From contig JAHFCH010000001.1 of NCBI GenBank assembly GCA_023249635.1, positions 67,718 through 127,198 on the forward strand: 59,481 nucleotides of DNA, read 5' to 3'. How positions within the stretch are numbered: position 1 is the first letter of the stretch; each line of letters begins with the position of its first letter. The translations under genes were made by a program, and so were the position numbers. The notes under the pieces were generated by a model, which saw nothing but the letters and a program-made list of their open reading frames with translations, was not told where the DNA came from and ran no database searches. Source of the stretch: Fibrobacterota bacterium. Lineage in GTDB: Bacteria; Fibrobacterota; Fibrobacteria; UBA11236. Shown here in pieces: positions 1-59,481 of this stretch.

Positions 1-1
1 C

Positions 2-697
2 CCCTACTGGTCCACCGGCTTGCTTCAGAAGGTCATCGCCTTCAAGCCCAATATCGTGACGATAAAATTGGGCACCAACGATTCCCGTGCGGACTACTGG
101 CACGCGGATAAATTCACGACCGATTACAAGACCTTCCTGGACAGCCTGAACACCATCAATCCCAAACCGAAGATTTACATGTGCATGCCGGTACCCGCTT
201 GGCAGCGTAATGGGGTTTGGCCTTTCAACGGCATCAGCGATGATATCATCAAGGGCCAGACCATCCCTACCCTGACCCAGATTGCCAAGGACAAATCCAT
301 CGCGTCCATCGATCTGTATAACCCGATGAAGACCAAGGAGGCCCTGGTTCCCGATGGCGTGCATCCCAATGCCGAAGGCCTGGATACCCTGGCCCATATC
401 ATCTACCGTGTGTTGACCGCGCCGGTCGTGTCCTTGGTTTCCGCTTCGGCCCGCGCCTATCCCGAAGTCGAACGCCAAGGCGATGCGTTGCTGGTATCCC
501 TGCCCGGATCGAGCGAAGCCGTCGCCACCCTCTATGCCCTGGATGGCCGGGCCCTGGCCTCGGCGGCAGTCCATGCCGGCGTCCCGGCGCGGATTACCAC
601 CTCGGGGTATGCCCCGGGACGGTACTTCCTCGCCGTCGAGGCGAACCATCCGGAAGGCACCACGACCGCGCGGTCCGTGAAACCCATCTCCCTGTAG
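2..697 (+). CDS. SGNH/GDSL-family hydrolase, 5'-truncated, with C-terminal sorting-like domain
   Basis: The reading frame runs into the left edge, so the N-terminus with the GDS nucleophile block is outside the window; 231 residues are visible. The first part shows SGNH signatures: a GTNDS block (the GxND oxyanion Asn) about 20 residues in, and DGVHPN near residue 122, which carries the catalytic Asp/His pair. The family contains secreted esterases, often acting on acetylated polysaccharides. The last 90 or so residues (YALDGRAL, then GRYFLAVE) resemble the C-terminal beta domains that direct proteins to type IX-like secretion in the Bacteroidetes/Fibrobacterota group. The hydrolase call is firm, the substrate is unknown, and the sorting role is inferred. 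Confidence 0.8.
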   Translation, partial: PYWSTGLLQKVIAFKPNIVTIKLGTNDSRADYWHADKFTTDYKTFLDSLNTINPKPKIYMCMPVPAWQRNGVWPFNGISDDIIKGQTIPTLTQIAKDKSIASIDLYNPMKTKEALVPDGVHPNAEGLDTLAHIIYRVLTAPVVSLVSASARAYPEVERQGDALLVSLPGSSEAVATLYALDGRALASAAVHAGVPARITTSGYAPGRYFLAVEANHPEGTTTARSVKPISL

Positions 698-712
698 GCT
701 AATCCGGCCATT

Positions 713-777
713 GTTGTCTTGGGGACAACCCTTCTTGCCCCGGGTACGGCTTGCGAAGTCCCGCTCCGGTTTAGATT
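713..777 (+). promoter_or_regulatory. Palindrome GTTGTC-N5-GACAAC plus TAGATT -10 box
   Basis: A perfect 17-bp inverted repeat lies at 713-729 (centre 721), and TAGATT at 772-777 is the likely -10 box of the gene starting at 839. The -35 region is poor (TTGCGA with only 15 bp spacing). The palindrome centre falls about 51 bp before the -10 box, near -62, typical of a class I activator. The same palindrome and geometry recur at 8591-8654. A hairpin, GCGGGT/ACCCGC, follows in the leader near 787-803. Confidence 0.6.
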
Positions 778-838
778 TGCCTCGCGGGTCCAGGCGTACC
801 CGCGGCACCCCCACGCCGGCGGAAAAGGATCAAAACGG

Positions 839-3448
839 ATGACCTTACCCCGACTGCCCTGGGCCGGCATGGCCCTTATGCTGCTCCCGATTCCCCTTCT
901 GGCCCAGGACGCGCCCGCGCCGAGGGCCTGGTTCGAAGCGAAAGAGGATTCCGGAGCCGACTTCTATTCCATCCAGCGGGAATTCTACCGGCAGGAGGCC
1001 GCGCGCGAGACGGAGCCTGAAGCCGAAGGCAATGTGCTTGCCAAGGCCGCGGCGGCCGGTTTCGCCGGTGAAGAGGACGACGACGAATTCCAGTTCAAGC
1101 GCTGGGAAGCCTATATGGAACCCCGCGTCTATCCCAGCGGCGATGTCACCCTGCCCTCGCGCAAAGCCGAGGAAGCCGTGCGTATGTTGGGATTCAGCGG
1201 AAGCCAGCGACCCGCCTCAGCGGGGAATTGGCGGCCCATGGGCCCCACCGTGGTCCCGTCCTCGGGTGGCGGCGCCGGGCGGCTCAACTTCCTCCGTTTC
1301 GATCCGGTGGATGCCAACCGCATGTACGTGGGTTCGCCCGGCGGGGGACTATGGTCCAGCGCCGATGGCGGCCTTTCCTGGACCACGGGCACAGATGCGC
1401 TGGACGTGCTCGGAGTCTCGGACATGGTCATCGACCCAATGGATAACCGCATCCGCTATCTCGCCACCGGCGACGGCGACGGATCGGATACGCGAAGCAT
1501 CGGTGTGCTCAAGACGGTAGACGGCGGCGTGACCTGGAATCCCACCGGGCTGACGTGGCTGGTGAGCCTGGGCCGGCGCATCTCCAAGCTCATCATCAAT
1601 CCCGATGATCCCCGCATCGTTTTGGCCGCCGCTTCGAACGGCGTTTATCGCACCGCCGACGCCGGCGCCACCTGGGCCCAGGTTTCCAACCAGGCGGCGC
1701 GCGACCTGGAATTCAAACCCGATGATCCCCAAATCGTCTATGCGGCAGGCACGCGTTTCTACAAGTCCACCAATGGGGGACTAACCTTCGCGGTCGCTTC
1801 CAATCTACCTACCACTTCACGCTTCGCCTTGGCGGTGACCGCCGCCGATCCCATGGCGGTCTTCGCCCTCGGATCCAACTCGCGGGACTTCCAGGGATTC
1901 TACCGGTCCGCGGACGCGGGCAATTCCTTTTCGACCCGCGCCACCACGCCCAATATCCTCGGTTATTCCAACAACGGCAGCGACGCGGGCGGAGGCCAGG
2001 CCTTCTATGATCTGGGCCTGGCGGTCTCCCCCAATGATGCCAACCTGGTTTACGTCGGCGGCATCAACGTGTGGAAATCGACCAATGGCGGGAGCAATTG
2101 GACGGTGGCATCGGGCAACAGCGGCGTGCATACCGACGTGCATGCGGTGGAATTCCTGCCCGGGAGCGGAAGCTCCGTCTTCGCGGCCTCCGATGGCGGC
2201 CTGTTCAAGACCTCCAACGGCGGTACCTCGTGGACCAGCCTCGGGAACACCCTGTCCATCGCCGAGATGTATCGCCTCGGGGTTTCCCCGCTCGATCCCG
2301 GCAAGGTGATGAGCGGATGGCAGGACAACGGAACCAATTTGCTGAGCAACGGTACCTGGAAACATATCTACGGCGGCGATGGTTTCGAATGCTTCTTCGA
2401 CTGGCAGGATAGCAACTACCTGTACGTGGAAACCCAGAACGGCGGACTGGCGCGCACTTCCAACGGCGGCAAGAACTGGAGCGGCATCACCCCTCCGGGC
2501 CAGACCGGTCCCTGGAATACATCCTGGGGGCAGGATCCGAAGAATGCCCAGGTGCTTTACTACGGTTCGACCAATATCTGGAAGTCCACCGATCGCGGGA
2601 GCAATTGGACGCAATCGGGAACCTTGCCCGGATCGGGCAGCGTGCGCAATATCGTCATTGACCCGACCAATACCCGGAACCTATATGCGGTAAAGGGAAC
2701 CACCTTGGCCCGCAGCGCCGACGGTGGCGCCACTTGGGCCTCCATCAGCACCGGGCTGCCCACGTCGCAGGCAAGCATCAATCATGTTACCATCGATCCC
2801 GCCAACTCAAACAATTTGTGGGTTGCCCTTTCCGGATACTCGGCAGGGAACAAGGTTTTCAAATCGGTGAATGCCGGCGCCGCTTGGACTGCGTATTCCG
2901 AAGGCTTGCCAAACCTGCCAGCCAACGCCATCCTGGCGCAGAAGAGCTCCAACGGGGGCGTTTACGTCGCGATGGACGTGGGGGTATTCTACCGCGATGG
3001 GAGCATGACCGCTTGGACGCCGTTCTTCGCCAACCTGCCCAACGTTAGCGTACGCGAGCTTGAGATCTATTACGGCAAGACGCCGGACGAGAGCCGCCTG
3101 CGCGCGGCCACCTTCGGGCGCGGCCTTTGGGAAAGCGCCCTCTATGGCGCGACCCCGGTCGCCATTGCCGCGGCCGCGTCCGGCGACGCGGGGGCCGGCG
3201 GTTTGACCGTCCGCATGGGAGCGGGCGGCGGCGACATCTCCTTCGCTTTCACCGCGGGGAAACCTGGACGTTACTATGCCAACCTCTGCGACGTAGGCGG
3301 CAAGCGCCTGAGCCGGTCCGACTTGGGGGTCGTGGCAGGTTCCTACCGCGGGCGCATGCGCCTGCCTCCCGCCGATGGGGCGGGATTGCGGGTCCTGATC
3401 CTGGAAGGATCGCATGGCCACGTGGCCGGGCGGGTCTGGTTGCATTGA
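839..3448 (+). CDS. Secreted BNR/sialidase-repeat beta-propeller protein
   Basis: The protein has 869 residues. I start it at ATG 839, which gives a signal peptide ending LLAQD; the frame is open further upstream, but only through the promoter. After an acidic spacer (about residues 20-110) come many Asp-box-like repeats of the S-x-D/N-x-G-x-x-W type (SADGGLSW, TADAGATW, STNGGSNW, TSNGGTSW, SADGGATW). They build a VPS10/GH74-like seven-bladed propeller or a double propeller. The final 80 residues (RYYANLCDVGGKRL onward) look like a degenerate C-terminal sorting domain. Such proteins are extracellular; some are xyloglucanases, but I see no clear catalytic Asp pair, so it could be a binding protein. 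Confidence 0.8.
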   Translation: MTLPRLPWAGMALMLLPIPLLAQDAPAPRAWFEAKEDSGADFYSIQREFYRQEAARETEPEAEGNVLAKAAAAGFAGEEDDDEFQFKRWEAYMEPRVYPSGDVTLPSRKAEEAVRMLGFSGSQRPASAGNWRPMGPTVVPSSGGGAGRLNFLRFDPVDANRMYVGSPGGGLWSSADGGLSWTTGTDALDVLGVSDMVIDPMDNRIRYLATGDGDGSDTRSIGVLKTVDGGVTWNPTGLTWLVSLGRRISKLIINPDDPRIVLAAASNGVYRTADAGATWAQVSNQAARDLEFKPDDPQIVYAAGTRFYKSTNGGLTFAVASNLPTTSRFALAVTAADPMAVFALGSNSRDFQGFYRSADAGNSFSTRATTPNILGYSNNGSDAGGGQAFYDLGLAVSPNDANLVYVGGINVWKSTNGGSNWTVASGNSGVHTDVHAVEFLPGSGSSVFAASDGGLFKTSNGGTSWTSLGNTLSIAEMYRLGVSPLDPGKVMSGWQDNGTNLLSNGTWKHIYGGDGFECFFDWQDSNYLYVETQNGGLARTSNGGKNWSGITPPGQTGPWNTSWGQDPKNAQVLYYGSTNIWKSTDRGSNWTQSGTLPGSGSVRNIVIDPTNTRNLYAVKGTTLARSADGGATWASISTGLPTSQASINHVTIDPANSNNLWVALSGYSAGNKVFKSVNAGAAWTAYSEGLPNLPANAILAQKSSNGGVYVAMDVGVFYRDGSMTAWTPFFANLPNVSVRELEIYYGKTPDESRLRAATFGRGLWESALYGATPVAIAAAASGDAGAGGLTVRMGAGGGDISFAFTAGKPGRYYANLCDVGGKRLSRSDLGVVAGSYRGRMRLPPADGAGLRVLILEGSHGHVAGRVWLH

Positions 3449-3467
3449 ATTATAGGTGGGGGATTTG

Positions 3468-5987
3468 ATGTCGCTATTTTCGCGCTGGTTTTCGCGTTCG
3501 TATTGCGCCGGATTGGCGGGGCTGAGCCTCGCCGCCATCGCCGAAGGCCAAGTATCCCTGGCCACCCTGACGGGCACCGCCCATCTCCAAGGCTGCGCCG
3601 AAGGCGTCCAGTCTTCCACAGTGCGCATCGTATTGAAAGAACTTTCTTCCCTGCGGGATCTGCAGGAAGCCAGACCCGATTCCTCGGGACATTTCCGCTT
3701 GCTCGCGGTCCCCTTCGCGACCTATAGCGTGGAAGCGCGCGACGGGGATCGGGTGCTCGCCGACGGAAGAATCGTGGTGGACGGAACCCGACCCGCTCCG
3801 GTCGAACTCGCCTGCGCCCTGGAACTGCCGGAGAAATCGGTACGCGCGGCCGCCCCCGGCCCCCTGGCCGCGGCCGGACATACCTTCTACACTGCCGAGG
3901 CCATCCGGGCCTTGCCTGTCGCCTCCCGCGAGAAAGCCTCGGAAGCCGTACTGCTGCAAAGCGCGGACGTGGTTCCCGACGAAGACGGTCGCTTGCACGC
4001 CCGTGGCGAAGATGCCCAGGTGCGTTACGTGGTGGACGGCATTCCGTTGTCGGGAGATCCCACCCGGGCCTATGCCAGCCTGTTCTCGGCGGACATCGCG
4101 AAATCCATCGACGTGCGCACCGGCGGCATGCCGGCACAGTACGCCGCCGGCTCGGCCGTAGTCGCCGTTACCACCTTCGACGGTCTGGATCGGCCCTTCT
4201 CCGCGCGGGCTTCCGGCGGCACCGCCGGTTTCGGCATGCGCGAGGCCCAGGTCATGGGCAGTGGCCGCGTGGGACCGGGAACCGGCCTGTTCCTGAGCGC
4301 CTCGCGCAGCGGCAGCGAACGCTATCTCGATCCCGTTTCGGGATTCGACCCGCGCCACGATAACGGCGACGGCGGCCATGTATTCGGGAAGCTGAGCTTC
4401 ATCCCCGGGGACGATCTCCAGATCCAGGCCGTGGGCGCCTACGATGCGACGGGATACCAGGTACCCAACATTTTCTCGCGGACTCCGCCGCAAGATCAGG
4501 GACAACGCCTCAACGGGTGGCTCGGCGCCTTGAGGATGCAGACTTCGCTCGGGAGCGATGCGACCCTGGCCGCTTCGGTATATACCCGGGCCCTTTCCGC
4601 CAAGCTCACCAGCGGCGGGCTCGATGGCTTGTCCGATACGGCGGATTCCCTGCAGGCCTTGCGCGAGAACGAGCGCTTTTTCGTGGCTGCGCATCGCCAG
4701 GACGGATACCATGGCGGCCAGACGGAGTTGGAATGGCGTCCCGGCGGCGCGGAAGGTAAGCATCGCTTACGCCTGGGCCTGGCAGGCGAAATCAATCCCA
4801 TCGAGGAAAGCCTCGCTTTCGCGGTCACGGACTCCACCCTGGCGGCAGGCGAATCCGATACGCGGTTCGTGCCCTACGACATCACCCATGGGGGCCATGC
4901 CCTGCGCGCCTCGGAAACCCGCACAGGCTGGGCGGCTTCGGCCTACCTGCAAGATGCCTTCGCGATGGGCAAATGGTCCTTCCTCCCCGGGCTACGGTAC
5001 GACGCCTTCACCTTGTTCGAAACCGAGCACGCGATTTCGCCGCGGCTGGCGGCGGCCTATTCCTGGAACCCGGATCTGGATCTGCGCGGCTCCCTGGATT
5101 TCATGAACGCGCGCGCGCCCCTGGAAAACATCCTGCTTTCCTCGTCGCAGGAATTGCGCCCGCTGGCGGGCGCGGATCAGGGTAACACCCCGGCTACGGT
5201 AGGGATGGAAAAGGCCATCGTGCTGGATCTCGGCGCCGTCTGGCGCAAGGGCAGCCTGCTGACCGTCGATGCCGACGCCTACGGCAAATACATCCGCGAT
5301 TTCCTGGTAAAGTCCGAGCTGGGGGCCACCGGACTCATCTTCCCCGTGAACCTCAAGGAAGGCATGGTGGCGGGCGGAAGGGTGACAGTGCGCCTCAACG
5401 AATGGCGCAACCTCTCGGCATCGCTCTCCTTAGGCGGCTGCGCATCCTTGGGCCTGAAACCGGACGATGGATCTTCACCCGTGGCCGGTGGTCTGCTGGT
5501 GGGAGAGGAAGGCCATAATTACCAGCATCCCTTCGCGGGGGAGGACATCTTCCCCACCGAGCATAATCAGGTTGCGACGGCCGTGATGAACCTGCGCTAC
5601 CGCCTGCCCGCCGGCTTCGCCACCAGCCTGGGCGGACGCTTCGATTCCGGCCTGCCCTTCGATCTCACCGGCCCCGACGGTTCGGCGCTCAACGAATCCC
5701 AGTCCCGGAACGAATTGCGGCGGCGCGGTTACTCGGACGACGTACTCGATCTGCTTTCACTAGAGCCCGAAGAACCCGGCTCCCCGGACCGCGCGGTGGC
5801 GCCCCATGCCATCTTCGACTTGGGCGTGGAATGGCGCCGCAGCCTGGGAGCAACCACCTTGGAAGCCCGCTTTGCCGTGCTGAATGCGCTGGATACCCCG
5901 TACCTGTATAAGTTCGAGTCCGCCTTCGGCAGCACCCACTTCGGCCAGATGCGCACCTTCGGTTTCTGGTTGGCCGTAGAGTATTGA
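3468..5987 (+). CDS. TonB-dependent outer-membrane receptor with N-terminal carboxypeptidase-like domain
   Basis: The protein has 839 residues. ATG 3468 is preceded by a GGTGGGGG Shine-Dalgarno-like run, preferred over an in-frame GTG at 3456. A signal peptide is followed by a carboxypeptidase-regulatory-like beta domain (about residues 30-115). The plug domain follows (about 130-240), with QVRYVVDGIPL and an IDVRTGGMPAQY stretch typical of TonB plugs. A beta-barrel of about 590 residues ends in the aromatic C-terminal strand FWLAVEY. It imports large ligands (oligosaccharide, siderophore or cobalamin) using TonB energy. No SusD partner lies beside it, so a SusC-type pair is not supported. 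Neighbouring genes suggest polymer use but do not fix the ligand. Confidence 0.85.
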   Translation: MSLFSRWFSRSYCAGLAGLSLAAIAEGQVSLATLTGTAHLQGCAEGVQSSTVRIVLKELSSLRDLQEARPDSSGHFRLLAVPFATYSVEARDGDRVLADGRIVVDGTRPAPVELACALELPEKSVRAAAPGPLAAAGHTFYTAEAIRALPVASREKASEAVLLQSADVVPDEDGRLHARGEDAQVRYVVDGIPLSGDPTRAYASLFSADIAKSIDVRTGGMPAQYAAGSAVVAVTTFDGLDRPFSARASGGTAGFGMREAQVMGSGRVGPGTGLFLSASRSGSERYLDPVSGFDPRHDNGDGGHVFGKLSFIPGDDLQIQAVGAYDATGYQVPNIFSRTPPQDQGQRLNGWLGALRMQTSLGSDATLAASVYTRALSAKLTSGGLDGLSDTADSLQALRENERFFVAAHRQDGYHGGQTELEWRPGGAEGKHRLRLGLAGEINPIEESLAFAVTDSTLAAGESDTRFVPYDITHGGHALRASETRTGWAASAYLQDAFAMGKWSFLPGLRYDAFTLFETEHAISPRLAAAYSWNPDLDLRGSLDFMNARAPLENILLSSSQELRPLAGADQGNTPATVGMEKAIVLDLGAVWRKGSLLTVDADAYGKYIRDFLVKSELGATGLIFPVNLKEGMVAGGRVTVRLNEWRNLSASLSLGGCASLGLKPDDGSSPVAGGLLVGEEGHNYQHPFAGEDIFPTEHNQVATAVMNLRYRLPAGFATSLGGRFDSGLPFDLTGPDGSALNESQSRNELRRRGYSDDVLDLLSLEPEEPGSPDRAVAPHAIFDLGVEWRRSLGATTLEARFAVLNALDTPYLYKFESAFGSTHFGQMRTFGFWLAVEY

Positions 5988-6163
5988 CCGGGCCCCGCGC
6001 GACCCTGCGTTTGCAAGGATTTCCCCATATTATCCCCTGGGTTGTTTGCGACTTTGGGGGATTTTACGCCATTCCCTACGCCCCCATCCGGAATCCGGAC
6101 CCTGCCGGGTCGTAGAATAGGATAGGGTCGTCGCGGCCGCAAAGCGACGAAAGGGGTTTTCAC

Positions 6164-6877
6164 ATGGGTCTCAAGGCAGCCATCTGCGCACTGGCCATAC
6201 CGGCGCTCATCACAGCGCAAACCGAAGTCTACAAGCCATACAAGAACCTGAGCCTATGGACGGCGGATACGCTCTATGTGGGCGCCAGCTTTATCTACAA
6301 AGGCGGCGTAGGCGGTGGAGGCGGTGGAGGCGGCGGAAAATGGGGATTCAAATTCGGCGCGCTGCAGCCCATCGACGTGACCTTGATAGGCAACGAAGCC
6401 GGATGGCAAGGCCATCTCTTCTCGAACATCCAGGACGACAAAGGCAAATTCCACCGGGTCAGCTTGTTCAGCAATTGGGATCCTCCCGGAACCTCATTGG
6501 ACTTGCGCAAACTCGTCGCCTTCACCATCCCCGCCGGCGCTGAAATCACTTTCGAATACGTGGTCGGACCCGGCATGTGCTGGGGCTGTCCACCCATCTT
6601 CGCCAATGACGCGATGCCGAAATTCTCCGGCCCCAACCGGGGCTACGATATGTTCCGCAGCCAAGCCACCAGCGACGATCTTCCCAACCCGAATTTCCGC
6701 TTCGGCAACCGTTGGTCCGTAGTGGGTCGCAATCCCGCCGGTGATTTGGAGTTCGGTTTCGAGGACTGCACCCAGGACTGGTCGGACATGGATTTCGACG
6801 ACGTGGTGTTTTCCGTATCCAATCTCGAAATCGGCGTATTCAATCGCCGCATGGTGAAACGGGATCTGGTACGATGA
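6164..6877 (+). CDS. Secreted DUF4114-like protein with Gly-rich linker
   Basis: The protein has 237 residues, with a signal peptide ending ALITAQ. A run of ten or so glycines (about residues 46-58) interrupts the N-terminal part. Near the C-terminus, LEFGFEDC followed by DWSDMDFDDVVFSV is the hallmark of DUF4114 domains (consensus FED, then D-x-D-F-N-D-V-V-F), found in extracellular adhesin and matrix proteins. CWGC in the middle could form a disulfide. It overlaps the following pilin-like gene by ATGA, so it is co-translated with three minor-pilin-like proteins and is probably exported or displayed with them. A TAGAAT -10-like box lies at about 6113-6118. The exact function is unknown. Confidence 0.65.
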   Translation: MGLKAAICALAIPALITAQTEVYKPYKNLSLWTADTLYVGASFIYKGGVGGGGGGGGGKWGFKFGALQPIDVTLIGNEAGWQGHLFSNIQDDKGKFHRVSLFSNWDPPGTSLDLRKLVAFTIPAGAEITFEYVVGPGMCWGCPPIFANDAMPKFSGPNRGYDMFRSQATSDDLPNPNFRFGNRWSVVGRNPAGDLEFGFEDCTQDWSDMDFDDVVFSVSNLEIGVFNRRMVKRDLVR

Positions 6878-7287
6878 ACTTCTTGCGTATGGCCATGCAT
6901 GGCGAGGGAGGCTTCGCCTTCCTGGATATCCTCATGGGCGTGCTGCTCCTGGGTATCAGCTTTGTGGGCCTGACCGCATACTCGGGTAGCCAGCGCAGGG
7001 CGCTCTATAAAGCCAGCAATACCACCGAGGCTTCCACCGTGGCCGTGACCCAGATGGAGAAGACCAAGATTCCCCTCACCGATTCGGCGGCCTTCGTGGC
7101 CAAATGGAACAAGCTCGCGGTCGCCAATTCCACGGTTTCGAGCATTTCCGGGGTCAAGTACAAGTATACGGCCGTGACTACGCTTTCGCGGGTGGCAGGT
7201 TCCACCAACATGATCAAGATCCAGGTGGGACTGACCTGGACCGGCGGCCACTCCTACAAAATCGGCATGGTGGTGGTGCAGCCATGA
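6874..7287 (+). CDS. Type IV minor-pilin-like protein (PilV/GspI-like)
   Basis: The protein has 137 residues. A short leader ends GEGG and is followed by FAFLDILMGVLLLGISFVGL, the hydrophobic helix of a type IV prepilin. Position +5 of the mature protein is Asp instead of the nearly invariant Glu, which is conservative but unusual. The rest resembles PilV/GspI minor pseudopilins. It overlaps its neighbours by 4 bases on both sides (ATGA), in one operon with a DUF4114-like protein and PilW/PilX-like proteins. It likely sits at the tip of a pilus or pseudopilus and needs PilD-type peptidase and an assembly ATPase encoded elsewhere. Confidence 0.75.
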   Translation: MNFLRMAMHGEGGFAFLDILMGVLLLGISFVGLTAYSGSQRRALYKASNTTEASTVAVTQMEKTKIPLTDSAAFVAKWNKLAVANSTVSSISGVKYKYTAVTTLSRVAGSTNMIKIQVGLTWTGGHSYKIGMVVVQP

Positions 7288-7883
7288 AGCGTTCCATTGC
7301 GGCGAAGCCACGGAACGGGCAAGCCGGCATCAGTATCATCGAGTTGGCCATCTCCATCGGCTTAGGCGGCATGCTGGTGGCTTCAGCCACCTACCTCTTC
7401 GTAGGCCAGGTGCGAGGCTACAAGGACATCGGCTCGCAGGCGCGCCTGCAGACCATGACCAAAGCGGCGGTACAGACGATGAACACCGAGATCGCCAATA
7501 CCGGCGCCTGCCTGGCGAACAAACGGTACAAGTTCACCATGGCCGCCAACCAGGTGCAGTTCGCCTACGTGGATCTCAAGGCCCGGCATTGCGCGGCCAC
7601 GGATACCGTCACCGTCCTGTACTACGTCAAGTCGGGGGGAAGCCTCACGGATACCTTGATGGAGAAGATCACCTGCAATAGCAATCCTCCAAGGTATCAG
7701 GGCATGATCAGGGGAGTCGGTAAGGTCACCATGGCGGTTACCTATTACGATCTCAACGGAGCCGTGACCGCGGCTCCGGCCAAAGTCAAAGCCCTCCAAT
7801 TCAGCCTGGACGTGACGTCCGGGGCCAAGAGTCTGTACGCAAAGAGCCGCAAGCCTACGGTGCGGGTGGAGTTGCTGAACTGA
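7284..7883 (+). CDS. Type IV minor-pilin-like protein (PilW-like)
   Basis: The protein has 199 residues, starting at ATG 7284 inside the ATGA overlap with the previous gene. The leader ends NGQAG, cleaved before ISIIELAISIG, with the canonical Glu at +5 and a long hydrophobic helix. The mature part has about 170 residues with four Cys (around TGACL, ARHCA and ITCN), as in PilW-type minor pilins stabilised by disulfides. Its place between the PilV-like and PilX-like genes matches the order of minor pilin operons. It likely primes pilus assembly or forms the tip complex. No adhesin domain is visible. Confidence 0.75.
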   Translation: MKRSIAAKPRNGQAGISIIELAISIGLGGMLVASATYLFVGQVRGYKDIGSQARLQTMTKAAVQTMNTEIANTGACLANKRYKFTMAANQVQFAYVDLKARHCAATDTVTVLYYVKSGGSLTDTLMEKITCNSNPPRYQGMIRGVGKVTMAVTYYDLNGAVTAAPAKVKALQFSLDVTSGAKSLYAKSRKPTVRVELLN

Positions 7884-8461
7884 TGCGCGCAAATGGAATG
7901 GAACTTTCCCGGAAAGCCGCGCGCGGGCAATCCGGCATGGCCATGGTCATCATCCTCGGCCTGCTCATCGTGCTTACCATCATGGGCTCGGTGGCCGTAT
8001 TCAGCGTCCGCGGAGAGGTGGGCCATACCGGCCGCGACTCCAACCACGCCCGCGCGCAACTGGTCGCCGAAAGCGCCCTGAACTGGGCCATCAGCGCCTT
8101 GCAGAAGGAAAAGCCCAACGTACTCGCCTATACCGCGGCTACCCACGCCAGCAACGGCAAGGATAAGCTGCCCGATAACCTGGCCAACGGAGCGTCCAAC
8201 AACCGCAAGCTGCACACCGATGACATGGTTCCCATCTATCCCGGGCACGTGCAGATCGATGAGGACGGGTGGATCTACCAGCAGACCTTGGACAATAAGG
8301 TGAGCCTCACGGGCGTTTCCGACGAAACCCTCGCATTCAAGATCTGGTTCCCCAACGACACCACCATCCGCTTGAGCGGTAGAGGCACGGTTTCCGGCGT
8401 ATCCGCGGAAGTGGAAATGACGGGAAACCTTCTCTTCGATGCTTCGCCCGTACTCAAATGA
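7883..8461 (+). CDS. PilX-like minor pilin/pseudopilin
   Basis: The protein has 192 residues. Its start overlaps the stop of the PilW-like gene by one base (TGATG). The N-terminus has RGQSG followed by MAMVIILGLLIVLTIMGS, the PilX_N pattern, which naturally lacks Glu at +5 (here Ile). The mature domain continues with ARAQLVAESALNWAISAL, the conserved helical continuation of PilX/GspK-type proteins. It completes the four-gene operon 6164-8461. A role in pilus tip assembly or as an adhesive minor pilin is inferred from the family. Confidence 0.72.
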   Translation: MRANGMELSRKAARGQSGMAMVIILGLLIVLTIMGSVAVFSVRGEVGHTGRDSNHARAQLVAESALNWAISALQKEKPNVLAYTAATHASNGKDKLPDNLANGASNNRKLHTDDMVPIYPGHVQIDEDGWIYQQTLDNKVSLTGVSDETLAFKIWFPNDTTIRLSGRGTVSGVSAEVEMTGNLLFDASPVLK

Positions 8462-8590
8462 CTTTCCCAGAATTTTACCCCATCCCAAAAGACTGAAACA
8501 CGCCGGTTACCTGGCCCGCAGGCCGATTCCACGGGGCCCAAAAGGCGTTTCTGGGACCCTTGGTTCCGCGGTGTACCCGCACGTGCTCTC

Positions 8591-8654
8591 GTTGTCCGAG
8601 CGACAACCTTTTGTCCCCGAGGCCCCGGTGCGGGTAGTGGGGCGGCGGTAGATT
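8591..8654 (+). promoter_or_regulatory. Second copy of palindrome GTTGTC-N5-GACAAC plus TAGATT -10 box
   Basis: The palindrome is at 8591-8607 (centre 8599) and TAGATT at 8649-8654, 50 bp from centre to -10. Sequence just after the palindrome (CCTTTTGTCCCC) also resembles the copy near 729 (CCCTTCTTGCCCC). The downstream gene is the metallopeptidase at 8775. No usable -35 is visible, which fits activator dependence. Confidence 0.6.
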
Positions 8655-8774
8655 AGCACCGGCCGGAAGTCCGCCGGCCGCGTCCCACAGGTAACGCATG
8701 AGCTACCTGTCCGGACGTCAGCCGCGGTAAGGGAACGGAACTCCCCGCCGCGAGCAAGGCACACAGGGGGACTT
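8655..8774 (+). other. Structured 5' leader of the metallopeptidase gene
   Basis: The transcript leader of about 110 bases can fold into three consecutive perfect stems: GGCCGG/CCGGCC near 8661-8679, ACAGGTA/TACCTGT near 8687-8710, and CGCGG/CCGCG near 8724-8753. The Shine-Dalgarno run CAGGGGGA follows just before ATG 8775. No known riboswitch class matches. The rest of the 313-base gap (8462-8590) contains no gene that I can support. Confidence 0.4.
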
Positions 8775-10025
8775 ATGCGCTATCATCTCGCGATTGCGTC
8801 ATGCTTCATGGTATCCATGGCTTCGGCACAGACGGTTACCATCACGGGAGCGGTGTATTCCGTTTCCGGAGAACCCGTTTCCGGCGCTACTTGCCAATTC
8901 AAATCCATCGCCAACAAGGCCGTCACCGACGCCCAGGGCAAATACAGCTTCAGCGGCGCGGTCGGCATCCGCCGCGCCGAAGGCTACTCGATTTCCGTCG
9001 CCGCCCAAGGCCGGCAATTGACCCTCAATCTCGACCGCTCCGCGCGCGTCAACGTATCCGTGTTCTCCCTGCAGGGCCGGATGCTTTCCGAACTTTTCGA
9101 CGGCGCGATGCCCGCGGGTATCCGTAGCCTCGATTTCGCGGCCCCCCAGGGCGCCCACCAACTCTACCTCGTACGCATGCGCATCGACGGGGTAGAGGCC
9201 TGGCACAAGCTCGCCATCCGCGAGGGCATGGCTTCCCTGACCGCCGCGGGCGAGGCCCCGGCTTACGCTTTGCGGAAATCGGCCGCGGCGGGGGATTCCC
9301 TGTTCTGCACCGAGCCCGGGCATACCGGCGGTTTGGCGCATATCAACGGCAGGGCCGTCACCGTCTATACCGGCATCCAGGACTTCCGCATGTTCTCGAG
9401 CGATCCCGCCTGGAAGACCCAATGCGGTATGCCCGTGACCTTCAACTTCGACAATAGCTCCGGCGTTACCCAATACAAGAAGTTGATCCCCGATTGGGTC
9501 GGTACCGAGCAGGAAGTGCTGATGGAAGTCTGCCAATCGACCTTCAAGAAGGCGACCCAGCCCAAGAAATACGCCACCTACGTGGCCAACATCCGCAATG
9601 GCAGCGGCGTCGCCGCCACCGGAGGGAACAACCTGGAGTTCAACGCCAGCTATATCGCCGGGCAACCTTCCTCCTACTCGGGATGGTGGGAAGTGGTGGG
9701 CGTGCAAACCCATGAGGCGGTGCATTCCTACCAGGCCTATTACAATACCACCGGGGCCAGCGGCTTCGGTGAGGCCATGCCGGACGCGGTGCGCGCCTTG
9801 AACGGATTCTTCAAATGGCCGCGCGGCACCAAGTGCACGGGTTCCTACACCGACGTGTACCAGACGGGAGGCAAGTACTGGTACTTCATCGAGATGAAGC
9901 ATCCGGGATTCCTCACCAGCGTTTGGCAAAGCGCTTCGGGAGATATATCTACGCGCGTGCAAACGATTACCGGGGAGAGCCTGAGCGCCATGGTTTCGGA
10001 ATGCCAATCCAAGGGCATGCCGTAA
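8775..10025 (+). CDS. Secreted BSP-family metallopeptidase-like protein
   Basis: The protein has 416 residues, with a signal peptide ending ASAQ and AGGGGG upstream of the ATG. Residues of about 20-75 form a carboxypeptidase-regulatory-like domain. About 85-150 resemble a FlgD/Por-tail beta domain (VSVFSLQGRML, then QLYLVRMRIDG) placed internally rather than at the C-terminus. The rest matches the basic secretory protein family: NNLEFNASYIAG, then THEAVHSYQ with a HEAVH zinc motif near residue 316, then GFGEAMPDAVRAL with the downstream Glu/Asp. Plant and bacterial BSPs are putative gluzincins. It shares its promoter palindrome with the gene at 839. The following gene overlaps its 3' end by 25 bases. 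Confidence 0.78.
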   Translation: MRYHLAIASCFMVSMASAQTVTITGAVYSVSGEPVSGATCQFKSIANKAVTDAQGKYSFSGAVGIRRAEGYSISVAAQGRQLTLNLDRSARVNVSVFSLQGRMLSELFDGAMPAGIRSLDFAAPQGAHQLYLVRMRIDGVEAWHKLAIREGMASLTAAGEAPAYALRKSAAAGDSLFCTEPGHTGGLAHINGRAVTVYTGIQDFRMFSSDPAWKTQCGMPVTFNFDNSSGVTQYKKLIPDWVGTEQEVLMEVCQSTFKKATQPKKYATYVANIRNGSGVAATGGNNLEFNASYIAGQPSSYSGWWEVVGVQTHEAVHSYQAYYNTTGASGFGEAMPDAVRALNGFFKWPRGTKCTGSYTDVYQTGGKYWYFIEMKHPGFLTSVWQSASGDISTRVQTITGESLSAMVSECQSKGMP

Positions 10026-11680
10026 ACACGGGGTCCGCCGCGATAACCTTCGCGCTGATGCTATGGGCCATACCGGCATGGCCCCACGGCGATGATACCG
10101 GGCCGAAAGGGGGAAAGCCTGGACACGTCGGCGCCGACGTGGACCTCATGGAACCGGACGACTCGCTCCCTCTGTGCCTGGATCTGTATGGCTATCTCGG
10201 TTCTTCCCGCGCAGGCGGCTTACGCGCCGGCGAGCCTCTCGGAGCCGGAGGCAAAATGCCGGTGTACTACAACCAGAAGCTTTACCAGGAATCGCCGGCC
10301 GAACGTCCGCACATGGAACAGCCTGATCTGCGGCCGGGGTACTCCGATTTCTCTTATATCCCCATATGGCAACCCGATCAAGCGGAGATGAGGGCGCAAT
10401 ACCGTTTCCTTCCGCGAATATGGGGTTCGCTTTCGCTCGCATTCAGCGCCGAACCCAACCAGGTGGAAATGGAGGATGCTTCGCATGCCCTTCAGATCGA
10501 GGAACTTTGGCTCAAGTGGTCTCCCGAACGTTTCCCTGCTCTCGCGATCACTTTAGGCAGCCTGGAACTCGCTTCCGGATACTGCCCGATATTCGACCGC
10601 TTCGCCCTGGAGCATTCCGGATTCTCAGGACTGAGAACGAGGTATGCCCGCGAAGACGGCTCCCTGCCATTCGCTCTTGAAGCCGCGGCTGGCGCCGAGA
10701 TCAGCGGTCGCCTGAAGCGGACAATCCATTCCAACGCGCAGGAGCTTTCCGATCCCCTCAATTCCACAGAGCTGGACGGGGAGCGGGATAGGATCCACGC
10801 GCTCCTTTCCGCCCGTCTCGGATCTTCCGCCCGGAGTTACGTCGGCCTTATGACGGAGTACCAGGCCTTACCCGAGGATAGCACCGTTTCCATGCCCATG
10901 ACCGCTACCGTATTTCCTACCAAGTGGCCGGCCTCCCATGGATGGCAGGTCGGGTGCGAATCGGGATGGCATGGCGAGGCGTGGGAGCATCACCTATCCG
11001 CGGCGCGGGGCCAAGGCGACGTGCACATGGCCTGGAGTGCCCCCGATGCCGTGTGGCGCATCGATCGCACGGGTTGGAACGTGAATTGGAGCCACGACGG
11101 CAGCGCCTTGACTCAAGCGACGTATTGGGGATCCGTCCGGGGCGCGAGCTGGAATCTGGATTGGGGCGCATGGTGGCAATGGCGCCAACCGGCGAAAGAC
11201 ACATCATATCCTTACAACACCGACAGGCCCGGTCCCGATAGCGTGGCTACACTCAGGTCGCAGGACTTCCGCGCACTACGATACTCGGGGGACGCGTCCT
11301 TCCGCGCCGCATCCGCGCTGACCATCGGCCTCAGGGTCGACGCTTTCGTCTACCTCGATCCGAAAGCCCATGCCAATACCCAGGAGTATCTTTCGGATGC
11401 GGCACTACGTAACATTCCCGATACCCTTTCTGACGGCAGCCTGAGCCTGAAGCTAGGGCCTTCGCCGTGGGAGAGGGAGGCGGTAAACGCGCGGATTTTC
11501 TCGCCTTACGCGCAAGCCGACCTGGGCGGGGATTTCCATGCCCGGGCCACCTGGACAGGAGCGTGGTACGGGAACGACGTTTGGAGACAGGGAAAAGCTT
11601 CGGCCTTCCATTCCAACTTCACCCTGGCGGCCTGGTTCACCTATCGATTCAACGCCCGCGCCGGATCCGCCGGGAGCTGA
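10001..11680 (+). CDS. Putative outer-membrane beta-barrel protein
   Basis: The frame is open from further upstream. I start at ATG 10001, which overlaps the previous gene and gives a plausible signal sequence ending PAWPHG; the protein has 559 residues. There is no match to a family I can name. From about residue 90 on, the sequence alternates polar and hydrophobic residues with many Trp/Tyr (YRFLPRIWGSLSLAFSAEP, WNLDWGAWWQWRQ, TWTGAWYGNDVW) and the C-terminal strand LAAWFTYRF, which is typical of porin-like barrels and alginate/capsule export proteins. Translation is probably coupled to the metallopeptidase gene. Ligand and role are unknown. Confidence 0.55.
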   Translation: MPIQGHAVNTGSAAITFALMLWAIPAWPHGDDTGPKGGKPGHVGADVDLMEPDDSLPLCLDLYGYLGSSRAGGLRAGEPLGAGGKMPVYYNQKLYQESPAERPHMEQPDLRPGYSDFSYIPIWQPDQAEMRAQYRFLPRIWGSLSLAFSAEPNQVEMEDASHALQIEELWLKWSPERFPALAITLGSLELASGYCPIFDRFALEHSGFSGLRTRYAREDGSLPFALEAAAGAEISGRLKRTIHSNAQELSDPLNSTELDGERDRIHALLSARLGSSARSYVGLMTEYQALPEDSTVSMPMTATVFPTKWPASHGWQVGCESGWHGEAWEHHLSAARGQGDVHMAWSAPDAVWRIDRTGWNVNWSHDGSALTQATYWGSVRGASWNLDWGAWWQWRQPAKDTSYPYNTDRPGPDSVATLRSQDFRALRYSGDASFRAASALTIGLRVDAFVYLDPKAHANTQEYLSDAALRNIPDTLSDGSLSLKLGPSPWEREAVNARIFSPYAQADLGGDFHARATWTGAWYGNDVWRQGKASAFHSNFTLAAWFTYRFNARAGSAGS

Positions 11681-11690
11681 ATACGTAGTC

Positions 11691-12323
11691 TCACGGCGCC
11701 AGCACCGTTACCGCATCCACGGCGAAATCCTGGATCCCGTCGCCGGCGAAATACAACCGCGAACCGAAAAAAGGCTCGTAGGGTATCGCGCCGGTTTCCT
11801 TCCCGTTCACGGAGTAGCGCATCACGGTTCCTTGCTTGCGGATTTCCAGGGTATTGCGCTCCGGATCCACGGCCGCTGAGGCGGTCCAGGGCACGTATTC
11901 ATACAGGCCACCGGGCTCCCGCTTGAACAAGGTGTATTGACGATCCCGGGAAGCGAAGAAGCAGTAGCGGTGATCGGGATCGGCTCCGCCCCAGCAAAAG
12001 CCATAGCCCAGATCCCGTTCCGAAGCGTAAGAATGCAGACTGACGCGCATGATGAAGTCCCCGTTCTCCGGAATGGGAACCGCCTTGGAAACCAGCACGC
12101 CGCTATCGTTTAAAGACCGCAGGAAATATTCGCCGTCCGTGATCTCGAAATCGTAGGCGTCGGGCGATGCACCCGTGAACCAATTGTATCCGTTACCTTC
12201 GAATCCATCCTGGAACAGCACGTGTTCGGGGCCCTGGTAGGGAACCGTTTCCGTGGCGATCTCGCACCCGCCCAGTAAGAACGCCGTCGCGCAGCCTACC
12301 GCAACGGGAATGCGGGAGATCAT
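11691..12323 (-). CDS. Lipoprotein with concanavalin-like beta-sandwich fold
   Basis: The protein has 210 residues. The signal peptide ends with the lipobox LLGGC, Cys near residue 20. The rest (LFQDGFEGNGYNWFTG, YGFCWGG, TLEIRKQGTVMRYSVNG, LYFAGDGIQDFAVDAV) resembles the jelly-roll domains of DUF1080/LamG-type proteins, probably a carbohydrate-binding lipoprotein. It is the last gene of the three-gene operon led by the GH38-like mannosidase, overlapping the upstream gene by ATGA. It is convergent with the barrel gene ending at 11680, leaving only 10 bases between the stops. Confidence 0.6.
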   Translation of the reverse strand: MISRIPVAVGCATAFLLGGCEIATETVPYQGPEHVLFQDGFEGNGYNWFTGASPDAYDFEITDGEYFLRSLNDSGVLVSKAVPIPENGDFIMRVSLHSYASERDLGYGFCWGGADPDHRYCFFASRDRQYTLFKREPGGLYEYVPWTASAAVDPERNTLEIRKQGTVMRYSVNGKETGAIPYEPFFGSRLYFAGDGIQDFAVDAVTVLAP

Positions 12324-12973
12324 TCGGACCTCCGCGCCGCGCGGATGGCGGCCACGCGGGCGCGCAGCTCTGTGTCAATGCCCTGGTCCATGGCTTTGGC
12401 GCGCGCGGCTTCCCCGGCCTCCGCGGAATCAATGAGGGCGGGATTCCACTCCAACCGGAAGGGAGGGGCATCCGCTCCCTCCGGATGAACCTTACCGTCG
12501 CCGCCCAGGACCGCCGCGCCTTGTCGGAGCGGATCGTCCGGTAGGGATTCCGTCCAGTTATGCGCGGCCGGCGAGGCGGTGCCTGAGGGCAAGGCCGTGC
12601 CCGGCCCAAAGGCCGTACCGGGGGCATAACGGTAGGCGAAAAGGGATAGGATCTCCGTCGCACTTCCGCCCGACGGAGTACGGACGCCGGCGCCCGAAGG
12701 TAACATTCGTATTACCCTGCGCTTCGCGTCCAGCACCCGCAACCGAAGTTTCCCGTCGAACGCGCGCGGGAAAGGCAGTGCCACCTGGGCTTCCCCGTCT
12801 TCAATAGGCGATTCGCTCGCCGGGCCTTCCGCTTCCAGGGCCAGGGTGAGCCCGGATACGGGATGACCGTAGGCGTCCAGGAACCGGCACGCGAAAACGA
12901 CATAGGGGCTGCCATGCCCGTAAGATTCGGAGGCCGCCAAGGCCACCGCCACCGACCAGAGGGACGTTCTCAT
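12320..12973 (-). CDS. Hypothetical secreted protein in the mannosidase operon
   Basis: The protein has 217 residues with a likely signal peptide ending at SYGHG. I recognise no family. Residues of about 25-80 (FLDAYGHPVSGLTLALEAEG, LRLRVLDAKRRV) look like an Ig-like or carboxypeptidase-regulatory beta domain. The C-terminal 40 residues are Ala/Arg/Glu-rich and probably helical. It overlaps genes on both sides by ATGA, so it is translated with the mannosidase and the lipoprotein and probably serves the same process. Confidence 0.55.
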   Translation of the reverse strand: MRTSLWSVAVALAASESYGHGSPYVVFACRFLDAYGHPVSGLTLALEAEGPASESPIEDGEAQVALPFPRAFDGKLRLRVLDAKRRVIRMLPSGAGVRTPSGGSATEILSLFAYRYAPGTAFGPGTALPSGTASPAAHNWTESLPDDPLRQGAAVLGGDGKVHPEGADAPPFRLEWNPALIDSAEAGEAARAKAMDQGIDTELRARVAAIRAARRSE

Positions 12974-15900
12974 GGCTGCGCCTCCGCGCCGTGCGGATGC
13001 TTGCGCCCGCCATTGCTGTTCCCGATACCGCCTTCCCCGGCGCGGGTCCTCCAGGCTGCCGCATCCTTGTCGGCCTTGGAGATGGAAACCGGAACGCGGT
13101 CATCGCCCAGCACCATGAATTCCGCCAAGCCGCCATTGGTCCCCGTTCCTCCCTCGGCCTGGAAGCGCACCCACGTCACCGATTTCCAGGGGAAGGTGAG
13201 CAAGCGGGCTTCGCCCCAAGTGGCCAGGCCCGTCACCCGCAAGCTGCTGCCGTCGCTGAAGGTAAGCAAGCCTCCGTTGAGATTGTCCGCGGCATTGGAG
13301 CGATCGTACAAGACGACACCGCGGATGGCCTGTGGCTCCTTCCATTCCAGGTGGGCCCAGGGATTGGTTTCCCCTTTGGACACCCATTCCCCCTCGTCCC
13401 AGAGGCCGGTAATCCCGTCGCTGGCCTTGTCCTTGCTATGGGCCTGGTCGAATTCCGAGGAAACCGTGAGCGTCGCCGCCGGCGCCAGGTTGAGCCAATC
13501 GGGAAGGGCGGGACCGGAAGTGACACGGGGCGAAAGGGCGGAACGGTTGCCTGCCTTATCGAAGGCGAGCACCTGGTAATAGGCCATTTGGTTATAGTCC
13601 AAATCGTTCGCGGCCGGAGTGTAGATGTCCAAATGGCTGTTGAGGATGGCCTCCACGGTGATCAGCTTCTGGCCGTCGCGCCATACCTCGTATCCCGTCA
13701 CCGCTTTGTCGTCCAGGGAAGGCCGCCATTCCAGGGAAGCCCGGGTGCCATGCAAGCGCTCCACCTTTACCAGCGCCGGAACCGTAGGCGGAGTCTTATC
13801 GGTATAGGCGGCCGCCGTCGCCTGGATGGATGGGGATGCGGAGGCCTTGGCCCCGCCTCCCGCCGCGCGCACGCGGTACCAATAGGACCGTTTTAGGCCG
13901 GGAACCACTTGGGGATCGAAGAATTGCGGCCGCTCCGTAACGCCCAGGTAACTGCCGGAGCCGGCGGTGAAATCGGCTTGCGTCCCGCGAAAGACTTCCC
14001 AATACGCGGCCGGGGCCGACGTCCACGCCAGGCGGCAGCCGTCGGCGAGGATGGATGCGGAAAGCCCGGCGACCGCGGCGGGGGCCGTCCCACGCCTGAG
14101 GCGGACGGTTTTCCAGCCGAAGGCATGGATGGCGAAGCTGAGCTTGCCTCCCGCCAGGGCCAACCCGCCGCGATCGTTCTCGATGAGATCGGTCTCCCCC
14201 GCCCCGGAAGCAGCCAGCCGGGAAACGTCCACGGTAACCTGGGTGTTACGGCCTTCGATTTCGTTGAAGCGCAGGATCATCCCCTCCCCGTTGTCTTCGG
14301 CTAATTTGGCGGTGGCCAGGACCACATTGGGCTGATCGATGGGGAGGAAGGACGCCGCGGCTTCGGCCAGCGGCCCGTCCTGCGGGCGCTTTACCACGGA
14401 AACCTGCAACGGATCGGAAGCCTCGCAGCCCAGGCGGGGCGCGCCCTGCGACCAATCGTTCCCGCCATGGGGCCGGAAGGAATAGCGGAAACGGGTGAGG
14501 CCGGGCTGAACGGCCTGGAAATTGGTATGCCAGTGGTTGTTGTAGATCATGCTCCAGATCCAGGGATGCTCATGGTTGTAGCCCACGCCCCATTGCATGG
14601 CCCTCCGGCCGCCATAGGAGACCATGGGCGCGGTCAAGGCCGAGAAGGCGATGCCGTACCCTTTGCCGTCGCTGATATCGATCCAGCGGTTTACCGCATA
14701 CTGATCGGTAGCCGAGGAGTAAAGCTGTTCCATGCCGGTATCGCGGGTATCCGGGGAAACGGCCGGCGAGAGCGATCCCGTGGGCATCTCATGGCGCAGG
14801 GAATATCCGGGCATGGAAAAGGGGAATGCGAAATGGAAATCCCATTTGTCCCCGCCATCGGCCTTGAGCAAGGAATTCTCGATGTCGATACGCGGTAGGC
14901 TATCGTAGAGGATGACGCGGCGCTGCAGGGACTCGACCCCCAAAGCTCCGGCAGTCCCGTCGGCGAGCATTTCCGACTGTAAGGCACCGGCGGTCGCGTA
15001 CATTTTCACCGGCCCAGCGGCGAAAGCTTCGTTCACCTGAAGCTGATTGAACTTCGCGGGTGCGAGCGCATCGACCAGTTCCCGATCCCCGGCGGCCTTG
15101 TCCTTGATGGAAGTGATATTACCGGCGGCATCGAAAGCGATCCGGAACCATGCGTTCTCGAGGGAATTCGCGGAGGTCACCGACGATCCGGTAAAGCGGG
15201 GCGCATCGGCGACGGACGTCACTTCGAATACCTTATAGCCCAACCCCGGAACCCCCTTGGCCTGGAACACCATGCGCCCATCCTGGAGCACCTGGTAGCG
15301 TACCGGCAGCCCGGTGGCGGCGTCCTTGAGGCTGAAACGGGGCGGTAAATCCGCCAACGGCACATAGGCAAGGTCGTCCCGGATCCACGACAGCGGATTG
15401 AAAACGACCAGGCTCCACCCCTTGGTCTTGACCGTGGCGGAAAGGGAGGCCAGGGATGCCTTGAGGATATCATCCCCGCTGCCGTCGCCGATCAAAGCGG
15501 TGTTCCGCTTCCAATTCCACTGATCCCCGGCGCTCCGATCCGCCGGTCCCCAGGTATGCTCATCCCAGGTCAACAGGTTCTTCCAAGCCAAGGTAAGCCG
15601 CTCCTGCGGGTAGGCCGCCGCGGCCCCGAACGCGGAGGCGAAGGACGCGAAGGTCTCGGCCGCCGCAAGCTTGTCCTGGGCGCCGCGATTGCGTCCGGTC
15701 TCGTAGGCCGTGGAGGGAACGCCCAGGTTCCACCACGATTCCACGTCCCCTTTGAAGGTCGGGATGGCCGCGGTGTCCCCCGCCAGGATATGGTCGAAGA
15801 AGTCGCCGTGGTTGGAAGCGATCACCTTCGGGTAGGCGTATCCCTTGGCGGCCAGCAAATCGTTGACGCCCTTGATGCGTTCCATGACGTTGGGATTGAT

Positions 15901-17061
15901 GCGGCTGTTATCCACCCAACCTTTGGCATTGGGCGAGGTGAAGGTGGCGAGCCAGGCATCCTGGTTATAACCCTCCTTCGCCAATTGCGCGAACCATGCG
16001 AGTACCTGATCATAGGCGGCCTGGCTATTGGCGCCTTGGAAACCGAAGGCGGGGCCTATGTTGGCGTTCTCGTTCATATAATGCCCGCCGTTCCAGATCA
16101 GCACTTTATGCGCGGGATCGCGGCCGCGCAGGTAGAAGAGGCGCGGATAATGGAAGATGTCCCACTTGTCGAAATCGTTGTTGAAGCGGAAACGGTATGC
16201 CTTGATACCGGATTCGGCCAAGGCGTCGATGAAGGACCAACTGAGGCTGGGATTATCGGTCATGTAGGCGGCGGTGGCAGGAGCCACTCCGAGCATGTCG
16301 CGCAAATGACGGTTGGAGATATAACCGGATCGCGCCAATTCCTCGCTGCCCATGGTCTCGGTGCTGAAATTGAAATAGCTGGGCGGGTAGCTGATACGGC
16401 CGCTGCGAAGATGGCCTTTCAGGGTCTCGTGCCAATCCGCGTTGCGGGAAATCCAGGTGCCGTCGTAGATCATGAAGGACGATTCGATGGGATAGGTGAA
16501 GCGCGATTCCACCGGCCAGGCGGCGGTGGCGTCGATGTAGTCGAATGCGGTATCCAGATACGCAGGATACAGGCTCCGTTTCAGGTTCTCCTGGTAGGTG
16601 GTATACCCGATGTCGACATGGCAATCGTTGGCCACGTACAAGGTCCAACGCTTGATGCGCTTTTGCGGAAGGCTGCGGGCCGCCAGCGGGTTTCCGGTGC
16701 CCGCGACATCGGTGAAAATCTGGAAAGAGACATCGGCAGTGGCCGCCGCGAGCTCGGCCACGTGGACGGTGCGGGTATTCGCGCCCGCGGCGAGGTTTCC
16801 CAGGGATTCCATATAGGCCGGCGTGCCGGGTACCGTGATGCGGACCCAGGCGGCGAACGCCGCATCGGATTGGATGGAAAGCGCGGCTTCGGACTTGAGC
16901 AGTCCGCCTTCCTTGATCAGGACCACCGAGGGCTGTGCCGCGCCCGTAATGGTAACGGTTTGCGCTTCGGCGCCTGCGTAGCCTGCCGCAGCCAAAGCCA
17001 ATGCCGCGGCCAACCCCCGCGCGTAGGTAACTTTCAGGTTAACAAAGTTCAGGTCCCGCAT
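12970..17061 (-). CDS. Secreted GH38-like alpha-mannosidase, multidomain
   Basis: The protein has 1363 residues from ATG 17061, which follows GGTGGGGGG; a GTG at 17073 is the alternative. The signal peptide ends AGAEAQ. The catalytic region begins with NDCHVDIGYT (zinc-binding H-x-D near residue 148), continues through MTDNPSLSW and VLIWNGGHYMNEN, and is followed by the long beta-rich GH38 C-terminal domains (to about residue 960). Two fibronectin type III domains follow, then a C-terminal F5/8-type C carbohydrate-binding domain (SSEFDQAHSKDKASDG, WAHLEW). It likely releases alpha-mannose from glycans outside the cell or in the periplasm. It leads an operon with two small secreted proteins and has the GTTTACA palindrome promoter upstream. 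Confidence 0.82.
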   Translation of the reverse strand: MRDLNFVNLKVTYARGLAAALALAAAGYAGAEAQTVTITGAAQPSVVLIKEGGLLKSEAALSIQSDAAFAAWVRITVPGTPAYMESLGNLAAGANTRTVHVAELAAATADVSFQIFTDVAGTGNPLAARSLPQKRIKRWTLYVANDCHVDIGYTTYQENLKRSLYPAYLDTAFDYIDATAAWPVESRFTYPIESSFMIYDGTWISRNADWHETLKGHLRSGRISYPPSYFNFSTETMGSEELARSGYISNRHLRDMLGVAPATAAYMTDNPSLSWSFIDALAESGIKAYRFRFNNDFDKWDIFHYPRLFYLRGRDPAHKVLIWNGGHYMNENANIGPAFGFQGANSQAAYDQVLAWFAQLAKEGYNQDAWLATFTSPNAKGWVDNSRINPNVMERIKGVNDLLAAKGYAYPKVIASNHGDFFDHILAGDTAAIPTFKGDVESWWNLGVPSTAYETGRNRGAQDKLAAAETFASFASAFGAAAAYPQERLTLAWKNLLTWDEHTWGPADRSAGDQWNWKRNTALIGDGSGDDILKASLASLSATVKTKGWSLVVFNPLSWIRDDLAYVPLADLPPRFSLKDAATGLPVRYQVLQDGRMVFQAKGVPGLGYKVFEVTSVADAPRFTGSSVTSANSLENAWFRIAFDAAGNITSIKDKAAGDRELVDALAPAKFNQLQVNEAFAAGPVKMYATAGALQSEMLADGTAGALGVESLQRRVILYDSLPRIDIENSLLKADGGDKWDFHFAFPFSMPGYSLRHEMPTGSLSPAVSPDTRDTGMEQLYSSATDQYAVNRWIDISDGKGYGIAFSALTAPMVSYGGRRAMQWGVGYNHEHPWIWSMIYNNHWHTNFQAVQPGLTRFRYSFRPHGGNDWSQGAPRLGCEASDPLQVSVVKRPQDGPLAEAAASFLPIDQPNVVLATAKLAEDNGEGMILRFNEIEGRNTQVTVDVSRLAASGAGETDLIENDRGGLALAGGKLSFAIHAFGWKTVRLRRGTAPAAVAGLSASILADGCRLAWTSAPAAYWEVFRGTQADFTAGSGSYLGVTERPQFFDPQVVPGLKRSYWYRVRAAGGGAKASASPSIQATAAAYTDKTPPTVPALVKVERLHGTRASLEWRPSLDDKAVTGYEVWRDGQKLITVEAILNSHLDIYTPAANDLDYNQMAYYQVLAFDKAGNRSALSPRVTSGPALPDWLNLAPAATLTVSSEFDQAHSKDKASDGITGLWDEGEWVSKGETNPWAHLEWKEPQAIRGVVLYDRSNAADNLNGGLLTFSDGSSLRVTGLATWGEARLLTFPWKSVTWVRFQAEGGTGTNGGLAEFMVLGDDRVPVSISKADKDAAAWRTRAGEGGIGNSNGGRKHPHGAEAQP

Positions 17062-17105
17062 GCATCCCCCCACCGCGCGGAACCGGGAAGGATCCGCACT
17101 GGGGG

Positions 17106-17167
17106 AATCTAACCGGCGCGATAATTAAGGGAAGGGCATCGGCCGCCGAGCGTTTACAAGTGTAAAC
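17106..17167 (-). promoter_or_regulatory. Mannosidase promoter: TAGATT -10 and GTTTACA-N2-TGTAAAC operator
   Basis: On the minus strand GGTTAGATT (17114 to 17106) is the -10 region and the expected -35 (CTTCCC) is poor. A perfect 16-bp palindrome occupies 17152-17167. Exactly 37 bases separate palindrome and GGTTAGATT, the same as in front of the TIGR02147 gene at 20041-20102. The palindrome centre falls near -61, suggesting activation. Confidence 0.7.
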
Positions 17168-17206
17168 ACCCCGTACCCGTTTCGACCCGGGTCCGCAGCG
17201 TTTATC

Positions 17207-19138
17207 CTATGGAGATGAGGGCGGCTGCAGGCGCAACCATTCCAAATCGAGCGCGCCCGCTCCGGTTTCGACCCGAAGCGTATCCACGCCTCCGGTGAGG
17301 TGGACGCGCACGCGCCGGAGATTGAAATAGGGAGCCATGGGTACGTCCTGTCGCGCGAGCGCGTCCCCGACCCGTCCGGCTTGGAACCATCCTGAGTCGG
17401 GCATACGGCAGCGTAGCTCCAGGTCCCAATCCCCGCTGTCCGCCTGTACCCTATAGGCGGCCCAGTCTCCGGCCGGCAGGGCATGGATGGCCAAGCTCCC
17501 GGCTTCCCCGGAAGTATCCACCTTGAAGGCCGTGTCCGTCGCATGCAATGCGTAACCTTCCGCCGGGATGGTGTCCCCGACCCGCCAGGGATGGTAGGCA
17601 TCCGCGGTTCCCACGGCCGCGAAGAAATCCCGTTGGATGCCCGCGAATCCGGTTGTCCCGGAGGGAATATCCAGGAACCCGTATTCGGCCCCGGCGCCGA
17701 CCGGCTGCTTTCCCGCTGCGGGCACGACGGAAGGGCGGGCTCCCGTCAGCAACTCCCCATCGTATAGGAAGGCCGCGCCGGCCATATCGCCGAAGAAGCG
17801 GAAGGGATGGTTCGCCGCCGCGTATCGCTCCGCAACGGCTTCCGCGAAACGGTTCCCCGGTAACAGGGGCGTTACCTTGGCGAGGGTGTCCCAGGTGAAA
17901 GCGGTTCCCCATTCCACCAGGCGGCAGCGCTGCGAGGCTACGTACACGGCAAGGGTATCTTCCCCGGGACGATTGAAATTGAAAGTGGCGAAAACGATCA
18001 TGCGTTCGGCGATGGCCGGATCGGAAAGCACGGCGGAAGCCACCGTGGTCATGGGGCCGCCCGCGAAGACCAGCAGGGGCTTCTCGGGAGTGGCTTTGGC
18101 GGCCTCGGCGGCGATCAGGGCGCTGCCCGGGCTCGGCAGGGGAACGATATCCTCCCAACGGCCGGAAGCGGGCAAGGACAGGCGACCGGAGACTCCCGCC
18201 ACCGGTTCGGGAATATTGCGGAGGCCCGCATGGCGCGCGATTTCCAGTTCGCGGAAACTGGGCCGGTAAAAGGCCCGGAAGGATTCGGCGTCCGCGCCCG
18301 GCACCCCGGGCAGGATGAGACCGCGCAAATCGGCTTTGCCCAGGCTGGCCTGAACCCACAGGAACTCGTCATCGGCGGTATTGTCGAACCGATCGTTGTC
18401 GTAGATGATGGGGTTGCCCGCGGCGAAACCTTCCAGATGCAGGCGGCCGCCGGACAGATCAAAGACCTGCCGCGCGCGCTGGCCCAACACCACCTCGCCG
18501 ACATCGGTGGTGGAATCGGGAGCAACCGGGATACCGGCCAGATCGACGCTGTCCTGGAATGGCAGGCGGCTGGAGAAGCTCAAGCCGTGGACGCCCGCAG
18601 GCACACCGGCCAGGACGAAGGCTCCGGCGCTATCGGCAAGCGCAGCGATGCCCAAGCCGTAGATCCGCGCCAGGGAAGGGCGGCGCGCGCCATCGGCATA
18701 GCGTATCCTGCCGGTTACCTGGCCGGGATGCCGCAGGGATATCGCGGGGAAATCCAGGCGGGCGGCGGTATCCGCGAAAGTGGCCTCCACGACGGCAGCC
18801 AGGGAATCACCGCAACGCATCTCGATGCGGTAGGACCCGGCCGGGATGGAATCGAAATGGAACCGGCCCTGGGCATCCGCTTGCGCCTTGCGCGTGCCCC
18901 GCGTCGACGGGGAGGATTCCAGGGGATCCTTGAGGTACTCAACCGCGCGTAACTCCAGCATGGCGCATTTCGCCGCAGCGCCCCCGGGGAGCAGAATGCG
19001 GCCGGTGGCTTTCGCGCCACCGGTCTCGGTATCCGTCGCACCCCCGGCCACGGCGATATCCCTTCCGCAACCGATGGGCCCGGAAAGCATCGCCAACGCA
19101 GCGCAGATTAGCAGCAAAGAGCGCGCCGCGGCCCTCAT
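17207..19138 (-). CDS. Lipoprotein with nucleoside-hydrolase-like domain, coupled to TIGR02147 regulator
   Basis: The protein has 643 residues. The frame is open far upstream, but ATG 19138 overlaps the TIGR02147 stop (ATGA) and gives a signal peptide with lipobox GPIGC near residue 23. After DTETGG come two carboxypeptidase-regulatory-like domains (about residues 40-200). Then a domain starts IIYDNDRFDNTADDEF, resembling the Asp cluster of inosine-uridine nucleoside hydrolases. It continues LLVFAGGPMTTVASAVL, like the GPLTN segment of that family and of DUF1593 proteins. The C-terminal 120 residues look like a CBM6/35-type sandwich (VDTLRVETGAGALDLEWL). Probably a surface glycan-related enzyme or receptor; the hydrolytic function is inferred only. 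Confidence 0.68.
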   Translation of the reverse strand: MRAAARSLLLICAALAMLSGPIGCGRDIAVAGGATDTETGGAKATGRILLPGGAAAKCAMLELRAVEYLKDPLESSPSTRGTRKAQADAQGRFHFDSIPAGSYRIEMRCGDSLAAVVEATFADTAARLDFPAISLRHPGQVTGRIRYADGARRPSLARIYGLGIAALADSAGAFVLAGVPAGVHGLSFSSRLPFQDSVDLAGIPVAPDSTTDVGEVVLGQRARQVFDLSGGRLHLEGFAAGNPIIYDNDRFDNTADDEFLWVQASLGKADLRGLILPGVPGADAESFRAFYRPSFRELEIARHAGLRNIPEPVAGVSGRLSLPASGRWEDIVPLPSPGSALIAAEAAKATPEKPLLVFAGGPMTTVASAVLSDPAIAERMIVFATFNFNRPGEDTLAVYVASQRCRLVEWGTAFTWDTLAKVTPLLPGNRFAEAVAERYAAANHPFRFFGDMAGAAFLYDGELLTGARPSVVPAAGKQPVGAGAEYGFLDIPSGTTGFAGIQRDFFAAVGTADAYHPWRVGDTIPAEGYALHATDTAFKVDTSGEAGSLAIHALPAGDWAAYRVQADSGDWDLELRCRMPDSGWFQAGRVGDALARQDVPMAPYFNLRRVRVHLTGGVDTLRVETGAGALDLEWLRLQPPSSP

Positions 19139-19983
19139 GCGCGCTTCCGGGTCAAAGGGAACAGATTCACGGTCATCTGGTACACGGCCTCGGGTCCGGC
19201 ATCCTGGCGGGCCGTCTCCATGGCATGGGTCCGGAAATCCCGCAGCCGCCCGATAATCTTCTCGAAACCCTTGCGCGACAGGCTCATGGTGGTAGAAGAA
19301 GCGATGCGATCCGCGGGCGCGCAACGTTCGAAGGCTTCGATGGCCATCTCCAGCATCTTCACCTGATGGCGGATGATCTGGTAATCCTGGATGCCGAAAC
19401 CGGTGGTGATGAGCGGCTCGGCCTGGACGTAGCGGCCTTTGTCCTTCGCCAGGAAACCCAGCTCCAGGAGGAGCTGAACCGATTCCTCCGCCTTCTCCGC
19501 GCTGATGGCCGGGTTGAGCATCCGCCCCAGCGCCCCGAAATCGGGGGCCCCGGAGGGCCCCTCCTTGAAATCCGTCATCACAACCAGCTCGCGGATCACG
19601 CAATGGTGCCAGTCGCGAAAATAACCGTACTGATCCTTGCGGATGCGCAGGATGTTACGCGCCTTCTGGAGCGCGATCAATCGATCAAAGAACTGGTTCT
19701 TCTCGCGCACGGTGCGGGCCTGGTTGAAGAAGACCAGATGCTCGAAATACTCCGCCTCCTTGTCCTTGAGCCCGAGCGCCGAGCAGGTCTTAAGCAAGGT
19801 GCTCTTGGTGAGGTTGCGCGTGCCTTCGATGAGGAACTTGAAGAAGGGCGCGGAGTTGATGCCGGCCTTTTCTGCCAGGTAGCGATAGGAGAAATTCGGA
19901 TTCACCGCCTTATGGCGTTCGTAGTAGTCCTTGATGAACTTCCGGTAATCGGAATACTCGTAGATATCGTCCATGGACCCCAT
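19135..19983 (-). CDS. TIGR02147 family HTH regulator (copy 1)
   Basis: The protein has 282 residues; ATG 19974 is an alternative start. It opens with IYEYSDYRKFIKDYYE and then an XRE-like helix-turn-helix, YLAEKAGINSAPFFKFL followed by NLTKSTLLKTCSALGL (about residues 34-72). An all-helical middle follows, and it ends with the family signature VYQMTVNLFPLT. TIGR02147 is a paralogous family expanded in Fibrobacter, with DUF4423-like architecture. Its stop overlaps the start of the lipoprotein gene (ATGA). A perfect GTTTACA palindrome precedes its promoter and also the mannosidase promoter, making it the best candidate to bind both. DNA binding is inferred from the HTH. Confidence 0.82.
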   Translation of the reverse strand: MGSMDDIYEYSDYRKFIKDYYERHKAVNPNFSYRYLAEKAGINSAPFFKFLIEGTRNLTKSTLLKTCSALGLKDKEAEYFEHLVFFNQARTVREKNQFFDRLIALQKARNILRIRKDQYGYFRDWHHCVIRELVVMTDFKEGPSGAPDFGALGRMLNPAISAEKAEESVQLLLELGFLAKDKGRYVQAEPLITTGFGIQDYQIIRHQVKMLEMAIEAFERCAPADRIASSTTMSLSRKGFEKIIGRLRDFRTHAMETARQDAGPEAVYQMTVNLFPLTRKRA

Positions 19984-20040
19984 CGGCCGAAGGCTTCGCG
20001 CGCAGTCCCGGGGACGCGGCGGCGAAACGCCGGCTCCCCG

Positions 20041-20102
20041 AATCTAACCGAAAGGGCCGCTTTCAGGGGGTGGGGACGGCCCGCCCGTTTACACCTGTAA
20101 AC
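20041..20102 (-). promoter_or_regulatory. TIGR02147 promoter: TAGATT -10 and GTTTACA-N2-TGTAAAC operator
   Basis: GGTTAGATT lies at 20049 to 20041 on the minus strand and the perfect palindrome at 20087-20102, again 37 bases apart, exactly as at 17106-17167. The expected -35 (CCCCTG) is poor. The palindrome sits inside the last codons of the fucosidase gene ending at 20063. Confidence 0.7.
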
Positions 20103-21943
20103 ACCTGTTCCTCCAAAACCCCAAGCGCACCGCCCCCGGGCGAGCGCAGTAAGCCTTGTGGATGGCCGGGTTTTACGCGGTTTCGGGACAACGAGGATGC
20201 GGGCGTTTCCGACATCGATCCGAAGACCTTCACGTTGCGCAGGTGCAACCAACCGTTTTCCCTAAGGCCCAGCTTAAGGTAGCGTCCGGCGATGCCCTTG
20301 CCCTCGGCACCGCCCAGGACCGCATTCCAGACTTCCGCGGCTTCGGTAGCGCGCCATGCTTCCGTCCACGCCTTCCCGTCCCCGGACACCCAGGCGGTCA
20401 GGGTGCGCGCGCGCGCCCGGAAAGCCGTGTCTGCGCGATTGGCGATTTGCAATCCCATCACCCGCGCATCGGCCCCCAGGTCGATTACCAGGCTTGGCGA
20501 CTCTTCCTGATCGGTATGGAAGGCGAAATCCTTGGCGTCCCCGGATAGCAACTCCGCGCGCGACGCGTTAAAGGGATCGAGGACGGAACTTTGCGTGTAT
20601 GCGAGGCCGGGCGAAAGCCAGGATCCGTTCATCACCATCCGGATGGTTTCCGCCACGGGGTCACGTCCCGCCTTTGGTACCGTAACAATCAAGTTACCTC
20701 CGGCGCGGGAAACCCCCACTTGCCCGCCACCCAGTCGGGACGTGGAGAGGACTTGCAAGGGGATGTCCGGAAGCACGCATCGATCGGAACCGTCCCATTT
20801 GAGCACATGGACGTAGATGGTATCGCCGCGCCAAGTGGCGCCCCCCCAAGCCCCAGGGACCCAGGGTCCGCCCCGGGTGCCGTACAGGCCTTCCGCATGG
20901 ACCGTGGTCCAGGCCCCTATGGACCGTAACATGGCGGCTTCATTGGCGGCCATCCGGCCGTCCGGACCCGGCCCGATATTGAGCATGTAGTTGCCGTCGC
21001 CTCCCAACGTCTGGACGATCTCCCGGATGTAATCGGAAACGGGTCGCATCACGTTGCCGGGGCGGTACGCCCATTGATCGGCAAGGGTATTGCAGGTCTC
21101 CCAGGGGCGACGCAAATCGAAAGCGCCAATCTGCTTTTCCGGGGTATCGTAGTCACCGGGCGCCGCGGGAAAGTCGCGGGCCCAACCGCCCCGATCGCCG
21201 TACACGCGATTGTCGATGACGAGAGAGGGCTTAAGCAGTTTCAACGTCCGGTATACGTCCTTGCCGTAAGCGTGGCCGCCCTGGGACCAGGTGGCATCCC
21301 AATCCCCGTCGAACCAAATCGCGCCCGGGTCATACTTGGCGATCAGCTCTCCTACCTGCGACTTGAGATAAGCCACGTAGCGATCCATGCTGGGCGCCTG
21401 TCCCGCAGGCAACGCGTATCCGGGGCCGCCCGGGCCGGCCGGCTGCCAATCCGGTTGGTACCAGTCCAACACCGAATAATACGCGTCGAAACGCACGCCT
21501 TGGCGCTTGCATTCCCGCGTCAGCTCCCCGGTCGCATCGCGGCCGAAAGGCGATGCCATGATGTCGTAATCGGTGAACTTGGAATCCCACAGGCAGAATC
21601 CGTCATGATGCTTCGTGGTCAGGGTCAAGTAGCGGAAGCCGCCGGCCTTGGCCACGTCCACCCATTCACGAGCGTCAAAACCCGTCGGATTGAAGCCCTT
21701 ATACAGGCCGTCGTATTCGGCGCGGGGAACCTGGGTGCCGCGGGACCAGCCGATTTCGGTGCCTTTCAGGCTTACCGGTCCCCAGTGGATGAACAGCCCC
21801 AAGCGTGAGTAGCGCCATGCCGCCAATCCCTTGGCGGTCGAATCGGGGTGGGGATCGCCTTGCGCCCCCGCCCGGTGCGCCGATATCGTCCCGGCCAATG
21901 CCATGGCGGCTCCCAGCCGCATCATCTTGTCCATCATTTCCAT
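20063..21943 (-). CDS. GH29 alpha-L-fucosidase (copy 1) with C-terminal F5/8 domain
   Basis: The protein has 626 residues. ATG 21943 follows an AAGGGGGG ribosome-binding run. The signal peptide ends HRAGAQ. GH29 hallmarks are RLGLFIHWGP, LTTKHHDGFCLWDSKFTDYD, and AIWFDGDWD near residue 220, where the Asp of WFDG is the expected nucleophile; GGDGNYMLNIGPGPDG follows. About residues 460-575 form an F5/8-type C carbohydrate-binding domain ending LHLRNVKVFG. A 51-residue low-complexity tail follows, overlapping the regulatory region of the TIGR02147 gene. It is paralogous to and downstream of the second fucosidase, with AraC-type boxes before both. It is probably a secreted enzyme removing alpha-fucose from plant, algal or animal glycans. 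Confidence 0.9.
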   Translation of the reverse strand: MEMMDKMMRLGAAMALAGTISAHRAGAQGDPHPDSTAKGLAAWRYSRLGLFIHWGPVSLKGTEIGWSRGTQVPRAEYDGLYKGFNPTGFDAREWVDVAKAGGFRYLTLTTKHHDGFCLWDSKFTDYDIMASPFGRDATGELTRECKRQGVRFDAYYSVLDWYQPDWQPAGPGGPGYALPAGQAPSMDRYVAYLKSQVGELIAKYDPGAIWFDGDWDATWSQGGHAYGKDVYRTLKLLKPSLVIDNRVYGDRGGWARDFPAAPGDYDTPEKQIGAFDLRRPWETCNTLADQWAYRPGNVMRPVSDYIREIVQTLGGDGNYMLNIGPGPDGRMAANEAAMLRSIGAWTTVHAEGLYGTRGGPWVPGAWGGATWRGDTIYVHVLKWDGSDRCVLPDIPLQVLSTSRLGGGQVGVSRAGGNLIVTVPKAGRDPVAETIRMVMNGSWLSPGLAYTQSSVLDPFNASRAELLSGDAKDFAFHTDQEESPSLVIDLGADARVMGLQIANRADTAFRARARTLTAWVSGDGKAWTEAWRATEAAEVWNAVLGGAEGKGIAGRYLKLGLRENGWLHLRNVKVFGSMSETPASSLSRNRVKPGHPQGLLRSPGGGALGVLEEQVFTGVNGRAVPTP

Positions 21944-21971
21944 TTTCCCCCCTTACCCGCCCACGACAGCT

Positions 21972-22036
21972 AAGGTAGGCGAACCGGCGGAAAGGGCAAT
22001 TGCCCCGGATCACCTTGGGTGGTATTTTTTCACCAT
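21972..22036 (-). promoter_or_regulatory. Fucosidase copy 1 promoter with AraC-type box
   Basis: Reading on the minus strand, a GTGAAAAAA box (22033 to 22025) is followed by ACCA and then GGTGA, with a degenerate second box 20 bp downstream, and TACCTT (21977 to 21972) as the -10 candidate. The block aligns with the one before fucosidase copy 2 and is 56 bp from its -10, versus 57 bp there. It lies in the last codons of copy 2. Confidence 0.55.
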
Positions 22037-23992
22037 GGGATCGGCGACGGGGATTTTGCCGCGCGGGAGGTTCCGGCCATCGGCACGGTAACTTGCGGGA
22101 TACCCTGTCCTATTCGTCGCCGGCTTCGCTGCCATAGCGCGCAAAGCCGCGGCATAGGGCCGGTCCGGCTCCGGATTCCCGAACACTTTCACGTTGGCCA
22201 GGTGCAGCCAATTGCGTTCCCGCAACCCTACCTTTACGAACCTTGCCGTCCGGCCCAGGCCCGTACCCTTCTGGGCGGGAATGGCTGCGCTCCAATAGGG
22301 CCTTGCCCCGTCCGCCCGCCAGGCCTCTTCCCAGGCCAGCCCATCGCGGGAAAGCCATATCGTCAGAGTGCGGGCGCGCGCCTGGAAATCCTGGACCTGG
22401 CTATTGACCGTGGCATGCGCGCTGCGGTTGGCGATATCCACCGAAGCCACCGTCATGAGCCTTCCCAGGTCCAGGACGATGGAGGGGGAATCCTCCAGGG
22501 CCGTATGCATGGAGAAATCGCGGGCGTAGATTTCCGCGCCCAAAATACCCGCCGAATCGACGGGAGCGCCGTACATGGAGCTGGCGCGCAAGCCGGCGGT
22601 GCGGGAAAGCCAGGTACCGGGAAGTCCCAGGCCGTTCACAGCCGTCGCCAAAGGACCGGACACCGGCCCGTCGAGTTCCAGGGCGATGGTTTCGGCCAGG
22701 CTGTCGCATCCGGTGGACGGCAATTCGATGGCCAGGGAATCGGGACCCTGGGTAACTTCTACGCTACCCCCGGAAATCCGGCGGGCCGAGAGCACGCGGC
22801 GCGGAAGGCCGGGAAAACGGAACCTGCCGTCCGGGGGCCAGGCGAGGATGTGCAGGAACACGCGGTTACCCGATTGCGTCGAGGCGCCCCAGGCTCCCGG
22901 ATAGTAAGGCCCACCCCGGGTGCCGTGGATGCCTTCGCCATGCGCGTTGACCCAGCGGCCCAGCTCCATGAGGCGGGCGGCTTCCTCCGGCCGGATTTTT
23001 CCATCCGGGCCCGGGCCTACGTCGAGCAGGTAATTCCCGTCCCCTCCAATCACGGCCAGCATCTCTTGCAGCACATCCTTTACGGCCCGGACGCTTCCCC
23101 CGGGTTGATAGGACCATTGCTCCGCCAGGGTCGCGGTCGTCTCCCACGGTGAACCCGCATCGAAGGCGCCTATGGCCCGCTCCCAGGTGCGGAAATCGCC
23201 GAGGCCGCGGGCGCCTTGCAACCGGTCGTTGATCACTAGTGTGGGGCGCGCCGTTTTGAGGGTCCGATATACCGCCGCTCCCCGTTCGCCTCCCCAGGTC
23301 GCGTCCCAGTCGCCGTCGAACCAGAACGCATCGGGCCGATAGCGGTCCAGGATTTCGCTAGCCTGCGCCGCGAGATAACCCTGGTAGCGATCCATGCTGG
23401 GCGTTTGCCCGGCCGGTAACGCGAACCCCGGACCGCCCGGTCCCGCGGGCAGGTAATCCGGCTGATACCTGTCCGCCACGGAGTAGTAGGCCTGAAAACC
23501 CAAACCCTGGCGACGGCATTCCTCCGCCAGCTCCCCGGCGGGGTCGCGGGCGAAGGGCGTGGCCATTACGTTGTACGGGGAGTAGCGCGTGTCCCAAAGG
23601 CAGAACCCGTCATGATGCTTGAACGTCAAGGTCAGGTAGCGCATGCCCGCGGCCTTGGCCAGATCGACCCATGCCCGCGCCGAGAAGCCGGTCGGATCGA
23701 AGCCACGGTAGAGGGTATCGTAGTCCGCGCTGGGGATGCTGGTTCCCCGCGACCAGCTTATCTCCTGGCCGGTACGGCTTACGGGCCCCCAATGGATGAA
23801 CAACCCCAATCGCTGGGCGCGCCAGCGGGACACACCGACCTCGGTGGAGTCGGGATGGGGATCGAGGGAAGCGTCGGTTCCCGCATGGCCGCACCATAGT
23901 AACAGGGCAGTTACGGTGGCTGCGCGCGCGGAGCGGTGCCAGGCGGATAGCGGGTACGGTGGGCGTTGCGCGTGTTGCGCGGATGGCGGCAT
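22010..23992 (-). CDS. GH29 alpha-L-fucosidase (copy 2) with C-terminal F5/8 domain
   Basis: The protein has 660 residues and is clearly homologous to the neighbour at 20063-21943 over its whole length: RLGLFIHWGP, LTFKHHDGFCLWDTRYSPYN, AFWFDGDWDATW with the nucleophile Asp, GGDGNYLLDVGPGPDG, and a discoidin-like domain ending LHLANVKVFG. The N-terminus has a longer positively charged stretch before a short hydrophobic segment (ATVTALLLWCGHA), so it is secreted or possibly membrane-tethered; a Cys in that segment is not a convincing lipobox. The 55-residue tail carries the operator of the next gene. Tandem duplication with divergence suggests different fucosyl linkages. Confidence 0.9.
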   Translation of the reverse strand: MPPSAQHAQRPPYPLSAWHRSARAATVTALLLWCGHAGTDASLDPHPDSTEVGVSRWRAQRLGLFIHWGPVSRTGQEISWSRGTSIPSADYDTLYRGFDPTGFSARAWVDLAKAAGMRYLTLTFKHHDGFCLWDTRYSPYNVMATPFARDPAGELAEECRRQGLGFQAYYSVADRYQPDYLPAGPGGPGFALPAGQTPSMDRYQGYLAAQASEILDRYRPDAFWFDGDWDATWGGERGAAVYRTLKTARPTLVINDRLQGARGLGDFRTWERAIGAFDAGSPWETTATLAEQWSYQPGGSVRAVKDVLQEMLAVIGGDGNYLLDVGPGPDGKIRPEEAARLMELGRWVNAHGEGIHGTRGGPYYPGAWGASTQSGNRVFLHILAWPPDGRFRFPGLPRRVLSARRISGGSVEVTQGPDSLAIELPSTGCDSLAETIALELDGPVSGPLATAVNGLGLPGTWLSRTAGLRASSMYGAPVDSAGILGAEIYARDFSMHTALEDSPSIVLDLGRLMTVASVDIANRSAHATVNSQVQDFQARARTLTIWLSRDGLAWEEAWRADGARPYWSAAIPAQKGTGLGRTARFVKVGLRERNWLHLANVKVFGNPEPDRPYAAALRAMAAKPATNRTGYPASYRADGRNLPRGKIPVADPMVKKYHPR

Positions 23993-24022
23993 GGATTCCC
24001 GGATCCCCTATCAGATGCCGTT

Positions 24023-24088
24023 AAGGTAAGGCCTCGCGAGCAGACCGGGAACGGGCATTTTTCACCATCGTTGGTGTTTTTTCACTTA
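24023..24088 (-). promoter_or_regulatory. Fucosidase copy 2 promoter with tandem AraC-type boxes
   Basis: Two GTGAAAAA boxes lie in direct orientation at 24085-24078 and 24065-24058 on the minus strand, 20 bp apart (two helical turns), followed by a TACCTT -10 candidate at 24028 to 24023. The distal box overlaps the stop codon of the AraC gene immediately upstream, the likely regulator. Confidence 0.6.
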
Positions 24089-24897
24089 ACCTGCGGAATC
24101 CGCGCATCCTGGGCCCGGACGGCCCGTGGGGAAAGACCGGTATGCCGCTTCATCAGCTTGTTGAAGTGGTGGAGATCGGGGATGCCGACAGCACCCGCCA
24201 CCGCCTTCACAGCCATATCCGTATGGTGGAGCAGATCGAGGGCGGTGCCCACCCGCCGCGACTGGATATATTCCACCACCGAATGCCCGCGATGCTTGAG
24301 GAACAATCGCGTCAATTGGTTATGCGAATATCCTACCTCGCGGGCCAAGGCGGCCACGCGTAGCGGTTCGGCCAGGCGATCGTGGATAAGCCGGATGGCC
24401 TTACGGAAGGCGGGCGGCGCGGAAGCATCGCCTTTGGCCGCGGTACCCTTGCCCGCCGCCGCCTCCAGGAGCAGATCCCAAAGCCGCACTTCGGCGCGCA
24501 GCTTGTCTTCGCGGGCCATGGCGATGCATTCCCGGAAGCGCTCCTCCATGGCGTTGGCCCGGCGCCCCAACGCCTGCATGGCGGGCACGCGGCCGGCGGG
24601 GGACTTGGCGGGCAATTCGAAGATGGCGTAGAGATGGACCGATTTGCCCAGGAACTGGTAGCGCGCCATGGCTCCCGGGGGAGTCAGGCTCAGCGAACCC
24701 GGCGCGATGCGGAAGGCGTTCCCGTCAAGGTTCAAGGAGGCATGGTAGGTGTAGAAATGCAGCACCCAGGCATCCTTCAGGCACCAGAACTCCACGGGCT
24801 TATCGGCCCGCTGTCCCTGGGTATCCTCGCCGATGCGGATCAGCTTAGGCTTGTGTTCCAGGTCGATGGGCCAAAGGATGCTTCGGGAGTCGGGCAT
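24082..24897 (-). CDS. AraC-family transcriptional regulator, likely fucosidase activator
   Basis: The protein has 271 residues. The N-terminal part (about 1-150) is a cupin-like sensor (FRIAPGSLSLTPPGAMARYQFLG). The C-terminal 100 residues contain the two AraC HTH motifs: LRVAALAREVGYSHNQLTRLF and VKAVAGAVGIPDLHHFNKLM, followed by HTGLSPRAVR. It lies directly upstream of, and in the same direction as, the two GH29 genes; their promoters carry 20-bp-spaced GTGAAAAA repeats typical of AraC-type sites. Its start overlaps the end of the DUF2063 gene by 58 bases. The ligand is probably fucose or a fucosylated glycan, by context only. Confidence 0.85.
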   Translation of the reverse strand: MPDSRSILWPIDLEHKPKLIRIGEDTQGQRADKPVEFWCLKDAWVLHFYTYHASLNLDGNAFRIAPGSLSLTPPGAMARYQFLGKSVHLYAIFELPAKSPAGRVPAMQALGRRANAMEERFRECIAMAREDKLRAEVRLWDLLLEAAAGKGTAAKGDASAPPAFRKAIRLIHDRLAEPLRVAALAREVGYSHNQLTRLFLKHRGHSVVEYIQSRRVGTALDLLHHTDMAVKAVAGAVGIPDLHHFNKLMKRHTGLSPRAVRAQDARIPQVK

Positions 24898-25799
24898 GGC
24901 CGAATGATATTAAACGCGGGCTGCGCGAACCACCCCAGGGAAGTCCATTCCGCGAACCAGGCCGCCAGGTTCCCGGCGAACCGCTCCGCTTCGGCATCAG
25001 GCAAGGCGCGATCCACCGACTCGCAGGCTTCCGCCAAGGTCTCCCCGGCCGCAAGGGCCGAGAGCAATAGGAAGGCGGCCGGCTCCAAGGCGCCCCAAGC
25101 CACCGCGCCCTCATGGCGATAGGCGACCCAGTATCCTTTGGCTTCCCGGAATTCCGGAGCGGATCCCGTCCCCTCCAGCACGGCTTGCCGGCACGCGGTC
25201 AGGTTCCAATCCTCTTCCACCAGGGAAAGCCAGGGTTGCAACTCCATAGGCATGGACTCGAGCGCCGCGGCTTCCTGCGGCGAAAGGCGGCCGGGATCGA
25301 AGTTTTCGCGCGCGGGGGCATGGAAGGCGCGCAAGGCAGCCAAATCCACGGCGGCGATCTGGAGATTTCGCGGCGTGGCGAAGCGTCGGTTGCCGCGCAG
25401 AAAGGCCGGCAGATTCCAGGCCAGGCCGTCGAGGGACGGATCACGGGAAGGATGGGCGATCAGGTACTCGGTAGCCAATTGGTTGAACTCCCAGAAACCC
25501 AGGGTGCGGGCGAGCAAAGGGAAATTCTCCTGCAGTACGGTGAGCAGGCGATACCAGTATTGCTCGTTGTAGATCGCGAGCCGTTCCCGCGGGGTCTGCC
25601 TTCCGCGCGGGCGCACCGCGTCGGTGGCGGATTCGGGATAGGCATCGGGAAGGCTGCGCATGCGGCCGCCGGCGAAGGACAATGGGGCGCGCGCGGCACG
25701 GCCGAATTCTTCCTGCAAGCGACGCAACCCTTCCGGTGGGGCAACCTGGCGTTCCCGGTCGTCCGCGTTGGGGTCGGCGGCGAGGCTGGCCTGGTTCAA
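24840..25799 (-). CDS. bufC: BufC/HvfC-like DUF2063 protein
   Basis: The protein has 319 residues. The N-terminal part (LRRLQEEFGRAARAPL, ERLAIYNEQYWYRLLTVLQENFPLLARTLG, FNQLATEYLIAHPSRDPSL) matches DUF2063, the partner protein of DUF692 enzymes in RiPP pathways, where it presents the precursor peptide. The best start is TTG 25799, giving a TTGA overlap with the DUF692 stop; the next Met would remove conserved N-terminal residues. It is the last biosynthetic gene of the bufferin-like operon. Confidence 0.8.
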   Translation of the reverse strand: MNQASLAADPNADDRERQVAPPEGLRRLQEEFGRAARAPLSFAGGRMRSLPDAYPESATDAVRPRGRQTPRERLAIYNEQYWYRLLTVLQENFPLLARTLGFWEFNQLATEYLIAHPSRDPSLDGLAWNLPAFLRGNRRFATPRNLQIAAVDLAALRAFHAPARENFDPGRLSPQEAAALESMPMELQPWLSLVEEDWNLTACRQAVLEGTGSAPEFREAKGYWVAYRHEGAVAWGALEPAAFLLLSALAAGETLAEACESVDRALPDAEAERFAGNLAAWFAEWTSLGWFAQPAFNIIRPCPTPEASFGPSTWNTSLS

Positions 25800-26671
25800 C
25801 GGTAGGACCTTGCCAAAGCGGCCTCGGCGCGGACTTCCGCGAAGGCGGGTATCTTATCATCCCGTTCCAGCAGGGTGCGGAAGCCGCCGGATAGGTTCCA
25901 GGCATGCCGGTGCAATTCCCATACGTCCAAGGCCACCGGCTCGTCATGGGTATCCAGGATACTGCCGTCCGCACGGCGACGATGCCCGGCGATATGGCAT
26001 TGCAGCACCTTCCCCCAGCGGATGGAATCGAGATAGGCGCGCGGATCGAAGCCATGGTTCACGGCCGATACGAAGACGTTGTTGATATCCAGCATGTACG
26101 AGCAGCCCGAGAGCTCGATCACGCGGTTGTAGAATTCCCATTCCGACATTTCCGATCCGCGGAAAGCCACGTAACTGGAAAGGTTTTCCAACCCGAAAGG
26201 CCGGCCCAGGAAATCCTGCACGATGGCGGCCCTTTCGGCCACGTAACGCGCGTTCTCCTCGGTATGCGGGAAGGGAAGCAAGTCGTGATGTTGAATGCCG
26301 TGGGCCACGGTCCAGCACAAGTGATCGCTGGCATAAGGCGCATCGGTGAATTCCAGCAGGCGCTTGAGGCGCCGCAGGTAGGCGTAGTCCAAAGGCGCGG
26401 CCGAGGCGATGCCGAGGCTCACCCCATGCAGCACCACCGGATAGCGGGACAGGACGCGTTCCAGGTTGCGGCGGGGAAGCTCGGCATCGCCCATGAAATT
26501 CTCCGAAATGATCTCGAAGAATTCCACCTCGGGCCATTCCGAAAAAAGCGCGCGGTAATGCGGAATGCGCAGGCCGATGCCGACGGCGTGGGGGGCGATG
26601 CGCCCGCCCGCGCCGGCAACCGGAGCCAAGACATCCGGCTGGGTACCGGCATCAGTCCTGCGCATGATCAT
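25796..26671 (-). CDS. bufB: DUF692 multinuclear iron enzyme (BufB/HvfB-like)
   Basis: The protein has 291 residues. ATG 26671 overlaps the stop of the precursor gene (ATGA); the frame is open a little further but without reason. The TIM-barrel family motifs are all present: GIGLRIPHY, FEIISENFMG, VVLHGVSLGI, YASDHLCW, GLENLSSYVAF, MLDINNVFVSAVNHG, CHIAGH and DTHDEPV, giving the His/Asp/Glu set that binds two or three irons. Relatives MbnB, TglH, HvfB and BufB oxidise cysteines of a precursor peptide into oxazolone-, thioamide- or thiooxazole-type copper ligands. Here the substrate is most likely the product of the gene just upstream. Confidence 0.88.
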   Translation of the reverse strand: MIMRRTDAGTQPDVLAPVAGAGGRIAPHAVGIGLRIPHYRALFSEWPEVEFFEIISENFMGDAELPRRNLERVLSRYPVVLHGVSLGIASAAPLDYAYLRRLKRLLEFTDAPYASDHLCWTVAHGIQHHDLLPFPHTEENARYVAERAAIVQDFLGRPFGLENLSSYVAFRGSEMSEWEFYNRVIELSGCSYMLDINNVFVSAVNHGFDPRAYLDSIRWGKVLQCHIAGHRRRADGSILDTHDEPVALDVWELHRHAWNLSGGFRTLLERDDKIPAFAEVRAEAALARSYR

Positions 26672-26970
26672 GATTCGATGCAGCTCCCGCCCGCGCAGGT
26701 GGACTGGCCCTTGCAATCATGGGCCGAGACCTCCTTGCCTTCCAGGTAGCTATGGCCTTTGCAATCGTTGAGGCCGCTACAACCATGGGCGGCAAAGGCG
26801 CCGCCGGCCTTCGTGCATTCGGCCTGGAAGGCAGATAGCGTCGTGGCCGCCGTGATGCCGGTCTTGGTCTCGGTCTTGGGACCGGTGCTGTCTTTTTCGC
26901 AAGCGGTAAGCGCGAAGCTTCCCGCCATGATGCCGGCCAGCGCCAGGCGGGTCAGGGATTTCCGTTCCAT
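26668..26970 (-). CDS. bufA: Bufferin-like RiPP precursor with lipobox
   Basis: The protein has 100 residues, with GGAGGAAG upstream of the ATG. The signal peptide ends FALTAC, a fair lipobox, followed by a Thr/Lys-rich linker. The core is Cys-rich: ECTKAGG, HGCSGLNDCKG, HDCKGQSTCAGGSC, with CKG repeats like those of BufA2/HvfA metallophores, though the EGKCG motif of HvfA is absent (EGKEV instead). It precedes the DUF692 and DUF2063 genes with 4-base overlaps, as in bufferin operons, which protect against excess copper. A lipid-anchored mature product would be unusual. Family assignment rests on Cys pattern and neighbourhood. Confidence 0.75.
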   Translation of the reverse strand: MERKSLTRLALAGIMAGSFALTACEKDSTGPKTETKTGITAATTLSAFQAECTKAGGAFAAHGCSGLNDCKGHSYLEGKEVSAHDCKGQSTCAGGSCIES

Positions 26971-26985
26971 CTCTCTTCCTCCGTG

Positions 26986-27693
26986 TTAAGCCCCTACCGG
27001 GGCGGTGATGCGATTCTTGGATATGGCGATGCCATCTTCCCCGAACAATCCGGGATGCTTCTTTTGCAGGCGATCGACGATCATACAGCGGGCGCGGTGC
27101 AAGCGAACGCGGATCAGGGTGGGCGAAATGCCCAGAGCCTCGGCGGCTTCCTCGCCGCTCATCCCCTCCAGATCGCGAAGCCGGTAGGCCTCGCCGTACA
27201 GGGGAGGAAGCTCGGCGGCGGCGGCGCGAATCCAGGTGACTACGCGGGTCTGGTGCAGGGCCTCATCGGGCAGGGGATCGGGGGATTCCAAATCCCAGGC
27301 ATGGTCGCCGTCCTCATTCTGGCCGCGGCCCAACCTGTATTTTTCGGAAAGGCGATCACAGACTTTATGGTGGGCTAGAGAATACACCCAGGTGGTGAGC
27401 TTGGACTTGCCCTCGAACCGCGGCAAGGCACGGTGAACCGCCAGAAAGGTCTCCTGTAGCACATCCTGGACATGGTCCTGGTCGCGGAACCAGCGCCCGA
27501 TGTACCGGGTCAGCAGGGGGTGCATGGTCTTGACCAGCGCCCGGAAGGCCCTGGTGGACGCCGGAGCCCCGCCCAGCAAGGCTTTCAGGAAGGCCTGGGA
27601 GTTGATTTCCTGCATGGGATCGAGGGGTTTTTCCGCAATCCGGACCGTTTGCACCGAAAAGGTCCGCGCCGTCATTTCCAGGGTCGCCGTCAT
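26986..27693 (-). CDS. ECF-type sigma factor heading the bufferin operon
   Basis: The protein has 235 residues, with GGAGG six bases before the ATG. Region 2 is clear (HPLLTRYIGRWFRDQDHVQDVLQETFLAV, then LTTWVYSLAHHKVCDRL), as is region 4 (LPPLYGEAYRLRDLEGMSGEEAAEALGISPTLIRVRLHRARC). The first 40 residues are an extra N-terminal extension. It stops 15 bases before the precursor gene and so probably leads the same transcript. Bufferin operons in other phyla are also under ECF control. No anti-sigma gene is adjacent; the C-terminal 30 residues might take part in control. Confidence 0.88.
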   Translation of the reverse strand: MTATLEMTARTFSVQTVRIAEKPLDPMQEINSQAFLKALLGGAPASTRAFRALVKTMHPLLTRYIGRWFRDQDHVQDVLQETFLAVHRALPRFEGKSKLTTWVYSLAHHKVCDRLSEKYRLGRGQNEDGDHAWDLESPDPLPDEALHQTRVVTWIRAAAAELPPLYGEAYRLRDLEGMSGEEAAEALGISPTLIRVRLHRARCMIVDRLQKKHPGLFGEDGIAISKNRITAPVGA

Positions 27694-27791
27694 GGAATGC
27701 CTCCGGCCTCGCGGCCGCGGCCCGAACGCCGGGCCTGGTTAGAAGATATCCCCTTATTACGCAGGTTTTCCCCCTCCGGATGCCTTAATCC

Positions 27792-27856
27792 GTATACATT
27801 TGTTAACACCTGGAGGCCCGGAAAGGGTGGGCGCAGCCCCCTCCGTAACGTATGAT
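27792..27856 (+). promoter_or_regulatory. Variant GTTTACA-like operator and TATGAT -10 before TIGR02147 copy 2
   Basis: The site at 27792-27807 reads GTATACA-TT-TGTTAAC, one change per half from the perfect palindromes at 17152 and 20087. A TATGAT -10 candidate lies at 27851-27856, about 51 bp from its centre. The 209-base gap 27694-27902 also holds the divergent promoter of the sigma-factor gene. Confidence 0.45.
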
Positions 27857-27902
27857 TGTACCAGCCGACCTACCTGTTTAACCCAGCCGGCGCCCGACTA
27901 CC

Positions 27903-28742
27903 ATGAGCAACGAAAAAACGGAACCGGACGTCCTCCACTACTCGAATTACCGCACCTTCCTGCTCGATTACTACGAGTTCAAGAAGGCCGAGCAACCGAT
28001 CTTCTCGCACCGGTACTTCGCCCAGAAGGCGGGCATTACCAGCCCCAACTACCTGAAGCTGGTCATGGACGGCAAACGTAACCTCACCAAGAAATCCCTG
28101 CTCAAGTTCGCGGCGGCCCTGGGGCTCAAGGGATTGCGCGCGGAGTTCTTCGAAAATTTGGTATTTTTCAACCAGGCGACCGCGCTCCCGGAGCGCAACG
28201 TCCATTACGGGAACATCTTGCGTGTGCGCGCGAAGGCGGGCTTGCGTAAGCTGGACGAGGCCCAGTTCCAGCTCTTCTCGGATTGGCGGCATATCGCGGT
28301 GCGCGAATTGGCCGCGGCGAAAGGCTTCCGGCCGGACGCGAAATGGGTGGCGAAGAAACTGGGCAAGGCCATCACGGAGAAGGAGGCGGAGGAATCCCTG
28401 AAATTGCTGAGCATCCTGGGCCTGCTCAAGAAGACGGCCAACGGTTTCATGCAAAGCGACATCAACATCACCACCTCCGACGAAGTGCGTTCCCTACTCG
28501 TGAAGAATTACCACCATCAGATGATGCGCATGGGCGCCGCGGCCCTGGACAATCTGCCCGCCGCCAAACGCGACATCTCTTCCATCACCATTCCCATCCA
28601 CGCCAAGGATTTCGCCCGGGTCAAAGAACAGATCCAATTGATGCGCAAGGAGCTGCTCAATCTGGGCGCCGAGCCGGGCACCGGCGAAGATGTGGTCCAG
28701 GTGAACATCCAATTGTTCCCCCTTACCGAGATGGGGGCCTAA
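27903..28742 (+). CDS. TIGR02147 family HTH regulator (copy 2)
   Basis: The protein has 279 residues, collinear with copy 1: VLHYSNYRTFLLDYYE, then YFAQKAGITSPNYLKLVMDGKRNLTKKSLLKFAAALGL as the XRE-like HTH, FFENLVFFNQA, a helical middle with KEAEESLKLLSILGLL, and the C-terminal signature VVQVNIQLFPLT. It is 4 bases upstream of a lipoprotein gene, repeating the arrangement at 17207-19983. It is divergent from the ECF/bufferin operon. A role as a transcription regulator of its own lipoprotein operon is inferred from the HTH and the operator-like site upstream. Confidence 0.82.
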   Translation: MSNEKTEPDVLHYSNYRTFLLDYYEFKKAEQPIFSHRYFAQKAGITSPNYLKLVMDGKRNLTKKSLLKFAAALGLKGLRAEFFENLVFFNQATALPERNVHYGNILRVRAKAGLRKLDEAQFQLFSDWRHIAVRELAAAKGFRPDAKWVAKKLGKAITEKEAEESLKLLSILGLLKKTANGFMQSDINITTSDEVRSLLVKNYHHQMMRMGAAALDNLPAAKRDISSITIPIHAKDFARVKEQIQLMRKELLNLGAEPGTGEDVVQVNIQLFPLTEMGA

Positions 28743-28746
28743 GCTC

Positions 28747-29475
28747 ATGCGGCGTCTAGCGGCAGGCCTGCTTACGGCTTTGCCGGCCATGCTGGCCACT
28801 CTGGCCTTGTCGGCCTGCAACCGGCTGGCCGGCACCGAAGTAGGTAACCCGGAGGTTACGGTAGCGGCCCGTTTCGCCGTGCTCGACACCTCCGCGGCCG
28901 CCGATATCCCTTCCATGAACCTCAAGGTGATGGGCATGGGCTATACCATGTCTTCCGGAGGCGGGGACAGCGGGGTATGCTGGAACGCCCCCAATGGCCA
29001 TATGGTGGACTTCGCCGCCGACGCGGCCAATCCCTTGCCCCCGGTGACCATCCACGAAGGCGAATGGAGCAAGGCGGAATTGCTCCTGCAATCCGCGACG
29101 ACGGCCGAGAGCCTACCCGATTCCGTGCCCTTCCAGGCCTGGTCGAATCCGCGCTACGCCAAGCTCATGCGTATCAATGGCCCCGATACCCTGCGGGCCC
29201 TGTTCGATATGCCCCAGGGCATGCGCCTGCGGCTGATGTTCGGCAAGGATAGGGTCACACGCTGGCGCAGCGGCGATACGGTCATGGTCAAGGTGATGTT
29301 CGACGCGGGGAAATGGACGAACGGGCTCGATCCCCGCGGCTCCTTCCAATCCCGGAAGGATGGGAACCACGTGAGTTATGTTCTGTTCTCGGCCACGGAG
29401 AATTCCGCGGTCTGGGCTTCCCTCAAGGACCGGTTCCCCACCGCCTTCTCCGCCGACACCGCCGCCATGGAATAG
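28747..29475 (+). CDS. Lipoprotein paired with TIGR02147 copy 2
   Basis: The protein has 242 residues. The signal peptide ends with lipobox LALSAC (Cys near residue 24), followed closely by AGTEVGNPEVTV. The rest is of no family known to me. Predicted features are beta-rich segments (LRALFDMPQGMRLRLMFGKD, DTVMVKVMFDAGKW) and a central Gly/Ser loop. The GTEVGN motif resembles DTETGG and GSETTN in the lipoproteins coupled to the other two TIGR02147 genes. It is probably exposed in the outer membrane or periplasm. A MITE-like element begins 14 bases after its stop. Confidence 0.7.
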   Translation: MRRLAAGLLTALPAMLATLALSACNRLAGTEVGNPEVTVAARFAVLDTSAAADIPSMNLKVMGMGYTMSSGGGDSGVCWNAPNGHMVDFAADAANPLPPVTIHEGEWSKAELLLQSATTAESLPDSVPFQAWSNPRYAKLMRINGPDTLRALFDMPQGMRLRLMFGKDRVTRWRSGDTVMVKVMFDAGKWTNGLDPRGSFQSRKDGNHVSYVLFSATENSAVWASLKDRFPTAFSADTAAME

Positions 29476-29489
29476 CGGCGCGCCGCTTA

Positions 29490-29668
29490 GGGTCCGTTAA
29501 CAAATAAATGGAACAAAGGAGCCCCCAGATGGGGGTCAGATTGGCCTGAACGGATTGAGCGAAACCCGAGGCATAGCATCGCTATGTTGAGGGTTTCGCG
29601 ATTGACGTTCGGGCCAAGATGGCCCGCAGATGGGTGGCGAACTGTTTCAGTTATTTGTTAACGGACCC
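29490..29668. mobile_element. MITE-like element with 18-bp terminal inverted repeats
   Basis: The ends are perfect inverted repeats GGGTCCGTTAACAAATAA (29490-29507) and its complement (29651-29668). They are flanked by a direct TTA (29487-29489 and 29669-29671) that looks like a 3-bp target duplication, as in TNA-targeting groups of the IS5 family. The 179-bp element has no ORF. Its interior holds a nested hairpin (CGAAACCC with GGGTTTCG around CATAGC/GCTATG, about 29560-29600). The right TTA also encodes the stop codon (TAA) of the dioxygenase gene. Confidence 0.75.
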
Positions 29669-30556
29669 TTAGCCGAGGCGCACCGAAGTCATGGTGAGCG
29701 AACCCGCCACCGCCTTATCATTGAACAAGACGGCTTCGTCCGTTTTCTCCTGCAGACCCAGGGCGTAAAGCAGCGGGTAATAATGGTCCGGCGTGGGGAT
29801 GGCCAGCTTGGCGGCCTCACCCATCGAGGTATAATCGATCAACGGAGCATGATTACGCTCGCGGATATGCTTGGCGAATTTGGCCTTCATCTCCATGGCC
29901 CAATCGAATCCGTACTCGGGACCGTTGATGCGATCGAACGCCACCTTACGCAGGTTATGCACCATGTTGCCGCTGGCGAGGATCAACACGCCCTTCTCGC
30001 GCAAAGGCGCCAGCTCGCGTCCCAGATCGTAATGCCATTGCGGCGGTCGATGGAAATCTATGCTCAGTTGCAGCACCGGGACATCGGCCTTGGGATACAT
30101 GCGGCGGATGACGCTCCAGGCGCCGTGGTCCAGGCCCCAATCATGATCGTCCGGCTGGGCGGTAATGGATTTCAAGGTGCGGATGGTTTCCTCCGCCATG
30201 GCCGGGCTGCCCGGTGCAGGATACTGCACGTCGAACAATTCCTTGGGGAAGCCGCCGAAATCGTGGATGGTCGGAGGCTTCTCCATGGCGGTCACGTAGG
30301 TTCCGCGGGTAAGCCAATGCGCCGAGATGCACAAAACGGCTTTGGGTACGGGAAGGTCTCGCGCGGTCTTCTCCCAGGCCGCGGTGAATTCATTGTCCTC
30401 AATGGCGTTCATGGGAGAGCCGTGCCCCATGAAGAGCACGGGCATCTTTTCCCCTGGCTTGAGCGCGCGGGTAGCTTGGGCGAATGTGTTGAGGTCCATA
30501 CTTCTCACCGCCATGGGGATGAAGGGAAGGGCTTTAAGGAAGTCTCTGCGATCCAT
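29669..30556 (-). CDS. ygiD: 4,5-DOPA-extradiol-dioxygenase-like protein (YgiD family)
   Basis: The protein has 295 residues. The N-terminus MDRRDFLKAL resembles a truncated Tat-type leader that other YgiD homologues also carry. Family residues are present: VLFMGHGSPMNA, LCISAHWLTRGTYV, DHGAWSVIRRMYP, LSIDFHRPPQWHYDLG and ASGNMVHNLRKV, giving the His ligands of the metal site in class III extradiol dioxygenases. They oxidise catechol-type compounds such as L-DOPA; the natural substrate in bacteria is uncertain. The stop codon coincides with the target duplication of the adjacent MITE-like element, so the reading frame ends at its natural position or very near it. Confidence 0.88.
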   Translation of the reverse strand: MDRRDFLKALPFIPMAVRSMDLNTFAQATRALKPGEKMPVLFMGHGSPMNAIEDNEFTAAWEKTARDLPVPKAVLCISAHWLTRGTYVTAMEKPPTIHDFGGFPKELFDVQYPAPGSPAMAEETIRTLKSITAQPDDHDWGLDHGAWSVIRRMYPKADVPVLQLSIDFHRPPQWHYDLGRELAPLREKGVLILASGNMVHNLRKVAFDRINGPEYGFDWAMEMKAKFAKHIRERNHAPLIDYTSMGEAAKLAIPTPDHYYPLLYALGLQEKTDEAVLFNDKAVAGSLTMTSVRLG

Positions 30557-30835
30557 GTGCGACTCGGAGGTTAATATACGTTATAACGACTATCCTTGCT
30601 ACGCTTTTCCCCATCCTTGCAACCATCCCCTCCGAGGGCAAACCGCATATAATCCCCGCAATCCCCTCAAAAAACCCGCCAGCGTTGATAAATAGCTACA
30701 ACGGATTCTTCCCAGGCCACCCCACCGGGGGGACAAACCCGGCCTATATTGAAGCGAACGGCAGGTATTCCGGGGGGAAGCGTTGATAATTCGGGTTCAG
30801 GATGGTCCGGTAGGTATGATGGGTAGAGGTTCGCG
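30557..30835. other. Divergent intergenic region, no gene seen
   Basis: The 279 bases lie between the dioxygenase gene and TIGR02147 copy 3. On the plus strand there is a perfect TATAAT at 30648-30653 without a recognisable -35, a small palindrome CGTTATAACG at 30579-30588, and an 11-base direct repeat AGCGTTGATAA at 30681-30691 and 30779-30789. No GTTTACA palindrome was found here. Confidence 0.35.
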
Positions 30836-31693
30836 ATGAGCGACAAAGCACCCAACGTATTCGACTACCTGAACTACCACGCCTTCCTGAAGGATCTTTA
30901 CGAGCTTCGCAAGGCCCGCAATACCTATTTCTCCTACCGCTACCTGGGCAAATTGTTGAGCCTCGACGCGGGCTTCCTGGTCAAGGTGATGCAAGGCAAG
31001 CTGGCGCTCCCGGAAAAATGCCTGCCCGCGTTGCTTAAGCTGTGCGCGTTCGAAGGTCGCGAAGCCGATTACCTGCGGGAGCTGCTCCTCTACGGCCGGG
31101 CCAAGACGGTGAAATCAATCAAGCTCCATTTCGAGAACATGATCGCCCTGCGCGGCCTCGGCTCCCGCAAGATCGAACTGGGCCAATACGCCTTCTACCA
31201 GAAGTGGTACCATAGCGCCATCCATTGCCTGCTCATGTTCCACGATTTCGGCGGCGACTATAAGGCCTTGGCCGCGCGCTTGAGCCCGCCCATCACGGTC
31301 AAGGAAGCCAAGGACTCGGTGCAATTGCTGATCGAATTGGGCTTCGTCAAATTACAGGAAGATGGGCGCCACCAGGTGACCGATGTGCGCCTGACCAGCG
31401 GTGAAAAATGGCAATCGGCCGCCGTGCGCAATTTCCAGGAAGAATGCTGGAAGTTGGCGGGAGAATCCTGGGGACGGCATCCCAAGGAAATCCGCGATTT
31501 GTCCACGGTAACCATCACCATGTGTTCCAAGAACCTGGAAGAGATACGCCAACGCATCAAGGAGCTGCGGCAATCCCTGCTGCACATGGGGTCCGAAGGC
31601 GGCGATCCGGATTCTGTCTACCAGGTGAATATCCAGCTGTTCCCCATGACCCAGGTGGGCAAGGGCGAAGAGACCCAAGCGGGGGCGGCATGA
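30836..31693 (+). CDS. TIGR02147 family HTH regulator (copy 3)
   Basis: The protein has 285 residues, the most diverged of the three copies. The family framework is intact: VFDYLNYHAFLKDLYE, then YRYLGKLLSLDAGFLVKVMQGKLALPEKCLPALLKLCAF where the HTH is expected, VKEAKDSVQLLIELGFV, and the signature VYQVNIQLFPMT. The HTH is less canonical than in copies 1 and 2 (LLSLDAG in place of KAGINS), so the DNA target may differ. Its stop overlaps the start of a lipoprotein gene (ATGA). Confidence 0.8.
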   Translation: MSDKAPNVFDYLNYHAFLKDLYELRKARNTYFSYRYLGKLLSLDAGFLVKVMQGKLALPEKCLPALLKLCAFEGREADYLRELLLYGRAKTVKSIKLHFENMIALRGLGSRKIELGQYAFYQKWYHSAIHCLLMFHDFGGDYKALAARLSPPITVKEAKDSVQLLIELGFVKLQEDGRHQVTDVRLTSGEKWQSAAVRNFQEECWKLAGESWGRHPKEIRDLSTVTITMCSKNLEEIRQRIKELRQSLLHMGSEGGDPDSVYQVNIQLFPMTQVGKGEETQAGAA

Positions 31694-33438
31694 AAACGCG
31701 CCACTTCCCCTGGAGCCATACCCTTTCCGCGTGCCTATTGGCCTGCGCCGCCGTCGCCGCATGCCTGCTGGGCGCGGCCATCCTCTCCGGATGCGAATTC
31801 ACTTCCACCACCGGTGGTTCCGAAACCACCAATGGTCTCACGGGCCGGATCCAGGATGGCGAGGGCAAACCCATCGCCCATGCCCCCGTGGTATTGGTGC
31901 CCGCCGATTTCATGCCCGTGCCCGGCAAGGATACCCGCACGCCCGTGGCCACGCGTACCGATGCCAATGGCCGATACCGTTTCTCCACGGTCGCCGCGGG
32001 CACCTACGATTTGGAATCGCGTGACTCGACGCGCGGCCTCAAGGCCTGGTTGCCCGGCCTCCGCATCGACGCGGACCAGACTTCGGCATTGACGGTCGAT
32101 GGTACCTTGAAAGTTACGGGAACCCTGAAGATACCTTTCGCCGGTCGCCACCTGCCCGAGAACGCCATCCTGTTCGTGCCCGGTAGCAGTTTCGCGATCA
32201 GCATCGTCGGCAAGCTGGACGATAAGGGATTCCTGACCGTATCCGGATTGCCCGAGGGCGACTACCCCGTACTGATGGCCTATTTCCCTGACACCTCGGA
32301 CGGCGCGCCCATCGCTGTCGCGGAGGCGTTCCACATCACCTCCGGGGATACCGCGCGTCCCTCGGCCTTCGCCGCCTGGGCCCATTCCCGCACGCTGCGT
32401 TTCGACCTCGGCGCCAACGGGGCCGACGTGGCCACCGCCGCATCCTCCCGGGGTTCCGCCGGGAACGCCGGCTATCCCCTGCTGGTGCGGTTGCGCGCGC
32501 CGGAATTCGACTTCTCCCAGGCGCGTTCCGGCGGCGAGGACATCCGCTTCGCCCGCGCCGACGGCGCCCTGTTGCCCTTCCAAATCGAACGCTGGGACGC
32601 CGCCGCCGGCGAGGCCATCGCGTGGATCCGCCTGGACGATCCCAAATCCGGTCCCGATTCCCTGCTCGTATATTGGGGCCGCAAAGATGCCCGCGATCTC
32701 GGCGAAGCCGCCCGCGTATTCGACACGGCCCAGGGCCTGCGTGCCGCCTGGCACCTGGGCGAATCGGCGCAGGCCGCCGCCGGGGGTTACCGCGACGCTA
32801 CCCTATCCGCCTGGCACGCATCGGCCACGCCTTCTCCCGCCGTTGGCGCGGCGGCCTCGGCCGTGGTCGGGCTGGGCAAGGGCTTCGCGGAAAGCGATAC
32901 AGGACAAATGTCCGCACCGCTACCCGCCGCATGGGGTGGGAACGCCGCTTTCACGATAACCTTCTGGATGAAGTTCTCCATGTCCTCCAAACGCATCGGC
33001 GTGCTCGCCTTGGGCGAGGAATCCCCGCTGCGCGGTTTCCATTTCCTCGTGCGGCCGGATACCACCGCCCAATTCGGTCCTTGGGACAGCACCCCCGACG
33101 CCGAACCCTCGGCGCAGCAGAACCATTTCAGCTTGGCCCCGTACCTGGGGACCTGGGCGCACGTGGCCACCGTATACGATCCGCGCTCGCAATTGTTGCG
33201 CACCTGGATCAACGGCGCCTTGGCCGCGGAGAATACCCTGGCTTCCCTGGATTTGCATCCCGGTGCCGGCATCCGTTTCGGCCACGCCATCCATAAGGGG
33301 ATTTCCGGGCCCGGCGAGGCCAACCTCGAAGGGGCCCTGGACGAAGTGCGGGTATACGGGCGCGCCTTGGATGCGGCCGAGATCAAACTGGATTACGCAA
33401 CGCAACGGCAAGACGCCGCGATAGTGGAGTGGCATTGA
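31690..33438 (+). CDS. Lipoprotein with carboxypeptidase-like, DUF2341 and LamG domains
   Basis: The protein has 582 residues from ATG 31690 (ATGA overlap with TIGR02147 copy 3). The lipobox is AILSGC near residue 37, followed by TGGSETTNG. Residues of about 48-120 form a carboxypeptidase-regulatory-like domain, with a second beta domain to about 230. A DUF2341-like unit then appears (YPLLVRL, EDIRFARADGALLPFQIERW, SLLVYWG), followed by a LamG/concanavalin-like jelly roll (FTITFWMKF, WAHVATVYD, LRTWINGALAAEN, ALDEVRVYGRAL). Such proteins bind glycans or cell-surface ligands. It is probably an outer-membrane lipoprotein regulated by its partner. Confidence 0.75.
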   Translation: MKTRHFPWSHTLSACLLACAAVAACLLGAAILSGCEFTSTTGGSETTNGLTGRIQDGEGKPIAHAPVVLVPADFMPVPGKDTRTPVATRTDANGRYRFSTVAAGTYDLESRDSTRGLKAWLPGLRIDADQTSALTVDGTLKVTGTLKIPFAGRHLPENAILFVPGSSFAISIVGKLDDKGFLTVSGLPEGDYPVLMAYFPDTSDGAPIAVAEAFHITSGDTARPSAFAAWAHSRTLRFDLGANGADVATAASSRGSAGNAGYPLLVRLRAPEFDFSQARSGGEDIRFARADGALLPFQIERWDAAAGEAIAWIRLDDPKSGPDSLLVYWGRKDARDLGEAARVFDTAQGLRAAWHLGESAQAAAGGYRDATLSAWHASATPSPAVGAAASAVVGLGKGFAESDTGQMSAPLPAAWGGNAAFTITFWMKFSMSSKRIGVLALGEESPLRGFHFLVRPDTTAQFGPWDSTPDAEPSAQQNHFSLAPYLGTWAHVATVYDPRSQLLRTWINGALAAENTLASLDLHPGAGIRFGHAIHKGISGPGEANLEGALDEVRVYGRALDAAEIKLDYATQRQDAAIVEWH

Positions 33439-33551
33439 TCCGGCCCTGACCGGATAGCCTTCCTCCGCGGATTCACGACATGGCATTGAACCAAAGCCTC
33501 CCTGAAAAGGAGGCCCTGGCCAGGCATTTGCCCGCCGGGAAAGGAAGACGT

Positions 33552-36164
33552 ATGCGCGGAAAGATTATGGCGACGGCCCCGGCACTCATGGCACTGGCAC
33601 TCGCCTCTCTGGCGCTCGCCACTTTGGCGACCGGAGCGGACCGCAGCATCGCCTTCGAGAAGAAGAAGCTGGGCGCGCTCTCCAACGACGCCTGCACTTT
33701 CGGGGACTATAACAAGGACGGCCGTCCCGACATCGCCTGCGCCGAAACCTGGTTCGAAGCCCCCAATTGGACCGCCCATGTGTTCCGGGCCAACCGCCAC
33801 GACGACATGCTGCTTTCCCGGGATGTGGACGGCGATGGGCGCGTGGACATAGTGGCCGCCGATCATGGCGACGGCGTTTGGTACAAGAACAACGGGCTCG
33901 CAACCGGTCTATGGGCCATGGAAGCCCTGGGTTGCCTTTCGGGCCATAGCGGCGAATGGTGGGACGTGGACGGCGACGGCAAAAGCAACGAGCTGATCTC
34001 GGACGTGGCCGATCAGCCCACGGTATGGAGCGAGTACGCGGGCGGAAAATGGGTATGCCATACCATCTCCACGGCCAAGGACAACTGGGGCTCCGGTCTC
34101 GGGGACGTGAACGGCGACGGCCGCGCCGATATCGTACGGCCCAACGTATGGTACGAAGCGCCCGTGGATCGCCGCGCCGGCAAATGGCTCCCCCACCCCA
34201 TCGCCATCGGCGCCATCGAAGATCGTCCCGCCCTGCCGGTGCAGGATCTCCCTTTCGTCGAGCGCATCCATGAGATCCGCAATGAGATCGGTCAACACGG
34301 GCATACCGTGCAGATCTTCGTCATGGACGTGAACGGCGACGGCTTGCCCGACCTGCTCGCCAGCTCGGCCCACCGCATGGGCGTGATGTGGTATGAACAG
34401 ATCCGCAAAGGCACGGATATCACCTTCAAATCGCATATCATCGATGGCGAGCTCAGTATCCTGCATTGCCTGCACCAGGCGGATATGGATGGGGACGGCG
34501 ACCTTGACCTGATCACGGGCAAGCGCTGGCGCGGCCACGGCAAGGACGAGGATCCGTTCACGGAAACGCCCCTGTTCGTGGTCTGGTACGAATTCACCAA
34601 GGGCGTGGCGCCCTATTGGAAGCGGCATTTCATCACCCATGGCGAGGGTATCACGGCAGGTACCCAGATCGGCCTGGCCGACTTCGACAAGGACGGCGAT
34701 ACCGACGTGGCCGTCATCAACGTGGCGGCCGACGGCCAGGGCGGCGGGCCTTGGCTCTTCATCAACCAATCCGGCGTGGCCACCAAGGAAGACGAAGGAC
34801 CCGGGGCCGGGCATACGGTGGCCTGGCGCAAGCGGCGCCTGGATTCCCTGCCCGCGCAGGCCTCCTGCTTCGGCGATTTCAACAAGGACGGTAGGGCCGA
34901 CGTGGCCGCCGGCGATTGGTGGTACGCGAATCCGGGAACGGGATTGACCTCGGCGAATTGGCCCAAACAGCGCTTCCGTACCATGGATGGGACCGTGGAC
35001 GCCAAGGGCTACGGGACCTTCAAGCAGGACGGCGCGCTTTCGGCCCTGGACGTGGACGAGGACGGCTGGCCCGATCTCGTCGCCGGCAGCCGCCAGGCCG
35101 GGCTTATCTGGTACCGTAACCCCGGCGCTACTGCGGGCGCCTGGGCGGCGACCGTGGTGGATGCCTCCGGCAATTACGAGACCGGTGGGCTATGGGACAT
35201 GGATGGGGACGGGAAGAAGCGGGAGTTCCTCGCCTCGGGAAATGTGCCCCAGGTGAAATGGTGGGATTGCAAAGGCGGAAAATGGACCGTGCATCAAGTG
35301 GCGGTGGACACTTGCGACCTGGGCGCGGGCGCCGTGGACATGAACGGCGACGGGAAGATGGATTTGGTCCGGCCCAATGCCTGGTACCAGGCCCCGGCGA
35401 CCGCCACCGGCCTATGGACCCGTCATGAAATCGCCATCGGCGCCCTGGATGACCGGCCTTTCGGATCGCCGCGCATGGACTTCCCCTGGCGCACTCCCGC
35501 CGGTCCCGATTGGTTGGGGCGCAATACCCATGGGGCCTACGGGCATACCTCCCGCATTTTTCCGCTCGATGTCAATAAGGACGGCCGCATGGACGTGGTC
35601 ACCAGTTCGGCCCATCGCGTGGGCATCTCGTGGTGGGAACAATTGGCCACGGGCGAATTGGAGCAACACGTGATCGATGCGGGCTGGTCGCAGGCCCATG
35701 CCCTGGCTTTCGGGGACATCGACGGCGACGGGGATCCGGATCTGATCACCGGCAAGGATTTCAAAGCCGAGGGCGACAACGATCCCATGCCCGACGGCGA
35801 GCTGCTAATCGCCTGGTACGAATCGGATCCGGGCAAGCCCTTCCCCTGGATCAAGCACGTGATCTCGGCGGGTGAAGGCATCGGCGCCGGCGCGGAACTG
35901 GGGCTGGAAGACGCCGACGGCGACGGGGATCTGGATCTGGTGGTGACGGGCAAGAACGGCGGTCCTTGGATTTTCGAGAACCTGACCAAGAACCCGGTCT
36001 CGCTCTTCGCCTTGCCGGCGGCCCGCGCGCCGGGACGTAAGCAGCGATTGGCCTTCGACGGGCAACGGCTTATCCTCCTCGACCGCACCGGCCGCGGCGA
36101 GAAGGCGAGCAACGTGCGCGGACAGATGTTATGGACGGAAAAGACGGAACCCGGCGCGCCGTGA
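33552..36164 (+). CDS. Secreted FG-GAP/VCBS repeat protein, internally duplicated
   Basis: The protein has 870 residues. ATG 33552 follows GGAAAGGAAG, preferred over an in-frame ATG at 33480. The signal peptide ends LATGA. It contains repeated calcium-binding loops of the D-x-D-x-D-G type (DYNKDGRPD, DVDGDGRVD, DVNGDGRAD, DMDGDGDLD, DFNKDGRAD) of FG-GAP propellers. Two halves of about 400 residues repeat the same block order, for example WDVDGDGKSNE and WDMDGDGKKRE, and IVRPNVWYEAP and LVRPNAWYQAP. Probably two seven-bladed propellers that bind a polymer or partner protein. It leads a likely operon with the two genes downstream. Confidence 0.8.
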   Translation: MRGKIMATAPALMALALASLALATLATGADRSIAFEKKKLGALSNDACTFGDYNKDGRPDIACAETWFEAPNWTAHVFRANRHDDMLLSRDVDGDGRVDIVAADHGDGVWYKNNGLATGLWAMEALGCLSGHSGEWWDVDGDGKSNELISDVADQPTVWSEYAGGKWVCHTISTAKDNWGSGLGDVNGDGRADIVRPNVWYEAPVDRRAGKWLPHPIAIGAIEDRPALPVQDLPFVERIHEIRNEIGQHGHTVQIFVMDVNGDGLPDLLASSAHRMGVMWYEQIRKGTDITFKSHIIDGELSILHCLHQADMDGDGDLDLITGKRWRGHGKDEDPFTETPLFVVWYEFTKGVAPYWKRHFITHGEGITAGTQIGLADFDKDGDTDVAVINVAADGQGGGPWLFINQSGVATKEDEGPGAGHTVAWRKRRLDSLPAQASCFGDFNKDGRADVAAGDWWYANPGTGLTSANWPKQRFRTMDGTVDAKGYGTFKQDGALSALDVDEDGWPDLVAGSRQAGLIWYRNPGATAGAWAATVVDASGNYETGGLWDMDGDGKKREFLASGNVPQVKWWDCKGGKWTVHQVAVDTCDLGAGAVDMNGDGKMDLVRPNAWYQAPATATGLWTRHEIAIGALDDRPFGSPRMDFPWRTPAGPDWLGRNTHGAYGHTSRIFPLDVNKDGRMDVVTSSAHRVGISWWEQLATGELEQHVIDAGWSQAHALAFGDIDGDGDPDLITGKDFKAEGDNDPMPDGELLIAWYESDPGKPFPWIKHVISAGEGIGAGAELGLEDADGDGDLDLVVTGKNGGPWIFENLTKNPVSLFALPAARAPGRKQRLAFDGQRLILLDRTGRGEKASNVRGQMLWTEKTEPGAP

Positions 36165-36190
36165 AAATCGTACGGAAAGGAATCCAGGAA

Positions 36191-37975
36191 ATGAAAAAGA
36201 CGATGTTCATTCTCATGCCTTCGCTCCTGCTCTGCGGCATCGCCGCGGCCCAGGTGGACACAGCCATCCGCTGCGATGAGAAGCAATTGACGCCGGTCAA
36301 AGGCCCCTTGCCTTACGGTCCCCGCAAGGTGATGCCTCCCGATCACGATCTGCCCGCCGATGCCGGGCCGCAGCCCGTTCACAAAGGCGTCAACCTGGAA
36401 GTCTGGCATAAGAGCGCGGACAAGTTCATGGTGGGCGGCATGGCCTTGCTCGCCAACGGGAATATGCTGCAGCTGGACTACAACGGAAACCTGTACCTGG
36501 TCACCGGCTTGGGCAAGGCGGAGACCGTAACGCGGACCATGCTACCCGGCCCCGGCTACACCGAGCCCTTGGGCCTGATGGTGCGCAACGACCATGACGT
36601 GTACCTCAACACCGCGAACTCGATCTACAGCTACCAGTTCGATGGAACCAATCTGACCCAGGAGAAGGAGTTCCTGAAAATACCCCACCGTCCGGGATGG
36701 TACGGCTGGAACAGCGATTTCGAGTCCGATGCCAATTACCTGTATGCGGGAATGGGATCCCGCGGCAGCATAGCGCGTTACGATCTGAAGGCCGCGAAAT
36801 GGGAACTCGACTACGCCACAGCCATGCGCAACAGCAACGGCATGGGCCGGAACGATTCCGGGGATATCTGGTTCTCGGACAACCAGGGGAATTACCGGCC
36901 GGCTACGCCCATCTTCATGCTGAAGGCCGGGAAGGACTACGGTGTACCCACCAACAATTGGGCCAACGGGGCTTCCAATTGGCAAGGTACCTTGGGACCC
37001 GACCCCGTCTTGGACGCGTACCGGAGCGATATGCTGTGGATCCCGTACGATAAGATGTCCCATTCCGCCACCGACATCCATTTCATGCGCAGCGGTCCTT
37101 TCCAGGGCCAGGCCCTGGTGGGCGACAACCGCACCGGCCATCTCAACCGCTTGATATTCGACAAGGTGGACGGCCAGACCCAGGGCACGGCCATCCGCAT
37201 GACCGGCGGCCTGGAAGCCGGCAATTACCGCATCGTCGAGGACGGCAAGGGGAACTTCTACCTGGGGGGGCTCGGCAATACCGGTAACGCCTATTGGGTC
37301 TGGTGCGGCAAGCCAGGCGGCCTGCAACGCTTGACCTTCAAGCCCGACTTCATCGGCAACAAGGCCTACATCGACGTGCACTCCGTTTCCCTGGTCAAGG
37401 ACGGCCTGGTGGTCTCCTTCACTTCCGATCTCGCGGATGATTTCCTGGCGGTGGAGAATTACCGGGCCTATACCTTCAGCTACATCAAATCCGTCAGCCC
37501 TTATTACGGGGGCCCGAAGTCGGACAGCGCAGGCATCAAAATCCAATCGATCCAGAAACGCTCTGCCCGCGAATTGCTCTTCTCCTTCACCGGTCTGCAA
37601 AAGGAAACCATCCTGGGCCTGGAATTCGGCCCCAACCTGACCATCGAGTATCAGATGCAATCCTACGAGATGTTCTACACGCTCAACCACCTCTCCACCC
37701 GCATCCCCACCGATCTCGCCCGCGCAGGCCGGCCCGAACCCGGATCGGATATCCGCCTGGCCCGCGAGGGCCGTTACCTGGCATTGCCCGGGATGGCCGG
37801 TCGGGTTTCCCATCCCGCCGTGCTCGACCTCTCCGGCCGGGCCGTTCCCGGCCCGGACTTCTCCCGCTTCGCGGCCGAGGCCCGCTGCGACGTGTCTGCG
37901 CTCCGCAGCGGCGTTTACTTCCTGCGCGTCCGCTCCGGGGATCGCACCATCGCCAAACCCTTCGCGGTACGGTAA
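36191..37975 (+). CDS. Secreted glucose/sorbosone-dehydrogenase-like beta-propeller with C-terminal sorting-like domain
   Basis: The protein has 594 residues from ATG 36191 (AGGAA upstream), signal peptide ending CGIAAAQ. The central part matches the propellers of PVC/FCB secreted dehydrogenase-like proteins: GGMALLANGNML, then SNGMGRNDSGDIWFSDNQGNY and KDYGVP. No CxxCH is present. The C-terminal 80 residues (VLDLSGRAV, LRSGVYFLRVRSGDR, ending KPFAVR) form a good type IX-style sorting domain. It precedes a DUF1080 protein by 4 bases, so oxidation of a sugar and breakdown of the 3-keto sugar may be linked. Catalytic activity is not established for these relatives. Confidence 0.72.
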   Translation: MKKTMFILMPSLLLCGIAAAQVDTAIRCDEKQLTPVKGPLPYGPRKVMPPDHDLPADAGPQPVHKGVNLEVWHKSADKFMVGGMALLANGNMLQLDYNGNLYLVTGLGKAETVTRTMLPGPGYTEPLGLMVRNDHDVYLNTANSIYSYQFDGTNLTQEKEFLKIPHRPGWYGWNSDFESDANYLYAGMGSRGSIARYDLKAAKWELDYATAMRNSNGMGRNDSGDIWFSDNQGNYRPATPIFMLKAGKDYGVPTNNWANGASNWQGTLGPDPVLDAYRSDMLWIPYDKMSHSATDIHFMRSGPFQGQALVGDNRTGHLNRLIFDKVDGQTQGTAIRMTGGLEAGNYRIVEDGKGNFYLGGLGNTGNAYWVWCGKPGGLQRLTFKPDFIGNKAYIDVHSVSLVKDGLVVSFTSDLADDFLAVENYRAYTFSYIKSVSPYYGGPKSDSAGIKIQSIQKRSARELLFSFTGLQKETILGLEFGPNLTIEYQMQSYEMFYTLNHLSTRIPTDLARAGRPEPGSDIRLAREGRYLALPGMAGRVSHPAVLDLSGRAVPGPDFSRFAAEARCDVSALRSGVYFLRVRSGDRTIAKPFAVR

Positions 37976-37979
37976 TAGC

Positions 37980-38741
37980 ATGAGTAACCGCTTCGTTACC
38001 CTGGCTTGCTTGCTGCTCCCGGCCCTGGCTTCCGCCGGGAAGAAGGTTTCGCTTTTCAACGGCCACAGCCTGGCCGGGTGGCATACCCAGGGCGATTGCC
38101 AATGGGCCGTGGTCGACAGCGCTATCCGCGGTGTCGATCCCAACGGCAACTGGTGCCATCTGGTTACCGACTCGTCCTATACCGATCTCATCGTCACCCT
38201 CGATTACAAGCCGGTGCGCGGCAACAGCGGACTGTACGTGCGTACGGGCAAGGAGAATTCCGGGTGCTGCGGCATCGAGGGAACCCAGATCGATTTCGGA
38301 CCCAGCCAGGATGGCTCGGTGATGTGGGTGCGCGACGGGGAATGGCATTGGTACGAACTCATCACCACGGCCCCCACCCAGGGTTGGGTGGATTACACCA
38401 AGTGGAACGCCTTGCGGGTTGAGGTCCAGGGAACCGGCATCAAGACATTCGTTAACGGACACGCCGTTTACGCGACGGCGAACGCGGACAAGATGTTCGC
38501 TACGGGCACGCTGGCTCTGCAATTGCATTCCGGCGGCAAAGGCGACACCATCCTCTTCCGCAATCTGGTAGCGGAAGTGCCCATCCCGGTTTCCATCGGG
38601 CGGCCGACATCAGACCTGCGACCCGTTTCCAGTGAATCGGCGGCCGATGCCCTTGGCCGTTTGATCGGTCCGGTATCGGCATCCCGGGAACAGGTGCGAC
38701 CTGCCGGCGCGGCCTTTTCGCTTTTTCCCCATACCCACTAG
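37980..38741 (+). CDS. 3-keto-disaccharide hydrolase domain (DUF1080) protein
   Basis: The protein has 253 residues, with a signal peptide ending ASA. The DUF1080 jelly roll is complete: SLFNGHSLAGWH, TLDYKPVRGNSGLYVRTG, GTQIDFG, WNALRVEVQGTGIKTFVNGH and LALQLHSGGKGDTILFRNL. A vicinal Cys pair (NSGCCGIEG) sits before the conserved GTQID strand. DUF1080 members have been shown to cleave 3-keto-glucosides; others only bind. A 50-residue tail after the domain has no recognisable features. It is the last gene of the likely operon starting at 33552. A perfect CCCGCG/CGCGGG hairpin at 38765-38781 follows but lacks a T-run. Confidence 0.82.
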   Translation: MSNRFVTLACLLLPALASAGKKVSLFNGHSLAGWHTQGDCQWAVVDSAIRGVDPNGNWCHLVTDSSYTDLIVTLDYKPVRGNSGLYVRTGKENSGCCGIEGTQIDFGPSQDGSVMWVRDGEWHWYELITTAPTQGWVDYTKWNALRVEVQGTGIKTFVNGHAVYATANADKMFATGTLALQLHSGGKGDTILFRNLVAEVPIPVSIGRPTSDLRPVSSESAADALGRLIGPVSASREQVRPAGAAFSLFPHTH

Positions 38742-38948
38742 GGCCGGCCCCTATCCCCGAAATTCCCGCGTTTACCGCGGGGCCCCCATCGAGGGTGGTC
38801 CCCATCACGCGTTTTCCCCTAAATTCCCCAAACGCTCCCCGCATTTACCTGTCAGCGATCACGTGGTTAACCCCTTCCCCCTCCGATAATTAGGTGTAGA
38901 GGAACAAGGAGAAGGGGTACACTTGGAAAGGTGTTTTCCCCGTTCAGA

Positions 38949-40601
38949 ATGATTGCCCAAACAACAGCATGGATGCTCAAATCGGGAAGGCTGGCCCTGG
39001 CCGCCGTTTCCATGCTTGCGATTCTGCTCTTGGCCGCTTGCATGTCCGACTCCCGCAGCACCGATCCCGGCGACGAGCGCCCCGGCATCGTCCGGCTGAG
39101 CCTGGTCCTCATGCCGAGCTCCAATGCCCTGCTCAAAATCGCTTCGGCCGATACCATCTTCCGCCTCGATACCCTGGTCATCGAACTGAGCGCCGTCGGC
39201 GTGTCCACCATCGTCAACAAGTACCCCATCAGCGGCCGCGCCGACTCTTCCAGCATCGCCGTCAGCGAGAAGACTTATAGTTTGGCGCCGCTGCGGACCT
39301 GGACGGCCAAGATTTATTCCATCGATACCACCCTGAATCCCGCGCGCGCCGACACCGTGCACCGCGACTCGGTCACCTTCAACCTAAAGGCCGGCGACGA
39401 TTTGGCTGTGACCAAAACGGTGAATCCCGTTTTCACCATCCTGCGCGCCCGGTTTGTTTCCAATGCCCCCGGCAGCGTCACAAACCCGGTGAAGTTCGTG
39501 CGTATCCGCGTGGACGGGACCATGCGCGATTCCATTCCGGTGGGACCGGCCCTGCACGCGGCCTCTTTCCTGACCACTTCAGGAATAGCGGTGGGCGACT
39601 CCGGGACCATTCTCCGCACGACCAATACAGCGCTCAATTGGACCCTGATGACGGTCCCGACTACCGCCAACCTGCTGGGAGCCGCCGCGCCCACCAACAG
39701 CGCCCATTGGGCCGTAGGCGTAGGCGGCGTAGTCGTCAAGACCACCAATGGAACCACCTGGACCCTGGCCGTGAGCGGCACCACCAATACCCTGAACGCA
39801 GCATCCTTTTCCGGCGCCAACGCAGGTTGCGCGGTGGGCAATTCCGGGACCATCATCCGTACTTCCAACGGTACCTTGTTCAGTACGATTGCCAGCGGAA
39901 CCACCCAAAACCTGTACGGCATCCACCTGTTCACGGCCAATAACGGCAATGCGGTGGGGGCCAACGGCGTCATCTTGCGGACCACCGATGGAGGCGCCAC
40001 CTGGGCCCCTCAGACGAGCGGCACCACCGCCATCCTGAATGGGGTTTGCCTGCCCGCGGCCGCGACCATCATCGCGGTCGGGAACGGGGGGCTTATCCGC
40101 AGGTCCACGAATACGGGGTCGACCTGGGCCACGGTAACGAGCGGGACGACGGAAAACCTCAACGCCATTTTTTTCACGACCGCGAACAACGGGATCATTG
40201 CCGGGGACGCCGGCACCATCCTTACGACCACGGATGGCGGCGCCAGCTGGACGGCGCGCAGCAGCGGTACCACGAACAACTTCGATGGGGTCGCCTGGAC
40301 ATCGAACGACAATGCCGGGGTGGCGGTAGGCGCCTATAGCACCATCGACTACACAACGAATTACACCAGCTATGTCTTACATACCTTCGGGACGAAATCC
40401 TTCGACTTGAGCCTCACCTACAAGTACCTGAGCCCCAACGTGTCGCACACGCTGTTGATGCAAGCCATCGATACCTTACAGGGAACCCTGCGGGGATACC
40501 AGGTCAGCAAGACCTTGCTGCTCTCGCCGGGCAAGGATACCACGGTGACGCCCAATGCGGGCCTGACCCAGTGCGGGGCCAGTCCCGTCTGCACCCCGTG
40601 A
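38949..40601 (+). CDS. Lipoprotein with Ycf48-like propeller repeats
   Basis: About 550 residues; the start is uncertain (GTG 38931, ATG 38949 or ATG 38973), all giving a signal peptide with lipobox LLLAAC. Residues of about 40-190 form a beta domain without known relatives. Then at least six repeats of the pattern AVGxxGxIxRTTNxxxxW (GIAVGDSGTILRTTN, AVGNSGTIIRTSN, AVGANGVILRTTDGGATW, GDAGTILTTTDGGASW) build a Ycf48/Hcf136-like propeller. The C-terminal 80 residues are non-repetitive with two Cys. A GATAAT -10 candidate is at 38885-38890. Function unknown; likely a surface scaffold or assembly factor. Confidence 0.7.
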   Translation: MIAQTTAWMLKSGRLALAAVSMLAILLLAACMSDSRSTDPGDERPGIVRLSLVLMPSSNALLKIASADTIFRLDTLVIELSAVGVSTIVNKYPISGRADSSSIAVSEKTYSLAPLRTWTAKIYSIDTTLNPARADTVHRDSVTFNLKAGDDLAVTKTVNPVFTILRARFVSNAPGSVTNPVKFVRIRVDGTMRDSIPVGPALHAASFLTTSGIAVGDSGTILRTTNTALNWTLMTVPTTANLLGAAAPTNSAHWAVGVGGVVVKTTNGTTWTLAVSGTTNTLNAASFSGANAGCAVGNSGTIIRTSNGTLFSTIASGTTQNLYGIHLFTANNGNAVGANGVILRTTDGGATWAPQTSGTTAILNGVCLPAAATIIAVGNGGLIRRSTNTGSTWATVTSGTTENLNAIFFTTANNGIIAGDAGTILTTTDGGASWTARSSGTTNNFDGVAWTSNDNAGVAVGAYSTIDYTTNYTSYVLHTFGTKSFDLSLTYKYLSPNVSHTLLMQAIDTLQGTLRGYQVSKTLLLSPGKDTTVTPNAGLTQCGASPVCTP

Positions 40602-40608
40602 ATAAAGG

Positions 40609-42060
40609 CTAATAGCCCACCTTGGTTTGGGCCTGGTCCAATACCAGCTTCTTGATCCAGATATTGCGGAAGCGCACGTCGCGGCCTTCGCTCTGCAGCT
40701 TCAGACCGTACACGACCGGATCGGTATGCTCTTCGCCGCTGTGGTTGGATAGGCCCGATGCCGCCGCGTTGACCTTGCGGTTATCATGGGTCAGCACCCC
40801 GTTCCACCATACCGACATGTAAGGCTGGGTGGTCATGGTGGTCCCGCTGAAGCGCGCCCCGCGGTAGGTGATATCGTAGGCCTGCCACACCCCGTTGAGC
40901 TTGTTCTGGTTGGTGACGGGGGTATAGTCGTTGACGATGGCGCCCATGTCATGGGCTCCGGGAATGCTGGCCGCCGCGGTGTCCCAGGCCTGGATTTGCA
41001 CCTCGTAGCGGCTGGCCACGTACACGCCGCTGTTGATATAGGAAGCGCCGCTCGTCACCTTGACCCCGGAAGGATTCGCGTTCGGGGTCGGGGAATCGAT
41101 AGGCGTATCGTACTCGCCCATGCCGATGTACTCCACATGGATCTGGCAATCTTCGTACAGCCCGATCTTGGCCTGGATATCGTCGTAACCCCATTGGCTG
41201 TTGCAGCAGCTCTGTAGGGTCATGCGGTTGGTGTCCGCCAGGTATTGGGGATCCCGGGCCACGTTGAACTTGATGTCCGAAGGGGTGAAGCGGGGCCAGT
41301 CCTGCCATTTGGCCTGCAGCTCGGCGCTGGCGGCCGCGCGTCCCTTGGAGCCGTCGAAGAGTACGGTGGCGCCGTAAATGGGATTCGCTCCCACTCCGAT
41401 TTTGCGTTCCGGATAATCGAGCACGATATCGCCCAGGTCCTGGGAATCGCTCGTATACGGGACGGTCTTGCCGTTCAGCTTTTCGCAAGAAACGTCCACG
41501 CTACCTGCCGCCGATGCCTTGGAAAGGCCGCGGGCCGCCGCGGGCAATTCCCCGCCCACCCAGGCCACGTGTCCTGCGCCTGCGGTATGCAGGGCGCGGC
41601 GGGTCCAGCTTTCACCACCGGTCTTTACGCGCAGGAAACCCGCGAAGTCACCGCTCACGGCGCCGAAGGCGTCCAGCTTGTTCACGCCCGCGCGCAAGTC
41701 GCGACGGACCGAGGCCAGGCTTTCGCCGGAAGCGCCGAACCAGGCGAGCTCGGCGGTGGTTGCCGATTTGGATTCAAGGAATAGCGATCCGTCCTGGAAC
41801 CAGGGCTCGCGCGCCAAAGCGCCTTTGCCGCCGGTGAGGCCCACGCTTCCGGTAATCGTGAAACGGCCCTCGCTATCCGTGGTCGTGGTCTTGGCCGTGC
41901 CGGTCACCTTGACGGTGGCCCCGGCAACCCCGAGCATCGTGGCCTTGTCGAGCACGCGGCCTTTGAGGTTCAAGGTTTGCGCCGCAGCGGCGCCGGCTCC
42001 GAGCAGGATGAGTGCGGAAAGGAAACCCGACCCGATGGGCCGGGAAAGCGAGAAGTGCAT
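40609..42060 (-). CDS. Secreted DUF1080 protein with N-terminal regulatory-like domains
   Basis: The protein has 483 residues from ATG 42060, preceded by AGGGGGA. The signal peptide ends GAAAAQ. A carboxypeptidase-regulatory-like domain (about residues 29-70) and a FlgD/Por-like beta unit (about 75-145) precede the DUF1080 domain. That domain includes SCCNSQWGYDD with vicinal cysteines, YINSGVYVASRYEVQIQAWD, and MSVWWNGVLTHDNRKV. It is paralogous to the gene at 45094 over the last 330 residues, including the block CEKL, then LGDIVLDYPER. Probably extracellular processing of 3-keto sugars. Its promoter shows two perfect palindromes. It is convergent with the gene ending at 40601. Confidence 0.82.
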   Translation of the reverse strand: MHFSLSRPIGSGFLSALILLGAGAAAAQTLNLKGRVLDKATMLGVAGATVKVTGTAKTTTTDSEGRFTITGSVGLTGGKGALAREPWFQDGSLFLESKSATTAELAWFGASGESLASVRRDLRAGVNKLDAFGAVSGDFAGFLRVKTGGESWTRRALHTAGAGHVAWVGGELPAAARGLSKASAAGSVDVSCEKLNGKTVPYTSDSQDLGDIVLDYPERKIGVGANPIYGATVLFDGSKGRAAASAELQAKWQDWPRFTPSDIKFNVARDPQYLADTNRMTLQSCCNSQWGYDDIQAKIGLYEDCQIHVEYIGMGEYDTPIDSPTPNANPSGVKVTSGASYINSGVYVASRYEVQIQAWDTAAASIPGAHDMGAIVNDYTPVTNQNKLNGVWQAYDITYRGARFSGTTMTTQPYMSVWWNGVLTHDNRKVNAAASGLSNHSGEEHTDPVVYGLKLQSEGRDVRFRNIWIKKLVLDQAQTKVGY

Positions 42061-42102
42061 GGAAAAGTCCCCCTGGTTGGGAAACATGGAGGTTCCCCGA
42101 TC

Positions 42103-42175
42103 AGTATAACCTAACGACAAACCGGAAATACCGGTTTCCAGACATGGGGGAAAGCGTTTTCACGGTGGAAACGCT
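42103..42175 (-). promoter_or_regulatory. Promoter with two palindromes before the DUF1080 gene
   Basis: On the minus strand TATACT (42108 to 42103) is a good -10 box, in the context GGTTATACT. AAACCGG-N5-CCGGTTT at 42119-42137 covers the -35 region, and AGCGTTT-N9-AAACGCT at 42153-42175 is centred near -68. Both are perfect inverted repeats. This suggests a repressor at the first and an activator or second dimer at the other. Confidence 0.5.
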
Positions 42176-42211
42176 GATTTCGTATGCGGAAAAAAGCTTA
42201 GCGGATACGCA

Positions 42212-43966
42212 TTAATGACACGCGATTGGGACCGGGGCCTGCCCGGGGAGCGAGACCAGATAGATTCCTGGGGTAAACCGGTAGGCGGATCGGGACATGC
42301 CCGCTTGCGCATGGCCGGATTCGACCTGGTTTCCCATGGCGTCGCGGATGCAATACCGGCCCTCTGCCAGGGTGGAAAACCCGATACGGCCGCCTTCAAG
42401 CCAGACCTGCGCGCGACCCGCGAAAGGAAGAAAGCCGGGCGCGGCCGCGAGGGTAGGCGCTTCGGTGCCCAGCTTGTTCAAGGTATACCAGGCTTCCGTA
42501 GTCCAGGGTTTCATTCCCTGCGCCGCCGTTACCGCGTTGCTGTCCAATTCCAGGTGGACCACCCGGCCCTCTTCCAATCCGGGAATCTCCAGGAAGAGCC
42601 GGGTCCGGTCCGCCGAGGCTTGCAGCGATTTTACCGTAAGGGTTTTCATATCGGTTTGCGGTCCGCCATAATTCCCGGTGGACACGTACCGCCAGGTCTG
42701 GATTTTGAAATCGGCCGGGGTCAGTCCGGCTTTGGTCGGCAAGGTGAATTCGATTTCGAAGCCGCCGATCTTGGCGCGCACCGCGGCCATTTCCAACACG
42801 GGCTTGGCATTGCGCTTGAGCCGGTACAGGCCCCAATCATCCTCGGTATTGTTGTCCTTCCAGGACCAGGTGTAGAAGTTTCCGCCCAAGCCCCCCAGGT
42901 AGAGAGCACCGTCCGGACCCCAGGCCATGCGGTAGATGCCCGCGCGGAATCCGCCCGAGAAATGGAACAGCACGCCCTGATATTCGCCTTGCACCTTTTC
43001 CAGGAAGACGCGATCGACATTGCCGTAGCGGATGTCGCCCATCAGCATCTGCCCCGCGAAGGCGCCCGTATCGATAGGCAATACGGTGGAAGGCGAAAGC
43101 CCCACCGCCCAGGTGGAACTGTTCCCGCCCGGCGGGCTGACGGTGCCTTCGGGGATCCACACCGCTGGAGGCGAAGCCGCCACGCCGTTCCGGGTCGCCC
43201 CGCCGAAGCCGTAATAGCGGCCGGGTAGCACATGGATCAATTTGCTGGAGGGCACCCATTCCCCCTGATTGTCCGTCGCGAAGATCTCGCCCTTGGCATT
43301 GACGCCGCCGCCACCGGTATTGCGGTAGCCGGTGCACAATTGCTGCACCTTTCCGTCCATGCCTATCTTGGCCGTGCCTCCGGCGATGGAAGCCCCGTCC
43401 ACGGCTACGCCGCCCGACGACCCGATGGCGCTGTAGAAGAATCCATCATGGTAGGCCAGATCCGCCACCGCGGGTTGCCCGCCGTTCTGATGCCACGAAT
43501 GGGTGATCTCGGTAACTTCGGCCGTACCGTTGCCGTCCTTGTCGGTAAGCTTCTTAAGGCTATTGCCGTCGATGACGTAGAGGTCTCCACCTACCGCGAC
43601 CAGGCCCGTCGGGCCGTAGAGCCCGGTAGCGAAAGGCTTGGCCTTGACCTGGGCCTTGTCGCCGGACTGCACGCCCTCCAGCAACCACACGCCGCCCTTC
43701 CAGGGTTGGGTTTCCGGCGCGGGAAAATCCGCCACGGCCAGACGGCCATCCGGGAGAAAGGCCATGCCGCCTATATGGGCGGAAAAGCCGGCTCCCAGCG
43801 AGGCGGGATTGTCGCCGAGAAGATCAGCGAACTCCCAACCGGGGTGAGACTTGGAAAGGCAGTTGGGGCCGAACACGGGATGGGGATCGAAGCTTTGGGC
43901 CGCGCCCGGGAGGGATGAGAGTATTATGGCCAAGGCCAACACGGATAGTGATTGTTCGCGCCTCAT
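42212..43966 (-). CDS. Secreted glucose/sorbosone-dehydrogenase-like beta-propeller
   Basis: The protein has 584 residues, with a signal peptide ending LPGAAQ. The propeller part (IGGMAFLPDGRLAVADF, LYGPTGLVAVGGDLYVIDG, GVNAKGEIFATDNQGEWVPSSKL, GRYYGFGG, MAWGPDGALYLGGLGG) is related to the protein at 36191-37975. Cys pairs around NCLSK and QLCTG may form a disulfide. The C-terminal 65 residues (IRDAMGNQVESG, TPGIYLVSLPG) resemble a sorting domain. The TTCAATC palindrome overlapping its promoter matches one before the DUF1080 gene at 45094, on the other side of the DeoR gene. Probably a periplasmic or extracellular sugar oxidoreductase or sugar-binding propeller. Confidence 0.72.
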   Translation of the reverse strand: MRREQSLSVLALAIILSSLPGAAQSFDPHPVFGPNCLSKSHPGWEFADLLGDNPASLGAGFSAHIGGMAFLPDGRLAVADFPAPETQPWKGGVWLLEGVQSGDKAQVKAKPFATGLYGPTGLVAVGGDLYVIDGNSLKKLTDKDGNGTAEVTEITHSWHQNGGQPAVADLAYHDGFFYSAIGSSGGVAVDGASIAGGTAKIGMDGKVQQLCTGYRNTGGGGVNAKGEIFATDNQGEWVPSSKLIHVLPGRYYGFGGATRNGVAASPPAVWIPEGTVSPPGGNSSTWAVGLSPSTVLPIDTGAFAGQMLMGDIRYGNVDRVFLEKVQGEYQGVLFHFSGGFRAGIYRMAWGPDGALYLGGLGGNFYTWSWKDNNTEDDWGLYRLKRNAKPVLEMAAVRAKIGGFEIEFTLPTKAGLTPADFKIQTWRYVSTGNYGGPQTDMKTLTVKSLQASADRTRLFLEIPGLEEGRVVHLELDSNAVTAAQGMKPWTTEAWYTLNKLGTEAPTLAAAPGFLPFAGRAQVWLEGGRIGFSTLAEGRYCIRDAMGNQVESGHAQAGMSRSAYRFTPGIYLVSLPGQAPVPIACH

Positions 43967-44066
43967 GGAATCGTCTCCTCACGCGCGCCCTGGCGCCTCC
44001 CATCCCAAGTATCGCACCTGGCAAGGAATCCCGGCGCGGCCCTTAACCTTAGCCGGCACGCGTTGA

Positions 44067-44097
44067 TTATTTATGATTGAATTTATCGGTTCAATCG
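44067..44097 (-). promoter_or_regulatory. Promoter and GATTGAA-N8-TTCAATC operator of the propeller gene
   Basis: On the minus strand TTGAAC (44095 to 44090), a 17-base spacer and AATAAT (44072 to 44067) form a sigma-70-like promoter. The palindrome 44076-44097 overlaps the -35 and spacer, the position of a repressor. The other half of this gap (44098-44202) shows no gene. Confidence 0.6.
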
Positions 44098-44202
44098 TTT
44101 TATGTCAACCGATTTCGTGATGGAAAATCGCGATTGGGCAGGGGGCCCTAAGGAAAATTGGGGCGGAATCCCTTGGGGAAACGGGAATGGCGGGGAAGCC
44201 GG

Positions 44203-44961
44203 CTACTTGGCGATGATTACTTTGGTCGTCACCTTATCCATGCGGCCCAGGGCCCGCTTGGCGGGAGCCGAATCGGTAATCCAGGTCTCGAACGCGTTCC
44301 AAGGGGAAAACACGAATGCGCTGGGAACATCCCATTTCGATCCATCTGCCAGCAGCACCCTCTGGCGGGCCCGGGTCATGGCCTGGCGCTTCACTTCCGC
44401 CTCGCTCAATTCGGTGGTGGAAATGCCCTCGCCATCCAGGCCCGAGGCGCCTATGAAGGCGATATCAAAACGGATCTTGGACAGCCAATCGAGGGCGAGG
44501 CCGCCCACCATGGCCCGGCTGATTTCCCGCAGCTCACCGCCGACGCAGACCAAGCGGGCCTTGCGGCGGATGGGGATGTTCACGAGCGGCGACGAGTTCG
44601 TGAATACCGCCAAATCCTCGCGCGCCAAAAGCAGGCGGCCGACCTCGAGGCAGGTGGTTCCCGCGTCGATGAAGACGGTCGCGCCCTCGGGGACCATGGC
44701 GGCGGCGGCCTCGGCGATGGCCTTCTTGCCCGCGGGCGATTCGCGCAGGCGTTGTTCATAGGTCGGCTCACCGGCGATATGATCGGAGTCGACGACGCCG
44801 CCATGGGTGCGGACAAGATCGCCCTTTTTCTGCAGGTAAGCCAAATCGCGCCGCACGGTGGCTGGCGAGGCTTTAATCAGGGAGAGCAACTCGTGAATGC
44901 TCAGGGAGGGTTTTTTCTTGAGGGCTTCGAGAATGGCCTGTTGGCGGTCGTGCGCGAGCAT
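44203..44961 (-). CDS. DeoR-family transcriptional repressor
   Basis: The protein has 252 residues. The N-terminal winged helix is classical: RQQAILEALKKKPSLSIHELL, SPATVRRDLAYLQKKGDLVRTHGG (recognition helix TVRRDL). The C-terminal DeoRC sensor domain follows: FIDAGTTCLEVGRLL, VFTNSSPLV, VCVGGELRE, FIGASGLDGEG, VLLADGSKW. It normally binds a phosphorylated sugar. It lies between the propeller gene and the DUF1080 gene at 45094, both with TTCAATC-type sites upstream. Its own promoter predicts transcription starting at the A of its ATG, a leaderless mRNA. Confidence 0.88.
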   Translation of the reverse strand: MLAHDRQQAILEALKKKPSLSIHELLSLIKASPATVRRDLAYLQKKGDLVRTHGGVVDSDHIAGEPTYEQRLRESPAGKKAIAEAAAAMVPEGATVFIDAGTTCLEVGRLLLAREDLAVFTNSSPLVNIPIRRKARLVCVGGELREISRAMVGGLALDWLSKIRFDIAFIGASGLDGEGISTTELSEAEVKRQAMTRARQRVLLADGSKWDVPSAFVFSPWNAFETWITDSAPAKRALGRMDKVTTKVIIAK

Positions 44962-44967
44962 GCTCGA

Positions 44968-44996
44968 AATCTATCGCAATGCGCAAATCCCGTCAA
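44968..44996 (-). promoter_or_regulatory. Consensus promoter of the DeoR gene, probably leaderless
   Basis: On the minus strand TTGACG (44996 to 44991), exactly 17 bases, then TAGATT (44973 to 44968). Counting seven bases on from -7 puts +1 at 44961, the A of the ATG. This is the best -35/-10 pair in the window and supports TAGATT as the housekeeping -10 here. Confidence 0.65.
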
Positions 44997-45036
44997 TGTG
45001 GGGGTTGACGGCGCGCGGGAAAATATCATGACCTTT

Positions 45037-45075
45037 TTTGATTACCTTGGTATAAATTGACCATATTCAATCAAA
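45037..45075 (+). promoter_or_regulatory. Operator-like inverted repeats before the DUF1080 gene
   Basis: TTTGATT (45037-45043) and AATCAAA (45069-45075) form a wide inverted repeat around the TATAAA -10 candidate (45051-45056). Within it TTGA/TTCAA is a narrower repeat. ATTCAATCA shares TTCAATC with the operator at 44091-44097. It is probably bound by the DeoR protein encoded next door. Confidence 0.5.
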
Positions 45076-45093
45076 CCTGGAAAGGGAATCCCC

Positions 45094-46392
45094 ATGATCC
45101 TGCGCCTGCTCTTCCCTATCCTGCTTTCCGGGTTATCCGGCTTGGCTGCGGCCCAGAACACGCTCAACCTGCGGGGCCGTGTGCTGGAACGGGCCGGCCT
45201 GACTCCGGTGCCGGGCGCCCTCATCCGGGTGGCGGGCGGCTCCCTGATGGCGACTACGGATGCCAAGGGGGAATTCCGGCTTTCAGGGGCAACCGGGCTT
45301 GCTCCCGGGCACGCAACGGCCATGCCGATGCGGGCCTATCCTGCTTTCGCCTACCCCCGCCTGCTCTTCCCCCCGGCCCCCGCCTCCGGCTTCGGTGCGC
45401 CCGGGTACGACGCCTTGGGATCCGCTCCCGTAACAGTGAGGTTACCTGGCGCGGGAACCCGGGAGGTAAATACCACGGTGGCACGGACCGCCGGCGCGGC
45501 AACCAAAGCCTCCGCTGCCCGCCTGGATATCACCTGCGATAAGCTGGCGCCGAAATCCCTCACGCCTCCCGCAGATACCGGGAACCTGGGGGACATCGTC
45601 CTCGAGTATCCGCCACGGATGCTGGACGTAGGCGCGCTGCCCGCGTACGGCGCCGTGACCCTGTTCGGGGGGAATACCGATTCCGCCGGAGCCCGAGCCG
45701 AGCTGGAGGCAGGGTGGGTGCAGTGGATCAATCCCTGGCGCGCCTCCAAGGGTCTCGGAGCCACTCCCGTGTTATGGAAAATCCTTCCAGATCCCGAAGA
45801 CCCGGTCAATCCGCGCAAGCGCACTATCTCCCCATGCTGCCTGCCGCGTGACGGCAGCCCGGAATGGGGATACGATGATCTCCTCAGCCACAAGCGCTTC
45901 CGCGACTTCCAATTGCATATCGAATTCAACATGTACGGCGGCCCCGGGGACGCGGCCCCGGGTGCGTACACCAACAGCGGCGTCTACTTGCAGAACCGCT
46001 ACGAAATCCAGATCGAGACCCCGCCCAATCCGTGGGACCCGCAGAACTCCCACGGCATCGCCTCCATCATCCAGGAATATCCCCCGGACAAGAATGTCAT
46101 CCGCGCGCCGGGAAAATGGCAGGCCTACGACATCACCTTCCGGGCCGCGCGCTTTTCGGGCGGGACCCGCACGGAAAAGGCCCTGATCTCCATCTGGTGG
46201 AACGGCGTGCAGGTGCATCGGAATCGCTATGCCGCCGGGCCATTGGCGAATCCCGGGTCGGGCGGAGCCGACATCGACAGCACCGCGCAGGGGTTGAAAC
46301 TCCAGAATGAAAAAGGCCTGGACGTGCGGTACCGGAACATCTGGGTGAAAGAACTCAACCTGGAAAAGGCCGAAACCGATTTGGGGTATTGA
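45094..46392 (+). CDS. Secreted DUF1080 protein (3-keto-disaccharide hydrolase domain)
   Basis: The protein has 432 residues, with GGAAAGGGAA before the ATG and a signal peptide ending GLAAAQ. A carboxypeptidase-regulatory-like domain (about residues 22-65) is followed by an Ala/Pro-rich linker. Then comes the region shared with the paralog at 40609: DITCDKL, NLGDIVLEYPPR, SPCCLPRDGSPEWGYDD, TNSGVYLQNRYEIQIET, ISIWWNGVQVHRNR, and LDVRYRNIWVKEL. The vicinal CC before WGYDD is conserved between the two. The gene is divergent from the DeoR gene and is probably its target. A role in extracellular 3-keto-glycoside cleavage is known for related domains only. Confidence 0.83.
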   Translation: MILRLLFPILLSGLSGLAAAQNTLNLRGRVLERAGLTPVPGALIRVAGGSLMATTDAKGEFRLSGATGLAPGHATAMPMRAYPAFAYPRLLFPPAPASGFGAPGYDALGSAPVTVRLPGAGTREVNTTVARTAGAATKASAARLDITCDKLAPKSLTPPADTGNLGDIVLEYPPRMLDVGALPAYGAVTLFGGNTDSAGARAELEAGWVQWINPWRASKGLGATPVLWKILPDPEDPVNPRKRTISPCCLPRDGSPEWGYDDLLSHKRFRDFQLHIEFNMYGGPGDAAPGAYTNSGVYLQNRYEIQIETPPNPWDPQNSHGIASIIQEYPPDKNVIRAPGKWQAYDITFRAARFSGGTRTEKALISIWWNGVQVHRNRYAAGPLANPGSGGADIDSTAQGLKLQNEKGLDVRYRNIWVKELNLEKAETDLGY

Positions 46393-46406
46393 AGCCCGTC
46401 CGCCCT

Positions 46407-46436
46407 TTGTGTTTCATTTCTGTTTCAAATTAGAGT
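46407..46436 (+). promoter_or_regulatory. Promoter of the amt-kinase-HD-GYP operon
   Basis: TTGTGT (46407-46412), 18 bases, TAGAGT (46431-46436), followed by a leader of about 140 bases with no obvious ribosome-binding site directly before ATG 46584. The position before the ammonium transporter gene makes nitrogen-related control likely; no sigma-54 site (GG-N10-GC) was recognised. Confidence 0.45.
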
Positions 46437-46583
46437 ATTGATGGGCCGCGGGTCCGTAACATCCCCGGTACCCATCGGGACCCACGCTTGTATGCGCGCT
46501 GAACGCAATCGTAAGATCTTCGTGTACCTTCGCCATCCGGTCCGCCCGGACGGCGTAATGCGCTCACCCTTTCCGGAAATCCC

Positions 46584-48275
46584 ATGGACGCGATGACCGA
46601 AATCCGCAACGTATGGCTCATGGTCTGCACGGCCATGGTCTTCTTCATGCAGGCCGGTTTCTGTTGCCTCGAAGCCGGGGCGGTCCGTTCCAAGAACAGC
46701 GTCAACGTCGCCCTGAAAAACGTCATCGATTTCCTGGTGGCCACCATGTGCTTTTTCGTTGTCGGCTATTCCCTGATGTTCGGAAAATCGTGGATCATGG
46801 GCGTGGCCGGAAAGCCGACCTTGTTCCTGCAAGGCCTGCAATCCCAGGATAGCTTCGCATTCCTGTATCAGTTGGTTTTCTGCGGAACCGCCGCCACCAT
46901 CGTCTCCGGCGCAATGGCGGAAAGGCTCAGGTTCCTCCCCTATGTCCTTGGGTCCGCGGGGCTCTCCCTCATCATCTACCCTATCTACGGTCATTGGGCC
47001 TGGAATCCGGACGGGATGTTGATGCGCTTGGGGTTCCATGATTTCGCGGGATCGTCCGTGGTGCATATGGTAGGCGGTCTGGTATCCCTGGCAGGCATCC
47101 AGAAAATCGGTCCGCGCATCGGCCGGTTTTCCCCCGACGGAAAATCCAAAGAGTTTCCCGCCTCCGACGTTCCCATGGTCGCGTTGGGAACCTTCATCCT
47201 GTATTTCGGATGGATCGGTTTCAATGGCGGCTCGGCTCCGTTCGGACCGCATACCGGATTCATCGTCCTCAATACCGTATTGGGAGGGGCTTTCGGCGGT
47301 CTCACCTGCATGCTGTTCGGCTGGGCCTTCCAGGGCGTGAGCGGTACCGGGAGCATCATGAACGGGGTGTTGGCGGGCTTGGTCGCGATTACGGCGGGGG
47401 CCGATGTCGTCACCCCTACCGCGGCCGTACTGATCGGCGGCGCCGGGGGTCTGGCTTACCTCGCAGCCGATGCCGTGCTTCTCAAGCTGAAACTGGACGA
47501 TGCCGTGGGAGCAGTGCAAGTGCATCTGGGCGCGGGCCTGATCGGGATAATCCTGGTCGGCGTTTTCGCGGGGCAGGATTACCTCGATGCCACCACCCAT
47601 CGGCTGGGAGTGGATTTCACCCGCTCCAGCCTTATCCGGGTGCAGTTGATAGGAGCGGCGGCATGCATCCTGTGGACCTACCTGACGGCGATCATCCTGT
47701 GGGAGATTACCGGGCGTATCGCGCCCTTGCGGGTCAGCAAGGATGAAGAACTCGTCGGGCTGAACTATTCCGAACACCAGGTGGGCAATCCCGTCGATGA
47801 GATCGCGGAATACCTGCGTGATCGCGGGGCGGACAAATCCGCAACGGTCCGGCCTTACGATATCCTGGGCGGGGAACATGGCCGCCTGATAGCGGTGATC
47901 GAGACCTGGGCGGCCCGAATCGAGCGCGAACGGGAAGACATCGATCGCATCCGTGGTTTTCTCGACAAGGATTCGGAGCGTCTCAATTCGCTGATCGAGA
48001 AATGCAGCGAACAGAACCGGCACCAGGCCCAGCGCCTGGAATCGGTGAGCGAAAGGGTCGCGCGGGTTGGCGCCGATTTGCGCGCCCGCGCCTTGCAAGG
48101 GAGCGATCCCTCCCCCTTGGCCGCCGACGTGTTGGAGTCGGTATCCGAACGTCTCTCCGAGATGCGCGCAGCGGGGGACGAGATGTCTTTCCATTGGAAT
48201 CAGCTCCGCGGCCTCGGCAATTCCCTGCTTATGAACATCCGTCCCGCGGGCGCCGGCCCGCAAGGTAAAGCTTGA
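46584..48275 (+). CDS. amt: Ammonium transporter (Amt) with long cytoplasmic coiled-coil extension
   Basis: The protein has 563 residues. Residues 1-400 are a complete Amt/Rh transporter with 11 membrane segments: WLMVCTAMVFFMQAGFCCLEAG, AERLRFLPYVLGS, GHWAWNPDG, DFAGSSVVHMVGG (pore His of the first twin-His position), FNGGSAPFGPHTG and AVQVHLGAGLIG (second His). After the usual short tail (DEELVGLNYSEHQVGN), 140 extra residues follow with heptad-like helices (IERERE, IRGFLDKDSERLNSLIEKCSEQ, LESVSERVARVG, LESVSERLSEM), resembling signalling coiled coils rather than a known enzymatic domain. Its stop overlaps the kinase start (TTGA). Likely an ammonium sensor-transporter. Confidence 0.88.
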   Translation: MDAMTEIRNVWLMVCTAMVFFMQAGFCCLEAGAVRSKNSVNVALKNVIDFLVATMCFFVVGYSLMFGKSWIMGVAGKPTLFLQGLQSQDSFAFLYQLVFCGTAATIVSGAMAERLRFLPYVLGSAGLSLIIYPIYGHWAWNPDGMLMRLGFHDFAGSSVVHMVGGLVSLAGIQKIGPRIGRFSPDGKSKEFPASDVPMVALGTFILYFGWIGFNGGSAPFGPHTGFIVLNTVLGGAFGGLTCMLFGWAFQGVSGTGSIMNGVLAGLVAITAGADVVTPTAAVLIGGAGGLAYLAADAVLLKLKLDDAVGAVQVHLGAGLIGIILVGVFAGQDYLDATTHRLGVDFTRSSLIRVQLIGAAACILWTYLTAIILWEITGRIAPLRVSKDEELVGLNYSEHQVGNPVDEIAEYLRDRGADKSATVRPYDILGGEHGRLIAVIETWAARIEREREDIDRIRGFLDKDSERLNSLIEKCSEQNRHQAQRLESVSERVARVGADLRARALQGSDPSPLAADVLESVSERLSEMRAAGDEMSFHWNQLRGLGNSLLMNIRPAGAGPQGKA

Positions 48276-49357
48276 GCGACCTGAGCGGGAAGGTACTCGG
48301 ACATTGCCACTTGCAGGCCGTGATCGGCCAAGGGGCCATGGCCACCGTATACAAGGGCCACCATCAGACACTGGGCATTCCGGTGGCCGTCAAAGTCATG
48401 CGCACCGATCCGGCGGTGATGCGTTCCCCCCACGCGGCTTCCTTCCGGGATCGTTTCCGTCGCGAAGCCCAGATGGCCGCGCGCGTGAACCATTCGGGCA
48501 TCGTACGCGTCCTGGATTTCGGGGAGGAGATGGACATCCTCTACCTGGTGATGGAATTCGTGGATGGCTACACCCTGCAAGCCTACTTGCGCCGGGCGGG
48601 TTGCATGGGTGAGGAGATGGCCATCAACGTCACCGCCTACCTGGCCATCGCCTTGCAGGCCGCCCATTCGCAGAACGTGCTCCATCGCGACCTCAAGCCA
48701 TCCAACGTACTGGTTACCTTCGACGGCTGGGTCAAAATCGCGGACCTTGGGCTGGCCAAGGAAATGGGCCAGAATGATTTGACCCGCGCCGATACCCTGG
48801 TAGGCACGCCTACCTATATGGCACCCGAAAATTTCATTGCCGGCAGTTCGGTAGGCCCGGCCGCGGATATCTATTCCCTCGGCATCATGCTTTATGAAAT
48901 GGTAGCAGGCCGGCCTCCGTACGCCGGCTCCCTCAACCGGGCCATCTCCGGTCACCTGCAAGGCGAACCGGATTACGAGGTGGTCTTCGACGGGAAGCCT
49001 ACTCCCATGCCGCCCGGCCTGGTCAAACTGCTCAAAGCCATGCTCGCCAAGAAACCCGCGGAACGGCCGAAAGACGCCACCGCGGTATTCGATCTGTGCC
49101 AAGCCCGACTGGCCGAACTCCGCGGCGGTTCACCGCAAACGCTCGCCGATCGCAACCGCGATGCCGGCGCCAACGATTCGGAAAGCAGCGCCTTCCGGAA
49201 ACTCTCCCAGTTCATGGAGAAGAATCTGGGCGGAACCTCCAGTGAATACCAGGGCCGCAGCGTAGTCCATACCACCGCGCGCGAGCGGATCATCATCTGG
49301 ATCCTGCTGGCGCTCTTCGTGGGTTTCTTCTTAACCGCCTATTTCCTGAGGTCATAA
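48272..49357 (+). CDS. Membrane-anchored Ser/Thr protein kinase (PknB type)
   Basis: The protein has 361 residues, starting with TTG 48272 in a TTGA overlap with the Amt stop, preceded by AAGG. The kinase domain (about residues 8-285) has GQGAMATVYKG, VAVKVM with the ATP-binding Lys, HRDLKPSNVL with catalytic Asp and Asn, DLGLAKE replacing DFG as is common in bacteria, and GTPTYMAPE. A linker of 55 residues leads to one C-terminal membrane helix (IIIWILLALFVGFFLTAYFL), leaving no extracellular sensor. The signal input may therefore come from the coupled Amt protein. Substrates are unknown; the HD-GYP protein next door is a candidate. Confidence 0.88.
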   Translation: MSDLSGKVLGHCHLQAVIGQGAMATVYKGHHQTLGIPVAVKVMRTDPAVMRSPHAASFRDRFRREAQMAARVNHSGIVRVLDFGEEMDILYLVMEFVDGYTLQAYLRRAGCMGEEMAINVTAYLAIALQAAHSQNVLHRDLKPSNVLVTFDGWVKIADLGLAKEMGQNDLTRADTLVGTPTYMAPENFIAGSSVGPAADIYSLGIMLYEMVAGRPPYAGSLNRAISGHLQGEPDYEVVFDGKPTPMPPGLVKLLKAMLAKKPAERPKDATAVFDLCQARLAELRGGSPQTLADRNRDAGANDSESSAFRKLSQFMEKNLGGTSSEYQGRSVVHTTARERIIIWILLALFVGFFLTAYFLRS

Positions 49358-49365
49358 GAGCAAGC

Positions 49366-50232
49366 ATGGAGATTATCCGCACCGCCGATGCCGAACCCCT
49401 TTTGCACAGCCTGCTGTCCCTGGCCTGGGTGGTCGAAGCCCGCGACCCCTATACCGGGGGCCATCTCTGGCGCGTCTCGCAATTCTCCATGCTGCTGGCC
49501 AAGGCCATCGGGCTCGGCAAGCGGGAAATCGCGCGCATCGGCCTGGGCGGCTTCCTGCACGACCTGGGCAAGATCGGCATCCCGGACGCAATCCTCAACA
49601 AACCGGACAGGCTGACGGAAGAGGAATACGCCGTCATCAAGACCCATCCCCGCATCGGGGCGGAACTGCTGGGGGCCCATCCCCTGCGGCCCGTGATCGA
49701 GAACGCGGTTTACCTGCACCACGAGACCCCGGACGGCAAGGGGTACCCTAACGGTTACGTAGCCGACAAGATACCCATGGACGCGCGCATCGTAGGCCTC
49801 ACGGACGCCTTTGACGCCATGACCAGCACCCGCCCGTACCGCAAAGGCATGCCTACCGCCAAGGCTTTGGAGATCATCACGGCCAACCTGGGCGGTCAGT
49901 TCGATCGCGAACTGGGGGAAGCCTTCATCGCCGTGGCGCGTGCCGGCCTGGCCGATGCCATCATCGGGCATACCGAGCCGCATATCCCCCTGCAAGCCTG
50001 CGTGGAATGCGGCCCCACCATCTTGATTACCCGCCGGCAGCTCGACGGCGACATCGCCTATTGCCGCGCTTGCGGCGGCGGCGTGCGCGTGCGGCGCCAA
50101 GGCGGAAGCCTGACCGTGGAGGATATGGATCTGCATGGGGATGCGGAAACCCTGGCCCCGCGGCCGGACTCCGATCTGATCCGCGACCTGGTTGCCGATC
50201 AATTCCTGCCGGGACTTCCGCTAGCCGCTTGA
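49366..50232 (+). CDS. HD-GYP-type phosphodiesterase with C-terminal zinc ribbon
   Basis: The protein has 288 residues. The HD-GYP domain (about residues 15-185) has GGHLWRVSQFS, GGFLHDLGKIGIPDAILNKPDRL, HPRIGAELL, HHETPDGKGYPNG and RIVGLTDAFDAMTSTRPYRKGM, with the complete metal-binding His/Asp set and an intact GYP. The C-terminal part holds CVECG and CRACG, a small zinc ribbon not usual in this family. It likely degrades c-di-GMP. It is 8 bases after the kinase gene, suggesting an ammonium-kinase-second-messenger chain. There is no receiver or membrane domain. It is convergent with the MFS gene, with only 4 bases between the stops. Confidence 0.88.
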   Translation: MEIIRTADAEPLLHSLLSLAWVVEARDPYTGGHLWRVSQFSMLLAKAIGLGKREIARIGLGGFLHDLGKIGIPDAILNKPDRLTEEEYAVIKTHPRIGAELLGAHPLRPVIENAVYLHHETPDGKGYPNGYVADKIPMDARIVGLTDAFDAMTSTRPYRKGMPTAKALEIITANLGGQFDRELGEAFIAVARAGLADAIIGHTEPHIPLQACVECGPTILITRRQLDGDIAYCRACGGGVRVRRQGGSLTVEDMDLHGDAETLAPRPDSDLIRDLVADQFLPGLPLAA

Positions 50233-50236
50233 ATGT

Positions 50237-51430
50237 TCAGGCGGGACGCTGTCGCCACCGCCACATGATCATCCACGCCAGGGCGCAAAAGCCCGCGCAG
50301 GCAGCGAATACCCAGCGATAGCCCAAAGACGACCCCAGCCAACCGAACAGCAGGTATCCCGCCGTGGCCCCGATACGGCCGGCGGTTCCGTACAGGTTCG
50401 AGGACGTGCCGGATTGCCCAGGCAGAAAATCCTGGAAGAAACTGATGGCGATGCCGCTGTAGACCGCCACCAGGGCGGCGCTGATGGCCTGCAACGGATA
50501 GATCTGCCAAGGCGCCTGGGCCGAGGCCAGGCAACCGTAATACACGATGGAGAGCAAGGCGGCCCAGCGTACGATGCGCACGGTGGGAACGCGCGTCGCC
50601 CATAAGCCGACGAAATACATGAAGGGCAATTCGAAAATCGGCGCGATGCTGTAGGCCGCTCCCACCTGGGAGGCGCGCCCCCCCAGTGTTTCCAGGATCA
50701 GCAGAGGCAGGTTCATCATCCCCATGGTGGAACAGGAGAGGATGAGGACGAAGGCGCAGAAATGGGCCGCGAACCCGGGCAGACGGATGGCCTTCGACAA
50801 GGGCAGAGCGGCCACGGCGGCGCGCGCTTGGGCCGAAGGCGGATCATGCCGCACCCCGATGGCCACCACCAGGCCGAAAAGGGCGAACAGGGTCGCCGTA
50901 GCCAGGAAGGTGCCCCGGAAGCCATGCGCTTCCAGGATCCGCGCGCCGATGGCCGGGCCTATCGTCCAAGAGAGGGCGTAAAAGAGGCGGAAAATGTTGA
51001 TGTAGAACGGGTAGTCCGCCTCGGCGGCCCCATGGCGTACCAGCAGATCCCGCGCATAGGCGAAGGTCTGGGAGAAGGTAACCCCGGCGATACCCAGGGT
51101 GACGCAACCGGCGGGCAACAGGATGCGGACGTCGCGCTCATAGGCGTACAGCAGGTAGCCGACCGCCCCGAATGCGGAAGACACCAGCATGACCGCCTTC
51201 CGCGAGTAGCGGATATCGGACCACTTCGCGATGCGGGTGGAGATGAATATTCCCGTGATCACGTTGACCGTCATGAAGAGGCCGAAGCCGGCGGGCCCCA
51301 GCCCCAATTCCCGGGTCCCGAAAACCGACATGAAGGGCAGGGTCAGCGAATATCCCATTCCCAGGATAGCATTCCCCAGGAGGAGGAATAGGAATTCACG
51401 GTGCCGGAAGAGCAGGTTGAGGTCGCGCAT
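50237..51430 (-). CDS. MFS transporter, sugar-efflux (SetA/SetB) like
   Basis: The protein has 397 residues with 12 predicted membrane helices. The N-terminal half shows FLFLLLGNAILGMGYSLTLPFMSVF and RIAKWSDIRYSRK (the loop 2-3 motif of the major facilitator superfamily). The C-terminal part, with GTSSNLYGTAGRIGATAGYLLFGWLG, resembles the sugar efflux transporter group. It probably exports sugars or drugs; the substrate is not visible. It starts 9 bases after the hotdog thioesterase stop and so belongs to the operon 53067 to 50237 on the minus strand. Confidence 0.8.
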   Translation of the reverse strand: MRDLNLLFRHREFLFLLLGNAILGMGYSLTLPFMSVFGTRELGLGPAGFGLFMTVNVITGIFISTRIAKWSDIRYSRKAVMLVSSAFGAVGYLLYAYERDVRILLPAGCVTLGIAGVTFSQTFAYARDLLVRHGAAEADYPFYINIFRLFYALSWTIGPAIGARILEAHGFRGTFLATATLFALFGLVVAIGVRHDPPSAQARAAVAALPLSKAIRLPGFAAHFCAFVLILSCSTMGMMNLPLLILETLGGRASQVGAAYSIAPIFELPFMYFVGLWATRVPTVRIVRWAALLSIVYYGCLASAQAPWQIYPLQAISAALVAVYSGIAISFFQDFLPGQSGTSSNLYGTAGRIGATAGYLLFGWLGSSLGYRWVFAACAGFCALAWMIMWRWRQRPA

Positions 51431-51439
51431 GGTTTTCCG

Positions 51440-51943
51440 TTACGCGGTCGGAGGCTTATCTCCCCTTCCCAAATTCCACTCCCGCACGGAAAACTCCTGG
51501 GGAAAGCTTTCCTCTTCCAGCAGGATGCCCGCCAAGAAGGCTTGGATATCCTCCGGGTGCTTGGCGGTCTTGCCCGTCGCCAGGGAAACGTACGTGAATT
51601 GCGTCCACAGCAGCGACTTGAGCCGCTTGCCGGCCGCGTCGTACATCTTGCCTTCCATGAGCACCGACTGATCGGTATACCGGCGCAGGCTGGTGCGGAT
51701 CAGGACGCTCTCATTCACCAGGGCCGGTGCCATATAGGCGATCTGATGCCTGGTGACCACCCAGTTGCATTTGCTTTCCTTGGCCTTGGCATACAGATCG
51801 AAATCGTACGCCTGGACCAAGTGATCCTCGCGGGCATTGATGAAATACACCAGGTATTTGGCGTTGCTGAGGTGGTTGAAGGGGTCGCAATCCTGGAAAC
51901 GGATCACGACCTTGCTTTCGGGTTCTTTGACGATTGGCGGCAT
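51440..51943 (-). CDS. Hotdog-fold acyl-CoA thioesterase (YbgC/FadM-like)
   Basis: The protein has 167 residues. I choose ATG 51943, where VVIRFQDCDPFNHLSNAKYLVYF, the family N-terminal motif with catalytic Asp, begins a few residues in; the frame is open a further 40 codons without conservation. It continues WVVTRHQIAYMAPALVNESVLI and SVLMEGKMYDAAGKRL. Such enzymes hydrolyse acyl-CoA or 4-hydroxybenzoyl-CoA-type thioesters. It lies between a secreted phosphoesterase and an exporter, with no hint of the substrate. Confidence 0.85.
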   Translation of the reverse strand: MPPIVKEPESKVVIRFQDCDPFNHLSNAKYLVYFINAREDHLVQAYDFDLYAKAKESKCNWVVTRHQIAYMAPALVNESVLIRTSLRRYTDQSVLMEGKMYDAAGKRLKSLLWTQFTYVSLATGKTAKHPEDIQAFLAGILLEEESFPQEFSVREWNLGRGDKPPTA

Positions 51944-51987
51944 CCCAGGAAAGGTAGCACGCCGCGCAGGATGCGGAAGGGTCCGAT

Positions 51988-53067
51988 TCAGTTCCCGGGA
52001 ACGATCATCGGTTCGAAATTGAATACGTTGCGGCTGTCGGGATCGACGGTGGCCTTGACCCAATGCACATTGGTTTCGCCGAAGGTCTGGACCCGGGTGA
52101 TGTTCCCGATCAGGGTCTTGGCCGCCAACAAGGGTTTGTCGATCTTGAAAAAGTGGGTATCGCCATGCACCAGGACCACCTGCCCCTCGAATGCGGCGGC
52201 TTCAAAGACCAAGCGATCCAGCAAATCGGTGAACCCGTCGATGCCGGTGCGGGTCATGCGCTCGTTCACGTCCTCGGTTTCCGGCCAATCAAAGCCGGGG
52301 TCCGCTTGGATCACGATCAGGATACCCCTTGCATCGTGCGCCTTGGCGGCCGCGAAGGATGCGCTCAGCCATTCCAGATTTTTGGCGTTACGGGCCGCGT
52401 ATTCCGCGTTGTCGGCGTCGCAATCGGCCTGGGTCCGCGCGCTTTTCGAGCTGATGCATTCCCCCGCGTTCACCTTGTTGTTGTTGCTACCGGGGGCGTT
52501 GATGCCCACGAACCACGCTCCGTCCCTGCTCCAGCGGGTGTTCTCGCTATAGGCCTCGCCAGGGGTCCCCTGGCGTTCCAGTCGCAACTTGCGGCGACCG
52601 AAGCTGAAAGGGGAATTATGCATGGTCCTGCGCAGATAATCCAACCGCTCCAACGCATTGTAGCTGCCGTTGTTGGTGCGGTGGCAGTCGGTCCATTCGT
52701 TATCGCCGGGAACGTAGATCACCGGGGCTTGGAACATACCGAAGAGGCGGGCGGGTTCGGCGGCGAGGTTGGCATCGGTGCAGAGTGAACTGCCGTCCTT
52801 GGTGTCGCCATCGAAAATGCTGAAAGCGAGGCGGGAATCGTTCATGTCCTTGATGAGAGCCTGCATCTTGGGACCGTCCGGGCCTCCATAACCGATCTTG
52901 GAGTAGGGCAGGTCGCCCCAAAGGCCGATGGTATAAGCTTCATGGCGGCCATGGTCACGGAATTCATCGTGATCCCGGTCCTTGCCGTATGCCGTGGCCT
53001 GGGCCAGGTAGAGTCCGGATAGGGTTGCGAGGGTGGCTAGGAGCGGATTGGCGAGAGGTTTGCGCAT
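51988..53067 (-). CDS. Secreted calcineurin-like metallophosphoesterase
   Basis: The protein has 359 residues. ATG 53067 has AGGAG upstream. The signal peptide ends QATAYG, followed by a His/Asp-rich stretch. Metallophosphoesterase motifs are partly recognisable: IGLWGDLPYS (D-x-H replaced), FSIFDGDTKDGSS, VIYVPGDNEWTD (GDNE block), and VVLVHGDTHFF (GDTH block). This resembles the secreted bacterial group in which the first motif is degenerate. It probably hydrolyses phosphoesters outside the cytoplasm. It leads the three-gene minus-strand operon. Confidence 0.78.
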   Translation of the reverse strand: MRKPLANPLLATLATLSGLYLAQATAYGKDRDHDEFRDHGRHEAYTIGLWGDLPYSKIGYGGPDGPKMQALIKDMNDSRLAFSIFDGDTKDGSSLCTDANLAAEPARLFGMFQAPVIYVPGDNEWTDCHRTNNGSYNALERLDYLRRTMHNSPFSFGRRKLRLERQGTPGEAYSENTRWSRDGAWFVGINAPGSNNNKVNAGECISSKSARTQADCDADNAEYAARNAKNLEWLSASFAAAKAHDARGILIVIQADPGFDWPETEDVNERMTRTGIDGFTDLLDRLVFEAAAFEGQVVLVHGDTHFFKIDKPLLAAKTLIGNITRVQTFGETNVHWVKATVDPDSRNVFNFEPMIVPGN

Positions 53068-53154
53068 GGGGTCTCCTGGTAAGGGTGGCCCCGGAAGCTA
53101 GCCTTCGGCTTGTACCATCCTATTGCAGGAGTATGAAAATCCGGTTTCGGGAAG

Positions 53155-53185
53155 GCGGGCCCGGGGAACGACTCCCCCGGCCCGC
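53155..53185 (-). terminator. Strong GC hairpin after the giant secreted protein gene
   Basis: A 12-bp stem (GCGGGCC-CGGGG with CCCCCGGCCCGC) around a 7-base loop lies 8 bases past the stop at 53193. There is no T-run behind it, so it is either a weak intrinsic terminator or an mRNA 3'-end stabiliser. Confidence 0.45.
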
Positions 53186-53192
53186 ACGGGAA

Positions 53193-56100
53193 TCATTGGC
53201 AGTTCGTCAGCTGGTTCATCCAATCGGACAACATCTGCACGCCCTCGACGTCGACGACCTTGCTCGCCACCGGAGGCATGTAATAGGCCCCCGTGCGGAC
53301 ATGCGCCCGCAACCAGACGGTGGAGAGATTGCTGTTGCCGGGCTTGATGATACGCTCGTTGGCTATGTCACCGCTCACCGCCTCGAAAGGCAGCTCGTTG
53401 CAGGCCTTCTTAAGGGCCAGCGGCGTCGTGTAACGCGCATCCCAGGTCGCTCGTCCAGCCGAAGACTCGGTGGGCCCGCGATGGCAGGTAGCGCAATTCA
53501 CGTGCAGGTACGAGGTGGCGCGCTCCGAGAGCGGCACGGCCGGATCCAGATGGTACGGGAACGGGGTAATCGGCGCCGGGTTGGACGGATTGAGGATGCC
53601 CGCGTTCGACATGTTGTTCAACTGGTTGGATACGTTGATTTGGCGCGTTTCCAGCGCGATGCTGCCGTTCACCTTGTCGTTGTGGCAAGTCATGCACTGC
53701 GCCCGCGAGGGATAGTTCCAGGTGGTTCCGCCGCCCAGGTCCTTGGTATCGCCGGCTGCCGCCACCAGGGTGGCCGCGGTGGCCGAGATCCACTTATAGG
53801 TATATCCCGCATAGACGCCATTGGTATGCCGCACGAAGAAGCGCGTCTCGAAATTCTTGCCGGTGGCCGGCCAGCGGAAGGTCTTGATGGTGACGCCGCC
53901 CGGGGGCAACTTCCAATCGTTGGGATCATTCACGTCCACGGTGGCGCCGGGAGGTACGGAGATGTATCGCTGCTTATCCGCGCCGTCGGACCAGAACTTC
54001 TGCGCCACGCCGAAGGGATTGACTCCGGCCTTGGTGGGCGCGACCACATCGTTTTCGCTTAGGCTCGTGAAGCAGCCCGCGTCGGAAAGGTTCTGGGGAG
54101 GCCAGGTAAGCGGCTGGGCCGCCCCGGGAATCACTTTCCAGATCTTGGAAGCGCCGTAGTCGGTCAGCATGATTTCGCCGTCGCGATCCTGGCCGATGTC
54201 CGCGATGTCGCCTACCGTGGGCAGGAGGACGGTGCGCACCTTGGAAACGGGATCGAGGGCGAAGAGGGTCTTGTCCACGAAGTCGGCGAACACGAATTTG
54301 CCGACCAGGCCGGGCATGGCAGCGCCGCGGTAGACGAAGCCGGCGATGACGGCGCCTTGGTTGGTATTGCCTTCGGCGCGGGGATATTCATGCTCGGGCC
54401 ACTTCAGCAGGTTGTCGGCCGGCTTGGCGGGCATCCCGGGGAGGGCGCAATTCACGCTGCCGCTGCAGCAGATGGTGCCTTCGCACCAGGGCCAGCCGAA
54501 ATTGGGCACGCCGTCGGTCTTGACGTTGAACTTGTTGATCTCCTCGTTCATGTCGAAGCCCACGTTGCTGATCCACATATCGTCGCCATCGAAGCTGGTA
54601 CGCCAGGGATTGCGCAGGCCGGTCGCGACGATCCAGTGAAGGTTGGCGGTGGTGCTGTTGAAGTCCCAGAGCTGTTCGGTCGCGCCCTGGTACTCGGTGG
54701 GCGTGAAGCGTAGGACCTTACCGTTCGGCCAGTTCATCTGCGTGACCTTGACCGGTGTCGGGTCGCCTTGACCATTGGTCCCGTTGTCGCCGATGGTGAC
54801 GTACAAGTACTTGGTCCCGACCGTCGGTCCCGGTCCGAACACGAGCGAACCGGAATGGTGGATGTCGCTGGGCTGGTCGAAGCGGAAGAGGACGAAGCCG
54901 GAATTCGGATCGACGGTCTTGAAATCCGGGTTGGCCTTGTAGCGGGCCACGCGGGTTTGCTGGGGCGCGCTGGAAAGGTAGGTGATATAGACGAAGCGGT
55001 TGTTGGCATAGTCGGGATCAAAGGCCAGGGAGGCCAGTCCCGATTCACCCGTGGTCGTCAACTTGCCCCGCATATCGAGGAAGGTCGTAAAGGTATTGTC
55101 CGCGGAATTGTTGTTCATACGGCGGATCATGCCCGTCTGGTCCATGACGACCCAGTGGTCGCCTGCCACGGTGGCCGGTTCCTGCACCAATTCCATCGGC
55201 TGGGTGAAGATGCCGTTGCCCCAGAATTGCTGGGCCACCACGGCGTTCCCGGGCGCCGCTCCCGCCACGCAGGCGGTAACGGCTTCGGTGGCGATGAAGG
55301 CGAATTGCTGCGATACCGCTCCCGCGCATGCGGTCATCTGCATGGCCGCGCCCGCCGTCTGGTTCGCGCCCAGCACGTCGAGGCATTCGGTCAGATCGCT
55401 GGTGGCGTTCAAGGTGTAGTGCCCGGCCAAACCGTTCACCGGTAGGATGCGCCATTGCTGCGCCGCGCCGTTCACGTCGGCCCATTGCTGCACGTCATTG
55501 GTCGTGCCTCCGCCCTTCACGTCCAACACCTTGGCGCTGGCCAGATTCTTGAGCTTATAGGTGGTCCCGGCAACCTGGATCAGGTCCCATTTCTGCTGGG
55601 CGCTGCCGTCGCAATTGTTCTGGATGGCGGCGGCCCCGTCGGTGACGCTGCCCCCCGCGATTTCCAGGCACTTGCCGCTGTTCTTGTCGCGCAATACGTA
55701 CAGCCCGTTCAGGTTCGATCCGTCGGTGGTGGAAACCGCTATCGCGGCCGAAGCTCCCGATTCGTTGCCGGCATTGTCGAAGGCCTTGATGGTCACCTGG
55801 TATTGGGTGGAAACCGTAAGCCCGGTAAGCGTGCCCGCGAGAACCGGACCGGTGGTGGCGTTGAGGACGCCGTTGGCGAAGAGGCGATAGCCCGCTACGC
55901 CGCTACCGGCATCGGTGGAAGCCGTCCACGACATGCTCAAAGTGGTACCGCCCTGGGCCGTGGAGGCCAACCCGCCGGGGATGGAAGGAGGCGTGAGATC
56001 CGGCGCCTGGGGCACGAAACGGATCCAGTTCAGGTTCTGGTTGTTGTTCGGGAATTGCGCCCGGATAAGGTGGTTGCCGTCGGCGGCGACGGTGAAAGCG

Positions 56101-59100
56101 GGCGAGATGGCCGTGGCCCAGGTCTGCCAGCCGCCCGTAGCGGCGGCCATGGTCACCGTGGTCTTCAACTGCCCGTCCACCCAGATATCCACCATGCGGT
56201 TCACGTCCATGGTGGCCATGCGGGCCTCCACCTTGTACGAGCCCGCGGTCAGCGGCTGGTTGGCGTACTCGGCCCAGTCATTGGCATCGATCCAGCCTAC
56301 GTTGAGGCCGCCCCCGACGTCGGTGGTGGCCTCGGTCTGCACGCCGTTCATGGTGGTCCAGGCCTCCGCCTCGATGACGAGCGGCCCCTGGCCGTTGGTG
56401 GTGGTTACGTTGATGGCGGGGGAATTCGCCGACATGTTGCCGACATTGTCCTTGGCACGGATACGTATCGCGTAAGTTACCCCAGGCTTGAGGCCCGCCA
56501 CCGGGGCCGCGTTCACGGCTCCCACCATGGAATGGAATACGCCGTTGGTGTCGATCTCGTAGCCAGTGACCCCCACGTTGTCGAAGGGGGTTACCCAGGC
56601 CAGGTTGATGCTGGTCGGGCCTTGCGAAGGGGAGGTCGGCGCCGCGGGGGCGTCCGGGGGCGTATTATCGACGACAGTCCCCACGCTCAGCACTACGTTG
56701 TCGATATGCACTTCGCCGGCGAAACCACCCACGTCAAAGAAGACGCGGGAGAGCGGGTCGGTAGGAACGTTGGAAACGCCGGTGAAGATGTAGTCCTTCC
56801 AGGTCGGGGTCAGGGTTACCACCTGGTTTTGGTTGGTCCACGGATCATGGGCGAAGCCCCAACCGCATACGATGGTACGGGTGACGTTGGACCTGGCCTT
56901 GAAAGTAAGCGTATAAGTGTTGCCCACGGTCATGGCCACTCCGTGCCAGACATTGACGTCGTAGACATTCCCGCCGGCGGCCGTGGTCACGGCGTATTCG
57001 CCTGGCACGTTCAGGGACGCGCCCTGGTACACGGTCCAATCCGTGAAGCCGTTGGAGAAATCCCCGTTGGTCAGCAGGTTGGCCGAGGCATTGGTGGTCG
57101 AGACGGTAAGCGCAGTCCCGTAGGCGCCGAAGTTGCCCGCGTTGTCCTTGGCCCGCACCTGGAAGGTATAGGCCGTACCGGCGGCAAGGCCGGTCGCGTT
57201 CAGGGTGGTAGCCGTACCCAATGGGTACGTAAACGCCGGTGCCGGTAGCGTGCGCTGCACTTCGTATCCGGCAACGCCGGTGCCCACGTCCGTAGCAGCG
57301 GACCAGGTGAGGTTGATGGAGGTATTGTCCTTGGTCGGCGAAGCGAGGTTGGCCGGGGCCGAAGGCGGGGTGTTGTCGTTGGTGACAACGGTGAGCGCGG
57401 CGGTATAGGCGGAGAAATTGCCCGCGAAATCCTTGGCGCGCACCTGGAAGGTGTAGCTGGTGCCGACGGCCAGGGAGTTGATCTGGAGTGAGGTTCCGGA
57501 AGGCACGGGATAGGTTTGGGCGGTGGGGGCCGTTTGCTGGATTTCATACGAGGCCACGCCGCCGCCCACGTCGGTCGAAGCGTTCCAGGCCAGCGTGATG
57601 GAAACGTCGGTCTTGGCCGAGGCCGTCAGACCGCCGGGTACGGAAGGCGCCGTTCCGTCGAGGGTGGACACCACGATGTTGGCGGAAGGGACCGAAAAAT
57701 TACCGGCGACATCCTTGGCCAGCACCTGGAAGGTATAGCTGGTGGTCGACGCCAACGGGGTTACGCGCAGCGTGGTCGCGAGCCCGGCGGAATAGGTCGC
57801 GGTACCGGGAGCGATCTGCTTCACTTGGTATTCGCCGATGCCGCTGCCGGCGCCATCGCTGGAAGCCTGCCAGGCCAGGGTGATGGCCGTAAGCTCCGGG
57901 GTGCTCGAGACTACGTTCTGGGGCGCGGTGGGCGGATCAACGTCCGGCGCAAGGGTGGTAACGGAAATGGCCGGCGTGGTATAGGCCGAAGCGTTGCCCG
58001 CCAAATCCCGGGCGCGGATCTGGAAGGTATGCGTAGAGCCGGCGGTCAGATTGGAGAAGGTCGCGGTAGCCACCGCGCCGTATGCGACCGCGGCATTGGC
58101 ATCCATGAAGATGTCGTAGTTGGTCGTGCCCACGTTGTCCGCCGAAGGCGTCCAGCCGAGCGTGATGGTCTTATCGGTCTTGCCCGTGGAGGCGAAGTTG
58201 GCGGGAACGCCGGGGGCGGTCACGTCCTTTGTGGAAACGTTGAGGACGGGGGTGCTGAGGGCGGAAAGATTGCCTGCATTGTCCTTGGCCTGGATCTGGA
58301 ACCCGTAGGCCGAGGCTTCGGTCAGGGGCGTAACCGTGAAGGTGGTGCCGGTAATCCCGGTATACGTCGCCGAGGCCGCACCCGTCTGGGTCAGGATATA
58401 CCCCTGCAGGCCGCTACCGCCGGCGTCCGTGGAAGCTTGCCAGGAAAGGCTGATGGAGTTCCCGGTCTGGGCCGTGGTAGCCAGGGCGGCCGGCACCGTG
58501 GGGGCCGTGACGTCGAGGTTGGTGGTGGAAACGATCAGTTGGGTCGAGGTAGCGGAGAGGGTACCCGCGCCGTCCTTGGCCTTGATGAGGAAAGTGTACT
58601 GGGTGTTCTGCGTGAGGCCCGTGACCGGGCTGGTAGCGACGTTGCCGACATTCAGGCTGCCCGCGCCGGGAGTCCAGGTGATTTGATAGCCCGCCACCAC
58701 GCCCACGGGTCCGGCTCCGGACCAGTTAAGGGTGAGGCCGGTATTTGTGATGGCGGAAGCCGTGAACGAGGTCGGAGGCGTGGTAGGTTGCGGCGCCGCA
58801 CCGGTGGAAAGCACCACATCGTCGATATGCACTTCGCCGGCGATGGCCCCGGCTACGTCGAAGAAGACGCGGGAGCTGGCGTCGCTGGGCACGGTGGAAG
58901 CCAGGACTACGCTGTAATTCTGCCAGGCGGCCGTGAGCGCGTAGGTTTGGCTCTGGTTGGTCCAAGGCGCTTGCGCCAAACCCCATCCGCCCACGATGGT
59001 GCGGTTGAGGTTGGAGCGGGCGCGGAAAGTCAGGGTATACGTCAGGCCCTGGGTCATGGCCAACTTGTTCAATACGTTCACATCATACACGTTCGCCGTC

Positions 59101-59481
59101 ACGGGGGTGGAGACCGCGTATTCTCCGGCCACATTGAGATTGGTTCCCTGATACAAGGTCCAGTTGGCATTGCCGTTGGCGAAGTCGCCATTGGTCAGCA
59201 GGTTGGTCAGGTTGGTGGTGGTCGCCGAAAAAGCGGCGGCCTGATATCCCGATACCAAGCCTACCCCATTGCGCGCCTGCACCTTGAGGGTATGCGTCGA
59301 ATTGGCCGCGAAGCCATAGGCCGAATAGGCGGTGACATTGCCCAAGGCGATGGCCGCGCCTCCGTCGATCACGACGTCGTAGCCGGCGATTCCGCTCTCG
59401 GCATCGGTAGCCGCGGCCCAGGTGAAGTTGATGCCGGTGTTGGTCTTGACCGGAGCGGCCAGCGTAGCGGGCACGGAAGGC
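53193..59481 (-). CDS. Giant secreted multidomain protein: Fn3, CBMs, ricin lectin, GSDH propeller, diheme cytochrome (5' end outside window)
   Basis: At least 2095 residues; the N-terminus lies beyond the right edge. Order from the N-terminal side: Fn3, a CBM4/9-like domain (NGDFANGNANWT), six Fn3 repeats (each ending YTFQVRAKDxAGN), a second CBM4/9-like domain, Fn3, a CBM6 (EAEAWTTMNGVQ, WIDANDWAEY), Fn3, and a ricin-type trefoil lectin (about 55260-55715, with QQKW and QQW repeats). Next comes a glucose/sorbosone-dehydrogenase propeller (about 54115-55200; IHHSGSLVFGP, GLRNPWR, NFGWPWCEG). Last is a cytochrome domain with CMTCH and CATCH heme sites (about 53196-53720). It probably oxidises sugars at the polymer surface and passes electrons to heme. 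The repeated Fn3 DNA is near-identical in places. Confidence 0.88.
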   Translation of the reverse strand, partial: PSVPATLAAPVKTNTGINFTWAAATDAESGIAGYDVVIDGGAAIALGNVTAYSAYGFAANSTHTLKVQARNGVGLVSGYQAAAFSATTTNLTNLLTNGDFANGNANWTLYQGTNLNVAGEYAVSTPVTANVYDVNVLNKLAMTQGLTYTLTFRARSNLNRTIVGGWGLAQAPWTNQSQTYALTAAWQNYSVVLASTVPSDASSRVFFDVAGAIAGEVHIDDVVLSTGAAPQPTTPPTSFTASAITNTGLTLNWSGAGPVGVVAGYQITWTPGAGSLNVGNVATSPVTGLTQNTQYTFLIKAKDGAGTLSATSTQLIVSTTNLDVTAPTVPAALATTAQTGNSISLSWQASTDAGGSGLQGYILTQTGAASATYTGITGTTFTVTPLTEASAYGFQIQAKDNAGNLSALSTPVLNVSTKDVTAPGVPANFASTGKTDKTITLGWTPSADNVGTTNYDIFMDANAAVAYGAVATATFSNLTAGSTHTFQIRARDLAGNASAYTTPAISVTTLAPDVDPPTAPQNVVSSTPELTAITLAWQASSDGAGSGIGEYQVKQIAPGTATYSAGLATTLRVTPLASTTSYTFQVLAKDVAGNFSVPSANIVVSTLDGTAPSVPGGLTASAKTDVSITLAWNASTDVGGGVASYEIQQTAPTAQTYPVPSGTSLQINSLAVGTSYTFQVRAKDFAGNFSAYTAALTVVTNDNTPPSAPANLASPTKDNTSINLTWSAATDVGTGVAGYEVQRTLPAPAFTYPLGTATTLNATGLAAGTAYTFQVRAKDNAGNFGAYGTALTVSTTNASANLLTNGDFSNGFTDWTVYQGASLNVPGEYAVTTAAGGNVYDVNVWHGVAMTVGNTYTLTFKARSNVTRTIVCGWGFAHDPWTNQNQVVTLTPTWKDYIFTGVSNVPTDPLSRVFFDVGGFAGEVHIDNVVLSVGTVVDNTPPDAPAAPTSPSQGPTSINLAWVTPFDNVGVTGYEIDTNGVFHSMVGAVNAAPVAGLKPGVTYAIRIRAKDNVGNMSANSPAINVTTTNGQGPLVIEAEAWTTMNGVQTEATTDVGGGLNVGWIDANDWAEYANQPLTAGSYKVEARMATMDVNRMVDIWVDGQLKTTVTMAAATGGWQTWATAISPAFTVAADGNHLIRAQFPNNNQNLNWIRFVPQAPDLTPPSIPGGLASTAQGGTTLSMSWTASTDAGSGVAGYRLFANGVLNATTGPVLAGTLTGLTVSTQYQVTIKAFDNAGNESGASAAIAVSTTDGSNLNGLYVLRDKNSGKCLEIAGGSVTDGAAAIQNNCDGSAQQKWDLIQVAGTTYKLKNLASAKVLDVKGGGTTNDVQQWADVNGAAQQWRILPVNGLAGHYTLNATSDLTECLDVLGANQTAGAAMQMTACAGAVSQQFAFIATEAVTACVAGAAPGNAVVAQQFWGNGIFTQPMELVQEPATVAGDHWVVMDQTGMIRRMNNNSADNTFTTFLDMRGKLTTTGESGLASLAFDPDYANNRFVYITYLSSAPQQTRVARYKANPDFKTVDPNSGFVLFRFDQPSDIHHSGSLVFGPGPTVGTKYLYVTIGDNGTNGQGDPTPVKVTQMNWPNGKVLRFTPTEYQGATEQLWDFNSTTANLHWIVATGLRNPWRTSFDGDDMWISNVGFDMNEEINKFNVKTDGVPNFGWPWCEGTICCSGSVNCALPGMPAKPADNLLKWPEHEYPRAEGNTNQGAVIAGFVYRGAAMPGLVGKFVFADFVDKTLFALDPVSKVRTVLLPTVGDIADIGQDRDGEIMLTDYGASKIWKVIPGAAQPLTWPPQNLSDAGCFTSLSENDVVAPTKAGVNPFGVAQKFWSDGADKQRYISVPPGATVDVNDPNDWKLPPGGVTIKTFRWPATGKNFETRFFVRHTNGVYAGYTYKWISATAATLVAAAGDTKDLGGGTTWNYPSRAQCMTCHNDKVNGSIALETRQINVSNQLNNMSNAGILNPSNPAPITPFPYHLDPAVPLSERATSYLHVNCATCHRGPTESSAGRATWDARYTTPLALKKACNELPFEAVSGDIANERIIKPGNSNLSTVWLRAHVRTGAYYMPPVASKVVDVEGVQMLSDWMNQLTNCQ

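Follow-up and report, generated by a model that had tools for sequence, protein, structure and literature searches.

Palindromic sites at TIGR02147–lipoprotein genes: a recurring layout that suggests a so far undescribed system of local gene control in the Fibrobacter phylum

Genes and palindromes of the locus

The stretch of DNA analysed here (the window; 59,481 nucleotides, C319:67718-127198) belongs to the genome of a Fibrobacterota bacterium of 6.75 Mb in 341 contigs. On its minus strand, two fucosidase genes are followed, in this order, by a palindromic site, the gene of a TIGR02147 regulator, a lipoprotein gene, a second site, the gene of a GH38-like protein and two small open reading frames (ORFs). 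The features considered in the following are:

11691-12323, minus strand: 210-aa lipoprotein-like ORF, presumed to lie in the same operon as the GH38-like gene
12320-12973, minus strand: 217-aa ORF that shares 4 bp with the GH38-like gene and presumably belongs to its operon
12970-17061, minus strand: GH38-like protein of 1363 aa, the presumed target (Glyco_hydro38C2, sub-threshold Alpha-mann_mid, DUF7402)
17106-17111, minus strand: -10-like TAGATT, 40 bp from the operator at 17152-17167
17152-17167, minus strand: candidate operator GTTTACACTTGTAAAC (minus reading), a perfect palindrome before the GH38-like operon
17207-19138, minus strand: lipoprotein of 643 aa with a weak CarboxypepD_reg match, overlapping the TIGR02147 gene by 4 bp
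19135-19983, minus strand: TIGR02147/DUF4423 regulator of 282 aa with an N-terminal XRE-type helix-turn-helix (HTH); the start may be 19974
20041-20046, minus strand: -10-like TAGATT, 40 bp from the operator at 20087-20102
20087-20102, minus strand: candidate operator GTTTACAGGTGTAAAC (minus reading), a perfect palindrome before the TIGR02147 operon
27792-27807, plus strand: diverged site GTATACATTTGTTAAC, which precedes another TIGR02147 gene at 27903-28742

For the 217-aa and 210-aa ORFs, no family was found in Pfam or NCBIfam, and the GH38-like protein has no Pfam match to a catalytic N-terminal GH38 domain; judged from its sequence, "mannosidase" is reasonably taken as a name only, for a putative activity.

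A sequence-only reading of this DNA had described perfect palindromes in front of the GH38-like and the TIGR02147 operons, and both are indeed present, reading GTTTACAAGTGTAAAC at 17152-17167 and GTTTACACCTGTAAAC at 20087-20102 on the plus strand. Their arms are identical, with the common consensus GTTTACA-N2-TGTAAAC, and the central dinucleotides differ (AG and CC, respectively, on the plus strand). The equal spacing claimed for them is exact, with 37 bases on the minus strand between each palindrome end and GGTTAGATT and 40 to TAGATT. When up to three mismatches are allowed, the palindrome occurs three times in the window, while 0.47 occurrences are expected and two is the maximum of 100 shuffles. 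The diverged site at 27792-27807 is possibly the own operator of the TIGR02147 paralog behind it. It had been overlooked that the site at 20087-20102 lies inside the 3' end of a fucosidase ORF (20063-21943). The same reading had also called the -35 regions poor; no -35 element is conserved among 16 site-bearing promoters, but a small sample of 18 promoters of other genes likewise lacks a clear one, so this is weak evidence.

The regulator encoded at 19135-19983 is a full-length member of the TIGR02147 (Fsuc_second)/DUF4423 family (positions 1-271 of 272; E 5e-79; 265.6 bits at a cut-off of 50). Its HTH assignment rests on a structure model, as Pfam finds no HTH in this protein; among its paralogs, HTH_3 is matched in 13 of 73. 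In the AlphaFold2 model (pLDDT 92.9), residues 9-97 form an XRE-type HTH which aligns structurally to HigA, P22 c2 and 434 Cro (VIA Z up to about 8), and the DUF4423 part has one 143-residue structure match over residues 115-277 (PDB 4g6q, Kfla_6221; Z 7). A sequence search found no significant relative of the regulator among solved structures. The protein is modelled with confidence as a Cro/cI-type HTH plus DUF4423. With the XRE/Cro-cI regulators it shares the modelled N-terminal fold and a candidate palindromic operator of fitting size; it differs from them in the DUF4423 that follows the HTH and in a site position that suggests activation.

Rarity, conservation and spread of the site

Genome-wide statistics are based on pattern searches together with fetched stretches. 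Instead of many palindromes away from promoters, which the sequence-only reading had named as evidence against itself, the genome holds only four perfect copies of GTTTACA-N2-TGTAAAC, all of them with (T/C)AGATT at exactly 40 bp; the reversed control pattern is absent. The two copies outside the window lie on contig C326 (L005 8192-8207 and 16042-16057), have CAGATT at exactly 40 bp, and precede a small secreted-like ORF and a Haem_oxygenas_2 gene, with no TIGR02147 gene directly adjacent. A LacI-type regulator considered at this place was rejected, as the ORF encodes the Haem_oxygenas_2 protein. The C326 pair is weaker evidence than the window pair, and CAGATT is not a canonical -10; given these two sites, the regulon is probably larger than originally thought.

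Further, less strict sites accompany a second regulator, C319:427, which is 62% identical to the window regulator. GTTTACAAAAGTAAAC is found both in its site and in that of an acetylesterase (SASA) operon on C250, and the site at C319:1343 has TATATT 40 bp away on one side and TACATT 42 bp away on the other, towards a GH99-like gene and the regulator. The left ends of C319 (L008) and C250 (L006) overlap inside one lipoprotein gene with a few small differences, which may reflect strain variation in the assembly. One further candidate, C291:5685 (GTTTACTCCTGTAAAC), was discarded; it lacks a suitably spaced -10 and could be a chance match.

In a relative, represented by the Fibrobacteres MAG contig JAQBPO010000042.1 (matching G005:C73; stretch L123), the whole cluster is kept, with identities of 81-83% for the regulator, 59% for the lipoprotein and 72% for the GH38-like protein. 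Both sites recur there letter for letter, including the central bases, at 7912 (GTTTACAGGTGTAAAC, regulator) and 10812 (GTTTACACTTGTAAAC, GH38-like protein), each 40 bp from TAGATT and in otherwise diverged flanks. Coding does not explain the conservation of the regulator-side site, because the L123 ORF upstream of the regulator ends at 7864 and the site falls outside it.

Across six genomes of the genus, the relaxed pattern GTTTAC-N4-GTAAAC occurs 27 times and its control pattern not at all. TAnATT is found at 40-42 bp in 13 of the 54 flanks of these sites, the expectation from its rate at other distances being 0.14 (binomial P 2e-22). Targets in the genus include the SASA acetylesterase and the GH99-like protein as well as genes with no adjacent regulator in the stretches read, namely those of ThuA (whose promoter has TAGGTT instead of TAnATT), a glucose/sorbosone dehydrogenase and a 3-keto-disaccharide hydrolase.

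Beyond the genus, 20 species from other genera of the class have a related TIGR02147 gene (about 36-37% identity) with a site zero to two mismatches away from GTTTAC-N4-GTAAAC, and the distance from this site to TAnnTT is 42 bp in 19 of them and 41 bp in one. These 20 genes form a different TIGR02147 group with the recognition helix LSSHAHLKL; most are from genus g4, which we infer to be Fibrobacter. Exact copies of the site are found in three of 12 scanned genomes of other genera, one in each, and only beside the TIGR02147 gene of the LSSHAHLKL group, at its own promoter.

These data bear on whether the palindromes are chance products, or relics of recent duplication, with no role. The spacers of the two C326 sites are alike, as expected of relics, but the rarity of the pattern, the zero control counts and the retention of the two window sites amid DNA that has otherwise diverged speak against such an origin. 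Conservation in L123, the sites in other genera and the spacing statistics make it appear very unlikely, so much so that we give it next to no weight.

The binding protein and its presumed mode of action

Among 82 upstream regions of paralogs, the site is present within one mismatch in just three, those of C319:86864 (the window regulator), C319:427 and C34:13974. The last two are the closest paralogs of the window regulator, and all three proteins have the recognition helix IN-S(A/T)-x-(F/Y)FKF in common. Different motifs stand before clades with different helices: GTTTCCA-N2-TGGAAAC, for example, precedes genes with the helix INSSGFYKN, and CGTTCAC-N5-GCAACG precedes genes with INSSAFYKY, 42-43 bp from TACCTT (counted on the sequences). 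This arrangement is consistent with direct binding by the TIGR02147 protein encoded next to each motif. The helix–operator match is a pattern in chosen clades and not a proven code, since helix identity and upstream similarity, compared for 69 paralogs in a Mantel test with a noisy measure, were not significantly correlated (r 0.04, P 0.053); a general recognition code was dropped accordingly.

A regulator of another family, encoded elsewhere, might bind GTTTACA-N2-TGTAAAC, with TIGR02147 as merely one of its targets, and the two perfect C326 copies with no TIGR02147 gene directly beside them would suit such a protein. We regard this as highly improbable: the site goes with the TIGR02147 clade from genome to genome and in different genera, the sole exact copy in each of the three genomes from other genera is at the promoter of that TIGR02147 gene itself, and paralog clades with other helices carry other motifs at the same place.

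As to the position of the site, 48.5 bp lie between its centre and the T of TAGATT, which puts the centre at about -60 to -61 from the predicted start, in agreement with the class I position near -61 that the sequence-only reading had assigned to it. In CRP-type class I activation, the activator site is centred near -61.5. Here, the -10 hexamer follows the centre at a distance of 48.5 to 50.5 bp, in fixed helical phase, and roughly one helical turn farther upstream paralog palindromes form a second cluster (-60 to -61.5 relative to the -10). The regulator, in contrast, is a protein unrelated to CRP, and its contact with RNA polymerase is putative. The class I reading would fit the site position, and the fixed promoter-distal spacing favours class I activation, as far as promoter geometry can indicate.

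Positions were also compared over the paralogs. A search for strict palindromes (7/7 pairs) at a fixed distance in all of them proved too strict, with one match; with a looser palindrome score, matches cluster at two distances from the -10, namely -48.5 to -52 and -60 to -61.5, where about 0.5 are expected per 5-bp bin. Upstream of the TIGR02147 paralogs we also noted a promoter element, GKTATATT, in which TAnATT is strongly conserved (log-likelihood 75, compared with about 23 in shuffles). A separate observation concerns GTTTACC-N2-GGTAAAC-type sites near TIGR02147 genes with the helix MNSTSWLL (G005:C52:8208, G002:C39:123229 and G001:C230:3206), for which no -10 was found at 40-42 bp.

The sign of regulation has to be weighed separately, as the same TIGR02147 protein might bind both sites as a repressor, or switch sign with a ligand. 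XRE-type HTH proteins are often repressors, the structural neighbours of the HTH include P22 c2, 434 Cro and HigA, and in other TIGR02147 clades no more than about 10-25 bp separate the repeats from the -10, a position suited to repression; conserved repeats of this kind in ortholog groups of other genera (L177-L211) are GTGTTCCC (helix GYSSSGFYLDL) and GTGTGGAC (helix DSSMFNKIL). The sites described here, however, have their centres about 48 bp ahead of the -10 and thus outside the core promoter, and the spacing of 40-42 bp recurs in many promoters, whereas repression needs no such fixed promoter-distal phase. Repression, or a ligand-dependent switch, is on balance unlikely, though it deserves more weight than an unlinked regulator does. 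A universal class I geometry of TIGR02147 proteins was rejected, as other ortholog groups have promoter-proximal repeats or no palindrome, and members of the family may act in different ways.

We consider it fairly probable that the window regulator binds both sites near -61 and acts as a class I activator of itself, the lipoprotein and the GH38 operon. In the mechanism we infer, the product of 19135-19983 would bind GTTTACA-N2-TGTAAAC directly, both in front of its own gene and at the promoter of the GH38 operon, and would probably do so as a dimer; from about -60 to -61 it would make a class I contact with RNA polymerase, most likely resulting in joint activation, rather than repression, of the regulator, the translationally coupled lipoprotein and the GH38-like operon, and the trigger would probably be a glycan-linked signal. 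The earlier proposal that these genes constitute one regulon gains support from linked conservation, clade restriction, rarity and fixed spacing, all of which, like the sites themselves, can be read from the DNA. The layout is common to part of a large family and not peculiar to the window locus.

TIGR02147–lipoprotein pairs in the phylum

TIGR02147 is matched 85 times in the genome. Of 60 Fibrobacterota genomes sampled, 53 contain the family, compared with none of 14 control genomes. By inspection, a lipoprotein gene follows nearly every one of the roughly 80 TIGR02147 genes that could be tested, mostly with a 4-bp overlap, and the pairing is also seen in another genus (LSSHAHLKL group). The partner lipoproteins, of which 17207-19138, 28747 (+) and 31690 (+) are examples in the window, share a motif at the mature N-terminus (AGG-SETTNG, SETGNP, EIGNP); a check for restriction of this motif to TIGR02147 partners covered just a few ORFs of the window. 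In the literature searched, which covers few subscription journals, no paper names TIGR02147; we found no function, operator or regulon described for TIGR02147 and no description of its pairing with lipoproteins, and the sole mention of DUF4423 merely lists a Bdellovibrio protein.

Polysaccharide utilisation loci with a local regulator occur in Bacteroidota. The loci described here resemble them in that a local regulator lies beside a lipoprotein and glycan-related genes (GH38-like protein, fucosidases, acetylesterase, ThuA, 3-keto-disaccharide hydrolase); they differ in having a soluble one-component regulator whose gene overlaps that of the lipoprotein. Tentatively, and at somewhat less than even confidence, we propose that TIGR02147–lipoprotein pairs constitute a phylum-wide local control of Fibrobacterota. 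Each genome would then contain dozens of copies of the cassette that arose by duplication; many of them would have an operator of their own that has diverged, and every one would control glycan genes in its vicinity, possibly with the lipoprotein contributing to sensing.

In the Fibrobacter succinogenes genome paper, the regulation of cellulase genes is an unanswered question, and few recognisable regulators are found near these genes (PMC3079729). With the layout described here, a large protein family that was formerly a mere paralog label gains a candidate operator, promoter geometry and regulon. Because each genome has dozens of members of this family, whose operators can be read and whose targets lie next to them, the question of cellulase regulation would become testable clade by clade.

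Follow-up and report, generated by a model that had tools for sequence, protein, structure and literature searches.

In polysaccharide utilisation loci, the regulators (SusR or hybrid two-component proteins), SusD lipoproteins and secreted enzymes are encoded adjacent to one another. The SigI-RsgI systems of Clostridium thermocellum comprise several paralogous pairs, in which a fixed regulatory part is combined with a variable carbohydrate-sensing outer domain (PMC12203970). The gene pairs described here, each joining a TIGR02147 regulator to a lipoprotein, share with the former the adjacency of regulator, lipoprotein and secreted enzymes, and differ from them in that each unit comprises just one regulator and one lipoprotein; SusR, hybrid two-component and SusD domains were not found in the regulators, partners or neighbours scanned. 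With SigI-RsgI the likeness is one of plan, not of membership: there a sigma factor is held by a transmembrane anti-sigma factor, whereas the TIGR02147 module consists of a helix-turn-helix (HTH) protein and its lipoprotein partner. The TIGR02147 (Fsuc_second) and DUF4423 entries describe a paralogous family without a function, and the lipoprotein partner, tag and palindromes reported below are absent from them. A literature search found no mention of "TIGR02147" or "Fsuc_second" and nothing relevant on the family or a comparable regulator-lipoprotein pair; the sole occurrence of DUF4423 was in a table of a Bdellovibrio proteome. In the genome paper on F. succinogenes, cellulase genes had just a handful of identifiable regulators in their vicinity (PMC3079729).

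By examining a 59,481-nucleotide stretch of Fibrobacterota DNA (the window), the genome that contains it, and related loci in other bacteria, we hypothesize that each TIGR02147 gene encodes a local switch under its own control, probably an activator, which is paired obligately with a tagged lipoprotein. We assign this overall reading a probability of roughly 0.62. The phylum Fibrobacterota includes cellulose and chitin degraders, and such a reading would provide a first testable function for a family of which one genome can carry as many as 79 full-length members.

Table 1. Features of the window (nt, forward-strand numbering; strand "." for palindromes)
Feature	Position	Strand	Remark
GH38-like secreted protein (Glyco_hydro38C2, DUF7402)	12970..17061	-	likely target of regulator 1
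-10-like TAGATT	17106..17111	-	40 nt 3' of GTTTACAAGTGTAAAC palindrome
Second perfect palindrome GTTTACAAGTGTAAAC, upstream of GH38-like gene	17152..17167	.	same 16-mer, same place in G079 (L373)
Partner 1, lipoprotein, 643 aa	17207..19138	-	4-nt ATGA overlap with regulator 1
Tag of partner 1 (GGATDTETG)	19019..19045	-	
Regulator 1, TIGR02147 (HTH + DUF4423)	19135..19983	-	profile matches
-10-like TAGATT	20041..20046	-	40 nt 3' of GTTTACACCTGTAAAC palindrome
Operator-like palindrome GTTTACACCTGTAAAC, upstream of regulator 1	20087..20102	.	conserved within its clade
Operator-like CGTATACATTTGTTAAC, between divergent ECF sigma gene and regulator 2	27791..27807	.	identical 17-mer, four orthologues
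-10-like TATGAT	27851..27856	+	43 nt 3' of regulator 2 palindrome
Regulator 2, TIGR02147	27903..28742	+	profile matches
Partner 2, lipoprotein, 242 aa, beta-rich domain	28747..29475	+	starts 4 nt after regulator 2
Tag of partner 2 (GTEVGNP)	28831..28851	+	
Operator-like GCGTTGA-N10-CAACG, upstream of regulator 3	30682..30703	.	half-site CGTTG in 8/8 relatives
-10-like TATATT	30745..30750	+	41 nt 3' of regulator 3 palindrome
Regulator 3, TIGR02147	30836..31693	+	profile matches
Partner 3, lipoprotein, 582 aa (CarboxypepD_reg, DUF2341, Laminin_G_3)	31690..33438	+	4-nt ATGA overlap with regulator 3
Tag of partner 3 (GGSETTNG)	31813..31836	+	

All three window regulators belong to both entries, with full-length TIGR02147 (NCBIfam) scores of 265.6, 274.0 and 237.4 bits (E-values 5e-79, 1.3e-81 and 2e-70; curated cut-off 50) and DUF4423 (Pfam PF14394) scores of 99.1, 140.8 and 110.5 bits (cut-off 30). 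DUF4423 is the only Pfam family above cut-off in these proteins; no sigma factor domain was found, and HTH_3 matched below its cut-off (E 0.093). In the predicted structure, residues 12-97 align with HTH proteins such as HigA (Z 8.1-8.5), and structural comparison points to a winged helix (Z 8.6), accompanied by two long helices; these matches span single domains, at Foldseek E above 0.2 and Z close to the level of common arrangements, and none of the matches listed covers the whole regulator. ComR surfaces only at a Foldseek E of 0.74, and a sequence search of solved structures yielded nothing significantly related to either the regulator or partner 2. The regulators are best explained as cytoplasmic one-component transcription factors, in which an XRE-type HTH would be followed by a winged helix within DUF4423.

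Each regulator gene is followed by a lipoprotein gene, as the earlier note had claimed, at spacings of -4, +4 and -4 nt (modules 1, 2 and 3), and the signal peptide with lipobox cysteine for which it had proposed a check can be read from the sequence of every partner (PIGC24, LSAC24 and LSGC35). Its assignment of DUF2341/LamG to partner 3 agrees with the matches found (DUF2341 and Laminin_G_3), while "nucleoside-hydrolase-like" for partner 1 comes down to a weak IU_nuc_hydro match (E 0.0056, below cut-off), with no other domain matched. A Pfam scan found no family above cut-off in partner 2, the model of which aligns with the MbnP structure 7l6g_D (Z 8.3, 174 residues aligned, 3.8 A; next match Z 6.0).

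The module had been described as occurring three times, a count that holds for the window only: across the genome, 74 of the 79 full-length TIGR02147 genes are accompanied on their own strand by another gene no more than 150 nt away, which overlaps the regulator gene in 64 cases. Signal peptides with a lipobox cysteine, called by a home-made rule of hydrophobicity and small residues rather than by SignalP, mark 72 of these 74 partners as predicted lipoproteins, and a shared motif (the tag) was recognised in 71 of the 74 by a model trained on these same partners. With about 74 pairs against a background lipoprotein rate of about 12% in the genome, chance can therefore be excluded as the source of the pairing. 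The exceptions are seven regulators (of 79) without a clearly tagged adjacent partner, and one at a contig edge. The pairing likewise withstood the next-gene tabulation proposed for it, in that a lipoprotein follows as a rule in the phylum and beyond: a signal-peptide or lipoprotein gene lies within 100 nt at 85/97 sites in 16 other Fibrobacterota genomes, and the pairing occurs in 13 other Fibrobacterota families as well as in Bdellovibrionota and Myxococcota, where most strong TIGR02147 sites are paired (the related-locus search was queried with seven closer regulators, the full set of 75 being too diverse). Regulator and lipoprotein are best understood as a single heritable two-gene module, of which the genome carries about 74 paralogues. 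That the lipoproteins are unrelated, a variable cargo, is true of their main, C-terminal domains (LamG, DUF2341, CBM6 and LRR among the genome partners), but not of their N-termini, where all three window partners share the previously unreported tag; moreover, CarboxypepD_reg is matched in 43/72 genome partners.

The tag is linear and follows the anchor cysteine, reading AGG-x-[ST]-E-T-x-N-G or G-T-E-V-G-N-P, and its EM likelihood is 642 versus 238-255 for shuffled sequences. A position matrix was chosen to represent it because a strict regular expression proved overly restrictive, while a loose one lacked specificity (the latter also matched 75/323 background genes); above threshold, the matrix recovers 52/85 held-out partners, 0/22 other lipoproteins and 0/337 other genes. 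Every tagged gene in this genome either adjoins a TIGR02147 gene or lies at a contig edge, and among 96 Myxococcota genomes 20/20 tag hits at E<=0.015 lie directly downstream of TIGR02147 (two held out). A DNA site inside the gene was ruled out, as codon third positions are at background and conservation is at the protein level. Regulators co-vary with the N-termini of their partners (Mantel r 0.46, 0/5000 permutations). The tag allows partner lipoproteins to be recognised from sequence.

Each window regulator clade has one private upstream palindrome, usually 38-43 nt ahead of a -10 hexamer. Clade half-sites were found in 8/8 and 7/9 upstream regions (shuffles reach at most 3 and 4), and the best -10 hexamer falls at 38-43 nt in 24/34 flanks (shuffled mean 3.2, maximum 9, 2000 shuffles), the upstream regions of relatives being non-independent samples. 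No conserved -35 was found in the palindrome footprints of the three window clades. Beyond these clades, k-mers, EM and palindrome counts yielded no clean operator, clade-wise footprints alone having worked; an operator common to all regulators was dropped, and the palindrome-to--10 distance has no single peak there. Compared with the upstream regions of control genes, palindromes were no more frequent in one test and modestly more frequent in another. It is very probable that the regulators bind DNA at the clade palindromes, the presence of which upstream of all three window regulators argues for the earlier suggestion that each lipoprotein is switched by its own regulator; clade by clade, they make regulons predictable.

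Under the proposed mechanism, the regulator would recognise its clade-private palindrome upstream of the unit that encodes it, in some cases also ahead of an adjacent gene for a secreted carbohydrate-processing protein, and would most likely be a class-I-type activator, leading to positive autoregulation. The coupled lipoprotein would be produced in step with the regulator and anchored through its lipidated cysteine, after which would come the conserved flexible tag and then a variable domain that is often lectin-like. Probably the lipoprotein would capture the substrate whose utilisation is under the module's control, or act upon it, and we lean towards a carbohydrate-related role for most modules. 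The operator centre, as estimated from the -10 hexamer, lies about 60-64 nt upstream of the transcription start, close to the -61.5 position of CRP, one of the class I activators, although these belong to another protein family and use other DNA sites. Alternatively, the palindrome could be a silencer, from which a ligand releases the regulator so that the module is expressed; autorepression is common among XRE-type regulators, and the palindromes would be autoregulatory sites under both readings. Repressor sites, however, usually overlap the promoter, and the upstream position in all three clades, with no conserved -35, favours activators, so that autorepression seems unlikely and activation, judged by palindrome position alone, reasonably likely.

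The tag itself could be a trafficking or surface-display signal for a dedicated envelope machine unconnected with the regulator, the module then being a surface lipoprotein with a local regulator. Its place between the lipid anchor and the folded domain, where it is disordered in the model, and the lectin-like domains of the partners fit such a signal, to which we give somewhat less than an even chance; yet the tag, at about 1 to 35 residues from the cysteine, differs from those sorting signals whose distance to that residue is constant, and tagged lipoproteins are missing away from TIGR02147 in this genome, including among the 22 other lipoproteins. Only tentatively do we suggest that the tag links the lipoprotein to its own regulator or to a dedicated handling factor, which would constitute a new signalling route across the envelope. 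The fullest version, in which the cognate DUF4423 regulator reads the tag directly or via such a factor, is rather doubtful; under it, dozens of lipoproteins would each control their own transcription and that of the enzymes for their own substrate, in three phyla or more. Similarly improbable is feedback by the lipoprotein precursor or exported form on its own regulator, for example an unexported lipoprotein holding the regulator via the tag, which would make the regulator responsive to export. The obligate one-to-one coupling and the restriction of the tag to partners are consistent with this, as is the finding that co-variation peaks with the winged-helix part of the regulator (r 0.31, 0/2000), but joint duplication alone can produce co-variation and partial Mantel tests are easily misled. 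A lipoprotein gene adjoining an HTH regulator gene also recalls the enterococcal pheromone systems, in which the regulator senses a peptide from the lipoprotein signal sequence; here, signal peptides neither co-vary with the regulators (r 0.02) nor have a conserved sequence, and the regulator model shows no RRNPP-type repeat array, so we reject this reading as highly improbable.

Within the favoured reading of autoregulated switches, second palindrome copies precede GH38-like, dienelactone-hydrolase-like, sugar-dehydrogenase and ThuA genes, and the GH38-like gene is likely a target of regulator 1. The three window regulators appear, from these putative sites, to govern their own units and sometimes adjoining sugar-processing genes through private palindromes.

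The three TIGR02147 genes of the window are full-length members of the family, each with a C-terminal DUF4423, and, as the earlier note had proposed, each is directly followed by a lipoprotein gene, its partner: the offsets from regulator stop to partner start are -4, +4 and -4 nt, and all three partners carry a signal peptide with a Cys at the lipobox. TIGR02147 matches number 85 in the genome from which the window comes (6.75 Mb in 341 contigs, here C plus a number), and 79 of these are full length. All sites were taken with flanks of up to about 4 kb, genes and signal peptides being called by a home-made caller and rule; a same-strand gene lies within 150 nt of 74 of the 79 full-length regulators, overlaps the regulator stop in 64 of these 74, and in 71 scores for the tag, a short motif after the anchor Cys. 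Since lipoproteins were called for only 12-13% of 247 other genes at the same loci (three of those calls being misplaced partners), the pairing is not local chance. Five full-length regulators lack an adjacent partner (C6:3655, C126:10570, C112, C23 and C229), the adjacent partners of C10:45817 and C60:44607 have low tag scores, and the C152 regulator runs to the contig edge. Short, HTH-only matches of about 110 residues occur on C262, C229, C176 and C96.

Features of the three regulator-lipoprotein modules and their surroundings (window positions; operators are putative)
Feature	Position	Strand	Remark
GH38-like gene	12970-17061
Second operator 1 copy	17152-17167		perfect copy
Partner 1	17207-19138	-
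Regulator 1	19135-19983	-
Operator 1	20087-20102		GTTTAC-N4-GTAAAC
Two alpha-L-fucosidase genes (GH29) and AraC-type regulator	20063-24897		upstream of module 1
DUF2063 protein	24840-25799		row adjoining regulator 2
MbnB/TglH/ChrH-type RiPP enzyme	25796-26671		same row; E 5.8e-94
Small lipoprotein	26668-26970		same row
ECF sigma gene	26986-27693		same row
Operator 2	27791-27807		CGTATACATTTGTTAAC
Regulator 2	27903-28742	+
Partner 2	28747-29475	+
LigB-type dioxygenase-like gene	29669-30556		convergent with partner 2
Operator 3	30682-30703		clade motif CGTTG-N11/12-CAACG
Regulator 3	30836-31693	+
Partner 3	31690-33438	+
FG-GAP repeat protein	33552-36164		after module 3

The family is present in 141 of 151 genomes sampled from Fibrobacterota. 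Of 97 sites sampled in 16 genomes from 13 other families, 89 show a same-strand neighbour no more than 100 nt away, and for 85 of those 89 the neighbour was called as a lipoprotein or as having a signal peptide. Scanning named genomes returned 80 loci; most are from Fibrobacter and Chitinispirillaceae, where the arrangement is unchanged, and others are from Bdellovibrionia, Oligoflexia and Myxococcales. Among 96 Myxococcota genomes, 19 carry 1-8 copies, and nearly all strong copies are followed by a lipoprotein with G-T-x-V-G-N-P, the tag form of partner 2. The pairing is real, old and unusually strict, and we found no description of it in the searchable literature.

Expectation maximization on the 71 partners recovered the tag, G-[GT]-[GS]-[ST]-[ED]-[TV]-[GET]-N-[GP], with a log-likelihood of 642 (238-255 for shuffled sequences). 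With a matrix trained on the window's own genome, 52 of the 85 partners taken from elsewhere exceeded the 99% shuffle level, compared with 0/22 other lipoproteins and 0/337 other genes. A whole-genome profile search gave 60 motif-covering hits at E<1e-5, of which 55 are immediate partners; the remaining five comprise a pair of additional lipoproteins that follow a single regulator on C316, two truncated remnants of partners next to modules on C111 and C287, and one hit at the end of contig C153. At the C316 locus (L078) the tagged lipoproteins form a row of two to three in all, and the remnants, about 55 residues long, adjoin duplicated modules (L039:1711-1878 on C111; L040:5124-5291 on C287). 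In the Myxococcota set every one of the 20 tag hits at E<=0.015 comes immediately after a TIGR02147 gene; 18 of them had already been in the search model and two were held out. Third codon positions across the motif show nothing unusual, and therefore selection acts on the protein. The tag lies about 1 to 35 residues after the Cys. In the model of partner 2 (ten sequences, mean pLDDT 84), residues 20-31 fall below 50 and the beta-rich domain starts at residue 36, so that the tag seems to be a linear stretch outside the core.

In the regulator model (mean pLDDT 89.7), a predicted N-terminal HTH matches HTH proteins, HigA among them, at Z 8.1-8.5, and ArsR-type proteins match a winged helix at 115-189 at Z 8.2-8.6; Foldseek E-values were weak. 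Regulator distances correlate with those of partner N-termini (Mantel r 0.46, 0/5000 permutations), a correlation that joint duplication explains by itself, and signal peptides show no correlation with regulators (r 0.02). Partial tests favour the winged-helix part of the regulator, residues 105-185 (r 0.31, 0/2000; HTH 0.135, C-terminus 0.109), a signal that may be taken only as a hint.

Upstream of each regulator lies an operator-like palindrome. Among relatives gathered within the same genus, which are not independent samples, operator 3 is found in 8/8 upstreams (regulator 3 and seven relatives), the remainder of the region barely aligning and the commonest half-site reaching 3 in 50 shuffled sets, and operator 1 in 7/9, with shuffles giving at most 2 (6-nt half-site) or 4 (5-nt half-site). 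Operator 2 has the same sequence in four orthologues whose flanks have diverged; its half-site test did not reach significance because the palindrome is imperfect. The palindromes differ in sequence from clade to clade, a pattern that would fit a private operator for each, and no clean operator was found outside the three window-regulator clades. The best -10-like hexamer lies at 38-43 nt in 24 of 34 operator flanks (8-71 nt searched; shuffled mean 3.2, maximum 9 in 2000 sets), which puts the predicted operator centre near -60 to -64, matching the position in class I activators; from operator position alone, we infer that the regulators may activate.

Our best reading of these sequences is that the module would be a local, autoregulated switch whose tagged lipoprotein is obligate. 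It would act much as one-component regulators of surface-type operons do, and is set apart from them by the fixed tag and by how far the module has been amplified. In F. succinogenes, the abundance of some lipoproteins with CarboxypepD_reg domains shifts between cellulose and glucose (PMC6851124); these may or may not be TIGR02147 partners.

The second operator 1 copy stands 90 nt ahead of the GH38-like gene, a likely target of regulator 1, and is followed after 40 nt by TAGATT, a spacing as at the first copy; in the orthologous region of another genome (G079, locus L373) the operator, the regulator, the lipoprotein, the second operator and the GH38-like gene are all retained. Second copies also occur in front of other putative targets: a dienelactone-hydrolase-like gene (L375), a sugar-dehydrogenase gene (L390) and a ThuA gene 11 kb off (L377). 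Regulator 2 and the divergent ECF sigma gene flank operator 2, a layout kept in three orthologues. The model of partner 2 shows some likeness to MbnP and the RiPP-type gene row adjoins its regulator; 24840-27693 is possibly a metal-related RiPP locus. The LigB-type gene is kept beside the orthologous module in two other genomes (G059 and G090), and an FG-GAP repeat protein likewise follows a related module in G079 (L383:4022).
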